Positions 1 through 64,000 of a stretch of DNA of 64,000 nucleotides are shown piece by piece. The position numbers were made by a program, and so were the translations under genes. The notes under the pieces were generated by a model. That model worked only from the letters and a program-made list of their open reading frames with translations. It was not told the DNA's origin and did no database searches. The stretch comes from an uncultured Draconibacterium sp. (GTDB lineage: Bacteria; Bacteroidota; Bacteroidia; Bacteroidales; Prolixibacteraceae): positions 496,001-560,000 of the forward strand of contig NZ_OY776413.1 in NCBI RefSeq assembly GCF_963675585.1, read 5' to 3'. Position 1 is the stretch's first letter. Each line of letters begins with the position of its first letter.

Positions 1-267
1 AGTCGTGCTACACTTTACAACACCATCGATTTGTTACTCGATTGTAAGTTGGTTGTTAAACATCAGTTCGGAAAAAACATAGCCCAGTTCGAAAAAGCAT
101 TTGCCACACTTCAGCACGATCACCTGATAGATACTACAAATGGGACTGTTGTTGAATTTTACGATCAACGGATTCGGGAAATCATTGAGGATGCTTGTTT
201 AAAAAATAACTTTAAACTTTCGCATCACACTTTATACATTTATGGCGAAACACTGAATAAAGATTAA
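1..267 (+). CDS. Fur-family metal-responsive transcriptional regulator, C-terminal part (5' truncated by window edge)
   Basis: The frame is open from base 1. The first residues (SRATLYNTIDLL) match the end of the winged-helix recognition helix of Fur proteins. The dimerisation domain follows, with the QHDHL metal-binding motif and the VVEFYDQRI strand typical of Fur. The family binds DNA as a dimer and represses metal-uptake or peroxide-stress genes when loaded with Fe, Zn or Mn. The usual CxxC structural-zinc pair before the VVEF strand is absent (IDTTNG stands there), so this member probably lacks that zinc site. A hairpin terminator follows the stop, and purA lies 168 bp downstream, a neighbourhood common in Bacteroidota. 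Whether it is Fur, PerR or Zur cannot be decided from this fragment. Confidence 0.88.
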   Translation, partial: SRATLYNTIDLLLDCKLVVKHQFGKNIAQFEKAFATLQHDHLIDTTNGTVVEFYDQRIREIIEDACLKNNFKLSHHTLYIYGETLNKD

Positions 268-290
268 GTCGTTTATTCTTAATATATTAT

Positions 291-319
291 AAAATCCTCT
301 TTTCTGGAGGATTTTTTTT
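291..319 (+). terminator. Rho-independent terminator after the Fur-family gene
   Basis: A perfect 9-bp stem (AAAATCCTC / GAGGATTTT) with a short T-rich loop is followed by a run of T. It ends the upstream transcript 24 bp past the stop codon. Confidence 0.85.
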
Positions 320-435
320 GCCCAAAAACTAAAATTATTGCTACTTTTAACTGCTTAATTGAAAGCCGTGAAAGGTTAATCTGATATGGTTAAGTTTTCG
401 CGGTTTTGTGTGTAAAATAAAAATCAAAATTCACT

Positions 436-1713
436 ATGAAGGTAGATGTATTGTTGGGTCTCCAATGGGGAGACGAGGGAAAAGGAAAAGTTGTTGATGT
501 TTTAACACCCAAGTATGATGTTATTTCCCGTTTTCAAGGCGGTCCAAATGCCGGTCATACCTTGGAATTCAACAATATTAAACACGTTTTACATACTATT
601 CCTTCAGGTATATTTCAAGGCGACAAAGTAAATATTATTGGGAACGGGGTAGTAATCGATCCAATTATATTTAAAAAAGAAATTGAAAACCTGAATAAAA
701 TTGGTGTTGACATTTCGAAAAAGTTGTTTGTGTCGAAAAAAGCACACATGATTTTACCAACACATAAACTTTTGGATGCAGCATCGGAAGCACAAAAAGG
801 AGACTCAAAAATTGGATCGACATTAAAAGGAATCGGCCCAACATACAAAGATAAAATTGGCCGTGACGGTTTACGCGTTGGCGATTTGCTGCATAATTTT
901 GAAGAAAAGTATACAACACGCATCGACAACCACAAAATAATGTTAACCGAGTTTTTTAAATTCGATTACCAGGAACTGCTTGACGAATGCGAAAAAGAAT
1001 GGTTCGAAGGGGTTGAAGTATTAAAATCGTTCCAGATTGTTGACAGCGAGCACATGGTTAACCAGGCCTTAAAAGATGGCAAATCGATTTTGGCAGAAGG
1101 AGCACAGGGAACGCTGCTCGATATTGATTTTGGCTCGTATCCGTTTGTAACAAGCTCGAATACCATTAGCGCCGGCGCATGCACAGGATTAGGAATTGCA
1201 CCCAACAAAATTGGCAACGTATTCGGCATTTTTAAAGCCTATTGTACGCGTGTTGGAATGGGGCCTTTCCCAACCGAGTTATTCGACGAAACAGGCACTA
1301 AACTGCGCGATGCAGGTAACGAATACGGTTCAACCACCGGACGTCCGCGTCGTTGCGGCTGGCTCGACCTGGTTGCATTAAAATATTCGGTAATGCTAAA
1401 TGGTGTTACAGAACTTATTATGATGAAAGCCGATGTACTGGACGATTTTGATGTAATTAAGGTTTGTGTTGGTTACGAAATTGATGGTGAAGTTGTAGAA
1501 CATTTCCCATTTGAATTAAACGATGATGTAAAACCGGTGTATGTTGAATTGCCGGGTTGGAAAACCGATCTTACGCAAATAAAACATCAAAATGAATTTC
1601 CGGAAGAGTTAAACAACTACATTAGTTTTATTGAAGACGAAATGGAAATTCCTGTTTCAATTGCATCGGTTGGTCCAAACCGCGCACAAACCATTTTTAT
1701 AGAGAAAGAATAA
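436..1713 (+). CDS. purA: Adenylosuccinate synthetase
   Basis: Catalyses IMP + aspartate + GTP to adenylosuccinate, the first committed step from IMP to AMP, in the cytosol. The 425-residue length is normal for bacterial PurA. The N-terminal GDEGKGK P-loop carries the catalytic Asp13, and NAGHT supplies the catalytic His41, both at the standard positions. Later family signatures include the GIGPTYKDK segment, EGAQGTLLDIDFG and TGRPRRCGW. The ATG is the first one after the upstream terminator. There is no clear Shine-Dalgarno sequence, which is usual for Bacteroidota. A terminator directly follows, so it is probably a single-gene transcript. Confidence 0.98.
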   Translation: MKVDVLLGLQWGDEGKGKVVDVLTPKYDVISRFQGGPNAGHTLEFNNIKHVLHTIPSGIFQGDKVNIIGNGVVIDPIIFKKEIENLNKIGVDISKKLFVSKKAHMILPTHKLLDAASEAQKGDSKIGSTLKGIGPTYKDKIGRDGLRVGDLLHNFEEKYTTRIDNHKIMLTEFFKFDYQELLDECEKEWFEGVEVLKSFQIVDSEHMVNQALKDGKSILAEGAQGTLLDIDFGSYPFVTSSNTISAGACTGLGIAPNKIGNVFGIFKAYCTRVGMGPFPTELFDETGTKLRDAGNEYGSTTGRPRRCGWLDLVALKYSVMLNGVTELIMMKADVLDDFDVIKVCVGYEIDGEVVEHFPFELNDDVKPVYVELPGWKTDLTQIKHQNEFPEELNNYISFIEDEMEIPVSIASVGPNRAQTIFIEKE

Positions 1714-1734
1714 TATACATTATGATATTTTTTA

Positions 1735-1770
1735 GCCGTTTTCTTTTATTAGGAAACGGCTTTTCTTTTT
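1735..1770 (+). terminator. Rho-independent terminator after purA
   Basis: A GCCGTTT / AAACGGC stem with a 12-base loop is followed by a T-rich tract (TTTTCTTTTT). It lies between purA and pncB and separates their transcripts. Confidence 0.82.
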
Positions 1771-1826
1771 ATAAATGGTTTTCTTAATTATCTTTAGACT
1801 CTTTCAAAAACCTTTATTGCAATAAA

Positions 1827-3236
1827 ATGTCAATAAACAATAACCAGCTTGGTCTGTATACCGACTTTTACGAGTTAACCATGGCACAAGGTTATTTTGA
1901 CGGCGGCAAAAAAAACCAGCAAGTAACATTCGATTATTTTTTCAGAGATAATCCTTACAAGGGAGGATTTACCGTTTTTGCAGGCTTACAAGACTTTGTT
2001 GACTTACTTGCCGATTTTTCGTTTAGCCAATCGGACATTGACTATTTGAGTACGCAGGGATTTAGTTCTGAGTTTCTGAAATACCTGAAATCTTTTCAAT
2101 TTAAAGGCTCAATTTTAAGTGTAAAAGAAGGAGAGATTGTATTTCCGAACGAACCTTTAATGAGCATAAAAGGAAATATTATTGAATGTCAGTTAATTGA
2201 AAGTTTATTGTTAAACATTATCAATTTCGAATCATTAATTGCCACAAAAGCATACCGGATAAAACTTGTAGCCGGAGAAAAGTCCTTTGCTGATTTTGGA
2301 CTGCGCAGGGCTCACGGTTTTGGAGCTATTCATGCCAGCCGCGCTGCGATTATTGGTGGTGCCAGCTCCACTTCAAATGCGCTTGCAGGCAAACTTTTTA
2401 ATATCCCTTTGTCGGGTACAATGGCGCACAGCTGGGTTCAAAGTTTTAATACTGAAATGGATGCTTTTAGAGCATTCGCCAAAACACATCCCAACAACAC
2501 TACTTTGCTTGTTGATACATACGATACCTTAAAATCGGGAGTACCAAATGCCATTCTTGTTGCGAAGGAGATGCTGGCCAAAGGACAAAAACTAAATGCT
2601 ATACGCCTCGACAGTGGCGATTTAGCTTACCTGAGTAAAAAAGCCAAAAAGATGCTCAATGAGGCAGGACTACACGATGTAAAGATTATTGCTTCGAACC
2701 AGCTGAACGAGTTTGTAATAAAAACCCTGTTACGCGACCAAAATGCCGCCATCGATGGTTTTGGAATTGGAACAGAAATGGTTACCGGAAAAGCCGATGC
2801 AGCCCTGGGTGGTGTTTACAAACTCTCGGAAATTGATGGCGAACCTAAAATGAAATTCTCTGAAAACATCGAAAAAGTAACTTTACCCGGAGCCAAACAA
2901 CTCGTTCGGTATCTTGACGAAGAAGGTGTATTTTTCAGGGATGGGATTCTTTTGGAAAATGAAAATCCTGAAGAAGTGGATACCATCTATCACCGAATAT
3001 ATCCGGTAAAAAACACCAAAGTATCAGGCCTAAAGTGTGAATGTTTATTTGAAGAAATTGTTACGCATGGAGTTTCAAAGTTAAAAAAGCAAACTCCCCT
3101 TGAAATTCATCAGTATCTTGAAGAACGAGCAAAAAAATTACCGGAAGAACACAAACGGTTTATAAGCCCTCACATATACAAAGTTGGACTATCTAATAAA
3201 TTAATGGAAACCCGAAACGCGTTAACAAATAGTTGA
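1827..3236 (+). CDS. pncB: Nicotinate phosphoribosyltransferase
   Basis: Converts nicotinate and PRPP to nicotinate mononucleotide in the Preiss-Handler NAD salvage route. At 469 residues it belongs to the longer bacterial/eukaryote-like NAPRTase subfamily. Recognisable parts are the N-terminal LYTDFYELTMAQGY motif, the FADFGLRRAHG substrate loop, and GTMAHSW with the probable phosphorylated His at residue 201. The IRLDSGDL and GFGIGTEMV barrel motifs bind the phosphoribosyl group. The next gene starts 20 bp downstream on the same strand, so co-transcription is likely. The NAD(P)HX repair gene at 18.9-20.4 kb is a second NAD-related gene in the window but is not linked to this one. Confidence 0.96.
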   Translation: MSINNNQLGLYTDFYELTMAQGYFDGGKKNQQVTFDYFFRDNPYKGGFTVFAGLQDFVDLLADFSFSQSDIDYLSTQGFSSEFLKYLKSFQFKGSILSVKEGEIVFPNEPLMSIKGNIIECQLIESLLLNIINFESLIATKAYRIKLVAGEKSFADFGLRRAHGFGAIHASRAAIIGGASSTSNALAGKLFNIPLSGTMAHSWVQSFNTEMDAFRAFAKTHPNNTTLLVDTYDTLKSGVPNAILVAKEMLAKGQKLNAIRLDSGDLAYLSKKAKKMLNEAGLHDVKIIASNQLNEFVIKTLLRDQNAAIDGFGIGTEMVTGKADAALGGVYKLSEIDGEPKMKFSENIEKVTLPGAKQLVRYLDEEGVFFRDGILLENENPEEVDTIYHRIYPVKNTKVSGLKCECLFEEIVTHGVSKLKKQTPLEIHQYLEERAKKLPEEHKRFISPHIYKVGLSNKLMETRNALTNS

Positions 3237-3256
3237 TAACGTTACATTAATTAGAA

Positions 3257-4357
3257 ATGCTTGAAATTACTAGACCTACTTTGATTGTTGACAAAGACAT
3301 TTGCCTGCAAAACATTGAGCGAATGGCTCAAAAAGCAGCAAAGTACAACTTACGTTTCCGACCCCATTTTAAAACACATCAATCGGCAAAAATTGGCGAT
3401 TGGTTTAAACTATTTGGCGTAGAAGCCATTACTGTTTCCTCGGTGCAAATGGCTGAATATTTTGCCAGTCATGGCTGGAAAGATATTACCATTGCCTTTT
3501 CCCTGAACATTCTGGAAATTGATAACATCAACCGGCTGGCATCGGCGATTAAACTAAATGTTTTAGTCGAAAACCGTGAAGCGGCACAGGTTCTTTCGGA
3601 AAAGTGTTATGCCAATTTGGGAGTTTACATAAAAATAGACACCGGTTATAACCGAACCGGGATTCCCTCATCGCGCACAAGTAGTATTGATTCAATATTA
3701 GAACAACTTTCGGAAAACCAGAAATTAACCTTTAAAGGATTTTTAACCCACACCGGACATACCTACCAGGCCAAATCTACCAACGAAATTTTTAGTGCAC
3801 ACTTTGATGCTCTGCTTAAACTGAGATCGCTAAAAAGCAGGTATAAAAAACAATATCCGCACATCGAAATTAGTATGGGCGATACGCCGGCAGCAAGAAT
3901 TTGCGGAAATTTTGAGGGTGTGGATGAATTACGCCCCGGAAACTTTATTTTTTACGACTTAATGCAGTATAGTTTGGGTGTGTGCGATATTGAAGACATT
4001 GCAGTGAGAATGGTTTGTCCGGTACTTGCAAAACATATTTCGAGAAATGAAATTGTGATTTATGGCGGAGCTGTTCATTTTTCGAAAGATACTGTGGTAA
4101 ACACCGATGGCAAACATTTATTCGGACGTGTGCTTATTCAACACGAGGGGCAGAAGAAGTTACTCGATACAAACAACTACCTCTCAAAACTATCGCAGGA
4201 ACACGGAACACTAAAAGTAACACCGGCCAACTACAAAAACATAAATATTGGCGATTTGGTTGAAATCATACCGGTGCACTCGTGCCTTACTGCCAACCTT
4301 ATGGGGCACATGCAAACTACGAATGGTGAAACAATCCGGATGATGCCCAAATATTAA
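3257..4357 (+). CDS. Fold-type III PLP enzyme, D-serine dehydratase / D-threonine aldolase family
   Basis: A 366-residue alanine-racemase-like enzyme. The N-terminal barrel has RPHFKTHQ, whose Lys39 should carry the PLP Schiff base. Later come the KIDTGYNRTGI segment and GDTPA. Near the C-terminus, PVHSCLT gives a His-x-Cys metal pair (His341, Cys343). In this family a His-x-Cys pair is the zinc site of eukaryotic-type D-serine dehydratases, whereas D-threonine aldolases have His-x-Asp with manganese. I therefore favour D-serine dehydratase-like activity, D-serine to pyruvate and ammonia. This is inferred from one residue and the true substrate could be another D-hydroxy amino acid. It probably shares a transcript with pncB. 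Confidence 0.85.
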   Translation: MLEITRPTLIVDKDICLQNIERMAQKAAKYNLRFRPHFKTHQSAKIGDWFKLFGVEAITVSSVQMAEYFASHGWKDITIAFSLNILEIDNINRLASAIKLNVLVENREAAQVLSEKCYANLGVYIKIDTGYNRTGIPSSRTSSIDSILEQLSENQKLTFKGFLTHTGHTYQAKSTNEIFSAHFDALLKLRSLKSRYKKQYPHIEISMGDTPAARICGNFEGVDELRPGNFIFYDLMQYSLGVCDIEDIAVRMVCPVLAKHISRNEIVIYGGAVHFSKDTVVNTDGKHLFGRVLIQHEGQKKLLDTNNYLSKLSQEHGTLKVTPANYKNINIGDLVEIIPVHSCLTANLMGHMQTTNGETIRMMPKY

Positions 4358-4430
4358 TAAATGGCAGAAAACAAAACATTAAATTCTACTTAATTTTTAG
4401 TAAAAACAATTGATGTTAAATCCGTAAAAA

Positions 4431-4853
4431 ATGAAACCACGTTTAAACATAGTAACACTGGGTGTAAAAAACCTCAACGTTTCGAGAGCTTTTTATGAGA
4501 CAGCCCTGAGCTGGGAAGCTACCAAAGACAGCGACGATAAAATTGTATTTTTTAACCAGGGAGGAATTGTACTGGGATTGTACCCGATTGACAAACTCGC
4601 CGAAGATGCTGAAGTTTCTCCGGAACGAAGTGGTTTCTCAGGCGTTACACTTGCCATTAACCTCGATTCGAAAGCAGCCGTAAAAGAAGTATATCATTCG
4701 GTGATAAAAAACGGAGGCAAAGCGCTTGTTGAACCACGCGAAACATTTTGGGGTGGTTACGATTGCTATTTTGCCGATCCCGATGGTAATTGTTGGGAAA
4801 TTGCATGGGCGCCATTTTGGGAATTCGATGAGCAGGGAAGCTTAAAGCTTTAA
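4431..4853 (+). CDS. VOC-family (glyoxalase/bleomycin-resistance fold) protein
   Basis: A 140-residue single-domain protein with the paired beta-alpha-beta-beta-beta layout of the vicinal oxygen chelate superfamily. The start NIVTLGVKNLNVSRAFYE and the end GGYDCYFADPDGNCWEIAW are typical. The C-terminal metal-ligand Glu (in CWEIAW) is present, but an N-terminal His ligand is not obvious because the first strand reads VTLGVKNL. The substrate cannot be named; members include glyoxalases, dioxygenases and thiol transferases. It lies 73 bp after the PLP enzyme and could be the last gene of the pncB transcript. Confidence 0.85.
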   Translation: MKPRLNIVTLGVKNLNVSRAFYETALSWEATKDSDDKIVFFNQGGIVLGLYPIDKLAEDAEVSPERSGFSGVTLAINLDSKAAVKEVYHSVIKNGGKALVEPRETFWGGYDCYFADPDGNCWEIAWAPFWEFDEQGSLKL

Positions 4854-4881
4854 TAAAGTGTTGAGCAAAATGGTTTGTGCC

Positions 4882-4920
4882 AAAAAAAAATGAGTTGACA
4901 GATAAACCACCAACTCATTT
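4882..4920 (-). terminator. Terminator of pepD (minus strand)
   Basis: AAATGAGTTG / CAACTCATTT form a 10-bp perfect stem. On the minus strand it is followed by an uninterrupted U run (complement of the A run at 4882-4890). It sits between two convergent genes and may also slow plus-strand transcription leaving the VOC gene. Confidence 0.8.
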
Positions 4921-4928
4921 CTTAAGAT

Positions 4929-4961
4929 AATCAGAGCATAACATAAAGTTATACTCTGATT
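4929..4961. terminator. Second hairpin between convergent VOC and pepD genes
   Basis: AATCAGAG and CTCTGATT pair, and the stem continues with ATAAC / GTTAT after one mismatch. There is no good U tract on either strand, so it is probably an accessory transcript-end or mRNA-stabilising hairpin next to the pepD terminator. Confidence 0.5.
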
Positions 4962-4970
4962 AAAGTACGT

Positions 4971-6431
4971 TTATTTTACAGGAATATTTTCGAGTGTTGC
5001 CACCAAAAACTCCCAGTATTTTTGTACTGTTTTTATGTTCACTTTTTCGTCGGGCGAGTGAGGAAATTTAATGGTCGGCCCAATCGAAATCATGTCCCAG
5101 TTGGTATAAGTCGATCCCAGAATTCCACATTCCAAACCAGCGTGCATTGCAAGTAATTCAGGAGCATTTCCAAATTGTTTTGTATACAAATCTTTCATCA
5201 CTTCCAAAATCTCCGATTGCACATCCGGTTTCCATCCCGGATAACTTCCTTCCAAAACGACTGAAGCACCTGCCAGTTTAAAAGTCGATTCCAAACGAGA
5301 TGCCAGTGCATTTTTTGCTGTTTCCGAAAAACTACGAACCAAACAACTTACTTCGATGGTTTTTTCACCGGCTTTTACAATGGCCAGATTCGAAGATGTT
5401 TCAACGGTTCCAGGCATGGTATCACTCATTCGTACCACATCGTTTGGAGCTGCCCAAACGGCATTTGTCAATTTCTTTTGAAGTCCTTTTTTGAGGATTG
5501 CCTTTGGCATTTCAGCGGTTTCAAGTTCGATCGACAAGTTGGGCTCCACGTTTATCAGTTCCGCTTTAATTTCTTCAGCCAAAACACCAACTTTTGCTAC
5601 AAAACCATCTGCATCTTTTGCCTTTACAAGCACTAAACCAAATGCTTCACGCGGAATAGCGTTACGCAAACTTCCTCCCTGAATATCAGCTAAACTTACA
5701 CCAAACGCAGCATTTACTTCTTTTAAAATACGGAAGAAAACCTTATTTGCATTTCCTCGTCCCAAATGAATATCAACTCCTGAGTGTCCGCCTTTAAGGC
5801 CGGTAACTTTTAAGTTAAAAGCAGTCGATTTTTTAGGAACCTTTTGCGTCATTTTTTTCTTGAAGGTGGCAATCACATCAATACCACCTGCACATCCGAT
5901 ACTAAAAGTACCTTCATCTTCGGTGTCGGTATTTATAAGAATTTCACCGTTCAAAAGTCCGGCTTTTAATCCTATGGCACCGTCCATCCCTGTTTCTTCG
6001 GTAGCTGTTAAAAGCACCTCAACCGGTCCGTGTTTTAATGTTTTTGAAGCAAGTACTGCCAGTGCCGACGATACTCCGATACCGTTGTCGGCACCAAGTG
6101 TTGTTCCATTTGCAGTTACCCAATCGCCATCCACATAGGCTTCAATCGGATCGTTTACAAAATCGTGTACTTTATCGCTGTTTTTTTGAGGTACCATATC
6201 AAGGTGGCCCTGAAAAATAACACCTTTACAATTTTCCATTCCTGCAGTTGCAGGTTTACGGATAATCACGTTACCAACTTCATCTTTCAAGGTCTCCAAA
6301 CCTAAATCTTCGCCAAATTTTACGGCCCAATCCTGGATTTTTTCTTCGTGTTTCGAAGGGCGTGGAATCTGAAGCATTTGATCAAAAATGCTCCAAACTT
6401 CGGTGGGTTGAATATTTTTTATTTCTGACAT
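4971..6431 (-). CDS. pepD: Cytosol non-specific dipeptidase / aminoacyl-histidine dipeptidase, M20 family
   Basis: A 486-residue di-zinc peptidase, the usual PepD length, that cleaves dipeptides, including Xaa-His, in the cytosol. Metal-site motifs are QGHLDMV (His76, Asp78), the bridging Asp115 in GADNGIGV, and the catalytic Glu pair in TEETG (145-146). Asp in NTDTEDEG and the terminal FPHSPDEKV His complete the set. The insert between these is the M20 lid/dimerisation domain, with GLKGGHSG. An MFS transporter lies 159 bp upstream on the same strand. If that carrier imports dipeptides, as its MFSD1 resemblance suggests, the pair would form a dipeptide uptake-and-cleavage unit. Confidence 0.96.
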   Translation of the reverse strand: MSEIKNIQPTEVWSIFDQMLQIPRPSKHEEKIQDWAVKFGEDLGLETLKDEVGNVIIRKPATAGMENCKGVIFQGHLDMVPQKNSDKVHDFVNDPIEAYVDGDWVTANGTTLGADNGIGVSSALAVLASKTLKHGPVEVLLTATEETGMDGAIGLKAGLLNGEILINTDTEDEGTFSIGCAGGIDVIATFKKKMTQKVPKKSTAFNLKVTGLKGGHSGVDIHLGRGNANKVFFRILKEVNAAFGVSLADIQGGSLRNAIPREAFGLVLVKAKDADGFVAKVGVLAEEIKAELINVEPNLSIELETAEMPKAILKKGLQKKLTNAVWAAPNDVVRMSDTMPGTVETSSNLAIVKAGEKTIEVSCLVRSFSETAKNALASRLESTFKLAGASVVLEGSYPGWKPDVQSEILEVMKDLYTKQFGNAPELLAMHAGLECGILGSTYTNWDMISIGPTIKFPHSPDEKVNIKTVQKYWEFLVATLENIPVK

Positions 6432-6520
6432 TTAATGAAATTTTATCGGGTTTCGGAAGAACGAATCGGGATGAAATAAAACCGATATCGACTAAGCGTT
6501 TCCCAAAGTTTATATGTTTA

Positions 6521-6590
6521 AACTGGAAGTTGGAAGCTCGAAGCTCGAAGATTTTTACTTCGGACTTCGGACTCCCGGCTTCAAGCTTTT
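6521..6590. repeat. Low-complexity GAAG-type direct repeats between pepD and the MFS gene
   Basis: The plus strand has stepped copies of GGAAGTT / GGAAGCTC / GAAGCTC followed by CTTCGGA copies on the other side of a short T run. The two halves are partly complementary and could form an imperfect hairpin. It fills most of the 159-bp gap and has no coding character. I recall similar GAAGTTCGGAAG-like tracts as dispersed intergenic elements in Bacteroidota, but cannot confirm the copy number here. Confidence 0.6.
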
Positions 6591-7982
6591 CTAATTTCTG
6601 ATGTTTGGTAATTCCAGTCCGTAACCTTTTCTTTTGTCTTCGGCTTTCAACCAAAACGAGATTAAAAGTGCCACAATGGTTAATGCAACAAAAATAGTCC
6701 AGGTTGTCTGATAATTATACGTTATAGCTTCGCCTGCGGCTTTTGCTTCGGCCACTCCCGGATTTGTTTTATCCAATACAATTCCAACGGCCAAAGGAAT
6801 TCCCCACAAACCAAAGTTCTGAACCCAGAAAATTAAGGCAAATGCACTACCCAACTGTTTTTCGGGAATAATTTTTGGTACCGATGGCCACATGGCAGAA
6901 GGAACCAACGAAAAGGCAATCCCCAAAAGCAAAACATTAAAAAATGCAGCCACCACACTTGTAATAAATGGAAGGTAAAAAATAACATGTACAATAATCA
7001 ACAAAACGGCTCCCAGCATCATAATCGACGCTCCTTTTCCTTTTTTATCGTACAGACTTCCGAAGATGGGCGTTAAAAGCATGGTACCAAAAGGCACTAA
7101 ACTTGGCAACAAACCGGCCCAGTTTTCACTTACTCCGAATTTATTCACCATTAAATCGGGTCCGTATTTGTAAAATGGGAAAACGGTAGAATAAAACGAT
7201 ACACATAAAAGTGCAATTAACCAGAAACCACGATTTGAAATAATAATTCCAAGATCGGAGATTTTAAACTTGTCTTCCTCTGAATTATCTTCTTCTTCCG
7301 AAATTTGAGTATCCAGTTTTTTATCGAGAATGTTGTAGTAAAAGAATCCGACAAGGCCTAAAATAAGAAAACCAACCACGATTAAAACAGTAGTTGCCAC
7401 GTCGTAAGTATTTGCAATTTTTGCCCCGAAAGCCAAAGGAGCAAACGACCCCAAACGTGCAATGGCCACTTGCATTCCCATCGCCAAAGCCATTTCTTTG
7501 CCTTTGAACCATTTGGCCACCGCTTTTGAAACGGTTATTCCGGCATACTCAACACCCACTCCAAACAGAGCAAATCCAAATCCTGCCCAAAAAACCTGGG
7601 TCGTCAAATCAAGATTTAAAAGTGGAACATGAATGATATGATCCGCGCTACCAATAAGGCCTTTAAATGCAGCGAACTTAATTATTCCCCCTGCAATCAT
7701 TATCAATGCCGATGCAATGGTGCTAAAACGTACTCCAAAGCGGTCGAGAAACATTCCAACAATGATCAACATAAAAAGGAAAACATTAAAAATACCATAG
7801 GCACTTGTAATAAAACCATAATCTGAGCTGTTCATTGCCAGCGTACGCTCCATTATTGGTTTTAAAGGAGAAATAACTTCGGTGAACATATACCCTGCAA
7901 ACATTGTAAACGACAATATTACCAGAGCTGTCCATCTTGCTTTCTTCGAATCACGAAGAGTTTGCTTAATCGCGTTTGTCAT
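6591..7982 (-). CDS. MFS transporter, MFSD1-like (probable dipeptide carrier)
   Basis: A 463-residue inner-membrane protein with about twelve hydrophobic segments and a charged central loop (EEEDNSEEDK) between the two six-helix halves. The MFS A-motif loop between TM2 and TM3 is seen as GMFLDRFGVR. The sequence pattern resembles the MFSD1/OFA-like branch, where a eukaryotic member exports dipeptides from lysosomes. It lies directly upstream of pepD on the same strand, which supports a small-peptide substrate. Direction and exact substrate are inference. The start ATG at 7982 is preceded by an A+T-rich leader without a ribosome-binding site. Confidence 0.85.
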   Translation of the reverse strand: MTNAIKQTLRDSKKARWTALVILSFTMFAGYMFTEVISPLKPIMERTLAMNSSDYGFITSAYGIFNVFLFMLIIVGMFLDRFGVRFSTIASALIMIAGGIIKFAAFKGLIGSADHIIHVPLLNLDLTTQVFWAGFGFALFGVGVEYAGITVSKAVAKWFKGKEMALAMGMQVAIARLGSFAPLAFGAKIANTYDVATTVLIVVGFLILGLVGFFYYNILDKKLDTQISEEEDNSEEDKFKISDLGIIISNRGFWLIALLCVSFYSTVFPFYKYGPDLMVNKFGVSENWAGLLPSLVPFGTMLLTPIFGSLYDKKGKGASIMMLGAVLLIIVHVIFYLPFITSVVAAFFNVLLLGIAFSLVPSAMWPSVPKIIPEKQLGSAFALIFWVQNFGLWGIPLAVGIVLDKTNPGVAEAKAAGEAITYNYQTTWTIFVALTIVALLISFWLKAEDKRKGYGLELPNIRN

Positions 7983-8054
7983 ACTACTATTTTTTATTTA
8001 GATTTTTTCTAAGCCGATAAAAATAAGAAAATTTAGGTGCCATAAAAATGACAA

Positions 8055-8089
8055 GCAATAAAAAAGGACAGCCCTTGTGACTGTCCTTT
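8055..8089 (-). terminator. Terminator of the DUF4831 gene (minus strand)
   Basis: AAAGGACAG / CTGTCCTTT form a 9-bp perfect stem just past the stop codon at 8100. On the minus strand it is followed by a U run. Confidence 0.85.
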
Positions 8090-8099
8090 AATTATGTAT

Positions 8100-9209
8100 C
8101 TATTTCAACTTTACTGATTTAATCGCTCCCGTTTCGGGATGATACTCCACGGCGCAATCGCCTTGAAGCAATTCTTCGGGTACCGGAGCCACAATTCCAA
8201 ACTGGGCAAAAGTAGTTCGGGCACTTCCTATTACATTCATATCCTGAATAATTTTTACGGTGGCTACTCCCGGCATGCGGTAATACACTCCTTTACTTCC
8301 TGCATTTGGATTTTCGGATACCGCCTCCGTTGTATATTTTTTGGTCAAATCCTGAACTTGTTCAAATTCAATCATCACCGGTTTTCCGGAAAGATCGCTG
8401 GCCGCCACTACCCCTTTTTCATCCGAAATTCGGAAAATAACCTGTCCTTTTGCCGGTTTCGAATCCGGAACAAAATCAAAACTGTAGCTTTCTTTTTTAT
8501 GGGTGGTACGTCCAACAAAAAGTTGAATGTAATTTTTCTCTGTCCTTTTTAATTCCTTTAAACTAACTTCGTAGGCTTTTCCATCGGGATATTCTCCATC
8601 AATTCGTAAAGCCGCCAAATCGTATTGATTCATACGGCAATTTAAAATTCGTTTGGCCGCCTCGGCTGCTTTTTTCTCAATACTAATGCGTGTTGGACGA
8701 AAATTATTGGTCGAATCGCCCGGAGTATAGGCAGGTGTGTCGGTAAAATAATCAAACGAAAACGCATCCTCCAAATCAGGTTTCTGATAGGTTTTATTCG
8801 ATTGAGCGGCAATAAGACCGGAAACCGTTTCATCGGCATTTATTCCGGCAATACAACCGTTTGGTGCCAAACTTACCATAAACGCCCCGTCGCCCATAGC
8901 TTTGTACACTTGCTCCGGATCGGGTTCTGAAAAGGTTTCAATGCTAACTTCCGAAATGGACCAGGTGGTTGACGCACTTGTTTTAGCATCGCGTATTCCC
9001 AGTAATTGCTCGGCATAGGCAGCATAGGGGCCTGGTTCAAAAACTTCGCGAATGGCTTTTACATGTACTTTTACACCGGTGCGAGGCAATGCATAAGCAA
9101 TTCCTTCTACAAATGTCGGGGCAATTACAAGTTCATCGTCTTTCTTTTTTCGTTGTCCAAAGGTTGGTATCACCAAAAGTAAACCTACTACTATTGCCAA
9201 ATATTTCAT
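8100..9209 (-). CDS. DUF4831 family secreted protein
   Basis: Function unknown. From the ATG at 9209 the protein is 369 residues and begins MKYLAIVVGLLLVIPTFG, a clean signal peptide. The further-upstream ATG codons (9236-9239) would put ten polar residues before it, so I chose 9209. The body matches the Bacteroidota DUF4831 family, for example the EGIAYALPRTGVKV start of the mature part and the YYRMPG segment near the end. It is probably periplasmic or outer-membrane associated. It is transcribed alone and ends in its own terminator. Confidence 0.82.
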   Translation of the reverse strand: MKYLAIVVGLLLVIPTFGQRKKKDDELVIAPTFVEGIAYALPRTGVKVHVKAIREVFEPGPYAAYAEQLLGIRDAKTSASTTWSISEVSIETFSEPDPEQVYKAMGDGAFMVSLAPNGCIAGINADETVSGLIAAQSNKTYQKPDLEDAFSFDYFTDTPAYTPGDSTNNFRPTRISIEKKAAEAAKRILNCRMNQYDLAALRIDGEYPDGKAYEVSLKELKRTEKNYIQLFVGRTTHKKESYSFDFVPDSKPAKGQVIFRISDEKGVVAASDLSGKPVMIEFEQVQDLTKKYTTEAVSENPNAGSKGVYYRMPGVATVKIIQDMNVIGSARTTFAQFGIVAPVPEELLQGDCAVEYHPETGAIKSVKLK

Positions 9210-9288
9210 GTTTCTTTTCTGTTTTATGTAGAACATCAAAAATATTAAAATTATTTTTTGATTGTCGGTAATTTAACACAATTCTGTT

Positions 9289-9320
9289 CGTCACCCTGAA
9301 TTCATTTCAGGGTCTGTTTT
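9289..9320. repeat. Palindromic intergenic element between divergent DUF4831 and aat
   Basis: ACCCTGAA and TTTCAGGGT flank a short centre (TTCA), giving a strong hairpin. The surrounding 9240-9492 region holds no gene. A motif of the CACCCTGAATTnATTTCAGGGT type is frequently dispersed between genes of Bacteroidota; I cannot count copies outside this window. Confidence 0.55.
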
Positions 9321-9479
9321 TCAATTGACTTATTATCAGGAAACCTGAGATGCGGAATCCGACAACTGACCGGGCAGCATGACGTTCCGATTAATGATAG
9401 AACACAAAACGGATATTCAGGAACTATTTTGATGAAAGTATTTAAAATGAAGCGAAGAAGATTTAATTGAGCAGTTTAA

Positions 9480-9487
9480 TATATTTG
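9480..9487 (+). promoter_or_regulatory. TAnnTTTG -7 promoter box directly before aat
   Basis: TATATTTG matches the Bacteroidota housekeeping -7 consensus exactly. It ends only five bases before the aat ATG at 9493, so transcription would start at or next to the start codon. No perfect TTTG -33 box is present; the nearest match is TTTA at 9462. Confidence 0.5.
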
Positions 9488-9492
9488 CGTTT

Positions 9493-10161
9493 ATGATTGA
9501 ATTTCCTGATCCAAATTTAGCTGACGACGAAGGTTTAATCGCACAGGGAGGCGAACTTACCCCCGAATTTTTATTATCGGCTTACTGCCAGGGGATTTAC
9601 CCGTGGTTTTGCGAAGACGAGCCCATTTTGTGGTGGTCGCCCAATCCGCGAATGGTTTTGTTGCCCGAAAAATTTAAACTGAAAAAAAGTCTGCGACAGG
9701 TACTCAACAAAGGCACTTTTAAGCTGCAAGTCGATACTGCTTTTAGGGAAGTGATTACCAACTGCAGCCGCTCTCCACGCCCGGGACAGGATGAAACCTG
9801 GATTACCAACGACATTGTTGAAGGCTATGTAAAGTTACACCAACTGGGTTACGCTCACTCTTTTGAAACTTATTTTGAAGGCGAACTGGTTGGCGGACTG
9901 TACGGCATTTCGCTTGGAAATTGTTTTTTTGGCGAATCGATGTTTTTTACCCTTACCGATGCCAGTAAATTTGCCTTTTACCACCTGGTACAGTTTGCCC
10001 TGAAAAACAATTTTGCTTTTATTGATGCACAGCAGGAAACCGAACATTTAAAAAGTTTGGGTGCCGAAGCAATACCCCGAAAAGATTTCCTGGAAATGTT
10101 AAAGGAAGCACTTCAAAAAGATACTTTGCAAGGAAAATGGACGGAGTTGCATGAACACTGA
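9493..10161 (+). CDS. aat: Leucyl/phenylalanyl-tRNA-protein transferase
   Basis: Transfers Leu or Phe from aminoacyl-tRNA to the N-terminal Arg or Lys of proteins, marking them for ClpS/ClpAP degradation (N-end rule). The 222-residue length is standard. Family signatures are FPDPNLADDEGLIAQGG at the start, AYCQGIYPWF, WWSPNPRMVL, the GQDETWI loop, and the FFGESMFF motif at about residues 154-161, followed by the AQQETEHLKSLGA end. It is flanked by a minus-strand gene on each side and is a single-gene unit. Confidence 0.97.
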   Translation: MIEFPDPNLADDEGLIAQGGELTPEFLLSAYCQGIYPWFCEDEPILWWSPNPRMVLLPEKFKLKKSLRQVLNKGTFKLQVDTAFREVITNCSRSPRPGQDETWITNDIVEGYVKLHQLGYAHSFETYFEGELVGGLYGISLGNCFFGESMFFTLTDASKFAFYHLVQFALKNNFAFIDAQQETEHLKSLGAEAIPRKDFLEMLKEALQKDTLQGKWTELHEH

Positions 10162-10216
10162 TTGTGATGATCTTCTCCGATATCTTTTTGTTTTTGTAAA
10201 ACAAAGCACGGATTAC

Positions 10217-10238
10217 AAATCCGCGCTAGCGGGGATTT
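10217..10238. terminator. Hairpin between convergent aat and hamB-like genes
   Basis: AAATCCGCGC pairs with GCGGGGATTT with one mismatch and a very tight loop. It overlaps the stop codon of the helicase gene. The plus strand continues with AATTTT, so it can end aat transcription. The sequence is part of a GGATTACAAATCCGCG-type motif that I recall as recurrent in Bacteroidota intergenic regions. Confidence 0.5.
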
Positions 10239-12717
10239 AATTTTCATTTAGATGGAACTTGATTTCAAATAATAGAATTTTATTTTCGCCTTTTATTTCC
10301 ATTTCTGTTATTAACTGATTTTGAAGAGTAATTTCATCTAATTCTGGATTAATTGAAATGAAATTGGAGTATTCAGGCTTAGTGATGCATTTGGCTAATT
10401 CAATTGAGAATCCATTTTTTAATAATGTAATAATTCGTTTGTCGGAACTACCATATTTAATTTTATCATAAAAATCTGATTCAATCAATTCTAACTCAGC
10501 AAGAATGTCAATGTATTTTAATAGATTAAATTCAACAAAATCTTGTTCTTCCTTAATTTTAAGAATTGCCAAATTGATTCTTTGTGAATTATTTTTCTTT
10601 CTAAGGTCAACATATAATGGCTTGATATCCGTATAATTTCGTTTCTCTTCTCCCCATTTTTCCCCTATATAAACAAAAAGATTGCTGCCTTGAAGTGTCG
10701 ACCAATACCTCATAAAACTTCCAATCATTTCTTTATACGATGCACTTGAACTTCTCCATTCTAAAATCATTGAATAAAACCTTCTTGAAGCAGAATTTTG
10801 CAGTCGTTTTATATTATTGTCGGTAATTTCAATTTCATTAAAGAAAATCAAGTTAATTGCATCCAGAAGATGATTACTATCCGAAATTTTTGGGAATAGA
10901 GTACCCTCGTAGTTTGATAAATTGTCGTTTAGTTGTGATTCGTTTTCTTTAATATCGAAGTCGTATACATTATTTTTAAAGCATAATTTTGCTAGCTCTG
11001 ATTGAACATAGTCAACATCTGATAAATCAGTAGTGTTAGGTTCAATATTCTCTAAATACTCTAAAGATTTCTTTAATTCATTTTTATCAGATTCGTCTAG
11101 AGAATCTTCATCTTTTAAAAGAAGGTTGTTTACTTCATCTAGTATAGTAATTTCTGTCTTTGCTCTTGTTTTAATAAAAGTTTCAATATTCGCTCTTTTG
11201 TTTTCGTATTTACTTTTGATAACGAAAATTTCAGGTTCTAAGAGCCTTAAACTTCCTGTCTCTGGATTAAAAATCTCACTGAATCTATTGATTCTGCCTA
11301 TTAAATTTTTAAAATGAGAAACTGATAAGTTTCCACGCCCCTTTTTCGTTGAAAGTAAAAATATTTTTTCAGCAGGAATGTTAACTCCTTCTAAGAGAGT
11401 GGAACTTGTAATAACAAATCTTAAATCATTAAATTTTGAGAATATGTTTTCAACATATAATCTTATAATCTCAGGCATCCCTCCATGATGATATACTATC
11501 CCCTTTTTAATGCATTTAATTAAATTATATTCAGGGTGAAGGAAATCTGTAATACTTGAAACGATTTCTGTCAATGGAGTTTCAACATTAGGTAAACTAC
11601 TAGAGTATTCTATAGAAAATTCTTCAATGTGTTTTGGTCTGTTTAAATAAACAATATTTTTTCTCGCCTTTTTTGAATTTAATAAATCAAAATAGTCTAA
11701 GAATGTAGATTGCGTGCTTATTAATGAATCTGAGAACTGTTCATAAAGTTTCAATTCACCTGGCGAATCGTATAAATCACAGATATAATATTTTTCTGAT
11801 TTAATAAATTCATCTGTTGTTTGAGAATTTATTTCATATCCAGATTGTCTTACTTTAACATTCTCTGGGTTAGAGATGAATGGAGAAAAGAAATTCAGTA
11901 CAATATTTTGGTTTCGACTTTTTAATATGATAATTGTTTGCGCTAATAATATTGCTCTTCCATCATTTTTCTTTTCTCCAAATAAATTATGAGCTTCATC
12001 AACCAATAGTAAGTCAATTTTCAATAAAGGATTTTTTTGTAACAGTCTTAAAAGTCGTTCTTGTGTTAATACTGCTACAAAATTTTGTTCAGTTCCTTTA
12101 TACATTTCAGGATGGGTGATTATTCGATTTAAATCATGCTCTGCTGTATCATTTAATAGCCTTTTTTTTGTTTGGGCTAATAATGCTTTGCTAGGAACAA
12201 TAATGCAAACTTTTTTATCTAAGTTCGAATATACCTTATCGAGTATAATTTCGGATTTTCCGTATGAGGTTGGTGCAACTAGGACAAAATTTGAATTAGT
12301 ATTTGACGAGAATTCAATTAGTTTTTTTTGACCATTAGATATGTAGTAGTTTTTTTCTTTAAAATTCTCATGGAAAGAAGAAAAAAATAAATTGAAAAAA
12401 TGGTCGTTAAAATCAGAGTTGTTTGTATGCTTTTGTTCTATAAATTTAGATATTGGAATATATCCTTTATTGATTGCGAAATCGTAGAGTGGTTTATAAT
12501 TTTCATATTTATTTGAATACGAAACGATAATTTTATATCCTAATTTCTGTATATTCTTATCCCCGAAATTTGTAAATAGAATTGCATTTTTCAATAAATT
12601 CTGTAACTCGGATTCTTCAAGTTCTAGGTTTAATTGAAGTTTTGTAAAAGCTTCCTCAAAAAAGGAGGATGGTAAACTTTTTCTAAATTCTCTTAGTGAT
12701 AACTGCTGAATTTCCAT
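10237..12717 (-). CDS. hamB: SF2 DEAD/DEAH-box helicase, HamB-like (Hachiman-type defence)
   Basis: An 826-residue helicase. Walker A is APTSYGKS (residues 148-155) and motif II is DEAH (240-243) in LLLVDEAHNLF. The second RecA domain shows HHGGMP (410-415), SSTLLEGVNIP (438-448) and motif VI as NLIGRINR (471-478). About 330 further residues have no recognised motif. Known Hachiman helicases sense abnormal DNA and restrain or release the HamA nuclease. The gene starts two bases after the stop of the DUF1837-like gene, so the two are surely one operon. The region is strongly A+T-rich: 14 of 60 bases are G or C at 11041-11100, against 28 of 60 at 9841-9900 in aat. This suggests horizontal acquisition. 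Confidence 0.82.
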   Translation of the reverse strand: MEIQQLSLREFRKSLPSSFFEEAFTKLQLNLELEESELQNLLKNAILFTNFGDKNIQKLGYKIIVSYSNKYENYKPLYDFAINKGYIPISKFIEQKHTNNSDFNDHFFNLFFSSFHENFKEKNYYISNGQKKLIEFSSNTNSNFVLVAPTSYGKSEIILDKVYSNLDKKVCIIVPSKALLAQTKKRLLNDTAEHDLNRIITHPEMYKGTEQNFVAVLTQERLLRLLQKNPLLKIDLLLVDEAHNLFGEKKNDGRAILLAQTIIILKSRNQNIVLNFFSPFISNPENVKVRQSGYEINSQTTDEFIKSEKYYICDLYDSPGELKLYEQFSDSLISTQSTFLDYFDLLNSKKARKNIVYLNRPKHIEEFSIEYSSSLPNVETPLTEIVSSITDFLHPEYNLIKCIKKGIVYHHGGMPEIIRLYVENIFSKFNDLRFVITSSTLLEGVNIPAEKIFLLSTKKGRGNLSVSHFKNLIGRINRFSEIFNPETGSLRLLEPEIFVIKSKYENKRANIETFIKTRAKTEITILDEVNNLLLKDEDSLDESDKNELKKSLEYLENIEPNTTDLSDVDYVQSELAKLCFKNNVYDFDIKENESQLNDNLSNYEGTLFPKISDSNHLLDAINLIFFNEIEITDNNIKRLQNSASRRFYSMILEWRSSSASYKEMIGSFMRYWSTLQGSNLFVYIGEKWGEEKRNYTDIKPLYVDLRKKNNSQRINLAILKIKEEQDFVEFNLLKYIDILAELELIESDFYDKIKYGSSDKRIITLLKNGFSIELAKCITKPEYSNFISINPELDEITLQNQLITEMEIKGENKILLFEIKFHLNEN

Positions 12718-12719
12718 TG

Positions 12720-13514
12720 TTAGTTTGTATTTAATTCATCTCTTAAGAAATTCGCAACCACTTCAAAAGTGTTTTTTTGAATGGATATAATAATAACATC
12801 TTCAAAAATGTCTTCGAGTATAGTTTTTTCTAAAAATTCAATGACGCTGTTCTCTTCGATATTATCAGATAAATTATGGTAAAGGATTGATATTAGAATA
12901 ACGTTCTTTTTCTGATTGGAATTTAAACTGGGTGAATCATTTGAAAGCAATTGTCGAAAATTAAGTCTTCCATTATTTTCATTAATCATTGCCGAAACGT
13001 CATACAATGCACTTTCCCATAGTGAGTTTCTTCTTTCGTCAATCAATGCTTCAATGCTTGATTTTGCTCGATTTAATAGAATAATGTTATAGTCAGTCGA
13101 ATTTGATGTTCCATCTTCACTTCTTCCTGACTTTGCCTCTGAATACCAAAGCTTGTTATCATCAATGTGACAGTATATTATATCAAATCCTTTTTTAATA
13201 CTTTTTTCTTCTTTGTTTTTTAATATGGATAAGGATGTCAAATTATTATCTTGATGATTCAGTAGAACATGAGATAATAATTCGCCAATCATTCCCTTTC
13301 TTGTGTTTTCTGATTTAGGCTCGTATCTTTCTAAAAACCATGTTAGTGTGTTTTTATAGGAGTAAAATTCAGGCAAACTATCAGCTTCCGCAAATCCACT
13401 CCAGATACCTTGCAATTGAGTACGTATAATTTGCTTAAATTCACTAGAGAATGTTTCGATATAAAAAATCGAATATTTAGTGTTTTCTAATATTCTTACT
13501 CCGTTTATTGACAT
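12720..13514 (-). CDS. hamA: DUF1837-like PD-(D/E)xK nuclease, HamA-like (Hachiman-type defence)
   Basis: A 264-residue protein with the nuclease core expected of HamA: a conserved helix KGMIGELLSH (Glu78), then KKGFDIIY (Asp111) and LWYSEAKSG (Glu126-x-Lys128). Together these give an E...D...ExK active site. In Hachiman systems this effector is held by HamB and degrades DNA after phage-induced activation. Pairing with a DEAH helicase two bases downstream is the main contextual evidence. AbpAB systems also pair a DUF1837-type protein with a helicase, so the subtype is open. The codon and base composition are as A+T-rich as those of the helicase gene. Confidence 0.78.
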   Translation of the reverse strand: MSINGVRILENTKYSIFYIETFSSEFKQIIRTQLQGIWSGFAEADSLPEFYSYKNTLTWFLERYEPKSENTRKGMIGELLSHVLLNHQDNNLTSLSILKNKEEKSIKKGFDIIYCHIDDNKLWYSEAKSGRSEDGTSNSTDYNIILLNRAKSSIEALIDERRNSLWESALYDVSAMINENNGRLNFRQLLSNDSPSLNSNQKKNVILISILYHNLSDNIEENSVIEFLEKTILEDIFEDVIIISIQKNTFEVVANFLRDELNTN

Positions 13515-13717
13515 TTTAAGATATGGTTAGTTTATTGCAGCTCTTTTATCATTTTTGCTAACTCCTAGGTATCATCATTGTAGTTATTTCGCTTATAGGG
13601 GAGTATTGTACACATATTATGTTATTCTTGCTTTTTCTCGTTCTTTCAGGGTACGAATTCAAGGTTTAAAGTATTAGCATGCTAAAACTAAGCATAATTT
13701 TTATGTTTCAGGCAGTT
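13515..13717. other. A+T-rich leader region upstream of the hamA-like gene
   Basis: About 200 bp without an open frame of interest. It should contain the promoter of the minus-strand defence operon, but I see no confident -7/-33 pair. The region ends at the start of the 41-bp repeat array. Confidence 0.4.
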
Positions 13718-14044
13718 AGGCCCAGGCAATTTTTAACATAAAAATGTTTGGTACGCTACAGCCCCATAAAAAATAAGCGTTCAGATTGTTCGTACTCCAT
13801 TGTTTCATCAAAAAAACCATCAGTTTACCCGGCGCCGTTCAGTTTCGTCAAAATCTGTCGTCGGTTTTGTCCGCGCCGTTCAGCGCCATAAAAAAAAGGT
13901 ATCAAAATGTTTGGCGCTGCACAGAATCAGAAAAATAAACCATCCATTTTGTTGTTTCTGTGCAGAATCAGAAAAATGCACCATCAATTTTGTTATTTCT
14001 GTACAGAAAAACGAAAAAAAACCGTCAGTTTTCGCGACGCCACG
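13718..14044. repeat. Array of about eight degenerate 41-bp tandem repeats
   Basis: Units begin at 13718, 13759, 13800, 13840, 13881, 13922, 13963 and 14004, so every step is 40 or 41 bases. Units 6 and 7 are the most alike, sharing CAGAATCAGAAAAAT, then CCATC, ATTTTGTT and TTTCTGT. Others keep only the skeleton CAG..TCA..AAAAA..CC.TCA.TTTTGT...C.GTT. Unit 1 matches the end of unit 5 (AAAATGTTTGG). In unit 5 the ends are complementary (CAGCGCCA / TGGCGCTG), and in units 6 and 7 CAGAAA pairs with TTTCTG. The period is not a multiple of three, so the open frames over it are not meaningful. It is not a CRISPR array, because there are no constant repeats or unique spacers. Confidence 0.75.
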
Positions 14045-14139
14045 CAGATTTATAAAATATTATTCTGCACACTATTGACATTTTGCACAAATGGCCGTAA
14101 ATTGTGATTTCATTAATGTACCCTTTAAATCTTTTAATC

Positions 14140-14877
14140 ATGCTAAACAAAATTTTTTACTCCTATTTCACTCTTGCAGCTTTAACTGCATTGGCTCAAA
14201 AAATTGTAAGTCTTTTAAGTGCAAAACTTCCCGACAACCAAATGGCAATTGCCCTGCTTACACGTTTTCAACCCCAGCTTGAAGCAGCGATTCAGGCCAT
14301 TGGCAGCACCACCAAAACTCCTCTTACAGCAATCGTAAAACAAGCCGACCTAAAACGCGACAATAGTTTTCGTTCGTTACGAGATCATGTGAGAGCAGGC
14401 CTGAACCGCGAAAACGAAACCTATCGGTCAGCCTGCGAAGCTTTGTGGCCCGAATTTGAAAAAAACGGAACCCACATTGACAAGCTTCCCCGCGACAAAC
14501 AAACCGCTTCGACAAACAGTTTGCTTACCGACTTGCGAAAACCTAAAAACCAGGCACACCTGGTAACTACCAACACTATCGAATGGTTAACGGAGCTTGA
14601 CAACGACAACCGGGCTTATGTTACTGCAACAACACAGCGCAGTTCCGAGCGCTCGGTGGATGATACCGTTCTCGACCACGAGGCATTTAAGGCACTGAGA
14701 ACATCACTCGACCTAATGGAGAATATACTAAACACCATGCAAGCCATGGGCGATCCGGTTGATGTTGACGAAGTGGTAGCCGAAATATCGCAATACATTA
14801 CCGAAGCAAACACCGCAGCCAAACAAAGCAAAAACAACGGCAACACCAATCCCGAAAATCCCGGCGAAACAGAATAA
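14140..14877 (+). CDS. DUF6261 family protein
   Basis: Function unknown. From the ATG at 14140 the protein has 245 residues; an ATG at 14104 would add twelve residues that do not resemble a normal N-terminus. It is mostly alpha-helical and ends in a polar tail rich in Asn, Pro and Glu. A segment near the middle (LRDHVRAGLNREN.TYRSACEAL) and the EVVAEISQYI end resemble the Bacteroidota-specific DUF6261 family, which often occurs in many paralogous copies per genome. The first residues (IFYSYFTLAALTALAQ) are hydrophobic, but no clear signal cleavage site follows. A strong terminator lies 35 bp downstream. Confidence 0.65.
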   Translation: MLNKIFYSYFTLAALTALAQKIVSLLSAKLPDNQMAIALLTRFQPQLEAAIQAIGSTTKTPLTAIVKQADLKRDNSFRSLRDHVRAGLNRENETYRSACEALWPEFEKNGTHIDKLPRDKQTASTNSLLTDLRKPKNQAHLVTTNTIEWLTELDNDNRAYVTATTQRSSERSVDDTVLDHEAFKALRTSLDLMENILNTMQAMGDPVDVDEVVAEISQYITEANTAAKQSKNNGNTNPENPGETE

Positions 14878-14911
14878 GTATAGATAAATTTTAGTTATAA
14901 TTTGAATTTTT

Positions 14912-14949
14912 AGCCGGCCAATCCTGTTATCAGGGGCCGGCTTTTTTTA
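14912..14949 (+). terminator. Rho-independent terminator after the DUF6261 gene
   Basis: AGCCGGCC / GGCCGGCT form an 8-bp G+C-rich stem with a 15-base loop, followed by a run of seven T. Confidence 0.9.
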
Positions 14950-15002
14950 GGATTAAAAGCGGACACTGCGCCTGTTATAGCAGCTTGCACCCATAGACAA
15001 TT

Positions 15003-15076
15003 CGACTCCGGCCGGAGTCGTACCATACCATTTGCACATTTATTGGCTATTCGCATTTGAATCCTCCGGATTCAAA
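15003..15076. repeat. Pair of perfect palindromes
   Basis: CGACTCCGGCCGGAGTCG (15003-15020) is an 18-bp perfect palindrome. TTTGAATCC-TCC-GGATTCAAA (15056-15076) is a perfect 9-bp stem with a 3-base loop. They lie 35 bp apart between a plus-strand terminator and a minus-strand small gene. Neither is followed by a U run. They may be REP-like dispersed elements. Confidence 0.65.
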
Positions 15077-15110
15077 CAAAAATAAAATGCAGCTATTCTA
15101 CATTTATAGG

Positions 15111-15272
15111 CTATTTGGCCAAAGAACTCCCAATTACCTTCCCAATTCCATTTAAACCATCAGCCAAGTTCCAATAAAGTACCAATGCCCAAACTACGGC
15201 AAAGGCAATCAGAAACACATAAGACACAGGATGTTTTTTTTGTGTTTCCAAAAAACGTTGAATTCTATCCAT
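15111..15272 (-). CDS. Small single-span membrane protein, 53 residues
   Basis: ATG at 15272 to TAG at 15111. The peptide starts MDRIQRFLETQKKHP, a basic cytoplasmic head. A single hydrophobic segment follows (YVFLIAFAVVWALVLYW), then a short Gly-rich tail ending in SSLAK. This N-in, one-helix layout and codon use like the surrounding genes support a real small protein, but no homologue is known to me. There is no Shine-Dalgarno sequence. The leader is A+T-rich. Confidence 0.55.
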   Translation of the reverse strand: MDRIQRFLETQKKHPVSYVFLIAFAVVWALVLYWNLADGLNGIGKVIGSSLAK

Positions 15273-15560
15273 AATCGTAAATTTAACAATAAATATTAAA
15301 GTGAATTTCTTTGCAAACGATATATCTATACAATATCTAGACTAAAACTCCTGCCTGGTGTATCATAAATCTGCAACAGCCGAATAACTATGCTACGTTA
15401 AACAAAAGCTTACCAATATTTTTTTTCTTATCCCAATATTCGAATACAATTTTAGAGATTAATCGATGGCTTATAAAACCACTAACAACTAAAATTGCAT
15501 TTTTTGCTTACTAATGCTTTTGATTCATAAGGTAGAGTTTCGAGGTACAGAAATTAAAAA
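15273..15560. other. Gene-free spacer before the serine hydrolase end
   Basis: About 290 bp of A+T-rich sequence. I see no open frame, clear terminator or repeat in it. It should hold the promoter of the 53-residue gene and the 3' end of the hydrolase transcript. Confidence 0.4.
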
Positions 15561-16847
15561 TTAATCATCGATGGTTTGCCCCACCAACTGGCGAAATTTC
15601 CAGCCGGTTTCATCCGAGTTAATATCCTGTGTTTGTTTCAGAATAATGCCAATCATGTTTTCCTGTGGATCGGCAAAATACTGGGTATTAAAATAACCGC
15701 CCCAGCTAAATGTTCCAGCACTACCTTGTCCGCCCATGTCTTCACCTTTTTCATTAATCACCTGAAAAGCCAGTCCAAAATGAGCATCGTCGCCTTCCCA
15801 TATTGTTCCAATTTGGTTGGCCAGCATCGTTTGTACAGTGGTACGGCTGAGAATTCGTACTCCGTTTAATTCTCCATTATTCAAATACATTTGTAAAAAG
15901 GTAGCGTAATCTTTGGCAGTACTCGAAAGCCCTGCACCACCCGAAAAGAATCGTTTGGCTCCTTTTTTAGGATAATCGGGATCGTAAAAAGTAGTTGGGA
16001 ATTTTACCCACTTGTTATCTTTTTTGGTTTGAACCGAAACCAGGCGGCTCTGTTTTGATTCGGGCAAATAAAACCAGGTATCGTTCATGCCCAGCGGATC
16101 CAGAATTCGTGTTCTCAAAAATTCGTCGAAAGGCACGCCCGACATAATTTCAATAAAATAACCAAGCACATCGAGACCTTCGCTGTATGTAAATTTTTCG
16201 CCCGGATTATGGTGCAGCGGAAGTTTGGCCAGTTTTTTCACACTTTCTTCAATGCTTATATTTTCGGTAGTAAACAAATCGGTTACGCCGGCATCCTGGT
16301 ATATTTTTTTAAAACGTTTGTCGGAATCGATTATTCCATAGCCAATACCGGAAGTATGCGACAAAAGGTGACGAATGGTTATTGGTGTTGAGGCCGGAGT
16401 TGTAGTGTAAGTCCCATCGGCATATAAACTATCGAGTACCTGTTCGTTTTTGAATTCGGGAATGTACTTTGAAATGGGATCGTCGAGGCGGAATTTACCT
16501 TCTTCCCACAACATCATCACAGCCGTTGAAGTTATGGCTTTTGTTTGCGATGCAATTCTAAAAATATCATCGCGTTGTAAGGCTCTCCCCGATTCATTAT
16601 CGGCCATTCCATAAGCTTTGTACAACACAATTTTCCCATTGCGCGCCACAAGTGCCACTACTCCCGGAACCTGAGATTCCTCAACCGCTTCGCGGCACAT
16701 CTTATCTATTCTTCCCAGTCGTTCTTCCGAAATACCAACACTGCCCGCATCGGCTTCGGCAAGCACCGGTGATGTTTGTAAGGATTTTGTCTGGGCAAAA
16801 ACAGCAAGCGTGCAAAAAGTAAAAAGGAAGGCGATTAAATTTCTCAT
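15561..16847 (-). CDS. Secreted serine hydrolase, beta-lactamase / class C penicillin-binding family
   Basis: A 428-residue protein with an N-terminal signal peptide (LIAFLFTFCTLAVFAQ). The SxxK nucleophile motif is SQTK (Ser100, Lys103) in FRIASQTKAIT. The second motif is YSE (Tyr221) in FTYSEGLDVLG, in place of YxN. A GGQGSAGTFSWGG segment stands where the third motif region is expected. Members are periplasmic or outer-membrane esterases, D-aminopeptidases or beta-lactamases; the Tyr-Ser-Glu variant argues for esterase or peptidase rather than antibiotic hydrolysis. The substrate is not known. It is transcribed alone. Confidence 0.9.
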   Translation of the reverse strand: MRNLIAFLFTFCTLAVFAQTKSLQTSPVLAEADAGSVGISEERLGRIDKMCREAVEESQVPGVVALVARNGKIVLYKAYGMADNESGRALQRDDIFRIASQTKAITSTAVMMLWEEGKFRLDDPISKYIPEFKNEQVLDSLYADGTYTTTPASTPITIRHLLSHTSGIGYGIIDSDKRFKKIYQDAGVTDLFTTENISIEESVKKLAKLPLHHNPGEKFTYSEGLDVLGYFIEIMSGVPFDEFLRTRILDPLGMNDTWFYLPESKQSRLVSVQTKKDNKWVKFPTTFYDPDYPKKGAKRFFSGGAGLSSTAKDYATFLQMYLNNGELNGVRILSRTTVQTMLANQIGTIWEGDDAHFGLAFQVINEKGEDMGGQGSAGTFSWGGYFNTQYFADPQENMIGIILKQTQDINSDETGWKFRQLVGQTIDD

Positions 16848-16964
16848 TTCAAAAATTATTTAGTTTTGATTATTCCATTCAGGAAAACCAAAGATAGCAA
16901 TTCGAGAATCAATTTTTGCGTCAAAATTATTTCATTTTCAATTTTAAAAATCCATAATAAACAA

Positions 16965-16993
16965 AAAGACCTACCCATAAAAGGCAGGTCTTT
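16965..16993 (-). terminator. Terminator of the PepSY-type gene (minus strand)
   Basis: AAAGACCT / AGGTCTTT pair, and CC/GG extends the stem. On the minus strand a U-rich stretch follows. Confidence 0.75.
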
Positions 16994-17035
16994 GTATATC
17001 ATTTCTAAAATTTCAGACCGTGGAAAGCACTTTAG

Positions 17036-17566
17036 TTATATAAAAAAGATTAGAAGAGTTAATACAATTCCGGCGCCTGTCAGATAAAGTCCGCGTTTAA
17101 ACATATTCGTTTTTGATTTGAACATCCAAAAAGAAGAAACGGCCAAAAACAAGAGCAAAAGCGCATAAATCATCGACACATAATGCATAATATTCCGGCT
17201 CGATGTTTTGTGAAATTGATTGAATTTATTCAGAAAAGCCGGTAATTCTTTGGCTCTGTATTGAATTTCTCCACTTGCTTTGTTGTAATTTCCATTCTGA
17301 AAATACACCAGGTCGCCTTCTTCTTTAATCACCTGAAATTCGCGCATATGCAACACCATACCCAGATCCGATATTTTCATATTGGGCTCAAGTGTTCGTT
17401 CCACCAGTTTTTCGCTTTTCAGAAAATCAGTATCGCGGTACAAAAGTACAATGCCGCTTAAACCATAAATAATTGTAATTCCGATTACAAAAAAGCCAAT
17501 GTCGCGATGCATCGAACGCATGTTAAAACGAATTTTCTTTCTCTCTCTGTTTTCCCTTTTTCCCAT
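17036..17566 (-). CDS. PepSY-associated membrane protein
   Basis: A 176-residue protein with three hydrophobic segments: one after the basic head (IGFFVIGITIIYGLSGIVLL) and two near the C-terminus (IYALLLLFLAVSSFWMF and LTGAGIVLTLLIFFI). The RSMHRDIGFF start of TM1 is typical of PepSY-associated TM helix proteins, where a His in this position is conserved. The middle 80 residues form a small soluble domain. Related proteins are often linked to iron-siderophore uptake or heme-dependent reductases, but nothing nearby supports a specific role here. Confidence 0.75.
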   Translation of the reverse strand: MGKRENRERKKIRFNMRSMHRDIGFFVIGITIIYGLSGIVLLYRDTDFLKSEKLVERTLEPNMKISDLGMVLHMREFQVIKEEGDLVYFQNGNYNKASGEIQYRAKELPAFLNKFNQFHKTSSRNIMHYVSMIYALLLLFLAVSSFWMFKSKTNMFKRGLYLTGAGIVLTLLIFFI

Positions 17567-17635
17567 AACTTAAATTAAAAATAATCGATTGTAGTTCATT
17601 CCCAACGCGCACACATTCGTGCATGTATTACAACA

Positions 17636-17669
17636 AAAAGTCTCTTGTAGTAAACTAAAGGAGACTTTT
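17636..17669 (-). terminator. Terminator of the NTF2-HAD-NnrE/D operon (minus strand)
   Basis: AAAAGTCTC / GAGACTTTT form a perfect 9-bp stem. On the minus strand it is followed by U-rich sequence. It lies about 125 bp past the NTF2-like stop codon. Confidence 0.7.
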
Positions 17670-17794
17670 ATATGCAATGCCTGTGGCAATGTTCAATCAG
17701 ACCTGTTTTTAGTTGAAGGGTTTAATGGAGTTCCTAATTTTTAGAAAATTTAAGTTCGTTAGAACAATTGAAACGTCATAAAAAATAGTATAGT

Positions 17795-18154
17795 TTAATC
17801 CCTGGGAATCGGCAAATGATGCATTCGCAAAAACGAAAGTTTGTCCCAATAACCACGTTGCATTTTTATTTTACCATCTTCTACTAAGAAAAAACCGCAG
17901 CCCCGCAGTCCCAGCGGATCTTTCCACTCGAGAATAGCCCACTGTCCGTCTTCAAAAATATTTTCAACGATACACACCATTTCTGCAGCGGCAAATTCGT
18001 TTTTAAACATTTCCAGAATATTTGATTTGCCCACAACAACATCGTTAGCAACCTGGTGATTTACAGCATCAGTATGATACAGTTCGGCGATTTTTTCAGC
18101 ATTTCCCTCATTAAAAAGGTCGACCCATTTTTTAACCAAATCTTTTGCTTCCAT
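17795..18154 (-). CDS. NTF2-like / SnoaL-type protein
   Basis: A 119-residue alpha+beta cone-fold protein. The start KKWVDLFNEGNAEKIAELYHTDAV followed by HQVA is the usual SnoaL-like opening, and the GQWAILEWKDPLG and GYWDKL segments belong to the beta-sheet that lines the pocket. Members range from ketosteroid-isomerase-like enzymes to binding proteins, and no catalytic residue is decisive here. It lies 21 bp after the HAD gene and is the last gene of a three-gene operon. Confidence 0.82.
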   Translation of the reverse strand: MEAKDLVKKWVDLFNEGNAEKIAELYHTDAVNHQVANDVVVGKSNILEMFKNEFAAAEMVCIVENIFEDGQWAILEWKDPLGLRGCGFFLVEDGKIKMQRGYWDKLSFLRMHHLPIPRD

Positions 18155-18175
18155 AACTACTTTTTATTCCGAAAA

Positions 18176-18838
18176 TCATTTATCAAGAAAGTGCTCCCGG
18201 TTCACTTCGTCAAAGTGATGGATCACCTGGAAATGCGCATTTCGTATGCCATTATTTATCTCACTTACAATTACAACATTACCGGCACCTGCATTGATAG
18301 CGGCTTTAATTCCTGCCTTTGAATCTTCAAAAATCGTCGTATTTTTTTTATCCGTTTTTAAGCTTTCAATGGCCTTGTTAAACAAATCGGGGAAAGGTTT
18401 GCCGCGTGTGGAACCGTCGTTGTAAATAATATTTTCGGGTTTGAAATAGTTGAGCAAGTGAAAATTTTCGATAAAAAAATCAACGTTATTTTTAGCTGAT
18501 GCAGTGGCAATGGCAATTTCAACTCCATTGTTTACTAAAAAGCTGATAAAATCCAGAGCTCCCGGAGCCAAATCCATTCCTTTTTCCAAACACATGGCCC
18601 GGTAGATCACTTCTTTTTCTTCGGTATAAAGATCAACTTCTTCAGCACTCAACTCTTTCTTAAATAAATATTCGAAAGTGTCTTTGGCATTTATTCCATG
18701 TACCCAGGTTAATTTTTCTTCATCGCTTAAGTTAAAATTATACTTTGCCAAAAACTGATCCCACGAATCGTTTTGCAATTGCGTATCCCAAAAAAGTGTT
18801 CCGTTAAAATCGAACACAACGCCTTTCCTATTTTCCAT
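18176..18838 (-). CDS. HAD-superfamily hydrolase, beta-phosphoglucomutase/phosphatase-like
   Basis: A 220-residue HAD subfamily I protein. Motif I is DFNGT (Asp10, Asn12), motif II TAS in IAIATASAKNN, a Lys in RGKPFPDLF, and motif IV IFEDSKAGI. An all-helical cap lies between motifs I and II. Asp10 is the nucleophile. The usual second Asp (acid/base) is Asn here, which may alter the turnover or substrate class. It starts 12 bp after the NAD(P)HX repair gene, so they are co-transcribed. A role in removing damaged phosphorylated metabolites would suit the neighbour, but that is inference. Confidence 0.88.
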   Translation of the reverse strand: MENRKGVVFDFNGTLFWDTQLQNDSWDQFLAKYNFNLSDEEKLTWVHGINAKDTFEYLFKKELSAEEVDLYTEEKEVIYRAMCLEKGMDLAPGALDFISFLVNNGVEIAIATASAKNNVDFFIENFHLLNYFKPENIIYNDGSTRGKPFPDLFNKAIESLKTDKKNTTIFEDSKAGIKAAINAGAGNVVIVSEINNGIRNAHFQVIHHFDEVNREHFLDK

Positions 18839-18850
18839 ACTGATTATAAA

Positions 18851-20368
18851 CTATTGTTCGTTTGAGAGATGTTTGTATGCTTGACCCATAAATTCAATTA
18901 TATCGCCTGCTATTAAAGCGTTTTCCGATTTTTTTGCAGCGGCTAAATCGCCTGCCAAACCATGTAAATAAACGCCCAAAACAGCCGCATCTTCCGATTT
19001 CATTTCCTGTGCCAGTAAACCTAAAATTATTCCGGTAAGCACATCGCCACTTCCGGCTGTAGCCATTCCCGGGTTTCCGGTTGAATTAAAATACAAGTTC
19101 CCTGAGGCCGTTGAAACACTTGTGTGCGCTCCTTTTAAAATAACAACACACTTGTATTTTTCCGAAAATTCGAGTTGTTTCTGAATACTTTGATATGAAT
19201 TTTGAGTATCGCCAACCAGACGTTTAAACTCGCCCGGATGAGGTGTAAGTATTGAACCTTCGGGTAATTTTTCCAACCATTTCGGATTTTCGGAAAGTAT
19301 ATTTAAGGCATCGGCATCGATTACCAGTGGAATTTTGGCGGTTTCCAAGAGTTCGCACAAAGCTTTTCGCGAATTTTGTTTTTGCCCAAGGCCGGGTCCA
19401 ATTCCAATGGCAGAAAAAGCATCCAGAGCCGGAAATTGAGTAAACATTGAATCGTGTTGATCGATACTAGCCATTGCCTCGGGAACAGCAGTTTGAATGA
19501 TGGAGTAGCCCATGTGTGGCACATGCGTGGTTAACAATCCCACTCCGGCTCGTAAACAGGCTTTCGAAGCCAAAACAGCTGCACCCATTTTGCCGTAACT
19601 GCCTGCAATTAACAGGGCATGCCCCAGGTTCCCTTTGTGATCGAATTTCGACCGAACCGGCATTTTATCCAGAATATCATTTTGTTCCACCAATAAATAA
19701 GGCGAAGCAAATTGTTCAATTCCATCGGGATGCAAGCCAATTGGAAGTACTTCCCACTCGCCCACATATTCGGCATTTTCGGCAAACAAAAAACTAAGCT
19801 TTGCAAACTGAAATGTTAAGGTAAAATCGGCACGGATGATATTCTCCAACTGATTTTCAGAATTGTCTTCCCCCATTAATCCACTTGGAATATCAATGGC
19901 CACAACACTATTCGATAACTGATTAATCTTTCTTACGATTTCGGCAGGCAAACCTTCCAGCGGCCTTGTGAGCCCAGATCCAAAAAGACCATCGATTATC
20001 ACATCCGAGTCTTCCGTTTCGGGAAATTCGTTTATTGCTGTAATTTTATGCAAAATCACTTTTCCCTGCTCTTCAAGTCGTTGCCAGTTTATCGCCGGCG
20101 ATCCTTTTAAAACTTTCCCAAAATCGAGCAGATATACTTCACACACATAATCCAGATCAGCCAGCTGACGGGCAATGGCCAAAGCATCGCCTCCATTGTT
20201 TCCCGGGCCGGCAAAAAACACCATTTTCCGTTCCGTGGTAAACTCCTGCACCAGCCAGTTACTTACCTGTAACGAAGCACGTTCCATTAAATCAATATCC
20301 AAAATGGGTTCATTTTTTATGGTATAAGCGTCCAGCCCGGCTATTTGTTTCGTAGTGAATATTTTCAT
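18851..20368 (-). CDS. nnrED: Bifunctional NAD(P)H-hydrate epimerase / ADP-dependent NAD(P)HX dehydratase
   Basis: Repairs hydrated NADH and NADPH: the epimerase converts R-NAD(P)HX to the S form and the dehydratase restores NAD(P)H using ADP. At 505 residues it is the usual fused form. The N-terminal YjeF domain has FFAGPGNNGGDALAIAR and VVAIDIPSGL. The C-terminal ribokinase-like domain has GSYGKMGAAVLA, GIGPGLGQ, VIDADALNIL, LTPHPGEFKRL, and the NPGMATAGSGDVLTG nucleotide-binding signature. It is the first gene of the operon with the HAD and NTF2-like genes. Confidence 0.95.
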   Translation of the reverse strand: MKIFTTKQIAGLDAYTIKNEPILDIDLMERASLQVSNWLVQEFTTERKMVFFAGPGNNGGDALAIARQLADLDYVCEVYLLDFGKVLKGSPAINWQRLEEQGKVILHKITAINEFPETEDSDVIIDGLFGSGLTRPLEGLPAEIVRKINQLSNSVVAIDIPSGLMGEDNSENQLENIIRADFTLTFQFAKLSFLFAENAEYVGEWEVLPIGLHPDGIEQFASPYLLVEQNDILDKMPVRSKFDHKGNLGHALLIAGSYGKMGAAVLASKACLRAGVGLLTTHVPHMGYSIIQTAVPEAMASIDQHDSMFTQFPALDAFSAIGIGPGLGQKQNSRKALCELLETAKIPLVIDADALNILSENPKWLEKLPEGSILTPHPGEFKRLVGDTQNSYQSIQKQLEFSEKYKCVVILKGAHTSVSTASGNLYFNSTGNPGMATAGSGDVLTGIILGLLAQEMKSEDAAVLGVYLHGLAGDLAAAKKSENALIAGDIIEFMGQAYKHLSNEQ

Positions 20369-20521
20369 GACAGTTGCTTGAAAAACAGAAGGCCAGCATT
20401 CAAAATTGGCTACTCCGGTTATTGTTTACTCTAAATTATAAAAAACACTTGTGACTGGCAGGTTTTGAAACAAAAAATACCAACTTTTGTGCGCAATTTT
20501 TCAGCATAATTTCATTGAACA

Positions 20522-21544
20522 TTAATCCCATTCCCAGCCAATACTGGATTTGAATACATAATCGTTTTTAGAAACATCGATTAAGGGATTACTGTCGAAA
20601 TTATGGATATAACTTAGTTTGATATAAAAATCGAGTGGCAAATCGTATTTTAACGAAATATCAGCATTCACACGCCACCTGCCCCAATCGGTAAAACTGG
20701 GATAAGTATACATTTGTGCCATAAATGAAAAGTCGCTCAAATTGTAGGCATTAAACTCAGCCAATCCCAATCCCTCGAAACTGTTGGCTTTGGTTGGATT
20801 ATCGCCGCCATAATGTTCACGCGAAAGTGCCAAACCTGCACCTGCCTGAAAATATATCCGACTGTTTCTGATGATGTAATACCCCACTCCCAACCTGCCT
20901 GTCGAGCGCAAATCCAGCATCTGTTCGCTGTTGCTAAGAAACTCGCTACCTCCCATTATCATTGCATTTCGGTAAATATCGCGGGTAATAGTAAAACCTC
21001 CTTCGGTGCGATCGGTTGGATCCACATCTTTTTGAACGGTTCCAACATTACTAAAGTTGGCATTGAATCGCCATTTGTCTCCGGTATAACTCGCTTTTCC
21101 CTGTGCCGAAGTTTGTCGCACACTGTTGGCTTTGGTCAGCGAAAATCCGGCATCAAGTGATATTATTATTCGTTCTTTTAGATTTACTTTTATCGAAGTA
21201 ATTTGCACGATGTCATCAAGGGGCATAATAATTTCCTGATCTTTGGCAATCACACGAACCAGGCGCCCTTTATCCAACATTGGTTTTAATCCTCCGTAAT
21301 ACCGAATTCCATCCGATGTGTATATGATTGAATTACCAATTTCCAGCCCGTCTATTTCGGTCCAATCAATTTGAAATTCCTTATCAGCATAATCGGTATC
21401 AAACACCAATACAGCCTTTTGCATCGATTTAAATTCTCCAACCAACACATCGCCTGCCCTTGTATAAATTTTATCGGTTTGAGCAAACAATTGAAAACAG
21501 GTAAATATCAGGATAAAAAAACTAAATGTTTTTTTAGTATTCAT
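20522..21544 (-). CDS. DUF481 family outer-membrane beta-barrel protein
   Basis: From the ATG at 21544 it has 340 residues; two ATG codons just upstream (21550, 21553) would only lengthen the head. The signal peptide is TFSFFILIFTCFQLFAQ. A soluble N-terminal part of about 110 residues (DVLVGEFKSM, EIDGLEIGN, IIMPLDDIVQI) has a small-beta-domain look. Then comes a DUF481-type barrel of alternating amphipathic strands ending in the aromatic-rich IGWEWD. DUF481 proteins of Gram-negative bacteria are outer-membrane proteins, some linked to salt response; the function is unknown. Confidence 0.85.
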   Translation of the reverse strand: MNTKKTFSFFILIFTCFQLFAQTDKIYTRAGDVLVGEFKSMQKAVLVFDTDYADKEFQIDWTEIDGLEIGNSIIYTSDGIRYYGGLKPMLDKGRLVRVIAKDQEIIMPLDDIVQITSIKVNLKERIIISLDAGFSLTKANSVRQTSAQGKASYTGDKWRFNANFSNVGTVQKDVDPTDRTEGGFTITRDIYRNAMIMGGSEFLSNSEQMLDLRSTGRLGVGYYIIRNSRIYFQAGAGLALSREHYGGDNPTKANSFEGLGLAEFNAYNLSDFSFMAQMYTYPSFTDWGRWRVNADISLKYDLPLDFYIKLSYIHNFDSNPLIDVSKNDYVFKSSIGWEWD

Positions 21545-21681
21545 AATCATCATTTTGATTTAGACAATCAAAAATACAACATAAAATCGGAAGCATACAA
21601 ATGAAATAAACCCGAATTTCAAAGCTGTTTCACGACATATTGAAATATTCCTTAAAACATTGAACCTGACCTTTATCAACT

Positions 21682-21710
21682 TTTGCGTGATAAAAAGATT
21701 TCTATATTTG
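21682..21710 (+). promoter_or_regulatory. Bacteroidota-type promoter for the POT transporter
   Basis: A TTTG -33 box at 21682-21685 and a TATATTTG -7 box (TAnnTTTG) at 21703-21710 are separated by 17 bases. The start codon is 49 bp downstream, giving an expected leader of roughly 40 bases. Confidence 0.65.
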
Positions 21711-21758
21711 TGAACGCACGATAAAAGGGAATTATTAATTACAAAAATTATAGAGAAT

Positions 21759-23426
21759 ATGTTTAAAGATCATCCAAAAGGTTTGATTGTAGCTTTCTTC
21801 GCAAATATGGGCGAACGATTTGGCTACTATACCATGCTTGCCATTTTCGTACTCTACATACAGGCGAAATTTGGTTTTACCACAGCCGAAGCCGGTAGTG
21901 TTTACGGTACATTTTTGTTTGGAATTTACTTTCTTCCCTTGTTGGGAGGTTACATTGCCGACAACCTGCTTGGTTATGGGAAAACCATTGCGCTCGGAAC
22001 CGTAGTGATGTTTATGGGTTACGGATTATTATCCTTACCCGGAATGGGCATTATGACTGTTTACCTGGCACTGGCAGTTATCTCTTTGGGTACAGGATTC
22101 TTTAAAGGAAACCTGCAGGCTTTGGTCGGAAGTATGTACGACGACCCGCGCTACAACTCAAACCGCGACAATGCCTTTAATATTTTTTATATGGGTATTA
22201 ACATTGGAGCCTTTTTCGCACCAACCGCAGCCGAATCAATCGGCAACTGGGTTTTGGCAAAAAAAGGATTCACTTACGACTCGTCGATTCCGCATTTGGC
22301 GCATCAGTTTTTAGCCGGAAAATTAGAAAATGTAAATCAGCTTACTGAAATTGCAAAAGCGCAAATGGGCGAAAGTTTTACCGATTTAACTGCATTCTCA
22401 AACTCATACATCGATACTTTAAGCCAATCGTACAACGCAGGTTTTGCAATTGCTGCAGCAAGTATGATCCTTTCATTTATAATTTTTGTATCGTTTCGAA
22501 AATACTACAAACATGCTGATTTAACCGAAAAACAAAAAGCAAAATCAGAAGCGCACAAAGACAAAGTAATTCAATTATCTGCCAGTCAGATTCGCGAACG
22601 TTTAATTGCACTTGGACTTGTGTTTTTAGTGGTTATCTTTTTCTGGATGGCTTTCCACCAAAACGGATTTACAATGACCATTTTTGCACGCGACTACACA
22701 CAATTGGGTGATGTTTCTCCGGGTACTTACATTCTTTTCGATTTAACTCAGTTGCTTCCTATTCTGTTTGCCATCATCGGTACTATTCTGGTTTTTACCG
22801 CAAAAGCAGTAAAAACAAAAGGAATTGGAGCAGCAGTAATTGTTGTAAGTTTGGCTTTGGCTTATTATACAATCAGCTCTCACACCGGCGATTACACCAT
22901 TACTCCACAAAAATTCCAGCATTTTAATCCAATATTTATCGTATTCCTTACACCACTTGTAATTGGAATGTTTACTGCTTTGCGCAAAAAAGGGAAAGAA
23001 CCTTCAGCTCCAAAGAAAATTGGTTATGGAATGCTTATTACTGCAGTTGGATTTGGAGTACTTATTGCAAGTTCATTGGGACTAACTTCTCCAGGAGAGT
23101 TAAACGGAGGAGTATCGTCTAACTTAATTTCGCCATATTGGCTAATTACCTGTTACCTGATATTAACCATTGCTGAACTGTTTCTAAGTCCGATCGGAAT
23201 TTCTTTTGTTTCGAAAGTAGCTCCTCCAAAATACAAAGGGATGGCGCAAGGTGGCTGGTTTGCTGCCACTGCAATTGGAAATGCGGCTGCAGGTTTTATC
23301 GGCTACTATTGGGACCGCATCGAACTTTGGCAATTCTTCACCATTTTGGTCGTACTTTGTTTGGTGTCGGCAGCATTTATATTCTCGGTACTAAAACGAC
23401 TTGAAGCTACAACAAACGCTTCATAA
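21759..23426 (+). CDS. POT-family proton-coupled di/tripeptide transporter
   Basis: A 555-residue inner-membrane MFS protein with about fourteen hydrophobic segments, as in bacterial POT proteins with two extra helices. The diagnostic ExxERFxYY motif appears as NMGERFGYYTML (residues 16-27). Further POT marks are GTFLFGIYFLPLLGGYIAD and NIFYMGINIGAFFAP. It imports di- and tripeptides with protons and would feed PepD. The charged loop rich in Lys near residues 240-270 separates the two halves. It is read from its own promoter and ends at a bidirectional terminator. Confidence 0.95.
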   Translation: MFKDHPKGLIVAFFANMGERFGYYTMLAIFVLYIQAKFGFTTAEAGSVYGTFLFGIYFLPLLGGYIADNLLGYGKTIALGTVVMFMGYGLLSLPGMGIMTVYLALAVISLGTGFFKGNLQALVGSMYDDPRYNSNRDNAFNIFYMGINIGAFFAPTAAESIGNWVLAKKGFTYDSSIPHLAHQFLAGKLENVNQLTEIAKAQMGESFTDLTAFSNSYIDTLSQSYNAGFAIAAASMILSFIIFVSFRKYYKHADLTEKQKAKSEAHKDKVIQLSASQIRERLIALGLVFLVVIFFWMAFHQNGFTMTIFARDYTQLGDVSPGTYILFDLTQLLPILFAIIGTILVFTAKAVKTKGIGAAVIVVSLALAYYTISSHTGDYTITPQKFQHFNPIFIVFLTPLVIGMFTALRKKGKEPSAPKKIGYGMLITAVGFGVLIASSLGLTSPGELNGGVSSNLISPYWLITCYLILTIAELFLSPIGISFVSKVAPPKYKGMAQGGWFAATAIGNAAAGFIGYYWDRIELWQFFTILVVLCLVSAAFIFSVLKRLEATTNAS

Positions 23427-23444
23427 GTTATACATACTTACAAG

Positions 23445-23480
23445 AAAGGGCGGCTGTAAAAAATTTTACAGCCGCCCTTT
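23445..23480. terminator. Bidirectional terminator between the POT and receiver-domain genes
   Basis: A perfect 17-bp stem, starting AAAGGGCGGCTG and closing CAGCCGCCCTTT, with a very short A/T centre. It is symmetrical and so can serve both convergent genes. Confidence 0.9.
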
Positions 23481-23500
23481 GTATTTCGTTATTCTTTTAC

Positions 23501-24010
23501 TTATCGTTGCAAGCCAAAAGCATCAAAAAAAGTATGCAGGGCAGTAAAAATTACAATGGCAACCAATATACAAAGCGATGCAATCATGGCTGTTTTTATT
23601 ACCTTATTTCTGCGTTGAAGCTGAATCAATTTCGAAATTTTATCAATTTTATTCAGCACCTTTTTTAACGACAATTCACTGTCTTTTATGATATAGTCGT
23701 ATGCACCGTATTTTATCGAATTCACGGCAACTTCCATATCTTCGTTGGCAGTAAGAAATACAAATTCGGAATGTTTACTGTGCTTTTTTACGTTTACCAG
23801 CACTTCTATTCCGGTCGAATCCTGTAAATGATAATCCTGAATTACAATATCAGGCGACTCACCACCTTTAACTGTTCGAACACATTCCTTTCCCGAAAGA
23901 AATGATTTAACGTTCTTGAATCCTTCTCTGAGCAAGAATTCAGTTACAATTTTATTGTACATTTTGTTATCTTCCACTACATAAATCAGAAGATTTTTAT
24001 TCGCTCCCAT
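23501..24010 (-). CDS. Membrane-anchored response-regulator receiver domain protein
   Basis: A 169-residue protein. Residues 6-120 form a CheY-like receiver with acidic pair Glu13-Asp14, phospho-acceptor Asp59 (IVIQDYH), Thr87 (FLTAN) and Lys109 (YIIKDSE), all present. A short basic linker (LQRRNKVIK) leads to one C-terminal membrane helix (TAMIASLCILVAIVIFTALHTFF). There is no DNA-binding or enzymatic output domain, so it is likely to act by docking or as a phosphate sink at the inner membrane. No histidine kinase is encoded nearby. Confidence 0.88.
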   Translation of the reverse strand: MGANKNLLIYVVEDNKMYNKIVTEFLLREGFKNVKSFLSGKECVRTVKGGESPDIVIQDYHLQDSTGIEVLVNVKKHSKHSEFVFLTANEDMEVAVNSIKYGAYDYIIKDSELSLKKVLNKIDKISKLIQLQRRNKVIKTAMIASLCILVAIVIFTALHTFFDAFGLQR

Positions 24011-24200
24011 ATTTTCTTTAATTAACAGTCCACGTTCTAAAATTACAATTTTTACGTTTCCGAATTTAATTCATTCATATTTATAATGAATAAAAATAAG
24101 AAGTTACGAATATTTATCCAGAAAAAAGGAAACAATAAAAATGTTCTTCATATTGAATTTGAATTCTTACTTTTAAACCAAATAAAAAAACCAAAGACCA

Positions 24201-25037
24201 ATGAAGATTTCCGCATTAAGATTGATGTTTATTCTCGCCTTTGTAACACTGGTAAACATACAAGGCCATTCGCAAAACAAAAGCGAAAATTACAAACTTG
24301 AAGAAAACATATTGTACCAAACAGCACAAGCTGATTTGCAGGACGAATACCTGAATAGCCGTTGTCGATTAGACATTTATTATCCGGCAGAAAAAGATTT
24401 TACCACGGTTGTTTGGTTTCATGGAGGAGGAATTACAGGTGGAAGTAAATTTATTCCCGAAAAATTAAAGGAAAAAGGAATTGCAGTTGTAGCTGTAAAC
24501 TACCGCTTGTCTCCGAAAGTGAAATGCCCTGTTTACATCGAAGATGCCGCAGCAGCAGTTGCATGGGTTTTTAACAACATTGAAAAATACGGTGGCAACA
24601 AAAGTAAAATTGTGGTTTCGGGTCACTCGGCCGGTGGTTATCTTACCAGTATGGTTGGCATGGACAAATCGTACCTGGCAAAATACAACATCGATGCCAA
24701 CAACATTGCCATGTTGATTCCTTTTAGCGGACATACCATTACTCATTTTACGGTTCGGCAGGAAAGGGGAATTGAAGGAACCCAACCAATTATCGACAAA
24801 TTTGCGCCCCTTTATTTTGTGCGTGACGATGCACCACCACTGGTTTTAATTACAGGCGACCGCGAACGCGAAATGCTCGGACGTTACGAAGAGAATGCTT
24901 ATATGTACCGAATGATGAAAGTAGCCGGACATAAAAATACGGTACTATACGAACTGGATGCATTTGATCATGGAGGAATGGTTTCCCCTGCCCTGGAAAT
25001 TCTGTTAAATGAAATTAAAGTGTTGGATAAAAAGTAA
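24201..25037 (+). CDS. Secreted alpha/beta hydrolase, esterase/lipase type
   Basis: A 278-residue protein with a signal peptide (ALRLMFILAFVTLVNIQG). The oxyanion-hole motif HGGG (74-77) and nucleophile elbow GHSAGG (Ser143) match the hormone-sensitive-lipase/carboxylesterase branch. The catalytic His is likely in AFDHGGM near the C-terminus, and a candidate Asp is in LITGDRE. It should act on ester or acyl groups of soluble substrates in the periplasm. The second hydrolase starts 36 bp downstream, so the two probably form an operon. Confidence 0.9.
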   Translation: MKISALRLMFILAFVTLVNIQGHSQNKSENYKLEENILYQTAQADLQDEYLNSRCRLDIYYPAEKDFTTVVWFHGGGITGGSKFIPEKLKEKGIAVVAVNYRLSPKVKCPVYIEDAAAAVAWVFNNIEKYGGNKSKIVVSGHSAGGYLTSMVGMDKSYLAKYNIDANNIAMLIPFSGHTITHFTVRQERGIEGTQPIIDKFAPLYFVRDDAPPLVLITGDREREMLGRYEENAYMYRMMKVAGHKNTVLYELDAFDHGGMVSPALEILLNEIKVLDKK

Positions 25038-25073
25038 TCACATTTCACTTGCCAATCGTTAAAAATTTAAACC

Positions 25074-26471
25074 ATGAAAACGAACTACCCACTGCTGCTC
25101 CTTTTTATTCTTACAGTTTTTTCGACAAGCAGTAAAGCTCAGAATAAGGCAGTAATTGGTAGTTGGAAAGGAGAAATTGAACTCCCGGGTGCGAAGCTGG
25201 AAATGGTTTTTAATATTTCGGAGGACGAGGAAGGCAATTTGACCACAAAATTAGATGTGCCTCAGCAAGGTGCATTAAACCTTCCGGTTGAAGAGACAAA
25301 GCTCAGTAAGGACAGTATTTTATTACAAGTACCTGCCATACTGAGTACTTATCACGGACAATTTATTACTCCCGACTCCATCGCCGGAGAATGGGTACAA
25401 GGTGGTCAGAAACTGGTATTAAACCTTAAAAAAACAGGCGAGGTAAAAATTATCAAACGTCCGCAAACGCCACAGCCTCCTTTTTCATATGTATCAGAAT
25501 ATGTGGAATACACCAACCCTGAATCGGGATTCAAATTAGCAGGAACGCTGACACTTCCTAAAAATGCAAACAATTGTCCGGCAGTTCTACTAATCAGTGG
25601 TTCAGGAGCACAAGACCGCGACGAAACCATCTATGAACACAAACCGTTTTTTGTAATTGCCGACTATTTTGCAAAACACGGGATTGCCGTTTTACGGGTT
25701 GACGACCGTGGCGTGGAAGGATCGGAAGGAAGCACAAGAGAAGCCACAAGCAAAGATTTTGCAGGCGATGTACTCTGTGGAATTGAATATCTAAAATCGA
25801 GAAAAGATATTTCGCCAACCCGGATTGGACTGATCGGTCACAGTGAAGGCGGATTAATTGCCCCGATGGTTGCCAACAAATCGGAAGATGTTGCATTTAT
25901 TATTCTGATGGCCGGACCGGGTACTGCAGGAGATTCAATTTTACTGGAACAAACCGAACTTTCGGCAAAAGCAACCGGTTTATCGGAACAGGCAACAAAC
26001 GCCAAATTGTTTGTTATAAAAGGAATAATAAACATTTTAAAAACGGAAGCCGATCAGGAAGCCCGGACAGCAGCATTCAGAAAAGCGTTTACCGGCGGAA
26101 TGTACAAAATGATGGATGATGACCGAAAAAAAATGGTGGATCAGCAAATTGCAGCCTACAACAACAACTGGTTTTACTTTTTTGTAAACTACAATCCCTA
26201 TCCCGCACTAACTAAAGTTGCTTGTCCGGTTTTGGCAATGATTGGCGAAAAAGATGTGCAGGTTCCACCAAAATCGAACCTAAGCGCCATAGACAAAGCG
26301 TTGACCGAAGGAGGAAACAAAAACTTCAAAACAATTGAACTGCCCAGCCTTAATCACCTCTTCCAGAATTGCAAAACAGGTTCGCCAATTGAATATTCAC
26401 AATTGGAAGAAACCATTTCGCCCGACGTTTTGGAACTTATGAAAAACTGGATTTTTGAAGTTTCTGAATAG
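25074..26471 (+). CDS. Secreted alpha/beta hydrolase with N-terminal accessory domain
   Basis: A 465-residue protein with a signal peptide ending near residue 22. Residues 25-120 form a beta-rich accessory domain (GSWKGEIELPG, EWVQGG) often fused to such hydrolases. The catalytic domain begins around 140 with LAGTLTLPK, SGSGAQDRDE and RVDDRGVEGSEG. The nucleophile elbow is GHSEGG (Ser257), with a candidate acid in MIGEKDVQVP and His in LPSLNHLFQ. The layout resembles EstD-type esterases, but peptidase-like members also exist. It probably shares a transcript with the hydrolase upstream. Confidence 0.88.
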   Translation: MKTNYPLLLLFILTVFSTSSKAQNKAVIGSWKGEIELPGAKLEMVFNISEDEEGNLTTKLDVPQQGALNLPVEETKLSKDSILLQVPAILSTYHGQFITPDSIAGEWVQGGQKLVLNLKKTGEVKIIKRPQTPQPPFSYVSEYVEYTNPESGFKLAGTLTLPKNANNCPAVLLISGSGAQDRDETIYEHKPFFVIADYFAKHGIAVLRVDDRGVEGSEGSTREATSKDFAGDVLCGIEYLKSRKDISPTRIGLIGHSEGGLIAPMVANKSEDVAFIILMAGPGTAGDSILLEQTELSAKATGLSEQATNAKLFVIKGIINILKTEADQEARTAAFRKAFTGGMYKMMDDDRKKMVDQQIAAYNNNWFYFFVNYNPYPALTKVACPVLAMIGEKDVQVPPKSNLSAIDKALTEGGNKNFKTIELPSLNHLFQNCKTGSPIEYSQLEETISPDVLELMKNWIFEVSE

Positions 26472-26518
26472 GAAGAAAAATAACAGAAAAATTTTGAAAT
26501 CAATTTCATCCAACTAAA

Positions 26519-26548
26519 AACGAGTGACCCTTTGCAAGATCACTCGTT
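26519..26548 (-). terminator. Terminator of the LruC lipoprotein gene (minus strand)
   Basis: AACGAGTGA / TCACTCGTT form a perfect 9-bp stem. On the minus strand a U run follows. It lies between convergent genes and may act in both directions. Confidence 0.82.
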
Positions 26549-26575
26549 AAAATGAATGTGTTATTTTCTGAATTA

Positions 26576-28510
26576 TTAATTTTTATACCAATCTAAATTA
26601 GTTGTTCCCCCTGAGTTTGCCCAGGGAACAAACTTTGGATAAACCACATCGATTGAAACTTTTTCGGGCGGTGCGTTAAAGCTTGCATAAATATTTAATG
26701 CCCATGGCAAATTGCGGTCGGTTTTAAAATACCTGCCCACGCTTGCATCGCTGTAATCATCTTTTGTGCCCAGAAACTGAATTCCTTTTGAAGTAGGTGC
26801 CAAATCGGGCAAATGTACTTCCTTCGAACGGTTGCCGTCAACCACAATAAAAGGATTATACGGAGGGCTGCCTAACACACTTTTGTTAACCGATTGTGTA
26901 AAATTAACAACAATATGAATTGTATCTCCTTCCATATGTATTGCATTTTCAGTTACAAAAATAACCGCATTCGAAAGTCCTGCTTCAGTTCTATTCGAAT
27001 TTAAATCGACGTAGCCGACATTCATTATCTGGTTTTCAACATTTTTAACCAACGAAGAGGCAATGGGTAAAACAAAGGCAAAACCATTTTCATAAACACC
27101 TCCGATATTTTTAATTATAAAATCGGCTTCAAGCGTAGATATCATATTCTGTGCATCGGCAATTGTATTAAACTTGTAATCAACAACCAAATCATTAAAA
27201 TCGTAATCGCCTTTACTTGGCCACAAATCTTCGAACGCAACCACACCGTTTTCTCCTTCAGCCGGAGCATAGTTGTTAAACGATTTGTTTGGATCATAAG
27301 GAAAATCGTCCAATTCATCATTAATTCCATCTCCATCCGAATCGTTTGCTGCTTTTAGAGAAACTACATTATCGCGTTGCACTGCATCAACCGGATTTGC
27401 GGTAGCATAAAATACCAGGTCGTTAAAATCCTGATCGCAGCCCGAATTATCGCGTTGAATATCTTCGAAACCAAATAAAAAGGTTTCACGCGATTTATCC
27501 CAAAGCATTACCATGTGCGTTTTCAAGGTAGGATTTGTTTCAATATTTAAACTGGGCTGCGAATAATAAACACCACGCCTGTTGGTCACCACATTGGAAG
27601 CAAAACCATCGGCAACTAAAAACCAGGCGACCACGGTTCCTGCGCTAAAGCGGCCCAGTTTTACTTTATCACCCGAACGTAATCCTCCTCCCGAGCCAAC
27701 AAATGAAGCATTGGGAAAAACAATATTTAAAGCAGAAATGTCTTCCACCGATTGGGGTTCTTCACCAACTTTATAGGTATAGTAACCAAGTGCATTTTTG
27801 TAACCGGCGCCTTCGGCAACAAAAGTTACCCACACATCGGCTGTTTTTGTTAGAACTATATTCGTTTCAGTTCCGCTTGCAATGTATTCCGGATTTACAA
27901 CCGGAACCTTCTTATTTTCCGGTAACGATGCATTTACATCATCCAGCAAATTTTGCTGAATTACGTCGGGAGTAACCAGGTAGCTGGGCACCCCACTTGA
28001 ATTATAGGTTCCCATGTATGTAAATCCGCTCGCACTGGCCGATTTTAAGGAACCAGGTGAATAAACCTCGGCTGATTTATCGCTTTCGGTATAAAAAGTT
28101 CGGTAATCAAAAACAGCTTTACCATCAATAATCGCAACGGCAACTCTATCTATTAATCCCAGGTATCCCGAATTAACAACAAGTGAATCGGTATAAGCCG
28201 GAACAGTGTAGGTTGATTGGAAATTACCGTTTGCATCAAAAGTTGCTTTGGCAATTTTTAAACTATCCACATCTTTAGTATAGGCCACCAACGAAAAAAC
28301 AGCCGAATTTAAATATTCCGGCACGGTTAAACTTACTTCTACATCTTTTGAAGTTGCATAACTGAATTCGTCAGGCACCATTGCTTTTTCAATATTTAAC
28401 TCGCTTTCAATAGCAGGATCATTGTTCGAAATATCGTTTAGGCAACTTTGAGCCGTTAAAACCACCGCTGTTGCAAGTATTAAACGTACTACTCTTATAC
28501 CTCTCTTCAC
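26576..28510 (-). CDS. LruC/DUF4114 domain surface lipoprotein
   Basis: From a GTG start at 28510 the protein has 644 residues and a model lipoprotein signal: basic head (VKRGIRVVR), hydrophobic core, and the box TAQSC with Cys23. ATG codons at 28576 and 28627 are in frame but would put 22-39 polar residues before the signal. A DUF4114-type segment (FGFED, then QDFNDLVFY, residues 346-368) is followed by a calcium-binding DSDGDGIND loop (390-398) and the LruC core FEDLWPSKGDYDFNDLV (426-442). Such proteins are exposed on the cell surface in Bacteroidota and often sit with adhesins or polysaccharide-use loci. The role here is unknown. Confidence 0.82.
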   Translation of the reverse strand: MKRGIRVVRLILATAVVLTAQSCLNDISNNDPAIESELNIEKAMVPDEFSYATSKDVEVSLTVPEYLNSAVFSLVAYTKDVDSLKIAKATFDANGNFQSTYTVPAYTDSLVVNSGYLGLIDRVAVAIIDGKAVFDYRTFYTESDKSAEVYSPGSLKSASASGFTYMGTYNSSGVPSYLVTPDVIQQNLLDDVNASLPENKKVPVVNPEYIASGTETNIVLTKTADVWVTFVAEGAGYKNALGYYTYKVGEEPQSVEDISALNIVFPNASFVGSGGGLRSGDKVKLGRFSAGTVVAWFLVADGFASNVVTNRRGVYYSQPSLNIETNPTLKTHMVMLWDKSRETFLFGFEDIQRDNSGCDQDFNDLVFYATANPVDAVQRDNVVSLKAANDSDGDGINDELDDFPYDPNKSFNNYAPAEGENGVVAFEDLWPSKGDYDFNDLVVDYKFNTIADAQNMISTLEADFIIKNIGGVYENGFAFVLPIASSLVKNVENQIMNVGYVDLNSNRTEAGLSNAVIFVTENAIHMEGDTIHIVVNFTQSVNKSVLGSPPYNPFIVVDGNRSKEVHLPDLAPTSKGIQFLGTKDDYSDASVGRYFKTDRNLPWALNIYASFNAPPEKVSIDVVYPKFVPWANSGGTTNLDWYKN

Positions 28511-29043
28511 GCTGGTTATTTGGCAATCCTGAACATCAATAATCTTCAGTTTGGGGTTCAATCGTATTTGTTTCATAATTGAAATTTTTGTGTGTCCATA
28601 TCTTCTTTGTTTTCTGGCAGCTAGCAAAATGCTTACGAATTCCAGTCGTTGGACAGCTGTTTTGTTTACTGACAGAAAAAGCTAAAAAGCCAAATGTAAA
28701 TCTAGACGATCAAAAGAGCATCTCCTAGTTCGTAACTCTTATTTCGATATTCAAAAAGCCTCATTTTTTAATCAGAAAAATGGAATTCTTAAACCACTTA
28801 TGTGCATAAAAAGACTTCTGGGAAAGTTTTGTTATTTATAGGTTGACAATTAATAATCCCCATTCAAGATGAGAGATAGAAAAATTTCGTGCTTCATTGA
28901 AAATAGTCCTAATGAAATCCACAACATTATTTTGAATACGAAAAGCAAAGTCTCCACATTATTAATCTGATTACTAAAATTAAGGACCGCCCAATCTTCA
29001 AATTCAATTCAATTCATTTCATTTCTTTCACTATTTTTATCGA
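28511..29043. other. Intergenic region between divergent LruC and Nramp-like genes
   Basis: About 530 bp, A+T-rich, holding the leaders of two divergent genes. I see no additional gene, tRNA or strong hairpin in it, and no confident promoter box. Confidence 0.4.
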
Positions 29044-30378
29044 ATGTCAACAAAAAAACGCATCCTAAGTATATTATTCTGGTCAGTAGTTTCGGCGGCA
29101 TTTATTGGACCCGGAACAATAACCACGGCAGCAAAATCGGGAGCAGCTTTTGGCACCGAGTTACTTTGGGCCCTGTTATTCTCTACCTTTGCATGTTTTC
29201 TTTTGCAGGAAGCAGCCGCCCGTTTAACCATCGTTTCAGGGAAAAACCTGGGACAAGCCATAGTTTCACAGTTCGAAAAAAGTAAATCACGGCTTTTGGT
29301 TTTGCTACTGGTTTTAGGGGCTATTGTTTTGGGTGCCGCAGCCTACGAGATGGGAAATTTACTGGGTGCAGTTGCCGGATTTCGTTTGATTTTCCAGATT
29401 CCGGCCTACATTCTGGTCTTATTTATTGGAGCATTGGCTGCTGTAATTTTAAACATTCCATCTTTAAAAATTATTTCAACCATAATGGGTTTTGTGGTGG
29501 TTTTAATGGGGCTTGGATTTCTCATCGCCGCATTTTTAATACAACCTTCCTTCTCTGAAATCTTAAAAGGAGCTTTTATTCCGCAAATTCCCACAAGCCC
29601 GCAAGCCGGCATTTTGGTTTTGGGGCTTATCGGAACCACAATTGTTCCCTACAATTTATTTCTGGGCTCGGGAATTTCAAACAAAAACCAAACGACAAAA
29701 GAAATGCGTTTCGGACTTTCCATTGCCATTCTGCTGGGAGGAGTATTTTCCATGGCAGTTTTGGTGGTTGGCACATCGGTTCTGGCAGAGTTTTCTTTCG
29801 AAGAATTAGCCCGGATGCTTCAACAGAAAATTGGCCCGGCCGGAAAATACCTGCTGGGATTTGGATTATTTGCAGCCGGATTTACATCGGCTGTTACCGC
29901 ACCTCTGGCTGCAGCCATTACTTTAAAAAGTTTGTTCGGAAATAAAAATCCTGAAAAATGGGAAACCAACTCGTTTAATTTTAAGTTGGGCTGGATTGTG
30001 GTTTTGCTCATCGGCATTGGTTTTGCCATCGGAAATGTAAAACCAATTCCGGCAATTATTTTGGCACAGGCATTAAACGGATTTCTGCTCCCTTTCGTTA
30101 GCATCTTTCTGTTTATGGTAATCAATAATCCTAAAATCACAGGAAATCAAAGTAATCCACTTTTATTGAATATTTTAATGATTGTGGTAATTTTTACAAC
30201 CCTAATTTTGGGATTAAACAGTGCAACAAAAGCTATTTATTCGGTGTTTGCACCAAATACATCGCCGGTCAATACAATCATTATCAGCATTACTATTGTC
30301 TCGCTTTTAATCTCAACCGGGGTGTGGATGAAAGGAACGAAAAAAACTATTCCGCCAGCCCAAAAAAGAGAGGAGTAA
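29044..30378 (+). CDS. Nramp-related transporter with non-canonical substrate site
   Basis: A 444-residue membrane protein with about eleven hydrophobic segments in Nramp order. The metal-binding DPGN of TM1 is replaced by GPGT (22-25), and the TM6 M-P-H motif by VPYN (201-204). It therefore lacks the Asp, Asn and Met that coordinate divalent transition metals. Its gene ends 21 bp before a fused oxoprolinase on the same strand. In Bacillus subtilis the Nramp-like gene ycsG sits with the 5-oxoprolinase genes pxpABC. I infer that this carrier imports 5-oxoproline or a related lactam or hydantoin rather than metal. That substrate is unproven. Confidence 0.85.
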   Translation: MSTKKRILSILFWSVVSAAFIGPGTITTAAKSGAAFGTELLWALLFSTFACFLLQEAAARLTIVSGKNLGQAIVSQFEKSKSRLLVLLLVLGAIVLGAAAYEMGNLLGAVAGFRLIFQIPAYILVLFIGALAAVILNIPSLKIISTIMGFVVVLMGLGFLIAAFLIQPSFSEILKGAFIPQIPTSPQAGILVLGLIGTTIVPYNLFLGSGISNKNQTTKEMRFGLSIAILLGGVFSMAVLVVGTSVLAEFSFEELARMLQQKIGPAGKYLLGFGLFAAGFTSAVTAPLAAAITLKSLFGNKNPEKWETNSFNFKLGWIVVLLIGIGFAIGNVKPIPAIILAQALNGFLLPFVSIFLFMVINNPKITGNQSNPLLLNILMIVVIFTTLILGLNSATKAIYSVFAPNTSPVNTIIISITIVSLLISTGVWMKGTKKTIPPAQKREE

Positions 30379-30399
30379 GAATGTACAAAATCTAAAAAA

Positions 30400-33300
30400 A
30401 TGAATCAAAAATATTTCCGGCTTTTTGTTGATACCGGCGGCACTTTTACCGATTGCATCGGGGTGGACGAAACCGGGAAACAATACCGGCAAAAAGTTTT
30501 AAGCAGCAGCAGTTTACGAAGTACCGTTAAAACGGTAATTTCTGAAAATGAATTTACAATTTCGGAGGCCTGGAACCTGCAACAAAACATTCTGAACGAT
30601 TTTTCCTTTCGGCTGTTAAATGCAGAATATACCGATTTAAAAATCAAAAATTTTGATCCCGTTTCCCGCACGATTGAGTTAAATCAAGCAGTAGTAAACA
30701 ATTCCTGGGAAGGGCAAAATTTTGAAATAACTTCGAATGAAGAAGCACCGGTTTTAGGCGCACGACTGATCACAGAAACCGGATTACACGATACTTTTCC
30801 CGACCTGCAATTAAAGCTGGGATCGACAAAAGGCACAAATGCACTACTCGAAAACAAAGGTGCAAAAACACTGTTTGTCGTTACCAAAGGATTTGCCGAT
30901 TTGTTGAAAATTGGCAACCAGAGCCGCCCCGATATTTTTGCGTTGAATGTTATAAAACCCAAACAAATTACCCATAAAATTATTGAAGTCGATGAGCGGA
31001 TTGATGCCAAAGGAAAGATTCTGCAAGAATTAAATTCGGATCATTTTTTAAGTCAGATTCAGGAAATCGACCAAAATGAAATTGAGTCGGTGGCTGTTAC
31101 TTTAATGAATTCCTACATTAATCCTGTTCATGAAAAACAGATTGCTCGGATTCTGAAAGATGCCGGATTTCAGTTTATTTCTACATCAACAGAGCTTTCA
31201 CCTTTAATAAAAATAGTAAACCGCGCCGAAACCACAGTCGTCAATTCTTACCTCTCGCCCATTATTTACAACTATGTAAATCGCATTTCAAAACGTATCG
31301 GAAAACAATCGTTCCAGATTATGACAAGTGCCGGAGGTTTGGTGTCGGCGAATAAGTTTCATCCCAAAGACAGTTTATTAAGTGGCCCGGCGGGTGGTGT
31401 TGTCGGGGCAAAAAAAATTGGGCAGCAAAGCGGATTCACCCAACTTATTACCTTCGATATGGGAGGAACGAGTACCGATGTTTCGCGAATCGATGGTGAG
31501 TTTGATTACCGGTTTGAGGTTCAGGTTGGCGATGCAAAAATAAATAGTCCGGCCATTGCCATTGAAACAGTGGCTGCCGGCGGTGGCTCTATTTGTGGTT
31601 TCGATGGCTACAAACTTTTTGTCGGTCCCGAAAGTGCCGGAGCAAATCCCGGCCCGGCTTGTTATGGTGCGGGTGGGCCGCTCACCATTACCGATGTAAA
31701 TCTTTTGCTCAACCGACTCGACACAAGCCAGTTTGGTATTCCTGTTTTTAAAGAAGCAGCCCAAAACAGGTTAAACCAACTGATAAAAAAGATTGAAGAA
31801 ACCACAGAAAAAAAACACACTGCCGAAACTGTATTAAGGGGATTTATTGATATTGCCAATGAAATTATGGCCGGTGCTATCCGAAAAATTTCCATTTCGA
31901 AAGGTTACGATCCTAAAAACTTTGCACTGGTGACTTTTGGTGGAGCCGGCGGGTTACACGCCTGCGACATTGCTGAAATCCTGGGTATTCAAACCATACT
32001 TTTACCCGAAGATGCCGGACTACTAAGCGCCTATGGAATTGGCAACGCTGCCATCGAACGGTTTGCCGAAAAACAGGTTCTGCAGAATATAAATACGGTT
32101 AAAAACCAACTTTCGGTTTGGCTTAGCGAAATTGAAAACGAAGCCACTCAAAAGTTAACCAGTGAGGGATTTCAAACTGAAAAAATTCACATTCGTCAGC
32201 AAATGGTTTTTCTTCGTTTTAAAGGCCAGGATTCCAGTCTTGAAATCAGTTTTTCAGATCCCCGGCAATTGGTTGTTGATTTTCATGAAGCATACCAAAA
32301 ACTATACGGGCACAAAGTTACCAATCGCGAAATTGAGGTGGAAGCTGTGCGTGTAATTGCAACTGTTGATACTGCCAATTCAAAAAAATCGAATCTATAT
32401 GTTCAAAAATACACGCCAAAACCTGAGACAGAAACGACGCACAACATTCCGCTTTATATTCGTAATAAATTAAACCCGGGGGCCTGTTTTGAGGGGCCTG
32501 CATTATTCCCTGACAACTTTTCGACAACCTTTATAAAAAAGGGCTGGAAATTTAAAATGGATAATTCGGGCACAGCCATTTTAACTTGCGATTTGGAAAA
32601 AACCGAAGTTACCCAAACGCAAACCCGCGAAACCGAGCTGGAGCTTTTTACCAACCGTTTTATGGCTGTTGCCGAAAATATGGGAGCCTTGCTGCAACGC
32701 ACTTCTCTATCGGTAAATATTAAGGAGCGTCTCGATTTTTCATGTGCACTACTCGATGCCGAAGGCCGGCTGGTTGCTAACGCCCCTCACATTCCGGTGC
32801 ATTTGGGCGGGCTGGGTGTTTGTGTACAAACGCTGTTAAAACATTATCGCTTTGAGGAGGGAGACTCACTGGTAACCAACCATCCTAAATATGGCGGTTC
32901 GCACCTGCCCGACGTAACTGTTGTTACCCCGGTATTTTATAAAAACGAACGGGTGGGTTTTGTGGTAAACCGTGCTCATCATTCCGAAATTGGCGGCATC
33001 AGCCCGGGATCGATGCCGCCAAATGCAAAAAACCTGGATGAAGAGGGCGTGTGCATTTCACCCTTTTACCTGGTAAAAAATGGCCGCCCCAACTGGGATG
33101 GAATGCGAGCCATTCTTATAAACGCCAATTATCCTACCCGGTCGGTTGAAGAAAATCTGGCCGATTTAAATGCAGCTTTGGCAGCCAATAAAAATGGAGT
33201 GGAGGCTTTGCTTGGGTTAATAACAAATCATGGAAAAGAAACAGTTCAAAAATACCTTGACTTGCTGCGCGAACATGCCTCATCAAAAATGAGGGCAACA

Positions 33301-34155
33301 CTCAATAAGTTTCAGAATGGAACGTATTCTGCCACCGAATTTCTGGACGATGGTTCTCCGCTAAAAGTAAATATCGAACTGAATAACGGCAACTGTAGGA
33401 TTGATTTTACCGGAAGTGCACCGGTGCACAATGGCAATATGAATGCCACCGAAGCCATTGTAAAAAGTGTAAGTATTTATGTTTTACGCCTGTTATTAAA
33501 CGAGCCAATCCCGCTTAACGACGGTTTGCTTGAGCCCGTAAATTTTATTCTTCCAACCAGCCTGCTTAATCCCGATTTTAGCGATGATCCTGCTTTTTGT
33601 CCTGCGGTTGTTGGAGGAAATGTTGAAATCAGTCAACGCCTGACCGACACTTTGCTAAAAGCCTTTGGAGTTGTTGCAGCCAGCCAGGGTACCATGAACA
33701 ACACCCTGTTTGGCAACGATAATTTTGGCTATTACGAAACCATTTGTGGGGGTTGCGGAGCCGGAGATGGTTTTAACGGAGCCAGTGCTGTTCATCATCA
33801 CATGACTAATACCCGAATCACCGATCCTGAAATTCTGGAGTTTCGTTACCCGGTTCGTCTGGAAGAATTCAGCATTCGAAAAAACTCGGGAGGAAAAGGA
33901 AAATGGACAGGTGGCGATGGCATTAAACGGATAATTAAGTTTCTCGAGCCGGTAAATCTTTCTGTATTGTCACAGCGCCGGAACTCGGGCCCATACGGAC
34001 TAGATGGCGGAAAGAGCGGCAAAGCCGGTAATCAGAAAATTATTCGAAAAAACGGAGAGGAATTTACACTTGATTCCATCCAAAATGTAAATATCGAAAA
34101 AGGCGAAACATTTGTTATTGAAACACCCGGCGGCGGAGGTTTTGGAGAGGCATAA
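30400..34155 (+). CDS. Fused HyuA-HyuB 5-oxoprolinase / hydantoinase
   Basis: A 1,251-residue ATP-dependent lactam/hydantoin hydrolase, cytosolic. The HyuA half starts with the phosphate-binding FVDTGGTFTDCIG, then GSTKGTNALLE, MTSAGGLVSA, ITFDMGGTSTDVSRIDG and FGGAGGLHAC. The HyuB half starts near residue 745 (LFTNRFMAVAENMGALLQRT), with NHPKYGGSHLPDVTVVTP, HHSEIGGISPGSMPP and the C-terminal TPGGGGFG. This matches the eukaryote-like single-chain 5-oxoprolinase, which opens 5-oxoproline to glutamate with ATP. Related enzymes act on hydantoins or acetone, so the substrate remains to be proven. It is co-transcribed with the Nramp-like carrier. Confidence 0.93.
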   Translation: MNQKYFRLFVDTGGTFTDCIGVDETGKQYRQKVLSSSSLRSTVKTVISENEFTISEAWNLQQNILNDFSFRLLNAEYTDLKIKNFDPVSRTIELNQAVVNNSWEGQNFEITSNEEAPVLGARLITETGLHDTFPDLQLKLGSTKGTNALLENKGAKTLFVVTKGFADLLKIGNQSRPDIFALNVIKPKQITHKIIEVDERIDAKGKILQELNSDHFLSQIQEIDQNEIESVAVTLMNSYINPVHEKQIARILKDAGFQFISTSTELSPLIKIVNRAETTVVNSYLSPIIYNYVNRISKRIGKQSFQIMTSAGGLVSANKFHPKDSLLSGPAGGVVGAKKIGQQSGFTQLITFDMGGTSTDVSRIDGEFDYRFEVQVGDAKINSPAIAIETVAAGGGSICGFDGYKLFVGPESAGANPGPACYGAGGPLTITDVNLLLNRLDTSQFGIPVFKEAAQNRLNQLIKKIEETTEKKHTAETVLRGFIDIANEIMAGAIRKISISKGYDPKNFALVTFGGAGGLHACDIAEILGIQTILLPEDAGLLSAYGIGNAAIERFAEKQVLQNINTVKNQLSVWLSEIENEATQKLTSEGFQTEKIHIRQQMVFLRFKGQDSSLEISFSDPRQLVVDFHEAYQKLYGHKVTNREIEVEAVRVIATVDTANSKKSNLYVQKYTPKPETETTHNIPLYIRNKLNPGACFEGPALFPDNFSTTFIKKGWKFKMDNSGTAILTCDLEKTEVTQTQTRETELELFTNRFMAVAENMGALLQRTSLSVNIKERLDFSCALLDAEGRLVANAPHIPVHLGGLGVCVQTLLKHYRFEEGDSLVTNHPKYGGSHLPDVTVVTPVFYKNERVGFVVNRAHHSEIGGISPGSMPPNAKNLDEEGVCISPFYLVKNGRPNWDGMRAILINANYPTRSVEENLADLNAALAANKNGVEALLGLITNHGKETVQKYLDLLREHASSKMRATLNKFQNGTYSATEFLDDGSPLKVNIELNNGNCRIDFTGSAPVHNGNMNATEAIVKSVSIYVLRLLLNEPIPLNDGLLEPVNFILPTSLLNPDFSDDPAFCPAVVGGNVEISQRLTDTLLKAFGVVAASQGTMNNTLFGNDNFGYYETICGGCGAGDGFNGASAVHHHMTNTRITDPEILEFRYPVRLEEFSIRKNSGGKGKWTGGDGIKRIIKFLEPVNLSVLSQRRNSGPYGLDGGKSGKAGNQKIIRKNGEEFTLDSIQNVNIEKGETFVIETPGGGGFGEA

Positions 34156-34246
34156 GCAGCGGCTGTTTGCGAATGGAGATAAAAATTGGATTGGTATTGC
34201 CTACTTTACATAAATCAGTACCTTTAGAAAAAAAATTACCTTCACT

Positions 34247-34948
34247 ATGACACGCTTTCTTCTTTCAGGCCTGTTTCTTTTTTTGACATTGAGCCTTGTT
34301 GCCCAGGAAAACTCATTCATCACAATTGGTGTTGGGTACCCATTTATTACGGGAGCCAAAGTATCTGACAATGCACACTACGATTACAACATTAACAGCG
34401 GCAATTATAACTTGTTTCTGGAGAAAGAACTCAAATTGCTAAAAAAAACACCGCAGATCCTGCTTACTCCGGGCTTGGCTTTCACAGGAATAAAGGAAAC
34501 ATACAAACTTGAAGCTTTAGGCGGAGGTGGCGATGGCGACTTTCAACATCGTGCATTCAGCACCTATTTAAAAGTGATTTATGAAATCGACCGCCAGCCC
34601 TATGTTGTAACAGACTATTATTTTGGAGTACATGCCGGCTGCTACATAAACTCTAAAACAACCGGTTCAACATCTTCGTGGCAACTTAATCCCGATGGTG
34701 GAAAATATACAAACAGCGAAGAAATTGACAAAAGCGGCAACGATTTTTTTCATTTAAACTACTTCGGAATTATAGCAGGAATCAGACCACTGGGAGATGC
34801 CGAAAACTTTTTAAAACCCACTATTGAACTTGCCTTTTATCCTTCGTTTGCAACCCTCAACTCGTATTACAATAACCTTGATGAAAAGAAAAGTATGTTT
34901 CAAATCTCCATTGGTATAGTTGTGGGCAAGAAACCGAAGACCAACTAA
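34247..34948 (+). CDS. Small outer-membrane beta-barrel-like protein
   Basis: A 233-residue protein with a signal peptide (RFLLSGLFLFLTLSLVAQ). The rest alternates aromatic and polar residues in strands of about ten (FITIGVGYPFITG, ILLTPGLAFTG, YVVTDYYFGVHAG, LNYFGIIAGI, MFQISIGIVVG), as in porin-like or OmpW-type barrels of eight to ten strands. No family can be named with confidence. A Gly-rich loop (ALGGGGDGD) is visible. It lies 91 bp after the oxoprolinase and 73 bp before the DUF819 gene, and may belong to the same transcript. Confidence 0.75.
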   Translation: MTRFLLSGLFLFLTLSLVAQENSFITIGVGYPFITGAKVSDNAHYDYNINSGNYNLFLEKELKLLKKTPQILLTPGLAFTGIKETYKLEALGGGGDGDFQHRAFSTYLKVIYEIDRQPYVVTDYYFGVHAGCYINSKTTGSTSSWQLNPDGGKYTNSEEIDKSGNDFFHLNYFGIIAGIRPLGDAENFLKPTIELAFYPSFATLNSYYNNLDEKKSMFQISIGIVVGKKPKTN

Positions 34949-35021
34949 ATAAAATATTCCTGTTTGCCATTTTAAGTCATTCTGATATCTTTACCCACTA
35001 ATTAAGTGAAAAATCAGACCT

Positions 35022-36185
35022 ATGGAGACACCTTTTCTGGCGCTTATCATTCTATTTATTATCACCCCGCTTATTGTAATTTACTTAGAAGGTCGTTTTT
35101 CGATTTTGAAAAAAATAGGTGCCGTGTTAATCTGTTATGGTGTAGGTTTGATAATTGGGAATATGGATATTTTGCCAGAAGGTGCAGAAACCTATCAAAA
35201 CCTTCTTACTGAAATTACCATACCACTCTCACTTCCATTAATTCTTTTTTCAGTTGATGTAAAAGCCTGGATTAAAATGGCGCGTTCGGCTTTTATGGCC
35301 TTTCTCACCGGATTGGTTTCGGTACTGATTGTTATTATTGCCGGATATTTCATTTTTTACGGCAGCATCGAAAACATTTGGCAGGTTTCGGGAATGTTGG
35401 TTGGCGTTTACACCGGCGGAACCCCCAATATGGCAGCCATGAAAACTGCACTTGATGTTTCGCAGGAATTGTACATTATGACCCACACCTACGACATGAC
35501 TTTGGGTGCCATTTATCTTGTTTTTATTTTGTCGGTGGGGCAAAAAGTATTTCTCTGGTTTTTGCCTGCTTATAAACCACTTAAAATCCAGAATTCCACC
35601 GACCAGATTAATACCGAAGAAGAATTTGAATCGTATGATGGAATGCTAAAAAAACAAACCTTACTTCCATTGCTGGTTGCGCTGGGTTTATCGGTTACCA
35701 TTTTAGGAGTAAGTTATGCAATTAGTTTACTGGTACCGAAAGAATATTCTACCGCTGTTATCATTCTGCTAATAACCTCTTTCGGAATTGGCTTATCCTT
35801 TGTCCCCAGAATCAAAGCCATAAAAAAAACATTCCAGCTGGGTATGTACCTCATCCTTATTTTTAGTTTAACGGTAGCCTCAATGGCCGATATAAGTAAA
35901 TTATCAGACATTTCGTTTTCACTGTTTTATTACGTTGCTTTGGCAGTTTACGGTTCGCACATTATTCATATCATTCTGGCACGTATTTTTAAAATCGATG
36001 CCGACACAGTAATTATCTCGACAAGTGCACTTATTTGTTCGCCACCTTTTGTACCTGTTGTTGCCGGAGCATTAAAAAACAAAGAAATTATTTTAACCGG
36101 TTTGGTGGTTGGAATTGCAGGTTATGCCATCGGAAATTATCTGGGTGTTTTAATCGCATATCTTTTAAAAGCAATGCCCGTTTAA
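35022..36185 (+). CDS. DUF819 family integral membrane protein
   Basis: A 387-residue protein with ten or more hydrophobic segments. Signature stretches are GNMDILPEGAETY after TM2, TGGTPNMAAMKTAL in the middle, and ICSPPFVPVVAGALKNKEII near the end, all typical of the DUF819 (YjcL-like) family. The symmetrical placement of Gly/Pro-rich breaks in the helices suggests an inverted-repeat transporter. No substrate is known; keto- or amino-acid export has been proposed for relatives only by fold. It is the last gene before the giant surface-protein gene. Confidence 0.88.
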   Translation: METPFLALIILFIITPLIVIYLEGRFSILKKIGAVLICYGVGLIIGNMDILPEGAETYQNLLTEITIPLSLPLILFSVDVKAWIKMARSAFMAFLTGLVSVLIVIIAGYFIFYGSIENIWQVSGMLVGVYTGGTPNMAAMKTALDVSQELYIMTHTYDMTLGAIYLVFILSVGQKVFLWFLPAYKPLKIQNSTDQINTEEEFESYDGMLKKQTLLPLLVALGLSVTILGVSYAISLLVPKEYSTAVIILLITSFGIGLSFVPRIKAIKKTFQLGMYLILIFSLTVASMADISKLSDISFSLFYYVALAVYGSHIIHIILARIFKIDADTVIISTSALICSPPFVPVVAGALKNKEIILTGLVVGIAGYAIGNYLGVLIAYLLKAMPV

Positions 36186-36918
36186 ATTTTTCTGTTTAAC
36201 CAAATATTGCAAAATTGTATACGTAAAAAACACCACGATTCTGAAATCAAATACTCATTTTAGAACTCTTTATATTTCTAAGAATGCATTCATTTATACT
36301 TTAGATTAACATAATTTCATATTTTCCAAATTTTAAAATTGCAATACTACTTTGTTAATTATCACTGCACAATGCCCTTTAATTATCGTTAGGTTTTAAA
36401 AAAACGTTCTGCCAAACAACTCAATACTCCTATCATCATAACTAAAATATGAAAGCATTAAAGAGTTAATTACAAAGAAGATTAGAATTATCTACTCTCT
36501 AATTCTCAACCACATATAGTATTGCGGAATTTGATGCTAATAAGCATTTTACATAAAAGTGAAAAAATTAAAAAACTTATCTTTCGGTACAATTTTATAC
36601 TAAAACAAATTGACAACAAACAGTACATTTGCTGTTTTTTATAAACACTCAACATAGTTCTGATATAAAATCAGCAAATTGCCTAGTCTCTCTCAGGTCT
36701 TTTTCCCCCCACAAATGCGGCACGTGAACCCGCAAAATCAGCACTCATCAAATACTAAATTTCATCATTAATATTTAAAATAGCATAAGTAAACATTTGC
36801 TAAAATCGGGACAAAAAAAGATCAAATGTTTACAGAGGGAAGAGCATTAAAATGTCCACAAAACATTCTTACAGGGAATTGTTTTAGCGATGCCTTCTCC
36901 AGTCAACTAAATTAACAT
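36186..36918. other. Long A+T-rich leader region of the giant surface-protein gene
   Basis: About 730 bp without a gene. It contains a candidate -7 box TACATTTG at 36624-36631, which would give a 5' leader of about 280 bases, but no matching -33 box is clear. A weak inverted repeat (TTAGAATTA ... TAATTCT) lies near 36484-36505. No terminator for the DUF819 gene is obvious. The length suits a regulated gene, but no operator or riboswitch is recognised. Confidence 0.4.
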
Positions 36919-37095
36919 ATGATGAAAAAAACACACAATAGACGCCAACTGACGTATGCATTCTCCGAACAAAAATTTCCGACCATGATATCAAGTAATT
37001 TTCATTTTCCAAAATCTGGAAAATCACATTTCAACACGAAGCTTTTCGTAAGTCTTTTTGTTATTCTTTTTGCGTTTGCAACACAATTAAATGCC
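36919..37095 (+). other. Signal peptide with extended N-terminal head
   Basis: Residues 1-59. The hydrophobic core is LFVSLFVILFAFATQ (42-56), with predicted cleavage after LNA (residue 59). The 40-residue polar head has several Lys, Arg and His. An internal ATG at 36985 (Met23) would give a more normal 37-residue signal and is an alternative start. Confidence 0.75.
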
Positions 37096-40000
37096 CAGCA
37101 GGCATTTATTACAAACAAAGGAGAAAGTACGATTTGCGAAGGAGAGTCAACAACAATACAAGTTATTATAGGTGCAAGTATTGGGCCGTACACAATCGTT
37201 TATTCCGACGGAACCGATGATTTCACGGTATCCAATTATACGAGTAATGCCAACCCGGAAAGTCCTTTATATGGAGGTGCGGCAATATCTGTTTCGCCAA
37301 CAACAACTACAAATTACGAACTAATTAGTGTAAAGGATGCAAATAATTTCTCCTTACCCATTAGTTCTGCGCAAGCTACTGTTTCGGTAAATCCGCTTGT
37401 TGCAAATTTAAGTTTAACAGTGAATTCGGGTAATCCGGTTTGTTACAATACCGATTTTGTAGTTAGCTACACCGCTACTTACGATAGTATTGTAGAATTA
37501 TGGGATGCCGGAAATACTTCAAAAATTGGCGATCTGCCACAAACAATTTCAATAACCGAAAATACAAATTATAAAATACGCGCATACAGTCCAGGCGGAT
37601 GTTTGATTACCGAAAATTTGGCCGTAACACTTGAAAATGTAAATCCAACGGTTACTTGTCCGGGCGATCAAACTTTAAATCCACTTTCAAATTGCCAGGT
37701 TAGCCTACCCGACTATACAAGTATGGTTACTGCACACGATAATTGTACAGCCGACGGCGCATTAGTAATTTCACAGGCACCGGTTGCAGGTACAACTTTA
37801 AGTGGCGACGGCACAATACAAAACGTTGAAATTACTGTTCGCGATGAAGCCGGAAACGAAGCTACCTGCGATTTTGACGTAACGGTTACCGACAGCGAGC
37901 AGCCTGTTATTAATGGTACTGCCGTAAACGAAACAAAAACAAATACCAGCGGAAATTGTGGTTATGTTGTTTCGGGCGCCGAATACGATCCTACTGTTTT
38001 AACCGATAATTGTGCCATTGATAAACTTACCTATTCGATTAACGGCGGAACAGAAAATGGTACAAATGCGTCAACAACGCTTGGCTCTCTACTTTTAGGT
38101 GTTGGCGAAAATGCAATTGTTTGGACTGCCTACGACACCCATGGAAATACCGCAACATGGAGTGTAACAATAACCGTTGAAGACAAAGAAAATCCAACTT
38201 TCGATAATTGTCCGGGGGCACAAAATTTAACAAGCAATTCAGCAGACTGTAATGCGGTTTTGCCCAATTACATTAGTTTATTAAGTATTGCTGCCAGCGA
38301 TAATTGTACCGAATCGGGTACTATCTCACTTTCGCAATCGCCGGTTGCTACCACTGTATTAACTGGCGGGCATGGTTCAACTCAGCTGGTAACAATTACT
38401 GCTGAAGATGAATATGGCAACTCTGCCGACTGTCAGTTTACGGTAACTGTTAACGACGAAACCAACCCAAGTATTACCAACTTACCTTCAAATATTTCAG
38501 CAACTAACGATATTGATGAATGTGGTGCAGTGATATCATGGACAGCACCAACAGCTGATGACAATTGTACAGGATCGACTATTTCGCAAATTGCAGGACC
38601 GGCGAGCGAAACACTTTTCCCGGTTGGAGAGACTACAATTACCTACCGGGCGGAAGATCTGGCCGGCAATATACACGACGAAAGTTTTACAGTTACCATT
38701 ACCGATAATCAAAATCCTGTAATTAGTTGCCCCGGAAATATTTCAGTTGGAGTGGACAGTGGTGAAAATTTTGCAACCGTTAGTTTCACCGCTCCGGAAG
38801 GCATCGACAATTGCGCAGGAGCAAGCACCGTTCAAACAACCGGACTTGCAAGTAATTCTCAATTTCCGGTAGGAACAACAATAAATACTTTTATAGTAAC
38901 CGATGCTGCAGGTAATAAAGATACCTGCAGTTTTGACGTAAGTGTATCGGACGATGGCGCACCTGTTATAATTGACTGCCCTGAAAACATAACAGTAAAT
39001 AACGACGAAGGAAATTGCGATGCAGTAGTTAGCTGGACAGAACCAACAGCAAGCGACAATGCCACGTTAACGGAAAATTTGGTTTGGGACAAGTCGCACA
39101 CTCCGGGAAGTACTTTCCCTGTGGGAACAACAACTGTTACCTACACCGTAACCGATGAATCGGGAAACACAAGTACTCCTTGTAGTTTTACAATAACTGT
39201 AAACGACAACGAAAAGCCTGTAATTTCAAATTGTCCGGCCAATATTTCGCGCACAAGTGCTGCCGGATCATGCTCGGCAAATGTAAACTGGACAGAACCA
39301 ACTGTTAGCGACAATTGCACTTCATCAGCAAATATTGTTTGGGAAAAAAGTCATGAACCCGGCGATTTATTTAATGTTGGTGTTACTTCTGTAACCTACG
39401 TAGCTAAAGATGAAAACGACAATGTAAGCGACACATGCAGGTTCACAATTACCGTGCGCGACGACCAAAAACCAGTAATCGCCAATTGTCCTTCAAATAT
39501 TACCCAGGCAGTGGATGAAGGCGAATGCGACGCACTTGTTACATGGACTGCACCAACCGCCACCGATAATTGTACATCAAGTGACAATCTGATTTGGACC
39601 ATTTCGCCTGAACCAAATTCACCGTTTTCGGTGGGAACAACTACTGTAACTTACAGCGTTAAAGATTCTTCCAATAACACCAGCGCTGTTTGTTCATTCG
39701 ATGTTACCGTAACCGACAGCGAAAATCCAACTGCAGTTTGTAACAATCTGACGATTTATCTTGATGCATCCGGCGAGGCAACCATTTCGGCCACTGATAT
39801 CAATAATAATTCAAGCGACAACTGTACCAGTGCAGCCAACCTCGACTTAAGTATCAATAAATCAACCTTCACTTGTTCGAATCTGGGAGCAAACACTGTT
39901 GTTTTAACTGTTGACGACGAATCGGGCAATACAAACACTTGTAATTCTACAGTTACAGTTCTCGATACCATTCCTCCTGTAATTGTAAGTAAAGCCACAA

Positions 40001-43000
40001 CACAAAACGGCACGGTATATACCGACGCAGATGCTTGCGACTACACAGTAAAAGGAAGCGAATTTGATCCGACCTTAACCGACAACTGTTCAGGTGCAAC
40101 TTTAAGTTATACTGTAAGCGGAGCTACTACATTAAGTGGTACCGGTTCGATGATTGGCGAAAGCCTGAATCCGGGGGTAAATACCATAAGCTGGACAGCT
40201 GTTGATGGCAGTGGAACACCAACTGCCACTGCTTTTGTATTTACAAAAACCGTTGTTGACAATCAGGAGCCAACCCTCTCAAGTATTCCGAACCAATACA
40301 GAAGTGCAACAACAGGATGCGCCTATGTGGCTGTTGGAAATGAATTTGATCCAACTGCATCGGATAATTGCGGCGAAGCCGAATTAACACTTGAATACAA
40401 AATTAACAGCGGCGACTGGACAGAAGGAACAACACTGGCCGGCACTCCCCTGCCGCTTGGAACTACAACCATAAACTGGAGAGCCAGCGACGGAGTCAAT
40501 ACAAAAACCATTTTATTCAGAGTTGAAGTTGTGGATGAAACCGCACCGGTTATTTCTACAATTAGCAACATGAATGTATCAGTAAGTTCGGGTTGTGCGG
40601 TTGCAGTAAGCTGGACCGAACCAACCGTAAGCGACAATTGCGACTCATCTCCACTACTTTCAAAAATCTCAGGACCGGTAAAGGGTGGTTTATTAAACAT
40701 TGGCGTTTACACCGTTAAATACCAGGCCATTGATACTGATGACAATGTATCTGAAATGCAGTTTACAATTACTGTTACCGATCCAACACCACCAAGTATT
40801 ACCTGTGCTTCCGGAAGTACTGAGCTTGCTCCTTTTGAAGAAAACACCGACGATGGGTTGTGCTTTTTCCAGGTTCCCGACCTCAGATTTAATCCTGAAG
40901 TGGTTTCCGATGAATGTTCGTATACATTAACTAATAGTTTTGACCACACAAATACACTTCTTGGTAAACAACTTCCTGTTGGAGAATATCCAATTGTATG
41001 GACAGTTGTGGATTATTCTGGAAATACAAACAGCTGTACGATTTATGTCAAAATAATCGACAATCAATATCCGACATTTACAATTGCCTCTGAACATTTT
41101 GAAAGAAATACCGATCCGGGCGAATGTTTTTACACTGTTCCAAATCCAATTTTCGATCCTTCCGATCTTTCTGACAATTGTGAAATTGACACTGTTTATT
41201 ATGAAATTTCAGGCGGTGCCTACTCTACACCACAAACCGGTGCAAATACACTATCGGGCCATCAAATACCACCAAGTGCAAACGATTATTCGATAAAATG
41301 GACAGTTGTTGACAGCTATGGTTTAACTGTTGAGTCTACTCCTTTTACTTTAAATGTTTCCGACAATCAGGCACCAACCTTTACCTGCTACGGAAATGTC
41401 AGCCGCCAGGCCATTGATGGTTCTTGCGAATATACAATCGTAGGTGCTGAGCTCGATCCAACAGACTTGTCGGACAACTGCGATGCTAACGAAGATATTA
41501 CTTTGGCCTACACGATTAACGGGACACCGGGCGTTGGCGAAACGCTGGATGGCACCACTCTATCCACCGGACCATACACCATTGTTTGGACAGCCACTGA
41601 CACAAAGGGCAACTCACAGAATTGTACCTATAAATTATTCATTTATGACGGCCAGGCACCCACAATATCAACCATAAACGCCCAATCGAGAGATGTGGAT
41701 CCGGGCAAGTGTTACTACGAAGCACACGACGGAGAATTTGATCCGACTTCTACTGATAACTGCGGTGCTGTAACCTTAGTTAACATGCTTAACAATGGTA
41801 CTTCACTCAACGGATACCAGTTCCCCGTTGGACCTACCACTGTAATTTGGCGTGCAACCGATGGTTCTGGCGATACAGAAGAAATGGAGTTTGTTGTAAC
41901 CGTTATTGAAAACGAGCCACCTACATTTGATCTGGCAAGCACTCTCACACGTGAGGCTGTTAGTTCATGTTCGTATACTACAGTTGGTACTGAATTCGAC
42001 CCAACCAATTTAGACGACAATTGTAGTGGTGTTTTCAGCAAAACAAACGACTACAACAACTATAAAACACTGGCCGACGCAGTTTTCCCTGTTGGAACCA
42101 CTACCGTAACATGGACTGTAACCGACCAGCGACTTAATTCGCACCAGGAAACAATTGACATTGTAATAGAAGACAACACTGCACCGGAAATAAATTGTCC
42201 GGAGAACTCATATGTGAGAGTAGTTGATGCAGGACAAAATTATTACACAGTTGGTGTAAACGAGTTTAAACCGGTGGTAAGCGAAAACTGTACACTAACT
42301 TCGTACACCCACAATTACAACGGTGGAGGAACATCTTTGAACGGAATTCAACTTCCTGAAGGTTCTCACACCATTCAATGGACCGCAATCGATAACCACG
42401 GCAATCAATCATCGTGCAATGTTGTTGTACACATCGTTTCATCGATATACCCGCCAATTACATGTCATGGCGACGCCTATGTACCAGTTGACGCAGGAGA
42501 ATGTGATTATACAATTACAGGCACAGCCTACGATGCAACATCAACGTCTTCAGTTGCAACTCTGTCTCACGATTATGGTTCGGGAGGTTCAACCTTAAAC
42601 GGAACAGTATTATCTGTCGGAACCCACCACATTACCTGGACAGCCTCTCAAACAATTGGTGAAAACACCTACGAAACAAGCTGTGAGTTTTACATTACAA
42701 TTTACGACAATCAAGATCCTACAATTACTGCACCCGACGATATTACAATCAATTCCAATTCGGGCTGTTACGCCACCGGAGTTAACCTGGGTACACCCAT
42801 AACCGACGACAACTGCGGAGTATCATCGACCTGGAACAATGCGCCTTCTTCTTATTATTTAGGAACCACCAACGTTACCTGGTGGATAAGCGATTCGTAT
42901 GGAAATGAAGTAAGTGCAGTTCAAAAAGTAACTGTTTTAGACGATGATGCACCTGTTGTAAGTTGTGTTGGCGATGTTTGCCGCGAAGCCGACGACCCAA

Positions 43001-46000
43001 CCGCAACTCATTACAGTGTTAATGGTACTGAACTTGATAAGTATTCGTACTACGATTGTTCAAGTGTAACAATTACCAACAGTTACAACGGATCAAATTC
43101 TTTGGCCGGTGAAAATATACCTGTTGGAGATCACTCGATTACCTGGACGTTTACCGACGCAGCAACTAATGTTTCTTCCTGTACCATGAATTTGAGCATT
43201 TACAGTACAGAAGCTCCTTCGGTAACCTGCCGTACTGATATTTGGGTAGCTACAAATGAAGGTGTTTGTTCGTATACTGTTAATGGAGCAGAGTATGATG
43301 TAGCCTATTATTCAGCAGGTGGCGCAACATTAACAAATAACATAAACGGAACAGCAACTCTGGCAGGCGAAGTTTTGACAAGGGGACCGCACGACATTAT
43401 TTGGACTGCGACAGAAAATGGTTTTTCGAATACCTGTTGTACGTATACGATTACTGTTTACGACAACGAAGATCCAGTTCCAACATGGCCGGATGATGTT
43501 ACTGTTGATGCCGATGCAGGAACATGCCAGGCAACAAATGTACCGGTGGGTACACCATCATTTACCGACAATTGTGATGCTCCTGAAGCTGTCGTTTACA
43601 GCAGAACTCCTTCAGGAACCACATTTTCGGTGGGCACACACACCATTTACTGGACAGCACACGACACCCATGGCAATTACATTTCTCACAACCAAACCAT
43701 AACTGTTAACGACGTTGAAAGTCCTGTAATTGATTGTCCGAGCAATCGTTATTACCTTGAGTTTGACAATTTATCAGTTGACTACGCTTCAATTTATGGT
43801 ACCTCATCGTACCGTCCAACAGTAACCGAAGACTGTTCGTTAACTTCTTATGTTCACGATTACGATGGTGGCGGAACATCACTACATGGCGAAAGACTTT
43901 CAATTGGCGACCACGCCATTACATGGACAGCGACCGATGCCAGTGACAACACCGACAATTGTACCATTAACTTTACCATTTACGATTCTTTTGATCCGCT
44001 TATTAGTTGTGTTGAAGATCAAACCTTGTTCTCAACAGAAGGAGAATGTGGATATCTTGTTGCCGCTGACGAACTGGATGCCGTTTACACATCACTCTCT
44101 GTAGTGCCGGGACGTACACTCACACACGATTACGCCGAAGCTTCTTCGAATACAACCCTAGCCGGAGAAATACTTCCTCCCGGTCAACATATTATTACAT
44201 GGACTGCGGCTCAAACCATCGATGGAACAGAGTACACAAAATCATGCACCACAATTATAGATGTAATTGATACAATTGCACCAACAGTTGATCCATGGCC
44301 CGAAGACATTACAACAACCATCGATCCCGGGAAATGCTATGCATCAGGAGTTGATTTAGGAACACCCAATGCTTCAGATAACTGTGACATTGGCGACTTA
44401 ACCACAGTTACAAATGCTCCGGCTCAATTCGAATTAGGAACCACACGAGTTGTATGGAGAATATATGATACCGATGGCAATCAAACCACACATACACAAA
44501 ATGTAACGGTAACCGACAATGAAGCACCAGTATTTGCAAATTGTCCTTCAAATATTGTTCTAATTTCAGGAGAAGACAACTGCGAAGCAGTAGCCAACTG
44601 GATTCCGCCAACAGTTTCAGACTCATGTAGCGGGATTAAAAGCCTTCTACCAAATTACCCTCCAGGTACTTCTTTCCCGCTTGGAATTGATACAATAGTA
44701 TATACAGCAACCGATTTTAGTGATAATGTATCCACCTGTTCGTTTACTGTAACTGTAAACGACGAAGCACCTACCATTACCTGTATTGAAGATCAAACAC
44801 GTAATACAAATCCAAACACCTGTAGCTATAAAGTTCTGGGTAATGAATTCGATCCGGAATCGTATTCCGACAATTGTGGAATTGCATCCAGGACTTATTC
44901 TTTAACCGATGCAACCGGATTAAAAACAGGAAGCAATTCACTTTCGGGAGTAATAATCGAACGTCCGGATAATATCGCAGGCGAAGTGGTTCCGGTAGAA
45001 ATTACCTGGATAGTTACCGATGCCAGTGGTTTAGCCGATACTTGTACTTTTAGTTTATCAATTGAAGACAATGAGGGACCTGTTATTTCGGTACCCGGCA
45101 ACCAGGTACGTAGCACCGATCCGGGTAAAAATTACTACACCATTCAGGGCGACGAGTTCGACGATGTTGTAGCTTCCGATGCATGTGGTATTGTTACCAA
45201 ACTTGAAAACGAGTTTGAACTGGAATCATTGGATGGCCAAATCTTACATCTTGGCAACGATAGTATTATGTGGTATGCCATTGACGATTATGGCAACCGA
45301 AGCGAAGCTGCCTTTATCATTCTGATAAAAGATACCGAAGCTCCAACAATTGAAACCACACCTGGCGATTTTACAGTCTATACTTCCGGGTCGTGCGAGG
45401 CAGTTGTAACTTACACCGCGCCAACGTTTGCCGACAATGTGGATGGAAGTGGTTTGGCCGGAACTTTGGTTTCTGAATCGAATACCGCTTCAGGCGAAAC
45501 TTTCCCAATCGGTGAAACAGATGTTACTTTTGTTTATACCGATGCGGCTGGAAATACACTCAGTCATACATTCACTGTTACTGTGGTTGACAATGAAGAT
45601 CCTTATATTGTTTGTCCGGTTGGTTCACCTTTCTCCGATACCACAGATATCGACAAAGCGTATTACACCGTTCAGGGTACCGAATACGATCCAACTTCAT
45701 ACGGCGACAACTGCGGCGCAAGCATTGTGAACGATTTTAACAACCTTCCATCGCTAAGCGGAGCTCGTTTACCTGTTGGACAAACTGTAATTACATGGAC
45801 AATTACTGATTCTTACGGTGCAACACAAGATTGTGCCATTACAGTGAATGTAGCCGACATTCAGGCTCCGGAGCCACCAAGTTGCCCCGAAGAGGTTGTT
45901 GCCAGAAACTCTACCATTGGCGACTGCGGTTACCTTATTTCAGGTGCAGAATACGATCCTTACAACTTAAAAGACAACCACGGAATTGCACGTCTTACCT

Positions 46001-49000
46001 ATTCGATTGATGGCGGCGCAGAAGTTGGAACAGATAAAAGTACCACCATTGGTGGATTGGTTCTACCAGTTAGTACCGATCTGAACCCAAGCACAAATAT
46101 ACTGTGGCGTATTTATGATTTAAGTGAAAACGTTATTTCAACCTGTACTTCGGAGTTTACGATTACAGACATTGAAGCTCCTGTTGTTTTAACGGTTGCC
46201 GATCAAATTAAATCAACCGATGCCGGAGAAAGCTTTTATACCATTATTAGTGAAAACAATTGGGATGCCAGCGTTACCGACAACTGCGAAGTTGAAACAA
46301 TTGTGTACAGTATTGATGGCGGAGAATATGTTGGGACCGATGAAACCACAACAATTGTTGGACAAACACTGAGTGTTGGAACACATACCATTTTATGGAA
46401 AGCCACTGACATTTACGGATTAACCGATTCAAGTAGTTTCGATGTTGTTATTAAAGATACGGAAGATCCGTCGATCGTTTGTAATCCGCTAACCATTGAG
46501 CTTGATGCTTCAGGAGCGTACACCCTCGATCAGGCCGATATTGATTCAATAAGTCTGGGTTCGTCAGATGCAAGTGGCATCGACACAAAAACTGTAGTTC
46601 CAAACGAATTTGATTGCAACGATGTTGGTTCAAATTCTGCCCTGCTGGTTGTTACCGATATTTATGGAAACGAATCGGAATGTTTAACCACAATAGTTGT
46701 TGAAGACAACACTGCTCCAACTATAGTTACAAAAAATACCACCGTTGAACTTGACGTTCTTGGAAATGCCAGCATATTGGTTAGCGACATTAACAATGGT
46801 TCTTCCGATGCCTGTGGCATTCAATCGCTTGTAGCCGGTCAAACATCATTCGACTGCGACGACCTTGGCGACGTAACTGTGAGCTTAACCGTTACCGATG
46901 TAAATGGCAACAGCACCAGCGAAAATGCAACTGTAACTGTTGAAGACAACATCAATCCGGTAGCCATCTGTAAAAACATAAATGTATATCTCGATGCTTC
47001 TGGAAATGCAACAATCACCGGCAGCGACATCGATTTTGGTTCGTCGGACAATTGTAGTCTTACCCTGACCGCAACTCCGTCAACTTTCAATTGCGGCGAC
47101 ATTGGCACCAACAATGTTACTTTAAGAGCAGAAGATGCTGCAGGTAATTTTGATGAATGCACAGCCAGAGTAACAGTTATTGATTCAACAGCTCCTACTC
47201 AGGTATGCCAGGACATTTCTGTAAATTTGGATGCTACGGGTAATGCAACAATTACCGCAAATCAAATTGACAATGGTTCTTTCGATGCCTGTGGATTTTC
47301 TTTGGCAATTGATCAAACAGATTTTAGCTGCGAAAATATTGGAAACAACACCGTAACACTTTCTGTTACCGATAACAACAACAACACTTCTACCTGCACA
47401 TCAACGGTTACCATTGTCGACAACCAATTACCAAGCGCAATTTGCCAGGATTTAACCATTCAACTTGATGCTTCAGGCAACGCATCTATTACTGCCGCTC
47501 AGGTTGACAACGGTTCTTCGGATGTGTGTAGCGATGTTACCTTAAGTCTCGACAAATATGACTTTACCTGTTCCGATGTGGGTGAAAAATCGGTACTATT
47601 AACCGTTACCGACGAAAGTGAAAACGCCCAAACCTGTACTTCAACCGTTACTGTTGAAGACGTAACCAATCCGGTTGCAACGTGCCAGGACATTACTGTT
47701 CAGCTTGATGGAACAGGAAATACAAGTATAACTGCCGGGCAAATCGATAATGGCTCGAGTGACGCCTGCGGAATTAAATCATTAAGTGTTTCACCAAACA
47801 CATTCACATGTAACGAAAGTGGCGAGAACACCGTTACCTTAACCGTTACCGACAACAACGACAATACAGCCACTTGTACCGCTACCGTAACAGTCGTTGA
47901 CAATATTGATCCGCTTGCAGCTTGTACTCCAATAACAATTCAATTAGATGCTGCCGGAACTTATACACTTTCCGAAACCGATATCAACACGCTTTCAGCG
48001 GGTTCTTCTGATAATTGTGCAATAACTGTACGCTCGGTAACGCCGAACAGTTTCGACTGCGACGACATTGGAAGTCCTGTTGCCGTAACTCTTACTGTTA
48101 GCGATGCTACCGGAAATTCGGATAATTGTGCAACTACAATAACTGTTGAAGACAATATCGACCCAACAGTTGTATGCCAATCGCAAACCATTAATTTGGA
48201 GGCTTCAGGAAATATTAGCCTGGCTGCAACAAGTATCGACAACGGATCAAGCGATGCCTGTGGTATTGCCAGCTACCAGATTTCGAAAGACAACACTTCG
48301 TACGCTGAAAATTTAAGCTACGATTGCAGCGAAATTGGTTCGCATACCATTTATTTAAAAGTTACCGATAACAATGGCAACAGTGCTGTTTGTTCGTCGG
48401 CAACCGTAACGGTTCAGGACAATGCAAAACCAGTATTTACTTTCTGTCCGGTCGATCAGACTCCTGCAGTCGGAACCGACGTTGGCGAATGTACTTACCA
48501 ACACCTGGACGACATCTGGAATGCAACAGCTGACGATAACTGCACAGTTTCATCGCTTACCTATGCGTTAAGTGGTGCAACTACAAAAGCCGACAATCCT
48601 GCAAATACAAGCTTAAACGGTCAGGTATTTGAAAAAGGAACAACAACGGTAACATGGACTGCAAACGACGGATATCAAACCGAAATATGCACTTTCGATG
48701 TAGTTATAACCGACGATGAAGATCCGGTTGCAGTTTGTAAAACAAACACAGTTTATCTTGAACGGTCAGGTACAGTTTCGGTAACTCCTGATACAATCAA
48801 CAATGGTTCATCAGACAATTGCCCGGCTTCGGTACTCACCATTTCAGAAACGGAAAACGGAAGCTACCAATCAGCACTGGAATACAGCTGTGCCGATATT
48901 GGCGTACAAACTATCTGGCTGAAAATAACCGACGAAGAAGGAAATGTGAATACATGTTCGACTACCATTACCATTACCGACGATCAGATTCCGAATGTTG

Positions 49001-52000
49001 ATGCAGAAGACATTGCAGATTTAAGCAAAGAAACAAACAACGCTTGCACCTACGTTCATGGCGACACCAACTGGGATCCAACTGACAATTGCGACGCCAG
49101 TCCGATAATACATTACGCACTTTCGGGTGCAACTGTAGTTGCCGATGATCTTGCCAACACATCATTAAACGGTGTAGCATTTAATACCGGAACCACAACT
49201 GTTACCTGGACGGTTGAAGATCACGCAGTTCCTGCAAATACAGGTACTGTTACTTTCGACGTTGTTGTAAGCGATGACGATGCACCAAGTATAACCTGCC
49301 AAAGCAACTTAACAAAAAGTATTACGGTTCAGGGACAGGCAAGTTTGGTTGTGAATGAAGCGGACGGTTTGACTGCCCCAACTCATTCCGATAATTGTTC
49401 TGTAACTTCGCTGGCATGGGAAATTACGGGTGCAGGTGTTGTTGATGATCCAACAACCGGATCGGTATCAAATCCAACCAGCGGCGTTTCAAATCCGCTC
49501 GACGGATATGAATTTAAAGTAGGTACATCAACCATAACTTACACGGTTAGCGACGAAGCCGGTAACACCGACGATTGTTCGTTTACCATTATTATCAACT
49601 CAAATCCAAGTGACTTTACCATCTCGGAATCGGAAATTACCACTTACGAAAATCAGACACTTTCTCCGGCTACTTTCACAGTTGTTCTCCCCTACCAGCC
49701 ATCCGGAAATGTATGTATCGATGTGGCAAGTTCGAACATTGCCGAGGGAAAAGTAAACACTGCAAATAACAGAAGCGGCGCTGCCGAAACAAAACAAATT
49801 TGTTTCACACCTTCCGATTACGATCAGCCACAAACCATTTATGTGTTTGGCGTGAACGATGATGTTGACGATGACGATCAATTGTACAACGTAAGCTTTA
49901 CTATTGATACCGACAATACCGATATTGGTTCGGGTTATTACAACGGAGCACCGGCCAATGTAACTGCTACAAATACCGACGACGATGTAGCCGGAATTAC
50001 CGTTTCGGCTTGTAGTAACACAAGCGAAGCAGGAGGATCAGGCACATTTACAGTAGTGTTAAACACTGAACCAACCGAGGACGTAAGCTTCGCTTTGGAA
50101 ATTGATGCTGCCGACCTGACCGAAGGCCAGATTACAAGTGCGGGTACAATTACATTTAATGCTTCAAACTGGGATCAGCCACAAACCGTTACTTTGCAAG
50201 GTTTGGATGACGACATTGACGACGGAAACCAGGCTTACGACATAAACATATTAAATGCCAGTTCTTCAGACTCAAAATACGATGGTTTATTTGGCACAAC
50301 AGTCTCGGCTACCAACATTGATAACGATGCTGCCGGGTACACCGTTTCTGCCATTTCCAATCAAATTGATGAAGACGGAACCACTGCTACATTTACGGTA
50401 AAATTAAATAGCAAACCGGCCACCGACACCGAAAATTACGTGGTTTATGTTGACATAGCAAGCAACGACGAAGGTGAAGGTACGGTTTCAACATCGCAAA
50501 TAAATTTCGACCACACCAACTGGAATACAAATCAAACCATAACAGTAACCGGTATTAATGATGATGTTGTTGATGGATACATCGATTTCTCAATCTTATT
50601 AACAACAAATACAACATCTACTACCGATAACGCGTACGATGCACTCGATCCGAATGATGTTTCGGCTAGAAACAACGACAACGATGCAGCAACAATCACC
50701 ATCAATAATCCTTCCATATCGGAAGGAAATTCGGGTACTACAACATTAACATTTACAGTTACTCAATCCGACATTCAGGTAATTGATGGTTATTCGGTGG
50801 GTTACTTTACCAATCCGGTAAGTGCGATTGCGGGTTCAGACTTTGTTGGAGCAGGTAGTTACATTTACTTCGATGGAGATGCTAACGAAACACAAACCAT
50901 TGACATTACAATTAATGGCGACGAAACGCTGGAGAAAAACGAAGTGTTTACCATCTTCCTTTTCGAACCAACTACTACTTTAAATAAAGATGTGAGTACC
51001 ACTTCGAACACCGGTACCGGAACCATTTTAAATGACGACGCTGCAACATTTACCATCAGCGATCCGGCTTTATTCACCGAATTGAATTCGGGTACAAGCG
51101 AAATGGTATTTACCGTTACATTAAGCGACAGTGTTGAAGTGGGCGCAGGTAATTTTATTACTGTTGATTATGCAACTTCAGATGGTACGGCTACTGATGC
51201 CGACAACGATTACGAAGCCGAAACCGGAACGATCTCGTTTGTGGGACAGCCCGGCGAAGAACAAACTTTCAGCATTACCATTAACGGCGATCAGAAAGTA
51301 GAATTGGATGAAACGTTTACTGCAACAATTAGCAACATTCAGTGCAGCAGTCTTCCTCCGGCTATTTTAAGCCAAATTACTTTTGCCGACGACGAAGCCA
51401 CCGGAACAATTGATAACGACGACTCAGCAGAACTTTCAATTTCGGGTGTAACAGTAAACGAATCAGCCGGGACAGCCGATTTCACCATCCAAATGTCAAC
51501 CGATGTTCAGGATGCATTTACCATTGATTTTACCACTTCGAACAACACTGCCGAAAGTGGAACCGACTATACAACCGTAACAAAAACGGGTGGTACTGCA
51601 ATTAGCTTTGGCAACGGAACCACAACACAAACCGTAACTATTCCAATTTTAGACGGCAGCATTACCGAACAAACCGAATCGTTCTACGGAACAATCAGTA
51701 ATATAATTGACGGAAGCAACCAGGACATAAGCTTTAACACTACGCAAGCTTCGATTATCATTACCGATAACGACGCAGCAACCATTGCTTTTGACAGCGA
51801 CATTACTGTGAACGAAGCCGATGGAACCGCAACATTTACGGTTAATTTAAGCGGAAGCATTCAGGATGAAATTTCATTTACATACAAAACAAGCGATGCG
51901 GGCGGAGCAAACTCAACCACGGTTGTTCAGGATTACGTTGCACTAAATTCAACCATGACATTTGTTGCCGGATCATCCAACACCTCGCATTCGTTTGATG

Positions 52001-55000
52001 TAACCATAAACAACGGAGTAATTGCCGAACCAACTGAAACGTATTTTATCGATTTATCGGCTTTGGTAAAAGTTGGCGATGCCAATATTACCTTCTTCGA
52101 CGGTCACGCTGTTGGAACAATCACCGACAACGACGAAGTAAAAATAACGCTTCATGCCTTTGCCGATGTTACCGAAACGGATGCAGCTCAAACTGCAAAC
52201 TTCTATGTAAGTCAGGACATTGCTTCTCAATATCCGATTACACTGCTCTTCTCTTCGCAGGCACAAACCATTGTTTCGGCGGTATCAACAGGCGACTTTA
52301 GCGCTCAAACCGATGTAACAGTAACGCTTCCTGCCGGATCAACTTCAAATGTGAATGTGGCGGCAACAACCATTGCAGGCGACAACATTTCGGAACAAAG
52401 CGAAACATTTGAAGGAATACTTGTTTTCGCTGATAAAAAGGCCCAGCTGGCTTCATTTACATCAGGTGGAGACACTGCCGTTGCAACCATTCTCGACGAC
52501 GACATCATTCAGTTGACACTCGAAGACAAAACAGTTACAGAAACCGACGGAACACAATCGATCAACTACATTCTTTCTTCCGACATTGCAGCCGAAGAAG
52601 ACTTTGTACTGAGCTTTGGAACTTCAGACAATACCGCGGTTGACGGCAACGATTTTACCGACCAGGACAATACAACAATTACATTCCTGCACGGAACAAC
52701 TTCGTTAAATATTCCGGTGGATGTACTGGGCGACGATGTAACCGAACCTACCGAAACATTTACAGGAACTGTTACCATGACCAATGCAAATGGTCAGCAA
52801 TATAATTTTGTACAATCAACGGCTACTTACACCATCGAAGACGATGATCCGGCTGTAATCTCGTTAAGCGAATTTACGTACAACGAATCGCAGGTTGGAA
52901 CCGATCTGGCACAATTTACAATTACACTGAGCAAAAATGTTCAGAATGAATTTACAGTTGATTTTACCACTTCAGACATTGCCGGTGAAGCCCTTGACGG
53001 AGCCGATTACACCGCTGTAGCGTTAACAGATGCAACAGCACTAAAATTTGGCGCTTCGAACGATTTGGTACAATACGTTACCGTAGCAATTAACAACGAC
53101 AGCTGGGTTGAGCCTACCGAAACGTTGCTGGGAACATTAAGTAACCTTCAATCGCTTTTGCAAGCTGTAACTTTTAGCAACAGCGAAAGTACTTTGGCTG
53201 TTACAAGCACAATTAACGACAACGATGCAGCCACAGTGGCAATCGACAGTGTTGCCCTTGACGAAGACGAAGGACCTGCCGTATTTACGGTTACACTTAC
53301 CGGAGACATTCAGGATGAACTAACAGTTGATTTTGCAACAACAGATGGAACTGCCGTTCAAGTGAACGACTACATTTACCAGAATGGTACTGTAACTTTC
53401 CCTGCAACTTCGCTTTCAGGAACCACACAAACTATTTCGGTTGTTCTTGTTAACGATGCCATTTCGGAACCACTAACCGAAACTTTCAGGGTTGAACTGG
53501 ACAACATCGTTTCAACCGGTTCGGCCAGCATGAACGACGATACAGGTTTGTGTACCATTACCGATGAAGATCCGGTGACCCAGATTAACCTGACCGGCTT
53601 TACAGAGTCGGAACTGGATGCTGATCAGAATTACAATTTCCTTGCAAAAATGGATAAAGTGGCGCAAGAGCCAATTACCATTAGTTTTACAACAACCCAG
53701 GGAACGGCAGAACACGGTACTGACTTTACTGCACAGTCTTCTGTAATTTATACCATTCTTCCAGGAACCGACAGTGTTAATATTCCAGTTACTGTTATTG
53801 CCGACAACACCTGCGAACCTCAGGAAAGTTTTACAGGAACAATTACACTGGTTGAAGCAAACGGACAGATTGTTAGCATCGGTACCGATGTTGCAACCGG
53901 AACCATTAATGATGATGATCCTGCAATTATTTCAATCAGCGGATTTGATGTAAATGAAAATGCCGGAACAGCTGATTTTACAGTTGAAATTAGTACCGAT
54001 GTTCAGGAAGATGTTACCGTAATTTTTGAAACTGCAGATAACAGTGCAGTAAACGGAGCAGGTTTGGATTATACCGAAGTATTGCCAACCACGCTTACCT
54101 TTGGTCCATCTAACGACTTGTCACAAACTGTTTCAGTAACAATAAACGACGATACATATCTTGAACCAACCGAACAACTCACCGGCCACATCAGAAACTT
54201 AAGTGCAGCCAGCCAGTCGGTAACATTAGACGGAGGCGGCGCAACTGCCGAAGCCAACGGAATTATTCAGGACAACGACGCGGCAGAACTTACTGTTTCT
54301 GACCAAACAATTACCGAAGGTGGCACAGCCCAGTTTACGGTCGAGTTAAGCGCCAACGTTCAGGGTAGTTTTACTATTGATTATACAACAAATGATGTTT
54401 CGGCTCTATCGGCTTCCGACTACACTGCCCAAACAAATACACTGACCTTTAACGGCAATGCCGGCGAATCGTACACCATCAATGTGCCAACTACCGACAA
54501 CAGCATTTCAGAACCGGAAGAAACGTTCGAACTGAATTTCTCTGACATTTCGAATGCCTTGGTAACATACGATGCACAAGCCATTGGTACCATTGAAGAT
54601 AACGACGCAGCAGTGGTTAGCTTAAGCGGATTCTCTGTTACCGAAACAGATGTAAACCAGCTTAAAAACTTTACGGTTAACATGACCAAAGAAGCACAGG
54701 AAGATGTGGTTCTTAGTTTTACAATCACTCCGAATTCGGCAGTGGCAACTGGTGATTACATAATTTTTGCAACTTCGGTAACTATTCCACACGGATCGAC
54801 TTCGGTAACGGTGCCGATTACAATTGTTGGCGATTTAGTTGCCGAACCAACCGAAGATTTTGCCGCAACCCTGGCAATAACCAACAACGGTGCTCAGGAT
54901 ATTTCGGAAGGAACAGTTGAGCAAACCATTACCATTACCGATAACGATGCGGCCACCCTGGCAATTAACAGCCCGGCTGCTCAAATTGAAGGCAATGAAA

Positions 55001-58000
55001 TTGATTTTACCGTTACCTTAACAGGTACTGTTCAAAACGATTTCACCATTCAATACGAAACTGAAAACAATACGGCTGATGCACCTGGCGATTACACCGC
55101 CAAATCAGTTGTAACGCTGACTTTCGGTGGTGAAAACGAAAATGTTCAAACAGCCACAATTCAAACCAGCCTTGATACTGAAATTGAACCGGCCGAAACA
55201 TTCTTTGTAAATCTTCTGAACTTAACTACCAACGGTCAGAATGTATCAACTACCAATATTCAGGGTACAGGTACAATTACCGACGACGACCAGGCAAGTA
55301 TTGCAATCAACAATGTAACTGTTGATGAAGCTACAAGTACAATTAATTTCACAGTTACTTTAACAGGTGATGTTAAAAATGAAATTTACATTGACTATGC
55401 AACAGCAAACGGAGCTGCAATAGCAGGTTCCGACTACACAACAAAAAGTGGTCGCCTGTATTTTGGAGCTGCAAATGCAAATTCGCAAAACATAAGCGTA
55501 AGTATTCTGAACAACACCGTGGTTGAACCGGACGAAATTTTTGTGATCAACTTAAGTGGTCTTACCACAAACGGACAAGATGTAATTGTTGCCGATGCAC
55601 AGGGAGAATGTACGATTACTGATGACGATTCAGCCGAATTAACCATCAGCGACCGCACTGTAAACGAAGATGCAGGCACTGCAGTGCTTACTGTAACGCT
55701 TACCAATAATGTACAAAACGCGTTTACGGTTCAGTACAGTACGGCAGACAACACTGCCGAACAACCCGATGATTATACTGCAAAAACAGCGCAAACATTA
55801 TCATTCGGTGCAGCAAATGCCAATTCGCAAACCATTTCAATAACAATCGAAGATGATGATCTGGTTGAAGAAACTGAAAACTTATATACCAGTTTGTCTG
55901 GGTTATCAACTAACGGACAAGCAGTAACGATAAGCGACACAACCGGTGTAATTACAATTACCGACAACGACAATGCATTGGTACGAATTGCTGCCAACGA
56001 CGGCGATGTGGACGAAACCGGAACAAACAACGGTCAGTACCGCGTAAGTTTAAGCCAGTTAAGTTCTACCGCAACAACAATTAGTTATTCGGTTAGTGGA
56101 ACAGCCGGCAGTGACTCAGATTTTACTGCGCTTAGCGGAACAATTACCATTCCGGCCAACACGGCAAGTGCAACAATTGATCTGACCATACTTACCGATG
56201 CCATTGTTGAAGAGAACGAAACCGTAATTGTTACACTGACCGCAATTACAGCGGGCGATGCAGATATTTCGATAGACAATTCGAATAATTCAGCAACGAT
56301 TATGATTCCTGACAACGATGCGGCTGAAGTAACAATTAATAGTCCGCTTGCCGTTGCTGAAGGAAGTGACATTGAATTTACCGTAACCTTAAACAATGCG
56401 GTTGAAGGTGGATTTACAGTTAGCTATTCTACCAACGATGGAACAGCAACCCTTGCAGATTCAGACTACACCGACAATGATAATGAGTTAACTTTTACAG
56501 GAACAATCGGTGAGACAAAAACAATTACCGTTGCAACAAACGACGATGCAATTATTGAAGCAAGCGAAACAATTACAGTTGATTTAGAAGTTATCTCTGA
56601 AACAACAGCCGATGTTATTGTTTCCGTGGCTGCAGGTTCGGGAACAGGTACGATTACCGACAACGACGAAGCGCTTCTTTCAATTGCCAATGCAAGCGAT
56701 GTTGAAGAAGGTGAAGATCTGATTTTCGTTGTAACTGTTGACAAGGCAGTTCAGGGTGGTTTTAAAGTAAGTTATACTACAAACGATGGAACAGCCAAAC
56801 TTGCCGATTCGGATTACATTGATAACGACGGCGAATTAACATTTACTGGCACAGCCGGCGAAACTGATACAATTGTGCTTACTACCAGCGAAGATGTAAT
56901 TGTGGAAGGTAGCGAAGGAATTTCAGTTAGCCTGGGATCAATTCGTGAAAACGGCGGAACGGTTTCTCTTTCGGCCAGCAGTACCGGAACAGGGTTAATA
57001 ACCGACAACGATGCAGCTATTGTTTCAATTAACAATCCGGCAGCCATTACCGAAGGAACAGCTATTCAGTTTGACGTAACAGTTGACAAAGCCGTTCAGG
57101 GAGGATTTACAATTGCCTATGCAAGTAATGATGGTACTGCCGTTTCAGTTGTTCCTGTTGATTTTGGAGCAGTAAACAGCTCGCTTTCATTCACCGGATC
57201 AGCAAACGAAACCCACCCTATCACCATCACAACCACTGATGATGCCTTGTTGGAATACACTGAAAACTTCACGATTGTTCTGGGAGCCATTAGTGTAACT
57301 TCTGCCGATGTAAGTGTTTCTTCAGGCAATGGAACCGGAACCGGAACAATTAATGATAACGACAATGCTTCACTTGCCATTGCCGATGTAAGTATTACTG
57401 AAGGCGGCGATGCTGAATTCATTTTAATAGTAACGGGTGCCGTCCAGGATGGATTTACAATCGATTATCAAACGGCTGACGGAACAGCAAAAGATACCGA
57501 CGGCGATTACAACAACGACAACGGTACTTTAACTTTTGTGGGTACCAACGGTGAAAAAGATACGATTACAATTTCTACTCTGGATGACAGCTATCTGGAA
57601 CTAAGCGAAACTTTCGTTCTGAACCTGAGCAACATCAGCAATACAAATATCACGTATGACAATCAGGCAAGCGCTGAAATTGCTGATAACGATGCAGCAG
57701 AACTTACGGTTTCTGATCAAACGGTAACCGAAGGCGGCACAGCTACATTTACAGTTGTATTAAGTGCAAATGTTCAGGGAAGCTTTACCATTAATTATGC
57801 AACTGCTGATTCTTCTGCTTTGAATGTTTCGGATTATACTGCAAATTCAGGTACATTAACATTCAACGGAAACGCAAACGAATCGTATTCGATTAATGTT
57901 CCAACTACCAACAACAACATTACTGAACCGGATGAAGCATTTAAACTGCTCTTCTCATCCATTTCAAATGTTTTGGTTGGTTTCAATTCAAAAGCCGTTG

Positions 58001-61000
58001 GCACAATTGAAGACAACGATGCAGCTACAGTAAGTTTAACAGGTTTCACAGTTACTGAAACCGAAGCCAACCAGGTGAAAAACTTTACGGTTAGCATGAC
58101 TAAAGTGGCGCAGGAAGATGTGGAAATTGGTTTATTAATTACGCCGAACACCGCAGTAATTACAAGCGACTATTTGGTAACAAATACCAGCGCAACCATT
58201 TTGGCCGGTCAAAATTCAGTAACAATACCAATTACCATAGTTGGCGATGAAATTGTTGAAGGTGCTGAAGATTTTACAGCAACAATATCAGTTACCGAAG
58301 ACAATAGTCAGGATGTAACAACCAATGTTGCAGAGCAAACAATAACAATTACCGACAACGATGCGGCTCTGCTTTCGATTAACTCTCCTGCTTCGGTTGA
58401 AGAAGGAAGCACAATTACATTCACAGTTACGCTTGATAAAGCAGTTCAGAGTGGTGTTTCTGTTACTTACTCGTTAAGCGACGGCACTGCGGTTCAACCG
58501 GGTGATTACACCGATGCTTCGGGTACGCTTACCTTCGACGGTACTGCCGGTGAAACCGAAACGTTTACCGTAACTACCATCAACGATGACATACTTGAAC
58601 TGACCGAAACATTAACTGCTACACTGGGAACAATTTCCGGTAATGCAGGTAGTGTAAGTCTGGGTACTGCATCGGGTACAGGTACTATTACCGATAACGA
58701 CGAAGCAAGTATTTCAATTGCCGATGTTACTGTTGACGAAGACGATGGAACAGCTACATTAACCGTTACTTTGACAGGTGATGTGGAAGAAACCTTCAGT
58801 GTAAATTATGCAACGTCAAACGTTTCGGCCATTGCTGGTACTGATTATTCAGCTGCAAGCGGAACGCTTACTTTCCCTGAAAATTCAAACGACGGGGCGA
58901 CGCAAACATTTACTGTTGCAATTACAAACGACGAGGTGATTGAGCAAAGCGAAGAATTAATGCTTACGCTAAGCAACATCACCGGTGGTCTGGTGACTAT
59001 TGCCGATACTTTTGCTACTGTTACAATTACTGATAATGATACCGCGACAATTTCGATTGCAGGTACTACAGTGAATGAAGCAGCGGGTACGGCTACTTTC
59101 ACCCTTACTTTAACCGGTACGGTGGAAGAAAACTTCACCGTTCAGTACCAGACTGCAGATAACTCGGCGGTTGCTCCGAACGATTATACAACTGTTGCTC
59201 CTACCTCGTTAACCTTTGGTGGTGCAAACAATAACAGCCAGGATGTTACCGTAACAATTATCAACGATGAGGTGATTGAAGGTACCGAAAGCTATTATGT
59301 AAGTCTGCTCAACCTTTCTGCAAATGGTCAGAATGTATTGATTGAAGATACTACAGCTCTTGGTTCGATTACCGACAACGATGCGGCTCTGCTTTCGATT
59401 AATTCTCCTGCTTCGGTTGAAGAAGGTAATTCGATTACTTTCACCGTAACTCTTGATAAAGCGGTTCAGAGTGGTGTTTCTGTTACTTACTCCTTAAGCG
59501 ACGGCACTGCGGTTCAACCGGGTGATTACACCGATGCTTCGGGTACGCTTACCTTCGACGGTACTGCAGGTGAAACCGAAACATTTACCATAACTACCAT
59601 AAACGATGACATACTTGAACTTACCGAAACATTAACTGCTACACTGGGAACAATTTCCGGTAATGCAGGTAGTGTAAGCCTTGGAACTGCATCGGGTACA
59701 GGTACGATTACCGATAACGACGATGCAAGTATTTCAATTGCCGATGTTACTGTGGATGAAGACGACGGAACAGCTACATTAACCGTTACTTTGGCGGGTG
59801 ATGTGGAAGAAACCTTCAGCGTAAATTATGCAACGTCAAACGTTTCTGCCATTGCAGGTACCGATTATTCAGCTACCAGCGGAACACTTACTTTCCCTGT
59901 AAACTCGAACGACGGGGCGACGCAAACATTTACTGTTGCCATTACAAACGACGAGGTGATCGAGCAAAGCGAAGAATTAATGCTTACGCTAAGCAACATC
60001 ACAGGTGGTCTGGTGACTATTGCCGATACTTTTGCTACTGTTACAATTACTGATAACGATACCGCGACAATCTCGATTGCAGGTACTACAGTAAATGAAG
60101 CAGCGGGTACGGCTACTTTCACGCTTACTTTAATCGGTACAGTGGAAGAAGAATTTACAGTTCAGTACCAGACTGCAGATAACTCGGCTGTTGCTCCGAA
60201 CGATTACACAACTGTTGCGCCAACTTCGTTAAGCTTTGGTGGTGCAAACAACAACAGCCAGGATGTTACCGTAACAATTATCAACGACGAGGTGATTGAA
60301 GGTACCGAAAGCTATTACATAAGTCTGCTCAACCTTTCTGCAAATGGTCAGAATGTATTGATTGAAGATACCACAGCTCTTGGTTCAATTACCGACAACG
60401 ACGCGGCTCTGCTTTCGATTAATTCTCCTGCTTCGGTTGAAGAAGGTAACTCCATTACTTTCACCGTTACGCTTGATAAAGCAGTTCAGAGTGGTGTTTC
60501 TGTGACTTACTCATTAAGCGACGGCACTGCGGTTCAACCGGGTGATTACACCGATGCTTCGGGTACGCTTACCTTCGACGGTACTGCAGGTGAAACAGAA
60601 ACATTTACCGTAACTACCATAAACGATGACATACTTGAACTTACCGAAACATTGACTGCTACACTGGGTACAATTTCCGGTAATGCAGGTAGTGTAAGTC
60701 TGGGTACTGCATCGGGTACAGGTACGATTACCGATAACGACGAAGCAAGTATTTCAATTGCCGATGTTACTGTGGATGAAGACGATGGTACAGCTACATT
60801 AACCGTTACTTTGACAGGTGATGTGGAAGAAACCTTCAGTGTAAATTATGCAACGTCAAACGTTTCGGCCATTGCAGGTGCTGATTATTCAGCTGCAAGC
60901 GGAACACTTACTTTCCCTGTAAACTCGAACGACGGGGCGACGCAAACATTTACTGTTGCCATTACAAACGACGAGGTGATCGAGCAAAGCGAAGAATTAA

Positions 61001-64000
61001 TGCTTACGCTAAGCAACATCACAGGTGGTCTGGTGACTATTGCCGATACTTTTGCTACTGTTACAATTACTGATAACGATACCGCGACAATCTCGATTGC
61101 AGGTACTACAGTAAATGAAGCAGCAGGTACGGCTACTTTCACCCTTACTTTAACAGGTACAGTGGAAGAAAACTTCACGGTTCAATACCAGACTGCAGAT
61201 AACTCGGCGGTTGCTCCGAACGATTACACAACTGTTGCGCCAACTTCGTTAACCTTTGGTGGTGCAAACAACAACAGCCAGGATGTTACCGTAACAATTA
61301 TCAACGACGAGGTGATTGAAGGTACCGAAAGCTATTACATAAGTCTGCTCAACCTTTCTGCAAATGGTCAGAATGTATTGATTGAAGATACCACAGCTCT
61401 TGGTTCAATTACCGACAACGATGCGGCTCTGCTTTCGATTAATTCTCCTGCTTCGGTGGAAGAAGGTAATTCGATTACTTTCACCGTAACTCTTGATAAA
61501 GCGGTTCAGAGTGGTGTTTCTGTTACTTACTCGTTAAGCGACGGCACTGCGGTTCAACCGGGTGATTACACCGATGCTTCGGGTACGCTTACCTTCGATG
61601 GTACTACAGGTGAAACCGAAACATTTACCGTAACTACCATAAACGATGACATACTTGAACTTACCGAAACATTAACTGCTACACTGGGTACAATTTCCGG
61701 TAATGCGGGTAGTGTAAGTCTGGGTACTGCATCGGGTACAGGTACGATTACCGATAACGACGAAGCAAGTATTTCAATTGCCGATGTTACTGTTGATGAA
61801 GACGACGGTACAGCTACATTAACCGTTACTTTGGCGGGTGATGTGGAAGAAACCTTCAGTGTAAATTATGCAACGTCAAACGTTTCGGCCATTGCAGGTG
61901 CTGATTACTCAGCTGCAAGCGGAACGCTTACTTTCCCTGTAAATTCAAACGACGGGGCGACGCAAACATTTACTGTTGCCATTACAAACGACGAGGTGAT
62001 TGAGCAAAGCGAAGAATTATTGCTCACGCTAAGCAACATCACCGGTGGCCTGGTGACTATTGCAGATACTTTTGCTACTGTTACAATTAATGATAATGAT
62101 ACCGCGACAATTTCAATCAATTCACCATTAAGTGTTACAGAAGGAAACAATGTAACCTTTACGGTTACTGTTGACAAAGCAGTACAAGGTGGATTTACCG
62201 TAAATTATGGAACAGTAAACGGAACGGCAACAACGGCAGGATCTGATTATACGGCTAACAGTAATTCAATTGACTTCTCTGGCACTGCCGGCGAAACAAA
62301 AACGATTACCGTTCTTACCAATAATGATGAAATTGTGGAGAGTACCGAGAACTTTAGTGTTTCTCTGAATTCGGTGTCCAATCATGTTGGCGAGGTTACT
62401 ATTTCTGAGTCAAATGGACAAGGAACTGCTACCCTACTCGACAATGACAATGCTACCATCACCATCGCAAATGTTAGTGGTGCCGAAAATGGAGGCGACA
62501 TAACGCTAACGCTTGTTCTTGACAAAGCGGTTGCTGAAGCATTCACGGTAGACGTAAATACTTCTGATGGTACGGCTGATGCCGCGGATTACACTGACAT
62601 TGTAGATGAAACAGTTCATTTTGCTGGTACTGCACAAGATTCTCAGACTGTAACTTTCACTCCGGTTAATGATGACATTCTCGAATACGATGAAACTGTA
62701 TTAGTTGCCTTATCTAACTTATCCACTGCTTTGGCTGTCGATATTTCCGATAATGCAATAATTACAATTACAAATGATGATTCAGCAGAATTGACAATCA
62801 ATGATCAGTCCGCAACCGAAGGCGAAAATGTGAGTTTCACTTTAGAATTGACCAACGATGTACAGGAAGATGTTGTAGTTGATGTAACATTTGCAAATGG
62901 AACTACCGAAACCGGTGATTTTACAAACACAACTCAGTCTGTTACATTTGCCGGAGGAACAAAAGGAACCAAAACCATTAACGTTCCAACAAATGCGGAT
63001 ACCTTCCTTGAAACAGATGAAACTTTCACTGCAAGTATTAATGTAACATCCGGAAATTCGGCCATCGATGATTCGGATACCGGTATCGGAACAATTATCG
63101 ATAACGACAGTGCGAATGTTACCATTACAGATGCAGCAGTGGATGAAGGATCAAATCTGATCTTCTACCTGACTTTATCAAACAATGTGGAAGGTGATGT
63201 TTCAATCGATGTATCATTCGAAAATACAACAACATCGGATAACGACTTTGATGCAACAACACAAACAATAACGTTTGCAGGTGGTGCCGCGGGAACTAAA
63301 ACAGTAACAGTTCCAACCTCTGACGATAACACGGTGGAACCCGATGAAACGTTATTAGCTCGTCTGGCACTCGTTTCCGGAAATATCGAAATAAATACAG
63401 CTGATACTGCTATTGGTACTATTCGTAACGAAGATGTTTCGGAAGTAAGCATCGTGGCAACTACGCAGGCCGGTGAGCCTTCTTCGGATGGATTGTTTAC
63501 ACTGACGCTTTCGAATCCGGTGAGCACAGCTACACTGGTGACTTTTGCCATCTCGGGTACTGCCACCGAAGGAACTGACTTTGCTACAATCGGTACAACT
63601 GTGACCATTCCGGCGGACAGCACAAGTGCTACACTGGATGTAACTGTAATTGATGATAACATTGTTGAAACAGGTGGCGAGACTGTTCTGGCTGCCCTGC
63701 TTTCTACAAATACTGCAGTGACTGTTGCAACAGCGGATTCGGCTACAATTACAATTGCCGATGAAGATGTTTCGGAAGTTAGTATCGTGGCAACTACGCA
63801 GGCCGGTGAACCTTCTTCGGACGGATTGTTTACACTGACGCTTTCCAATCCGGTGAGCACAGCAACTCAGGTGACTTTTGCCATCTCGGGTACTGCCACC
63901 GAAGGAACTGACTTTGCTACAATCGGAACTACGGTTACCATTCCTGCAGACAGCACAAGTGCAACGCTGGATGTAACAGTAATTGATGATAACATCGTTG
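36919..64000 (+). CDS. Giant multi-domain secreted surface protein (HYR + Calx-beta), 3' end outside the window
   Basis: One reading frame runs from the ATG at 36919 to the window edge without a stop, at least 9,027 codons. An in-frame TAA at 36913 fixes the upstream limit. Order of parts: a signal peptide with a long 40-residue head (residues 1-59), two or three Ig-like modules, about 45 HYR-type modules of 80-100 residues, then at least 41 Calx-beta modules of about 113 residues. The chain is very acidic and rich in Thr, Asp and Asn. HYR modules mediate adhesion in other surface proteins, and Calx-beta modules bind calcium at their ends (DND). The likely role is a calcium-stiffened adhesin or matrix protein exported through Sec and then probably the type IX system, whose C-terminal signal would be outside the window. 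Confidence 0.93.
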   Translation, partial: MMKKTHNRRQLTYAFSEQKFPTMISSNFHFPKSGKSHFNTKLFVSLFVILFAFATQLNAQQAFITNKGESTICEGESTTIQVIIGASIGPYTIVYSDGTDDFTVSNYTSNANPESPLYGGAAISVSPTTTTNYELISVKDANNFSLPISSAQATVSVNPLVANLSLTVNSGNPVCYNTDFVVSYTATYDSIVELWDAGNTSKIGDLPQTISITENTNYKIRAYSPGGCLITENLAVTLENVNPTVTCPGDQTLNPLSNCQVSLPDYTSMVTAHDNCTADGALVISQAPVAGTTLSGDGTIQNVEITVRDEAGNEATCDFDVTVTDSEQPVINGTAVNETKTNTSGNCGYVVSGAEYDPTVLTDNCAIDKLTYSINGGTENGTNASTTLGSLLLGVGENAIVWTAYDTHGNTATWSVTITVEDKENPTFDNCPGAQNLTSNSADCNAVLPNYISLLSIAASDNCTESGTISLSQSPVATTVLTGGHGSTQLVTITAEDEYGNSADCQFTVTVNDETNPSITNLPSNISATNDIDECGAVISWTAPTADDNCTGSTISQIAGPASETLFPVGETTITYRAEDLAGNIHDESFTVTITDNQNPVISCPGNISVGVDSGENFATVSFTAPEGIDNCAGASTVQTTGLASNSQFPVGTTINTFIVTDAAGNKDTCSFDVSVSDDGAPVIIDCPENITVNNDEGNCDAVVSWTEPTASDNATLTENLVWDKSHTPGSTFPVGTTTVTYTVTDESGNTSTPCSFTITVNDNEKPVISNCPANISRTSAAGSCSANVNWTEPTVSDNCTSSANIVWEKSHEPGDLFNVGVTSVTYVAKDENDNVSDTCRFTITVRDDQKPVIANCPSNITQAVDEGECDALVTWTAPTATDNCTSSDNLIWTISPEPNSPFSVGTTTVTYSVKDSSNNTSAVCSFDVTVTDSENPTAVCNNLTIYLDASGEATISATDINNNSSDNCTSAANLDLSINKSTFTCSNLGANTVVLTVDDESGNTNTCNSTVTVLDTIPPVIVSKATTQNGTVYTDADACDYTVKGSEFDPTLTDNCSGATLSYTVSGATTLSGTGSMIGESLNPGVNTISWTAVDGSGTPTATAFVFTKTVVDNQEPTLSSIPNQYRSATTGCAYVAVGNEFDPTASDNCGEAELTLEYKINSGDWTEGTTLAGTPLPLGTTTINWRASDGVNTKTILFRVEVVDETAPVISTISNMNVSVSSGCAVAVSWTEPTVSDNCDSSPLLSKISGPVKGGLLNIGVYTVKYQAIDTDDNVSEMQFTITVTDPTPPSITCASGSTELAPFEENTDDGLCFFQVPDLRFNPEVVSDECSYTLTNSFDHTNTLLGKQLPVGEYPIVWTVVDYSGNTNSCTIYVKIIDNQYPTFTIASEHFERNTDPGECFYTVPNPIFDPSDLSDNCEIDTVYYEISGGAYSTPQTGANTLSGHQIPPSANDYSIKWTVVDSYGLTVESTPFTLNVSDNQAPTFTCYGNVSRQAIDGSCEYTIVGAELDPTDLSDNCDANEDITLAYTINGTPGVGETLDGTTLSTGPYTIVWTATDTKGNSQNCTYKLFIYDGQAPTISTINAQSRDVDPGKCYYEAHDGEFDPTSTDNCGAVTLVNMLNNGTSLNGYQFPVGPTTVIWRATDGSGDTEEMEFVVTVIENEPPTFDLASTLTREAVSSCSYTTVGTEFDPTNLDDNCSGVFSKTNDYNNYKTLADAVFPVGTTTVTWTVTDQRLNSHQETIDIVIEDNTAPEINCPENSYVRVVDAGQNYYTVGVNEFKPVVSENCTLTSYTHNYNGGGTSLNGIQLPEGSHTIQWTAIDNHGNQSSCNVVVHIVSSIYPPITCHGDAYVPVDAGECDYTITGTAYDATSTSSVATLSHDYGSGGSTLNGTVLSVGTHHITWTASQTIGENTYETSCEFYITIYDNQDPTITAPDDITINSNSGCYATGVNLGTPITDDNCGVSSTWNNAPSSYYLGTTNVTWWISDSYGNEVSAVQKVTVLDDDAPVVSCVGDVCREADDPTATHYSVNGTELDKYSYYDCSSVTITNSYNGSNSLAGENIPVGDHSITWTFTDAATNVSSCTMNLSIYSTEAPSVTCRTDIWVATNEGVCSYTVNGAEYDVAYYSAGGATLTNNINGTATLAGEVLTRGPHDIIWTATENGFSNTCCTYTITVYDNEDPVPTWPDDVTVDADAGTCQATNVPVGTPSFTDNCDAPEAVVYSRTPSGTTFSVGTHTIYWTAHDTHGNYISHNQTITVNDVESPVIDCPSNRYYLEFDNLSVDYASIYGTSSYRPTVTEDCSLTSYVHDYDGGGTSLHGERLSIGDHAITWTATDASDNTDNCTINFTIYDSFDPLISCVEDQTLFSTEGECGYLVAADELDAVYTSLSVVPGRTLTHDYAEASSNTTLAGEILPPGQHIITWTAAQTIDGTEYTKSCTTIIDVIDTIAPTVDPWPEDITTTIDPGKCYASGVDLGTPNASDNCDIGDLTTVTNAPAQFELGTTRVVWRIYDTDGNQTTHTQNVTVTDNEAPVFANCPSNIVLISGEDNCEAVANWIPPTVSDSCSGIKSLLPNYPPGTSFPLGIDTIVYTATDFSDNVSTCSFTVTVNDEAPTITCIEDQTRNTNPNTCSYKVLGNEFDPESYSDNCGIASRTYSLTDATGLKTGSNSLSGVIIERPDNIAGEVVPVEITWIVTDASGLADTCTFSLSIEDNEGPVISVPGNQVRSTDPGKNYYTIQGDEFDDVVASDACGIVTKLENEFELESLDGQILHLGNDSIMWYAIDDYGNRSEAAFIILIKDTEAPTIETTPGDFTVYTSGSCEAVVTYTAPTFADNVDGSGLAGTLVSESNTASGETFPIGETDVTFVYTDAAGNTLSHTFTVTVVDNEDPYIVCPVGSPFSDTTDIDKAYYTVQGTEYDPTSYGDNCGASIVNDFNNLPSLSGARLPVGQTVITWTITDSYGATQDCAITVNVADIQAPEPPSCPEEVVARNSTIGDCGYLISGAEYDPYNLKDNHGIARLTYSIDGGAEVGTDKSTTIGGLVLPVSTDLNPSTNILWRIYDLSENVISTCTSEFTITDIEAPVVLTVADQIKSTDAGESFYTIISENNWDASVTDNCEVETIVYSIDGGEYVGTDETTTIVGQTLSVGTHTILWKATDIYGLTDSSSFDVVIKDTEDPSIVCNPLTIELDASGAYTLDQADIDSISLGSSDASGIDTKTVVPNEFDCNDVGSNSALLVVTDIYGNESECLTTIVVEDNTAPTIVTKNTTVELDVLGNASILVSDINNGSSDACGIQSLVAGQTSFDCDDLGDVTVSLTVTDVNGNSTSENATVTVEDNINPVAICKNINVYLDASGNATITGSDIDFGSSDNCSLTLTATPSTFNCGDIGTNNVTLRAEDAAGNFDECTARVTVIDSTAPTQVCQDISVNLDATGNATITANQIDNGSFDACGFSLAIDQTDFSCENIGNNTVTLSVTDNNNNTSTCTSTVTIVDNQLPSAICQDLTIQLDASGNASITAAQVDNGSSDVCSDVTLSLDKYDFTCSDVGEKSVLLTVTDESENAQTCTSTVTVEDVTNPVATCQDITVQLDGTGNTSITAGQIDNGSSDACGIKSLSVSPNTFTCNESGENTVTLTVTDNNDNTATCTATVTVVDNIDPLAACTPITIQLDAAGTYTLSETDINTLSAGSSDNCAITVRSVTPNSFDCDDIGSPVAVTLTVSDATGNSDNCATTITVEDNIDPTVVCQSQTINLEASGNISLAATSIDNGSSDACGIASYQISKDNTSYAENLSYDCSEIGSHTIYLKVTDNNGNSAVCSSATVTVQDNAKPVFTFCPVDQTPAVGTDVGECTYQHLDDIWNATADDNCTVSSLTYALSGATTKADNPANTSLNGQVFEKGTTTVTWTANDGYQTEICTFDVVITDDEDPVAVCKTNTVYLERSGTVSVTPDTINNGSSDNCPASVLTISETENGSYQSALEYSCADIGVQTIWLKITDEEGNVNTCSTTITITDDQIPNVDAEDIADLSKETNNACTYVHGDTNWDPTDNCDASPIIHYALSGATVVADDLANTSLNGVAFNTGTTTVTWTVEDHAVPANTGTVTFDVVVSDDDAPSITCQSNLTKSITVQGQASLVVNEADGLTAPTHSDNCSVTSLAWEITGAGVVDDPTTGSVSNPTSGVSNPLDGYEFKVGTSTITYTVSDEAGNTDDCSFTIIINSNPSDFTISESEITTYENQTLSPATFTVVLPYQPSGNVCIDVASSNIAEGKVNTANNRSGAAETKQICFTPSDYDQPQTIYVFGVNDDVDDDDQLYNVSFTIDTDNTDIGSGYYNGAPANVTATNTDDDVAGITVSACSNTSEAGGSGTFTVVLNTEPTEDVSFALEIDAADLTEGQITSAGTITFNASNWDQPQTVTLQGLDDDIDDGNQAYDINILNASSSDSKYDGLFGTTVSATNIDNDAAGYTVSAISNQIDEDGTTATFTVKLNSKPATDTENYVVYVDIASNDEGEGTVSTSQINFDHTNWNTNQTITVTGINDDVVDGYIDFSILLTTNTTSTTDNAYDALDPNDVSARNNDNDAATITINNPSISEGNSGTTTLTFTVTQSDIQVIDGYSVGYFTNPVSAIAGSDFVGAGSYIYFDGDANETQTIDITINGDETLEKNEVFTIFLFEPTTTLNKDVSTTSNTGTGTILNDDAATFTISDPALFTELNSGTSEMVFTVTLSDSVEVGAGNFITVDYATSDGTATDADNDYEAETGTISFVGQPGEEQTFSITINGDQKVELDETFTATISNIQCSSLPPAILSQITFADDEATGTIDNDDSAELSISGVTVNESAGTADFTIQMSTDVQDAFTIDFTTSNNTAESGTDYTTVTKTGGTAISFGNGTTTQTVTIPILDGSITEQTESFYGTISNIIDGSNQDISFNTTQASIIITDNDAATIAFDSDITVNEADGTATFTVNLSGSIQDEISFTYKTSDAGGANSTTVVQDYVALNSTMTFVAGSSNTSHSFDVTINNGVIAEPTETYFIDLSALVKVGDANITFFDGHAVGTITDNDEVKITLHAFADVTETDAAQTANFYVSQDIASQYPITLLFSSQAQTIVSAVSTGDFSAQTDVTVTLPAGSTSNVNVAATTIAGDNISEQSETFEGILVFADKKAQLASFTSGGDTAVATILDDDIIQLTLEDKTVTETDGTQSINYILSSDIAAEEDFVLSFGTSDNTAVDGNDFTDQDNTTITFLHGTTSLNIPVDVLGDDVTEPTETFTGTVTMTNANGQQYNFVQSTATYTIEDDDPAVISLSEFTYNESQVGTDLAQFTITLSKNVQNEFTVDFTTSDIAGEALDGADYTAVALTDATALKFGASNDLVQYVTVAINNDSWVEPTETLLGTLSNLQSLLQAVTFSNSESTLAVTSTINDNDAATVAIDSVALDEDEGPAVFTVTLTGDIQDELTVDFATTDGTAVQVNDYIYQNGTVTFPATSLSGTTQTISVVLVNDAISEPLTETFRVELDNIVSTGSASMNDDTGLCTITDEDPVTQINLTGFTESELDADQNYNFLAKMDKVAQEPITISFTTTQGTAEHGTDFTAQSSVIYTILPGTDSVNIPVTVIADNTCEPQESFTGTITLVEANGQIVSIGTDVATGTINDDDPAIISISGFDVNENAGTADFTVEISTDVQEDVTVIFETADNSAVNGAGLDYTEVLPTTLTFGPSNDLSQTVSVTINDDTYLEPTEQLTGHIRNLSAASQSVTLDGGGATAEANGIIQDNDAAELTVSDQTITEGGTAQFTVELSANVQGSFTIDYTTNDVSALSASDYTAQTNTLTFNGNAGESYTINVPTTDNSISEPEETFELNFSDISNALVTYDAQAIGTIEDNDAAVVSLSGFSVTETDVNQLKNFTVNMTKEAQEDVVLSFTITPNSAVATGDYIIFATSVTIPHGSTSVTVPITIVGDLVAEPTEDFAATLAITNNGAQDISEGTVEQTITITDNDAATLAINSPAAQIEGNEIDFTVTLTGTVQNDFTIQYETENNTADAPGDYTAKSVVTLTFGGENENVQTATIQTSLDTEIEPAETFFVNLLNLTTNGQNVSTTNIQGTGTITDDDQASIAINNVTVDEATSTINFTVTLTGDVKNEIYIDYATANGAAIAGSDYTTKSGRLYFGAANANSQNISVSILNNTVVEPDEIFVINLSGLTTNGQDVIVADAQGECTITDDDSAELTISDRTVNEDAGTAVLTVTLTNNVQNAFTVQYSTADNTAEQPDDYTAKTAQTLSFGAANANSQTISITIEDDDLVEETENLYTSLSGLSTNGQAVTISDTTGVITITDNDNALVRIAANDGDVDETGTNNGQYRVSLSQLSSTATTISYSVSGTAGSDSDFTALSGTITIPANTASATIDLTILTDAIVEENETVIVTLTAITAGDADISIDNSNNSATIMIPDNDAAEVTINSPLAVAEGSDIEFTVTLNNAVEGGFTVSYSTNDGTATLADSDYTDNDNELTFTGTIGETKTITVATNDDAIIEASETITVDLEVISETTADVIVSVAAGSGTGTITDNDEALLSIANASDVEEGEDLIFVVTVDKAVQGGFKVSYTTNDGTAKLADSDYIDNDGELTFTGTAGETDTIVLTTSEDVIVEGSEGISVSLGSIRENGGTVSLSASSTGTGLITDNDAAIVSINNPAAITEGTAIQFDVTVDKAVQGGFTIAYASNDGTAVSVVPVDFGAVNSSLSFTGSANETHPITITTTDDALLEYTENFTIVLGAISVTSADVSVSSGNGTGTGTINDNDNASLAIADVSITEGGDAEFILIVTGAVQDGFTIDYQTADGTAKDTDGDYNNDNGTLTFVGTNGEKDTITISTLDDSYLELSETFVLNLSNISNTNITYDNQASAEIADNDAAELTVSDQTVTEGGTATFTVVLSANVQGSFTINYATADSSALNVSDYTANSGTLTFNGNANESYSINVPTTNNNITEPDEAFKLLFSSISNVLVGFNSKAVGTIEDNDAATVSLTGFTVTETEANQVKNFTVSMTKVAQEDVEIGLLITPNTAVITSDYLVTNTSATILAGQNSVTIPITIVGDEIVEGAEDFTATISVTEDNSQDVTTNVAEQTITITDNDAALLSINSPASVEEGSTITFTVTLDKAVQSGVSVTYSLSDGTAVQPGDYTDASGTLTFDGTAGETETFTVTTINDDILELTETLTATLGTISGNAGSVSLGTASGTGTITDNDEASISIADVTVDEDDGTATLTVTLTGDVEETFSVNYATSNVSAIAGTDYSAASGTLTFPENSNDGATQTFTVAITNDEVIEQSEELMLTLSNITGGLVTIADTFATVTITDNDTATISIAGTTVNEAAGTATFTLTLTGTVEENFTVQYQTADNSAVAPNDYTTVAPTSLTFGGANNNSQDVTVTIINDEVIEGTESYYVSLLNLSANGQNVLIEDTTALGSITDNDAALLSINSPASVEEGNSITFTVTLDKAVQSGVSVTYSLSDGTAVQPGDYTDASGTLTFDGTAGETETFTITTINDDILELTETLTATLGTISGNAGSVSLGTASGTGTITDNDDASISIADVTVDEDDGTATLTVTLAGDVEETFSVNYATSNVSAIAGTDYSATSGTLTFPVNSNDGATQTFTVAITNDEVIEQSEELMLTLSNITGGLVTIADTFATVTITDNDTATISIAGTTVNEAAGTATFTLTLIGTVEEEFTVQYQTADNSAVAPNDYTTVAPTSLSFGGANNNSQDVTVTIINDEVIEGTESYYISLLNLSANGQNVLIEDTTALGSITDNDAALLSINSPASVEEGNSITFTVTLDKAVQSGVSVTYSLSDGTAVQPGDYTDASGTLTFDGTAGETETFTVTTINDDILELTETLTATLGTISGNAGSVSLGTASGTGTITDNDEASISIADVTVDEDDGTATLTVTLTGDVEETFSVNYATSNVSAIAGADYSAASGTLTFPVNSNDGATQTFTVAITNDEVIEQSEELMLTLSNITGGLVTIADTFATVTITDNDTATISIAGTTVNEAAGTATFTLTLTGTVEENFTVQYQTADNSAVAPNDYTTVAPTSLTFGGANNNSQDVTVTIINDEVIEGTESYYISLLNLSANGQNVLIEDTTALGSITDNDAALLSINSPASVEEGNSITFTVTLDKAVQSGVSVTYSLSDGTAVQPGDYTDASGTLTFDGTTGETETFTVTTINDDILELTETLTATLGTISGNAGSVSLGTASGTGTITDNDEASISIADVTVDEDDGTATLTVTLAGDVEETFSVNYATSNVSAIAGADYSAASGTLTFPVNSNDGATQTFTVAITNDEVIEQSEELLLTLSNITGGLVTIADTFATVTINDNDTATISINSPLSVTEGNNVTFTVTVDKAVQGGFTVNYGTVNGTATTAGSDYTANSNSIDFSGTAGETKTITVLTNNDEIVESTENFSVSLNSVSNHVGEVTISESNGQGTATLLDNDNATITIANVSGAENGGDITLTLVLDKAVAEAFTVDVNTSDGTADAADYTDIVDETVHFAGTAQDSQTVTFTPVNDDILEYDETVLVALSNLSTALAVDISDNAIITITNDDSAELTINDQSATEGENVSFTLELTNDVQEDVVVDVTFANGTTETGDFTNTTQSVTFAGGTKGTKTINVPTNADTFLETDETFTASINVTSGNSAIDDSDTGIGTIIDNDSANVTITDAAVDEGSNLIFYLTLSNNVEGDVSIDVSFENTTTSDNDFDATTQTITFAGGAAGTKTVTVPTSDDNTVEPDETLLARLALVSGNIEINTADTAIGTIRNEDVSEVSIVATTQAGEPSSDGLFTLTLSNPVSTATLVTFAISGTATEGTDFATIGTTVTIPADSTSATLDVTVIDDNIVETGGETVLAALLSTNTAVTVATADSATITIADEDVSEVSIVATTQAGEPSSDGLFTLTLSNPVSTATQVTFAISGTATEGTDFATIGTTVTIPADSTSATLDVTVIDDNIV
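37096..37641 (+). other. N-terminal Ig/PKD-like modules of the giant protein
   Basis: About 180 residues before the first HYR module. The opening ITNKGESTICEGESTTIQV and the later SVSPTTTTNYEL are typical of the Ig-like/PKD-type modules found in Bacteroidota gliding and adhesion proteins. A second module starts near VNPLVANLSL and ends with NYKIRAYSPGGC. Confidence 0.65.
39724..39972 (+). repeat. Isolated DASG-type HYR module
   Basis: A single copy of the LDASG / SSDNC / FTCSNLG module type that otherwise occurs as a block at 46.5-48.4 kb. Its lone position among ordinary HYR modules points to shuffling or translocation of a module inside the gene. Confidence 0.65.
46471..48423 (+). repeat. 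Block of eight DASG-type HYR modules
   Basis: Eight consecutive modules of 79-84 residues share LDASGNATI near the start, NGSSDACG in the middle, a Cys-containing strand (FxCxDxG), and VTVEDN at the end. Starts lie near 46486, 46738, 46975, 47212, 47449, 47689, 47929 and 48181. They are more alike than the surrounding HYR modules. A ninth, diverged copy lies near 48745. Confidence 0.8.
54286..58380 (+). repeat. Older duplication of a Calx-beta block
   Basis: The modules at 54286-54960 (AELTVSDQTITEGGTAQFTV, then VVSLSGFSVTETDVNQ) reappear at about 57706-58370 (AELTVSDQTVTEGGTATFTV, then ATVSLTGFTVTETEANQ), 3,420 bp later. DNA differs at many positions, so this event predates the 1,020-bp amplification. 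Confidence 0.7.
58351..62112 (+). repeat. 1,020-bp tandem repeat, about 3.7 copies (three Calx-beta modules per unit)
   Basis: The phrase ATGCGGCTCTGCTTTCGATT (one base variable) recurs at 58361, 59381, 60401 and 61421, exactly 1,020 bp apart (340 codons). Each full unit encodes three Calx-beta modules (LLSINSPASVEEG, ASISIADVTVDEDDG, ATISIAGTTVNEAAG). The fourth unit stops after two modules, at about 62112. Copies differ mostly at third codon positions, and the stretches 59941-60060 and 60961-61080 are identical base for base. Confidence 0.93.
63430..64000 (+). repeat. 333-bp tandem repeat of a Calx-beta module, continuing past the window
   Basis: GAAGATGTTTCGGAAGT occurs at 63430 and 63763, 333 bp (111 codons) apart. 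The module SIVATTQAGEPSSDGLFTL is repeated almost unchanged, and the second copy is cut by the window end. More copies probably follow. Confidence 0.88.

Follow-up and report, generated by a model that had tools for sequence, protein, structure and literature searches.

The 64,000-base window analysed here (G000:C3:496001-560000, from a Draconibacterium genome, G000, of 6,032,436 bases in 4 contigs) carries most of the gene for a protein of 11,524 aa, which is probably a T9SS type B substrate forming a long, statically anchored surface fibre with a Calx-beta inner half and an HYR outer half. Comparison with relatives indicated that the outer half keeps its number of modules, next to an inner stalk that changes its length by tandem duplication.

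Extent and setting of the giant gene

The ORF listing gave a forward-strand frame with an ATG start at 36919..63999, encoding 9,027 aa with its 3' end open. Translation was stop-free up to the window end, and the window contains no N. On the same contig, the gene (36919..64000, forward strand) runs on to a stop at C3:567493 (extended coordinate 71493), 7,493 bases beyond the window end. The original prediction of a single giant HYR/Calx-beta frame, open from 36919 to the last base, was thus borne out by the ORF listing, the translation and the downstream sequence, and the downstream stop codon that it proposed to look for closes the protein at 11,524 aa. The G+C content of the gene is 43.5%, compared with 38.5% for window 1-36918. 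A motif scan of the gap before the gene gave one match to TAnnTTTG, the Bacteroidota-type -7 motif, at 36624, a single and weak match. Further upstream, window 30400-34155 encodes a fused hydantoinase A/B protein of 1,251 aa, which adjoins an Nramp transporter gene and showed no link to the fibre. The prediction had also placed the gene among the largest in bacteria; it is indeed large but not the record, the Calx-beta/TIGR04131 protein of Kordia antarctica having 16,944 aa (PMC7477175). The features of the locus are as follows.

35022..36185, forward: gene for a DUF819 membrane protein, the upstream neighbour of the giant gene
36186..36918, forward: gap of 733 bases 5' of the giant gene (ORF limits)
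36919..37098, forward: signal-peptide-like region, aa 1-60, a long n-region followed by a hydrophobic stretch, KLFVSLFVILFAFATQLNA, judged by eye
37099..37656, forward: distal tip, aa 61-246, two predicted Ig-like beta-sandwich domains (alignment, AlphaFold2, Foldseek)
37657..49590, forward: 45 HYR modules, aa 247-4224, cysteine-rich (iterated local HMM and Pfam)
49630..63999, forward: Calx-beta modules 1-41 and the start of module 42, aa 4238-9027 (57 in total, to aa 10727)
58354..62088, forward: higher-order tandem array of Calx-beta triplets, period 1,020 bases
63430..64000, forward: start of a 333-base (one-module) tandem array; the whole is L009:1430-6338, with 4,338 bases beyond the window
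L009:9463-10470 (C3:567463-568470), same direction as the giant gene and next to it: porP/sprF carrier gene (TIGR03519, 254.6 bits, cut-off 90.55)
L009:10489-11745, 18 bases after the carrier gene: porE-like gene (NF052230)

The C-terminus and its partner genes

The membrane-proximal part of the protein contains Big_9, cadherin-like and tandem-95 domains, followed by the T9SS C-terminal domain that the prediction had suggested seeking downstream. It is of type B, with 57.8 bits for TIGR04131 (cut-off 35) and 82 bits for Pfam CHU_C (cut-off 27). The carrier frame as listed encodes 335 aa and overlaps the end of the giant gene by 31 bases; a start 30 codons later, without overlap, is also compatible with the alignment of relatives. 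Type B substrates often, though not always, have a cognate PorP/SprF gene immediately downstream. The next protein, of 418 aa, matched positions 3-417 of the 648 in NF052230 with 241.4 bits and is called PorE-like rather than PorE because this score lies below the curated cut-off of 600. A full-length PorE is encoded elsewhere in the genome (C4:3122369-3124294; 686.1 bits against 600), and a DUF2817 gene on the opposite strand follows the porE-like gene.

The PorE-like protein consists of TPR and propeller parts (mean pLDDT of the model 90.0), and the first ten fold matches of the model were all TolB structures with a TM-score of about 0.4. Alignment with 24 homologues revealed that it ends at the end of the propeller, the carboxypeptidase-regulatory-like and OmpA parts being absent. 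Pfam analysis detected OmpA in none of the four partners in Draconibacterium operons with this giant protein (G000, G034, G013, G036) and in all five others scanned (G030, G018 and G021 of the same genus, G043 of the same family, G053 of the same order). The G003 partner, of 422 aa and G036-like, was outside this Pfam set. When a local OmpA model was applied to the 70 downstream proteins of 300 aa or more, 61 had the domain; the nine lacking it were those of G000, G034, G013, G036, L059 (the G036 record), L063, L087, L110 and L124 (cut by the contig end). Giant size was rejected as the reason for the loss, since an uncultured Polaribacter pairs an 8,169-aa protein with an OmpA-bearing PorE-like protein, and in the Bacteroidetes bin G086 a partner with OmpA accompanies a frame of no fewer than 6,785 aa. 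In G043 the HYR/Calx-beta gene appears split across two contigs, and the partner on the second contig bears OmpA. With giant proteins elsewhere paired in this way, the OmpA loss looks like a trait of one clade.

The main alternative to static anchoring is that the protein glides, as an SprB-type adhesin transported along the cell by a T9SS-powered track; we consider this unlikely, although it keeps some force. The sorting class is that of SprB, and a sprF-like gene adjoins; two GldK genes over cut-off and a GldJ-like protein (371.3 bits, under the cut-off of 458.2) point to a putative T9SS/gliding track in the G000 genome; and in F. johnsoniae the type B C-terminal domain of SprB alone is described as enough for movement (PMC12618676). 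However, SprF, which carries SprB in F. johnsoniae, bonds the moving track protein GldK through a C-tail Cys-X-Cys that it needs for gliding (PMC12635249), and the Draconibacterium carrier contains no cysteine at all, hence no such motif. The F. johnsoniae protein Fjoh_3952, which has a porE-like gene in its operon, is described as static and SprB, without one, as moving, and the proposed rule is that type B proteins with an operon porE-like gene are static (PMC12618676, PMC9143113); the operon studied here has such a gene, and those F. johnsoniae type B proteins that were tested and move lack one. By analogy with these systems, a static protein is favoured over a gliding one. At G000:C4:4173490-4180750, two GldK-type genes that both score over the curated cut-off lie near each other and adjoin a PorP/SprF-like gene.

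Both arguments carry qualifications. A C-tail Cys-X-Cys was found in none of the eight PorP/SprF-like loci of G000 (seven over cut-off), and in a control within the last 40 residues at 5 of 25 such loci from four flavobacterial genomes. Because no carrier in G000 passes this flavobacterial test although track proteins are encoded, the test may fail to separate static from mobile carriers in this order, where gliding may use another link than Cys-X-Cys. Among relatives of the carrier the motif was absent from the last 60 residues of all 80 frames (the best 80 of 110 loci), a survey that is not a control, its members being recruited by similarity to the G000 carrier and a few clearly not being carriers. 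The static model is itself weakened because it rests on PorE binding peptidoglycan, and the OmpA domain is missing here.

The HYR outer half

Modules were counted with a local HMM, seeded from one Pfam-positioned module per kind and iterated on the G000 protein, which detected 45 HYR modules (aa 247-4224) and 57 Calx-beta modules (aa 4238-10727). Pfam was applied to aa 1-9027 and 10362-11524, and the local model covered aa 9028-10361, the 333-base array. Taken alone, Pfam was more cautious: 18 HYR and two Calx-beta stretches passed E 0.01 singly in aa 1-4833, and 37 Calx-beta stretches were detected in aa 4451-9027, with whole-piece scores of 662.3 bits for HYR and 1432.4 bits for Calx-beta. 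The predicted figures of about 45 HYR-type and at least 41 Calx-beta modules agree with the local counts, 41 of the latter being complete in the window and the 42nd cut by its end.

The protein contains 153 cysteines, with 3 before the HYR array, 135 within it, 7 in the Calx-beta part (aa 4225-10727) and 8 after. Conservation was analysed in seven proteins, G000 and six relatives with a readable outer half, from three genera and two families. In the outer block (tip and HYR modules), 129 of the 138 G000 cysteines are invariant in all seven, compared with invariance of 40.6% for D, 42.6% for G, 46.1% for P and 67.4% for W. This concentration and invariance lend good support to the predicted disulphide-type stalk, in which the cysteines would be paired in disulfide bonds.

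All seven proteins (G000, G013, G036, G034, G003, G043 and G352) contain 45 HYR modules in the same order. The HYR model, built on the G000 protein, could favour like counts; the outer-block lengths, 4,123-4,190 aa, agree independently. Outer-block identity is 47-62%, outside the close pairs G036/G003 (98.9%) and G013/G034 (95.6%). Module pairing gave mean scores of 168-259 in register and at most 93 out of register when the two very close pairs and G352 were set aside; for G352 against G000 the values were 190.8 and at most 84.2. Reciprocal in-register best pairs numbered 44 of 45 for G000 with G036 or G003, and 23-30 of 45 for more distant pairs. Dynamic programming matched G352 modules 1 to 45 with G000 modules 1 to 45; G352 also has a 46th HYR match, a 28-residue one located past the Calx-beta region at a distance of 2,308 residues.

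Two further genomes were left out of the seven. The 37 modules of G116 were not accepted as breaking the rule of 45: the frame stops some 120 bases short of a contig edge, HYR-like sequence continues to that edge in another frame, and residues 35-3564 are collinear with residues 37-3561 of G043. The G132 frame, with 8 HYR modules, runs into a contig edge.

The Calx-beta inner half

Comparison of the in-window part of the Calx-beta half with PDB sequences matched 10 distinct sequences of Na/Ca exchanger calcium-binding domains at E ≤0.001 (best 3e-10), suggesting that the stalk may bind calcium. A loose pattern for an acidic end motif matched 46 of the 57 modules. In the 1,020-base array, successive copies are 93.9%, 96.4% and, for the last, 79.1% identical; the 333-base array comprises 14.7 copies with 92% matches.

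Genes read whole contain 57 (G000), 37 (G013) and 35 (G036) Calx-beta modules. In G003, 61 precede a contig end, and two frames at the opposite end add 4 and 34; G352 has 18; in G034 the first frame contains 24, with others in broken frames; and G043 has 2 on the fetched stretch and 13 on another contig. Array periods differ by lineage. Those of G000 are 1,020 and 333 bases and those of G013 mainly 342 bases or a multiple of this; G003 has a 342-base array with 99.6% identity across about 9.8 kb. Each of G000 modules 1-13 has a one-to-one partner in G013, as have 21 of the first 23 in G036; neither genome offers separate counterparts of modules 41-55. Judged from these comparisons, the Calx-beta number varies, from 18 to at least 61, through near-identical tandem arrays that are local and lineage-specific. 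The counts depend on the assemblies. At least 61 modules are present in G003, whose outer block is 98.9% identical to that of G036, so the 35 found in G036, a metagenome bin, may partly reflect a collapsed array.

The composition of this half, 14.8% acidic and 1.0% basic residues, bears on a second alternative, a matrix or cell-to-cell cohesion protein that cross-links neighbours instead of acting as a substrate adhesin. Such acidic modules could be calcium-bridged between fibres, and Pfam detected no lectin or carbohydrate-binding domain in aa 1-9027 and 10362-11524. A type B domain with a cognate PorP-like protein would, however, be expected to retain the protein on its own cell (PMC9143113), with which cohesion is still compatible; we regard this role as improbable, and less probable than gliding.

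The N-terminal region and distal tip

The G013, G034 and G036 homologues have similarly long starts. The tip aligned with three homologues at 48-55% identity, and no ligand-binding family was recognised in it. An AlphaFold2 model of aa 61-323 had a mean pLDDT of 75.7, with ten-residue blocks at 86-95 across the first hundred residues and 64-89 across the next eighty. Foldseek analysis of the tip model returned 130 matches at E ≤0.001, of which the top six were all fragments of GhpA, the grappling-hook protein of Aureispira (E 5.4e-08 to 1.3e-06).

A third alternative is a prey-capturing hook like GhpA. The T9SS-secreted hook protein of ixotrophic predators is, we presume from PDB titles, GhpA. 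These hooks are heptamers of a T9SS-secreted protein, according to a review (PMC11205867), and the six best fold matches point the same way. The TM-scores of those matches are 0.41-0.48 (by query length) with rmsd >10 Å, however, and many eukaryotic Ig proteins follow GhpA in the list; the match would thus reflect a shared Ig-like multi-domain shape only. Homology to GhpA was rejected at the sequence level, where neither aa 1-4233 at E 0.001 nor the tip profile at E 1 gave any match to PDB sequences, GhpA chains included. A hook function is very unlikely.

Integrity of the giant frame

The probability of 11,524 stop-free random codons at the base composition of the region is about 10^-320. At the same locus in G013, where shared flanks were checked, the homologue of 9,237 aa is unbroken, as is that of 9,017 aa in G036. 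In the first 13 neighbouring comparisons of 333-base copies, pS was 0-0.31 and pN 0-0.042; one pair was identical, and in the 12 that differed pS was several times pN. The 14th pair is diverged (pS 0.45, pN 0.22). This pattern would be expected of a translated, constrained protein, and the unbroken homologues and the excess of silent over replacing change among tandem copies together support the frame as a real gene. That its length is an assembly artefact, or that it is expressed as several products, is the least probable of the alternatives: 333-base copies of identical DNA (6, 10 and 13; 11 and 12) are not placeable by short reads and the homologous frame of G034 is broken into 7,022, 475, 491 and 1,654 aa and shorter frames, but the long homologues are unbroken in independent assemblies, seven assemblies each contain 45 HYR modules, and silent change exceeds replacing change.

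The G034 gene, at about G034:C1 1131943-1161279 (L041-L043), is broken within its Calx-beta array in a one-contig genome, and could be a pseudogene, a switchable gene or an assembly error. Long antisense frames of 108-353 aa occur throughout the 333-base array (L009:1165-5856, minus strand; in the window, 63165-63860 and 63355-63999); they are expected if the repeat unit is stop-free on the other strand and are probably not genes.

Distribution and locus

Among 36 other genomes of the genus, carrier relatives at 71-74% identity were found in G034, G013, G036 and G003. A scan of the named genomes with a single carrier sequence gave no relative; an alignment query gave the loci of which the best 80 of 110 are described above. 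A profile of the tip matched near full length in 8 of 140 family genomes (G000, G013, G034, G036, G003, G116, G043, G132), with partial matches only in ten further ones. Of 295 genomes sampled from the order, two matched, G000 itself and, from another family, G352. On these searches, the distribution of the giant protein is narrow and patchy.

The flanks of G013 share with G000 the Nramp, hydantoinase, DUF819, DUF2817 and GpsA genes at 72-83% identity. DUF819 and GpsA are common to G034 and G000, and DUF819 and DUF2817 to G030; the DUF819 neighbour is 83-84% identical in G013, G034 and G030. In G036 the giant gene, carrier and PorE-like gene (L047-L049) lie in a genomic context unlike that of G000, G013 and G034: of six neighbouring-gene queries against 60 kb around the operon, only PorE-like matched, and DUF819 was not found. 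The outer-block tree joins G000 with G036, yet by its carrier G036 stands nearer G013 and G034 (81-82%) than G000 (71%). This disagreement, together with the G036 context, suggests possible recombination or movement of cassette parts.

G030 departs from the count of 45 in another way: at the corresponding locus (C1:574301-590428; L051-L053), DUF819 and a related carrier (55%) flank a different protein of 5,375 aa, with 4 HYR modules, no Calx-beta and its own 930-base array. Here the surface protein is exchanged within constant flanks. The protein adjoining the carrier in G087 has 3,422 aa, 4 HYR and 0 Calx-beta modules. In G352 (C1:62489-89420; L225, L226), 45 HYR and 18 Calx-beta modules are followed by a masked stretch and then a frame whose C-terminal sorting domain is of type A (TIGR04183). 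A single downstream frame was tested; it matched no family, hence no PorP/SprF was found there. The arrangement is possibly the same rod on another anchor, with the masked stretch lying between the two frames.

Proposed working of the fibre

In the static reading, which we prefer, the protein would be exported by Sec via its signal peptide and would cross the outer membrane via the T9SS, with the type B C-terminal domain, which was detected, as its guide. The dedicated PorP/SprF-like barrel encoded by the overlapping next gene would then capture it, the C-terminus staying at the membrane and the N-terminus pointing outwards, as in tested homologues. The predicted order from the membrane outwards is the Big_9/cadherin-like part, the Calx-beta stalk of calcium-binding type, the cysteine-rich rod of 45 HYR modules and the Ig-like tip. 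The TPR and beta-propeller protein of the neighbouring gene probably retains the carrier; in the Draconibacterium clade this protein would have no peptidoglycan grip of its own because it is without an OmpA domain. Such an anchor would keep the carrier in the outer membrane without gripping the wall, unless a second protein supplies the grip. Scaling from SprB (6,497 aa, about 200 nm) gives a length on the order of 350 nm for the fibre, and its function would be adhesion, to reach and hold a substrate or a neighbouring cell.

A fuller joint reading is put forward tentatively, as somewhat less probable than not. The 45 HYR modules would form a standardised, disulfide-locked rod of fixed number and fixed order, each position being its own lineage, at about 50% identity across three genera and two families; the Calx-beta stalk would be adjustable by tandem duplication and set the reach; the same rod would perhaps stand on two anchors (type A in G352); and the Draconibacterium anchor would have been freed from the wall by OmpA loss.

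Novelty and comparison with known systems

Giant Calx-beta type B proteins are already known, from Kordia antarctica (PMC7477175). The literature searched (partly the best 20 of 40, 15 of 151 and 10 of 2,049 matches, with few subscription papers covered) contained no report of a constant HYR number, of the giant protein itself or of an OmpA-less PorE beside a giant adhesin. As far as these searches show, a constant 45-HYR outer half beside a freely varying Calx-beta half, near-total cysteine conservation in that outer half and an OmpA-less PorE-like partner are new; an SprF-like carrier lacking the two cysteines through which SprB is linked to the gliding track also looks new. Repeat number usually varies in repeat-built bacterial adhesins, so that an array of 45 domains conserving number, order and cysteines next to a freely expanding one constitutes a natural experiment on fibre-length control. 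It allows a test of whether selection on reach keeps the HYR number constant or whether divergence of the sequences, by stopping slippage, is enough to do so. The OmpA-less partner, for its part, is a test of the prevailing idea that PorE ties static type B adhesins to peptidoglycan.

The Kordia antarctica protein, of 16,944 aa from a 50,835-base gene, resembles the Draconibacterium protein in its very long Calx-beta arrays, predicted signal peptide, TIGR04131 end and a gene G+C content off that of the genome; by description it has >100 copies of the single Pfam domain Calx-beta, to which the Draconibacterium protein adds a 45-module HYR half (PMC7477175). Giant adhesins stabilised by disulfides or calcium are described elsewhere (PMC10619420, PMC5380327). 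That of Mobiluncus mulieris (7,651 residues, 51 Ig-like domains) is likewise, by description, a long Ig-like chain with internal covalent bonds including disulfides, but also has ester, isopeptide and thioester bonds (PMC10619420). GhpA of Aureispira (several PDB entries, 9flp to 9fly) is again a long Ig-like chain and the best fold match of the tip, without detectable sequence similarity to the Draconibacterium protein. SprB of Flavobacterium johnsoniae (6,497 aa; PMC9870892) shares the T9SS type B, repeat-built surface filament and an adjoining SprF carrier gene; unlike the Draconibacterium system, with its cysteine-free carrier and porE-like neighbour, it moves, its carrier bears Cys-X-Cys (PMC12635249) and, as far as PMC9143113 and PMC12618676 describe it, it has no porE-like neighbour. 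The static type B systems Fjoh_3952/Fjoh_3951/Fjoh_3950 and PG1035/PorP/PorE differ in that the Draconibacterium PorE-like protein stops after the propeller, without a carboxypeptidase-regulatory-like or OmpA domain; they are otherwise built of the same parts, and the Fjoh operon has them in the same order of type B protein, PorP-like carrier and PorE-like protein (PMC12618676, PMC9143113).
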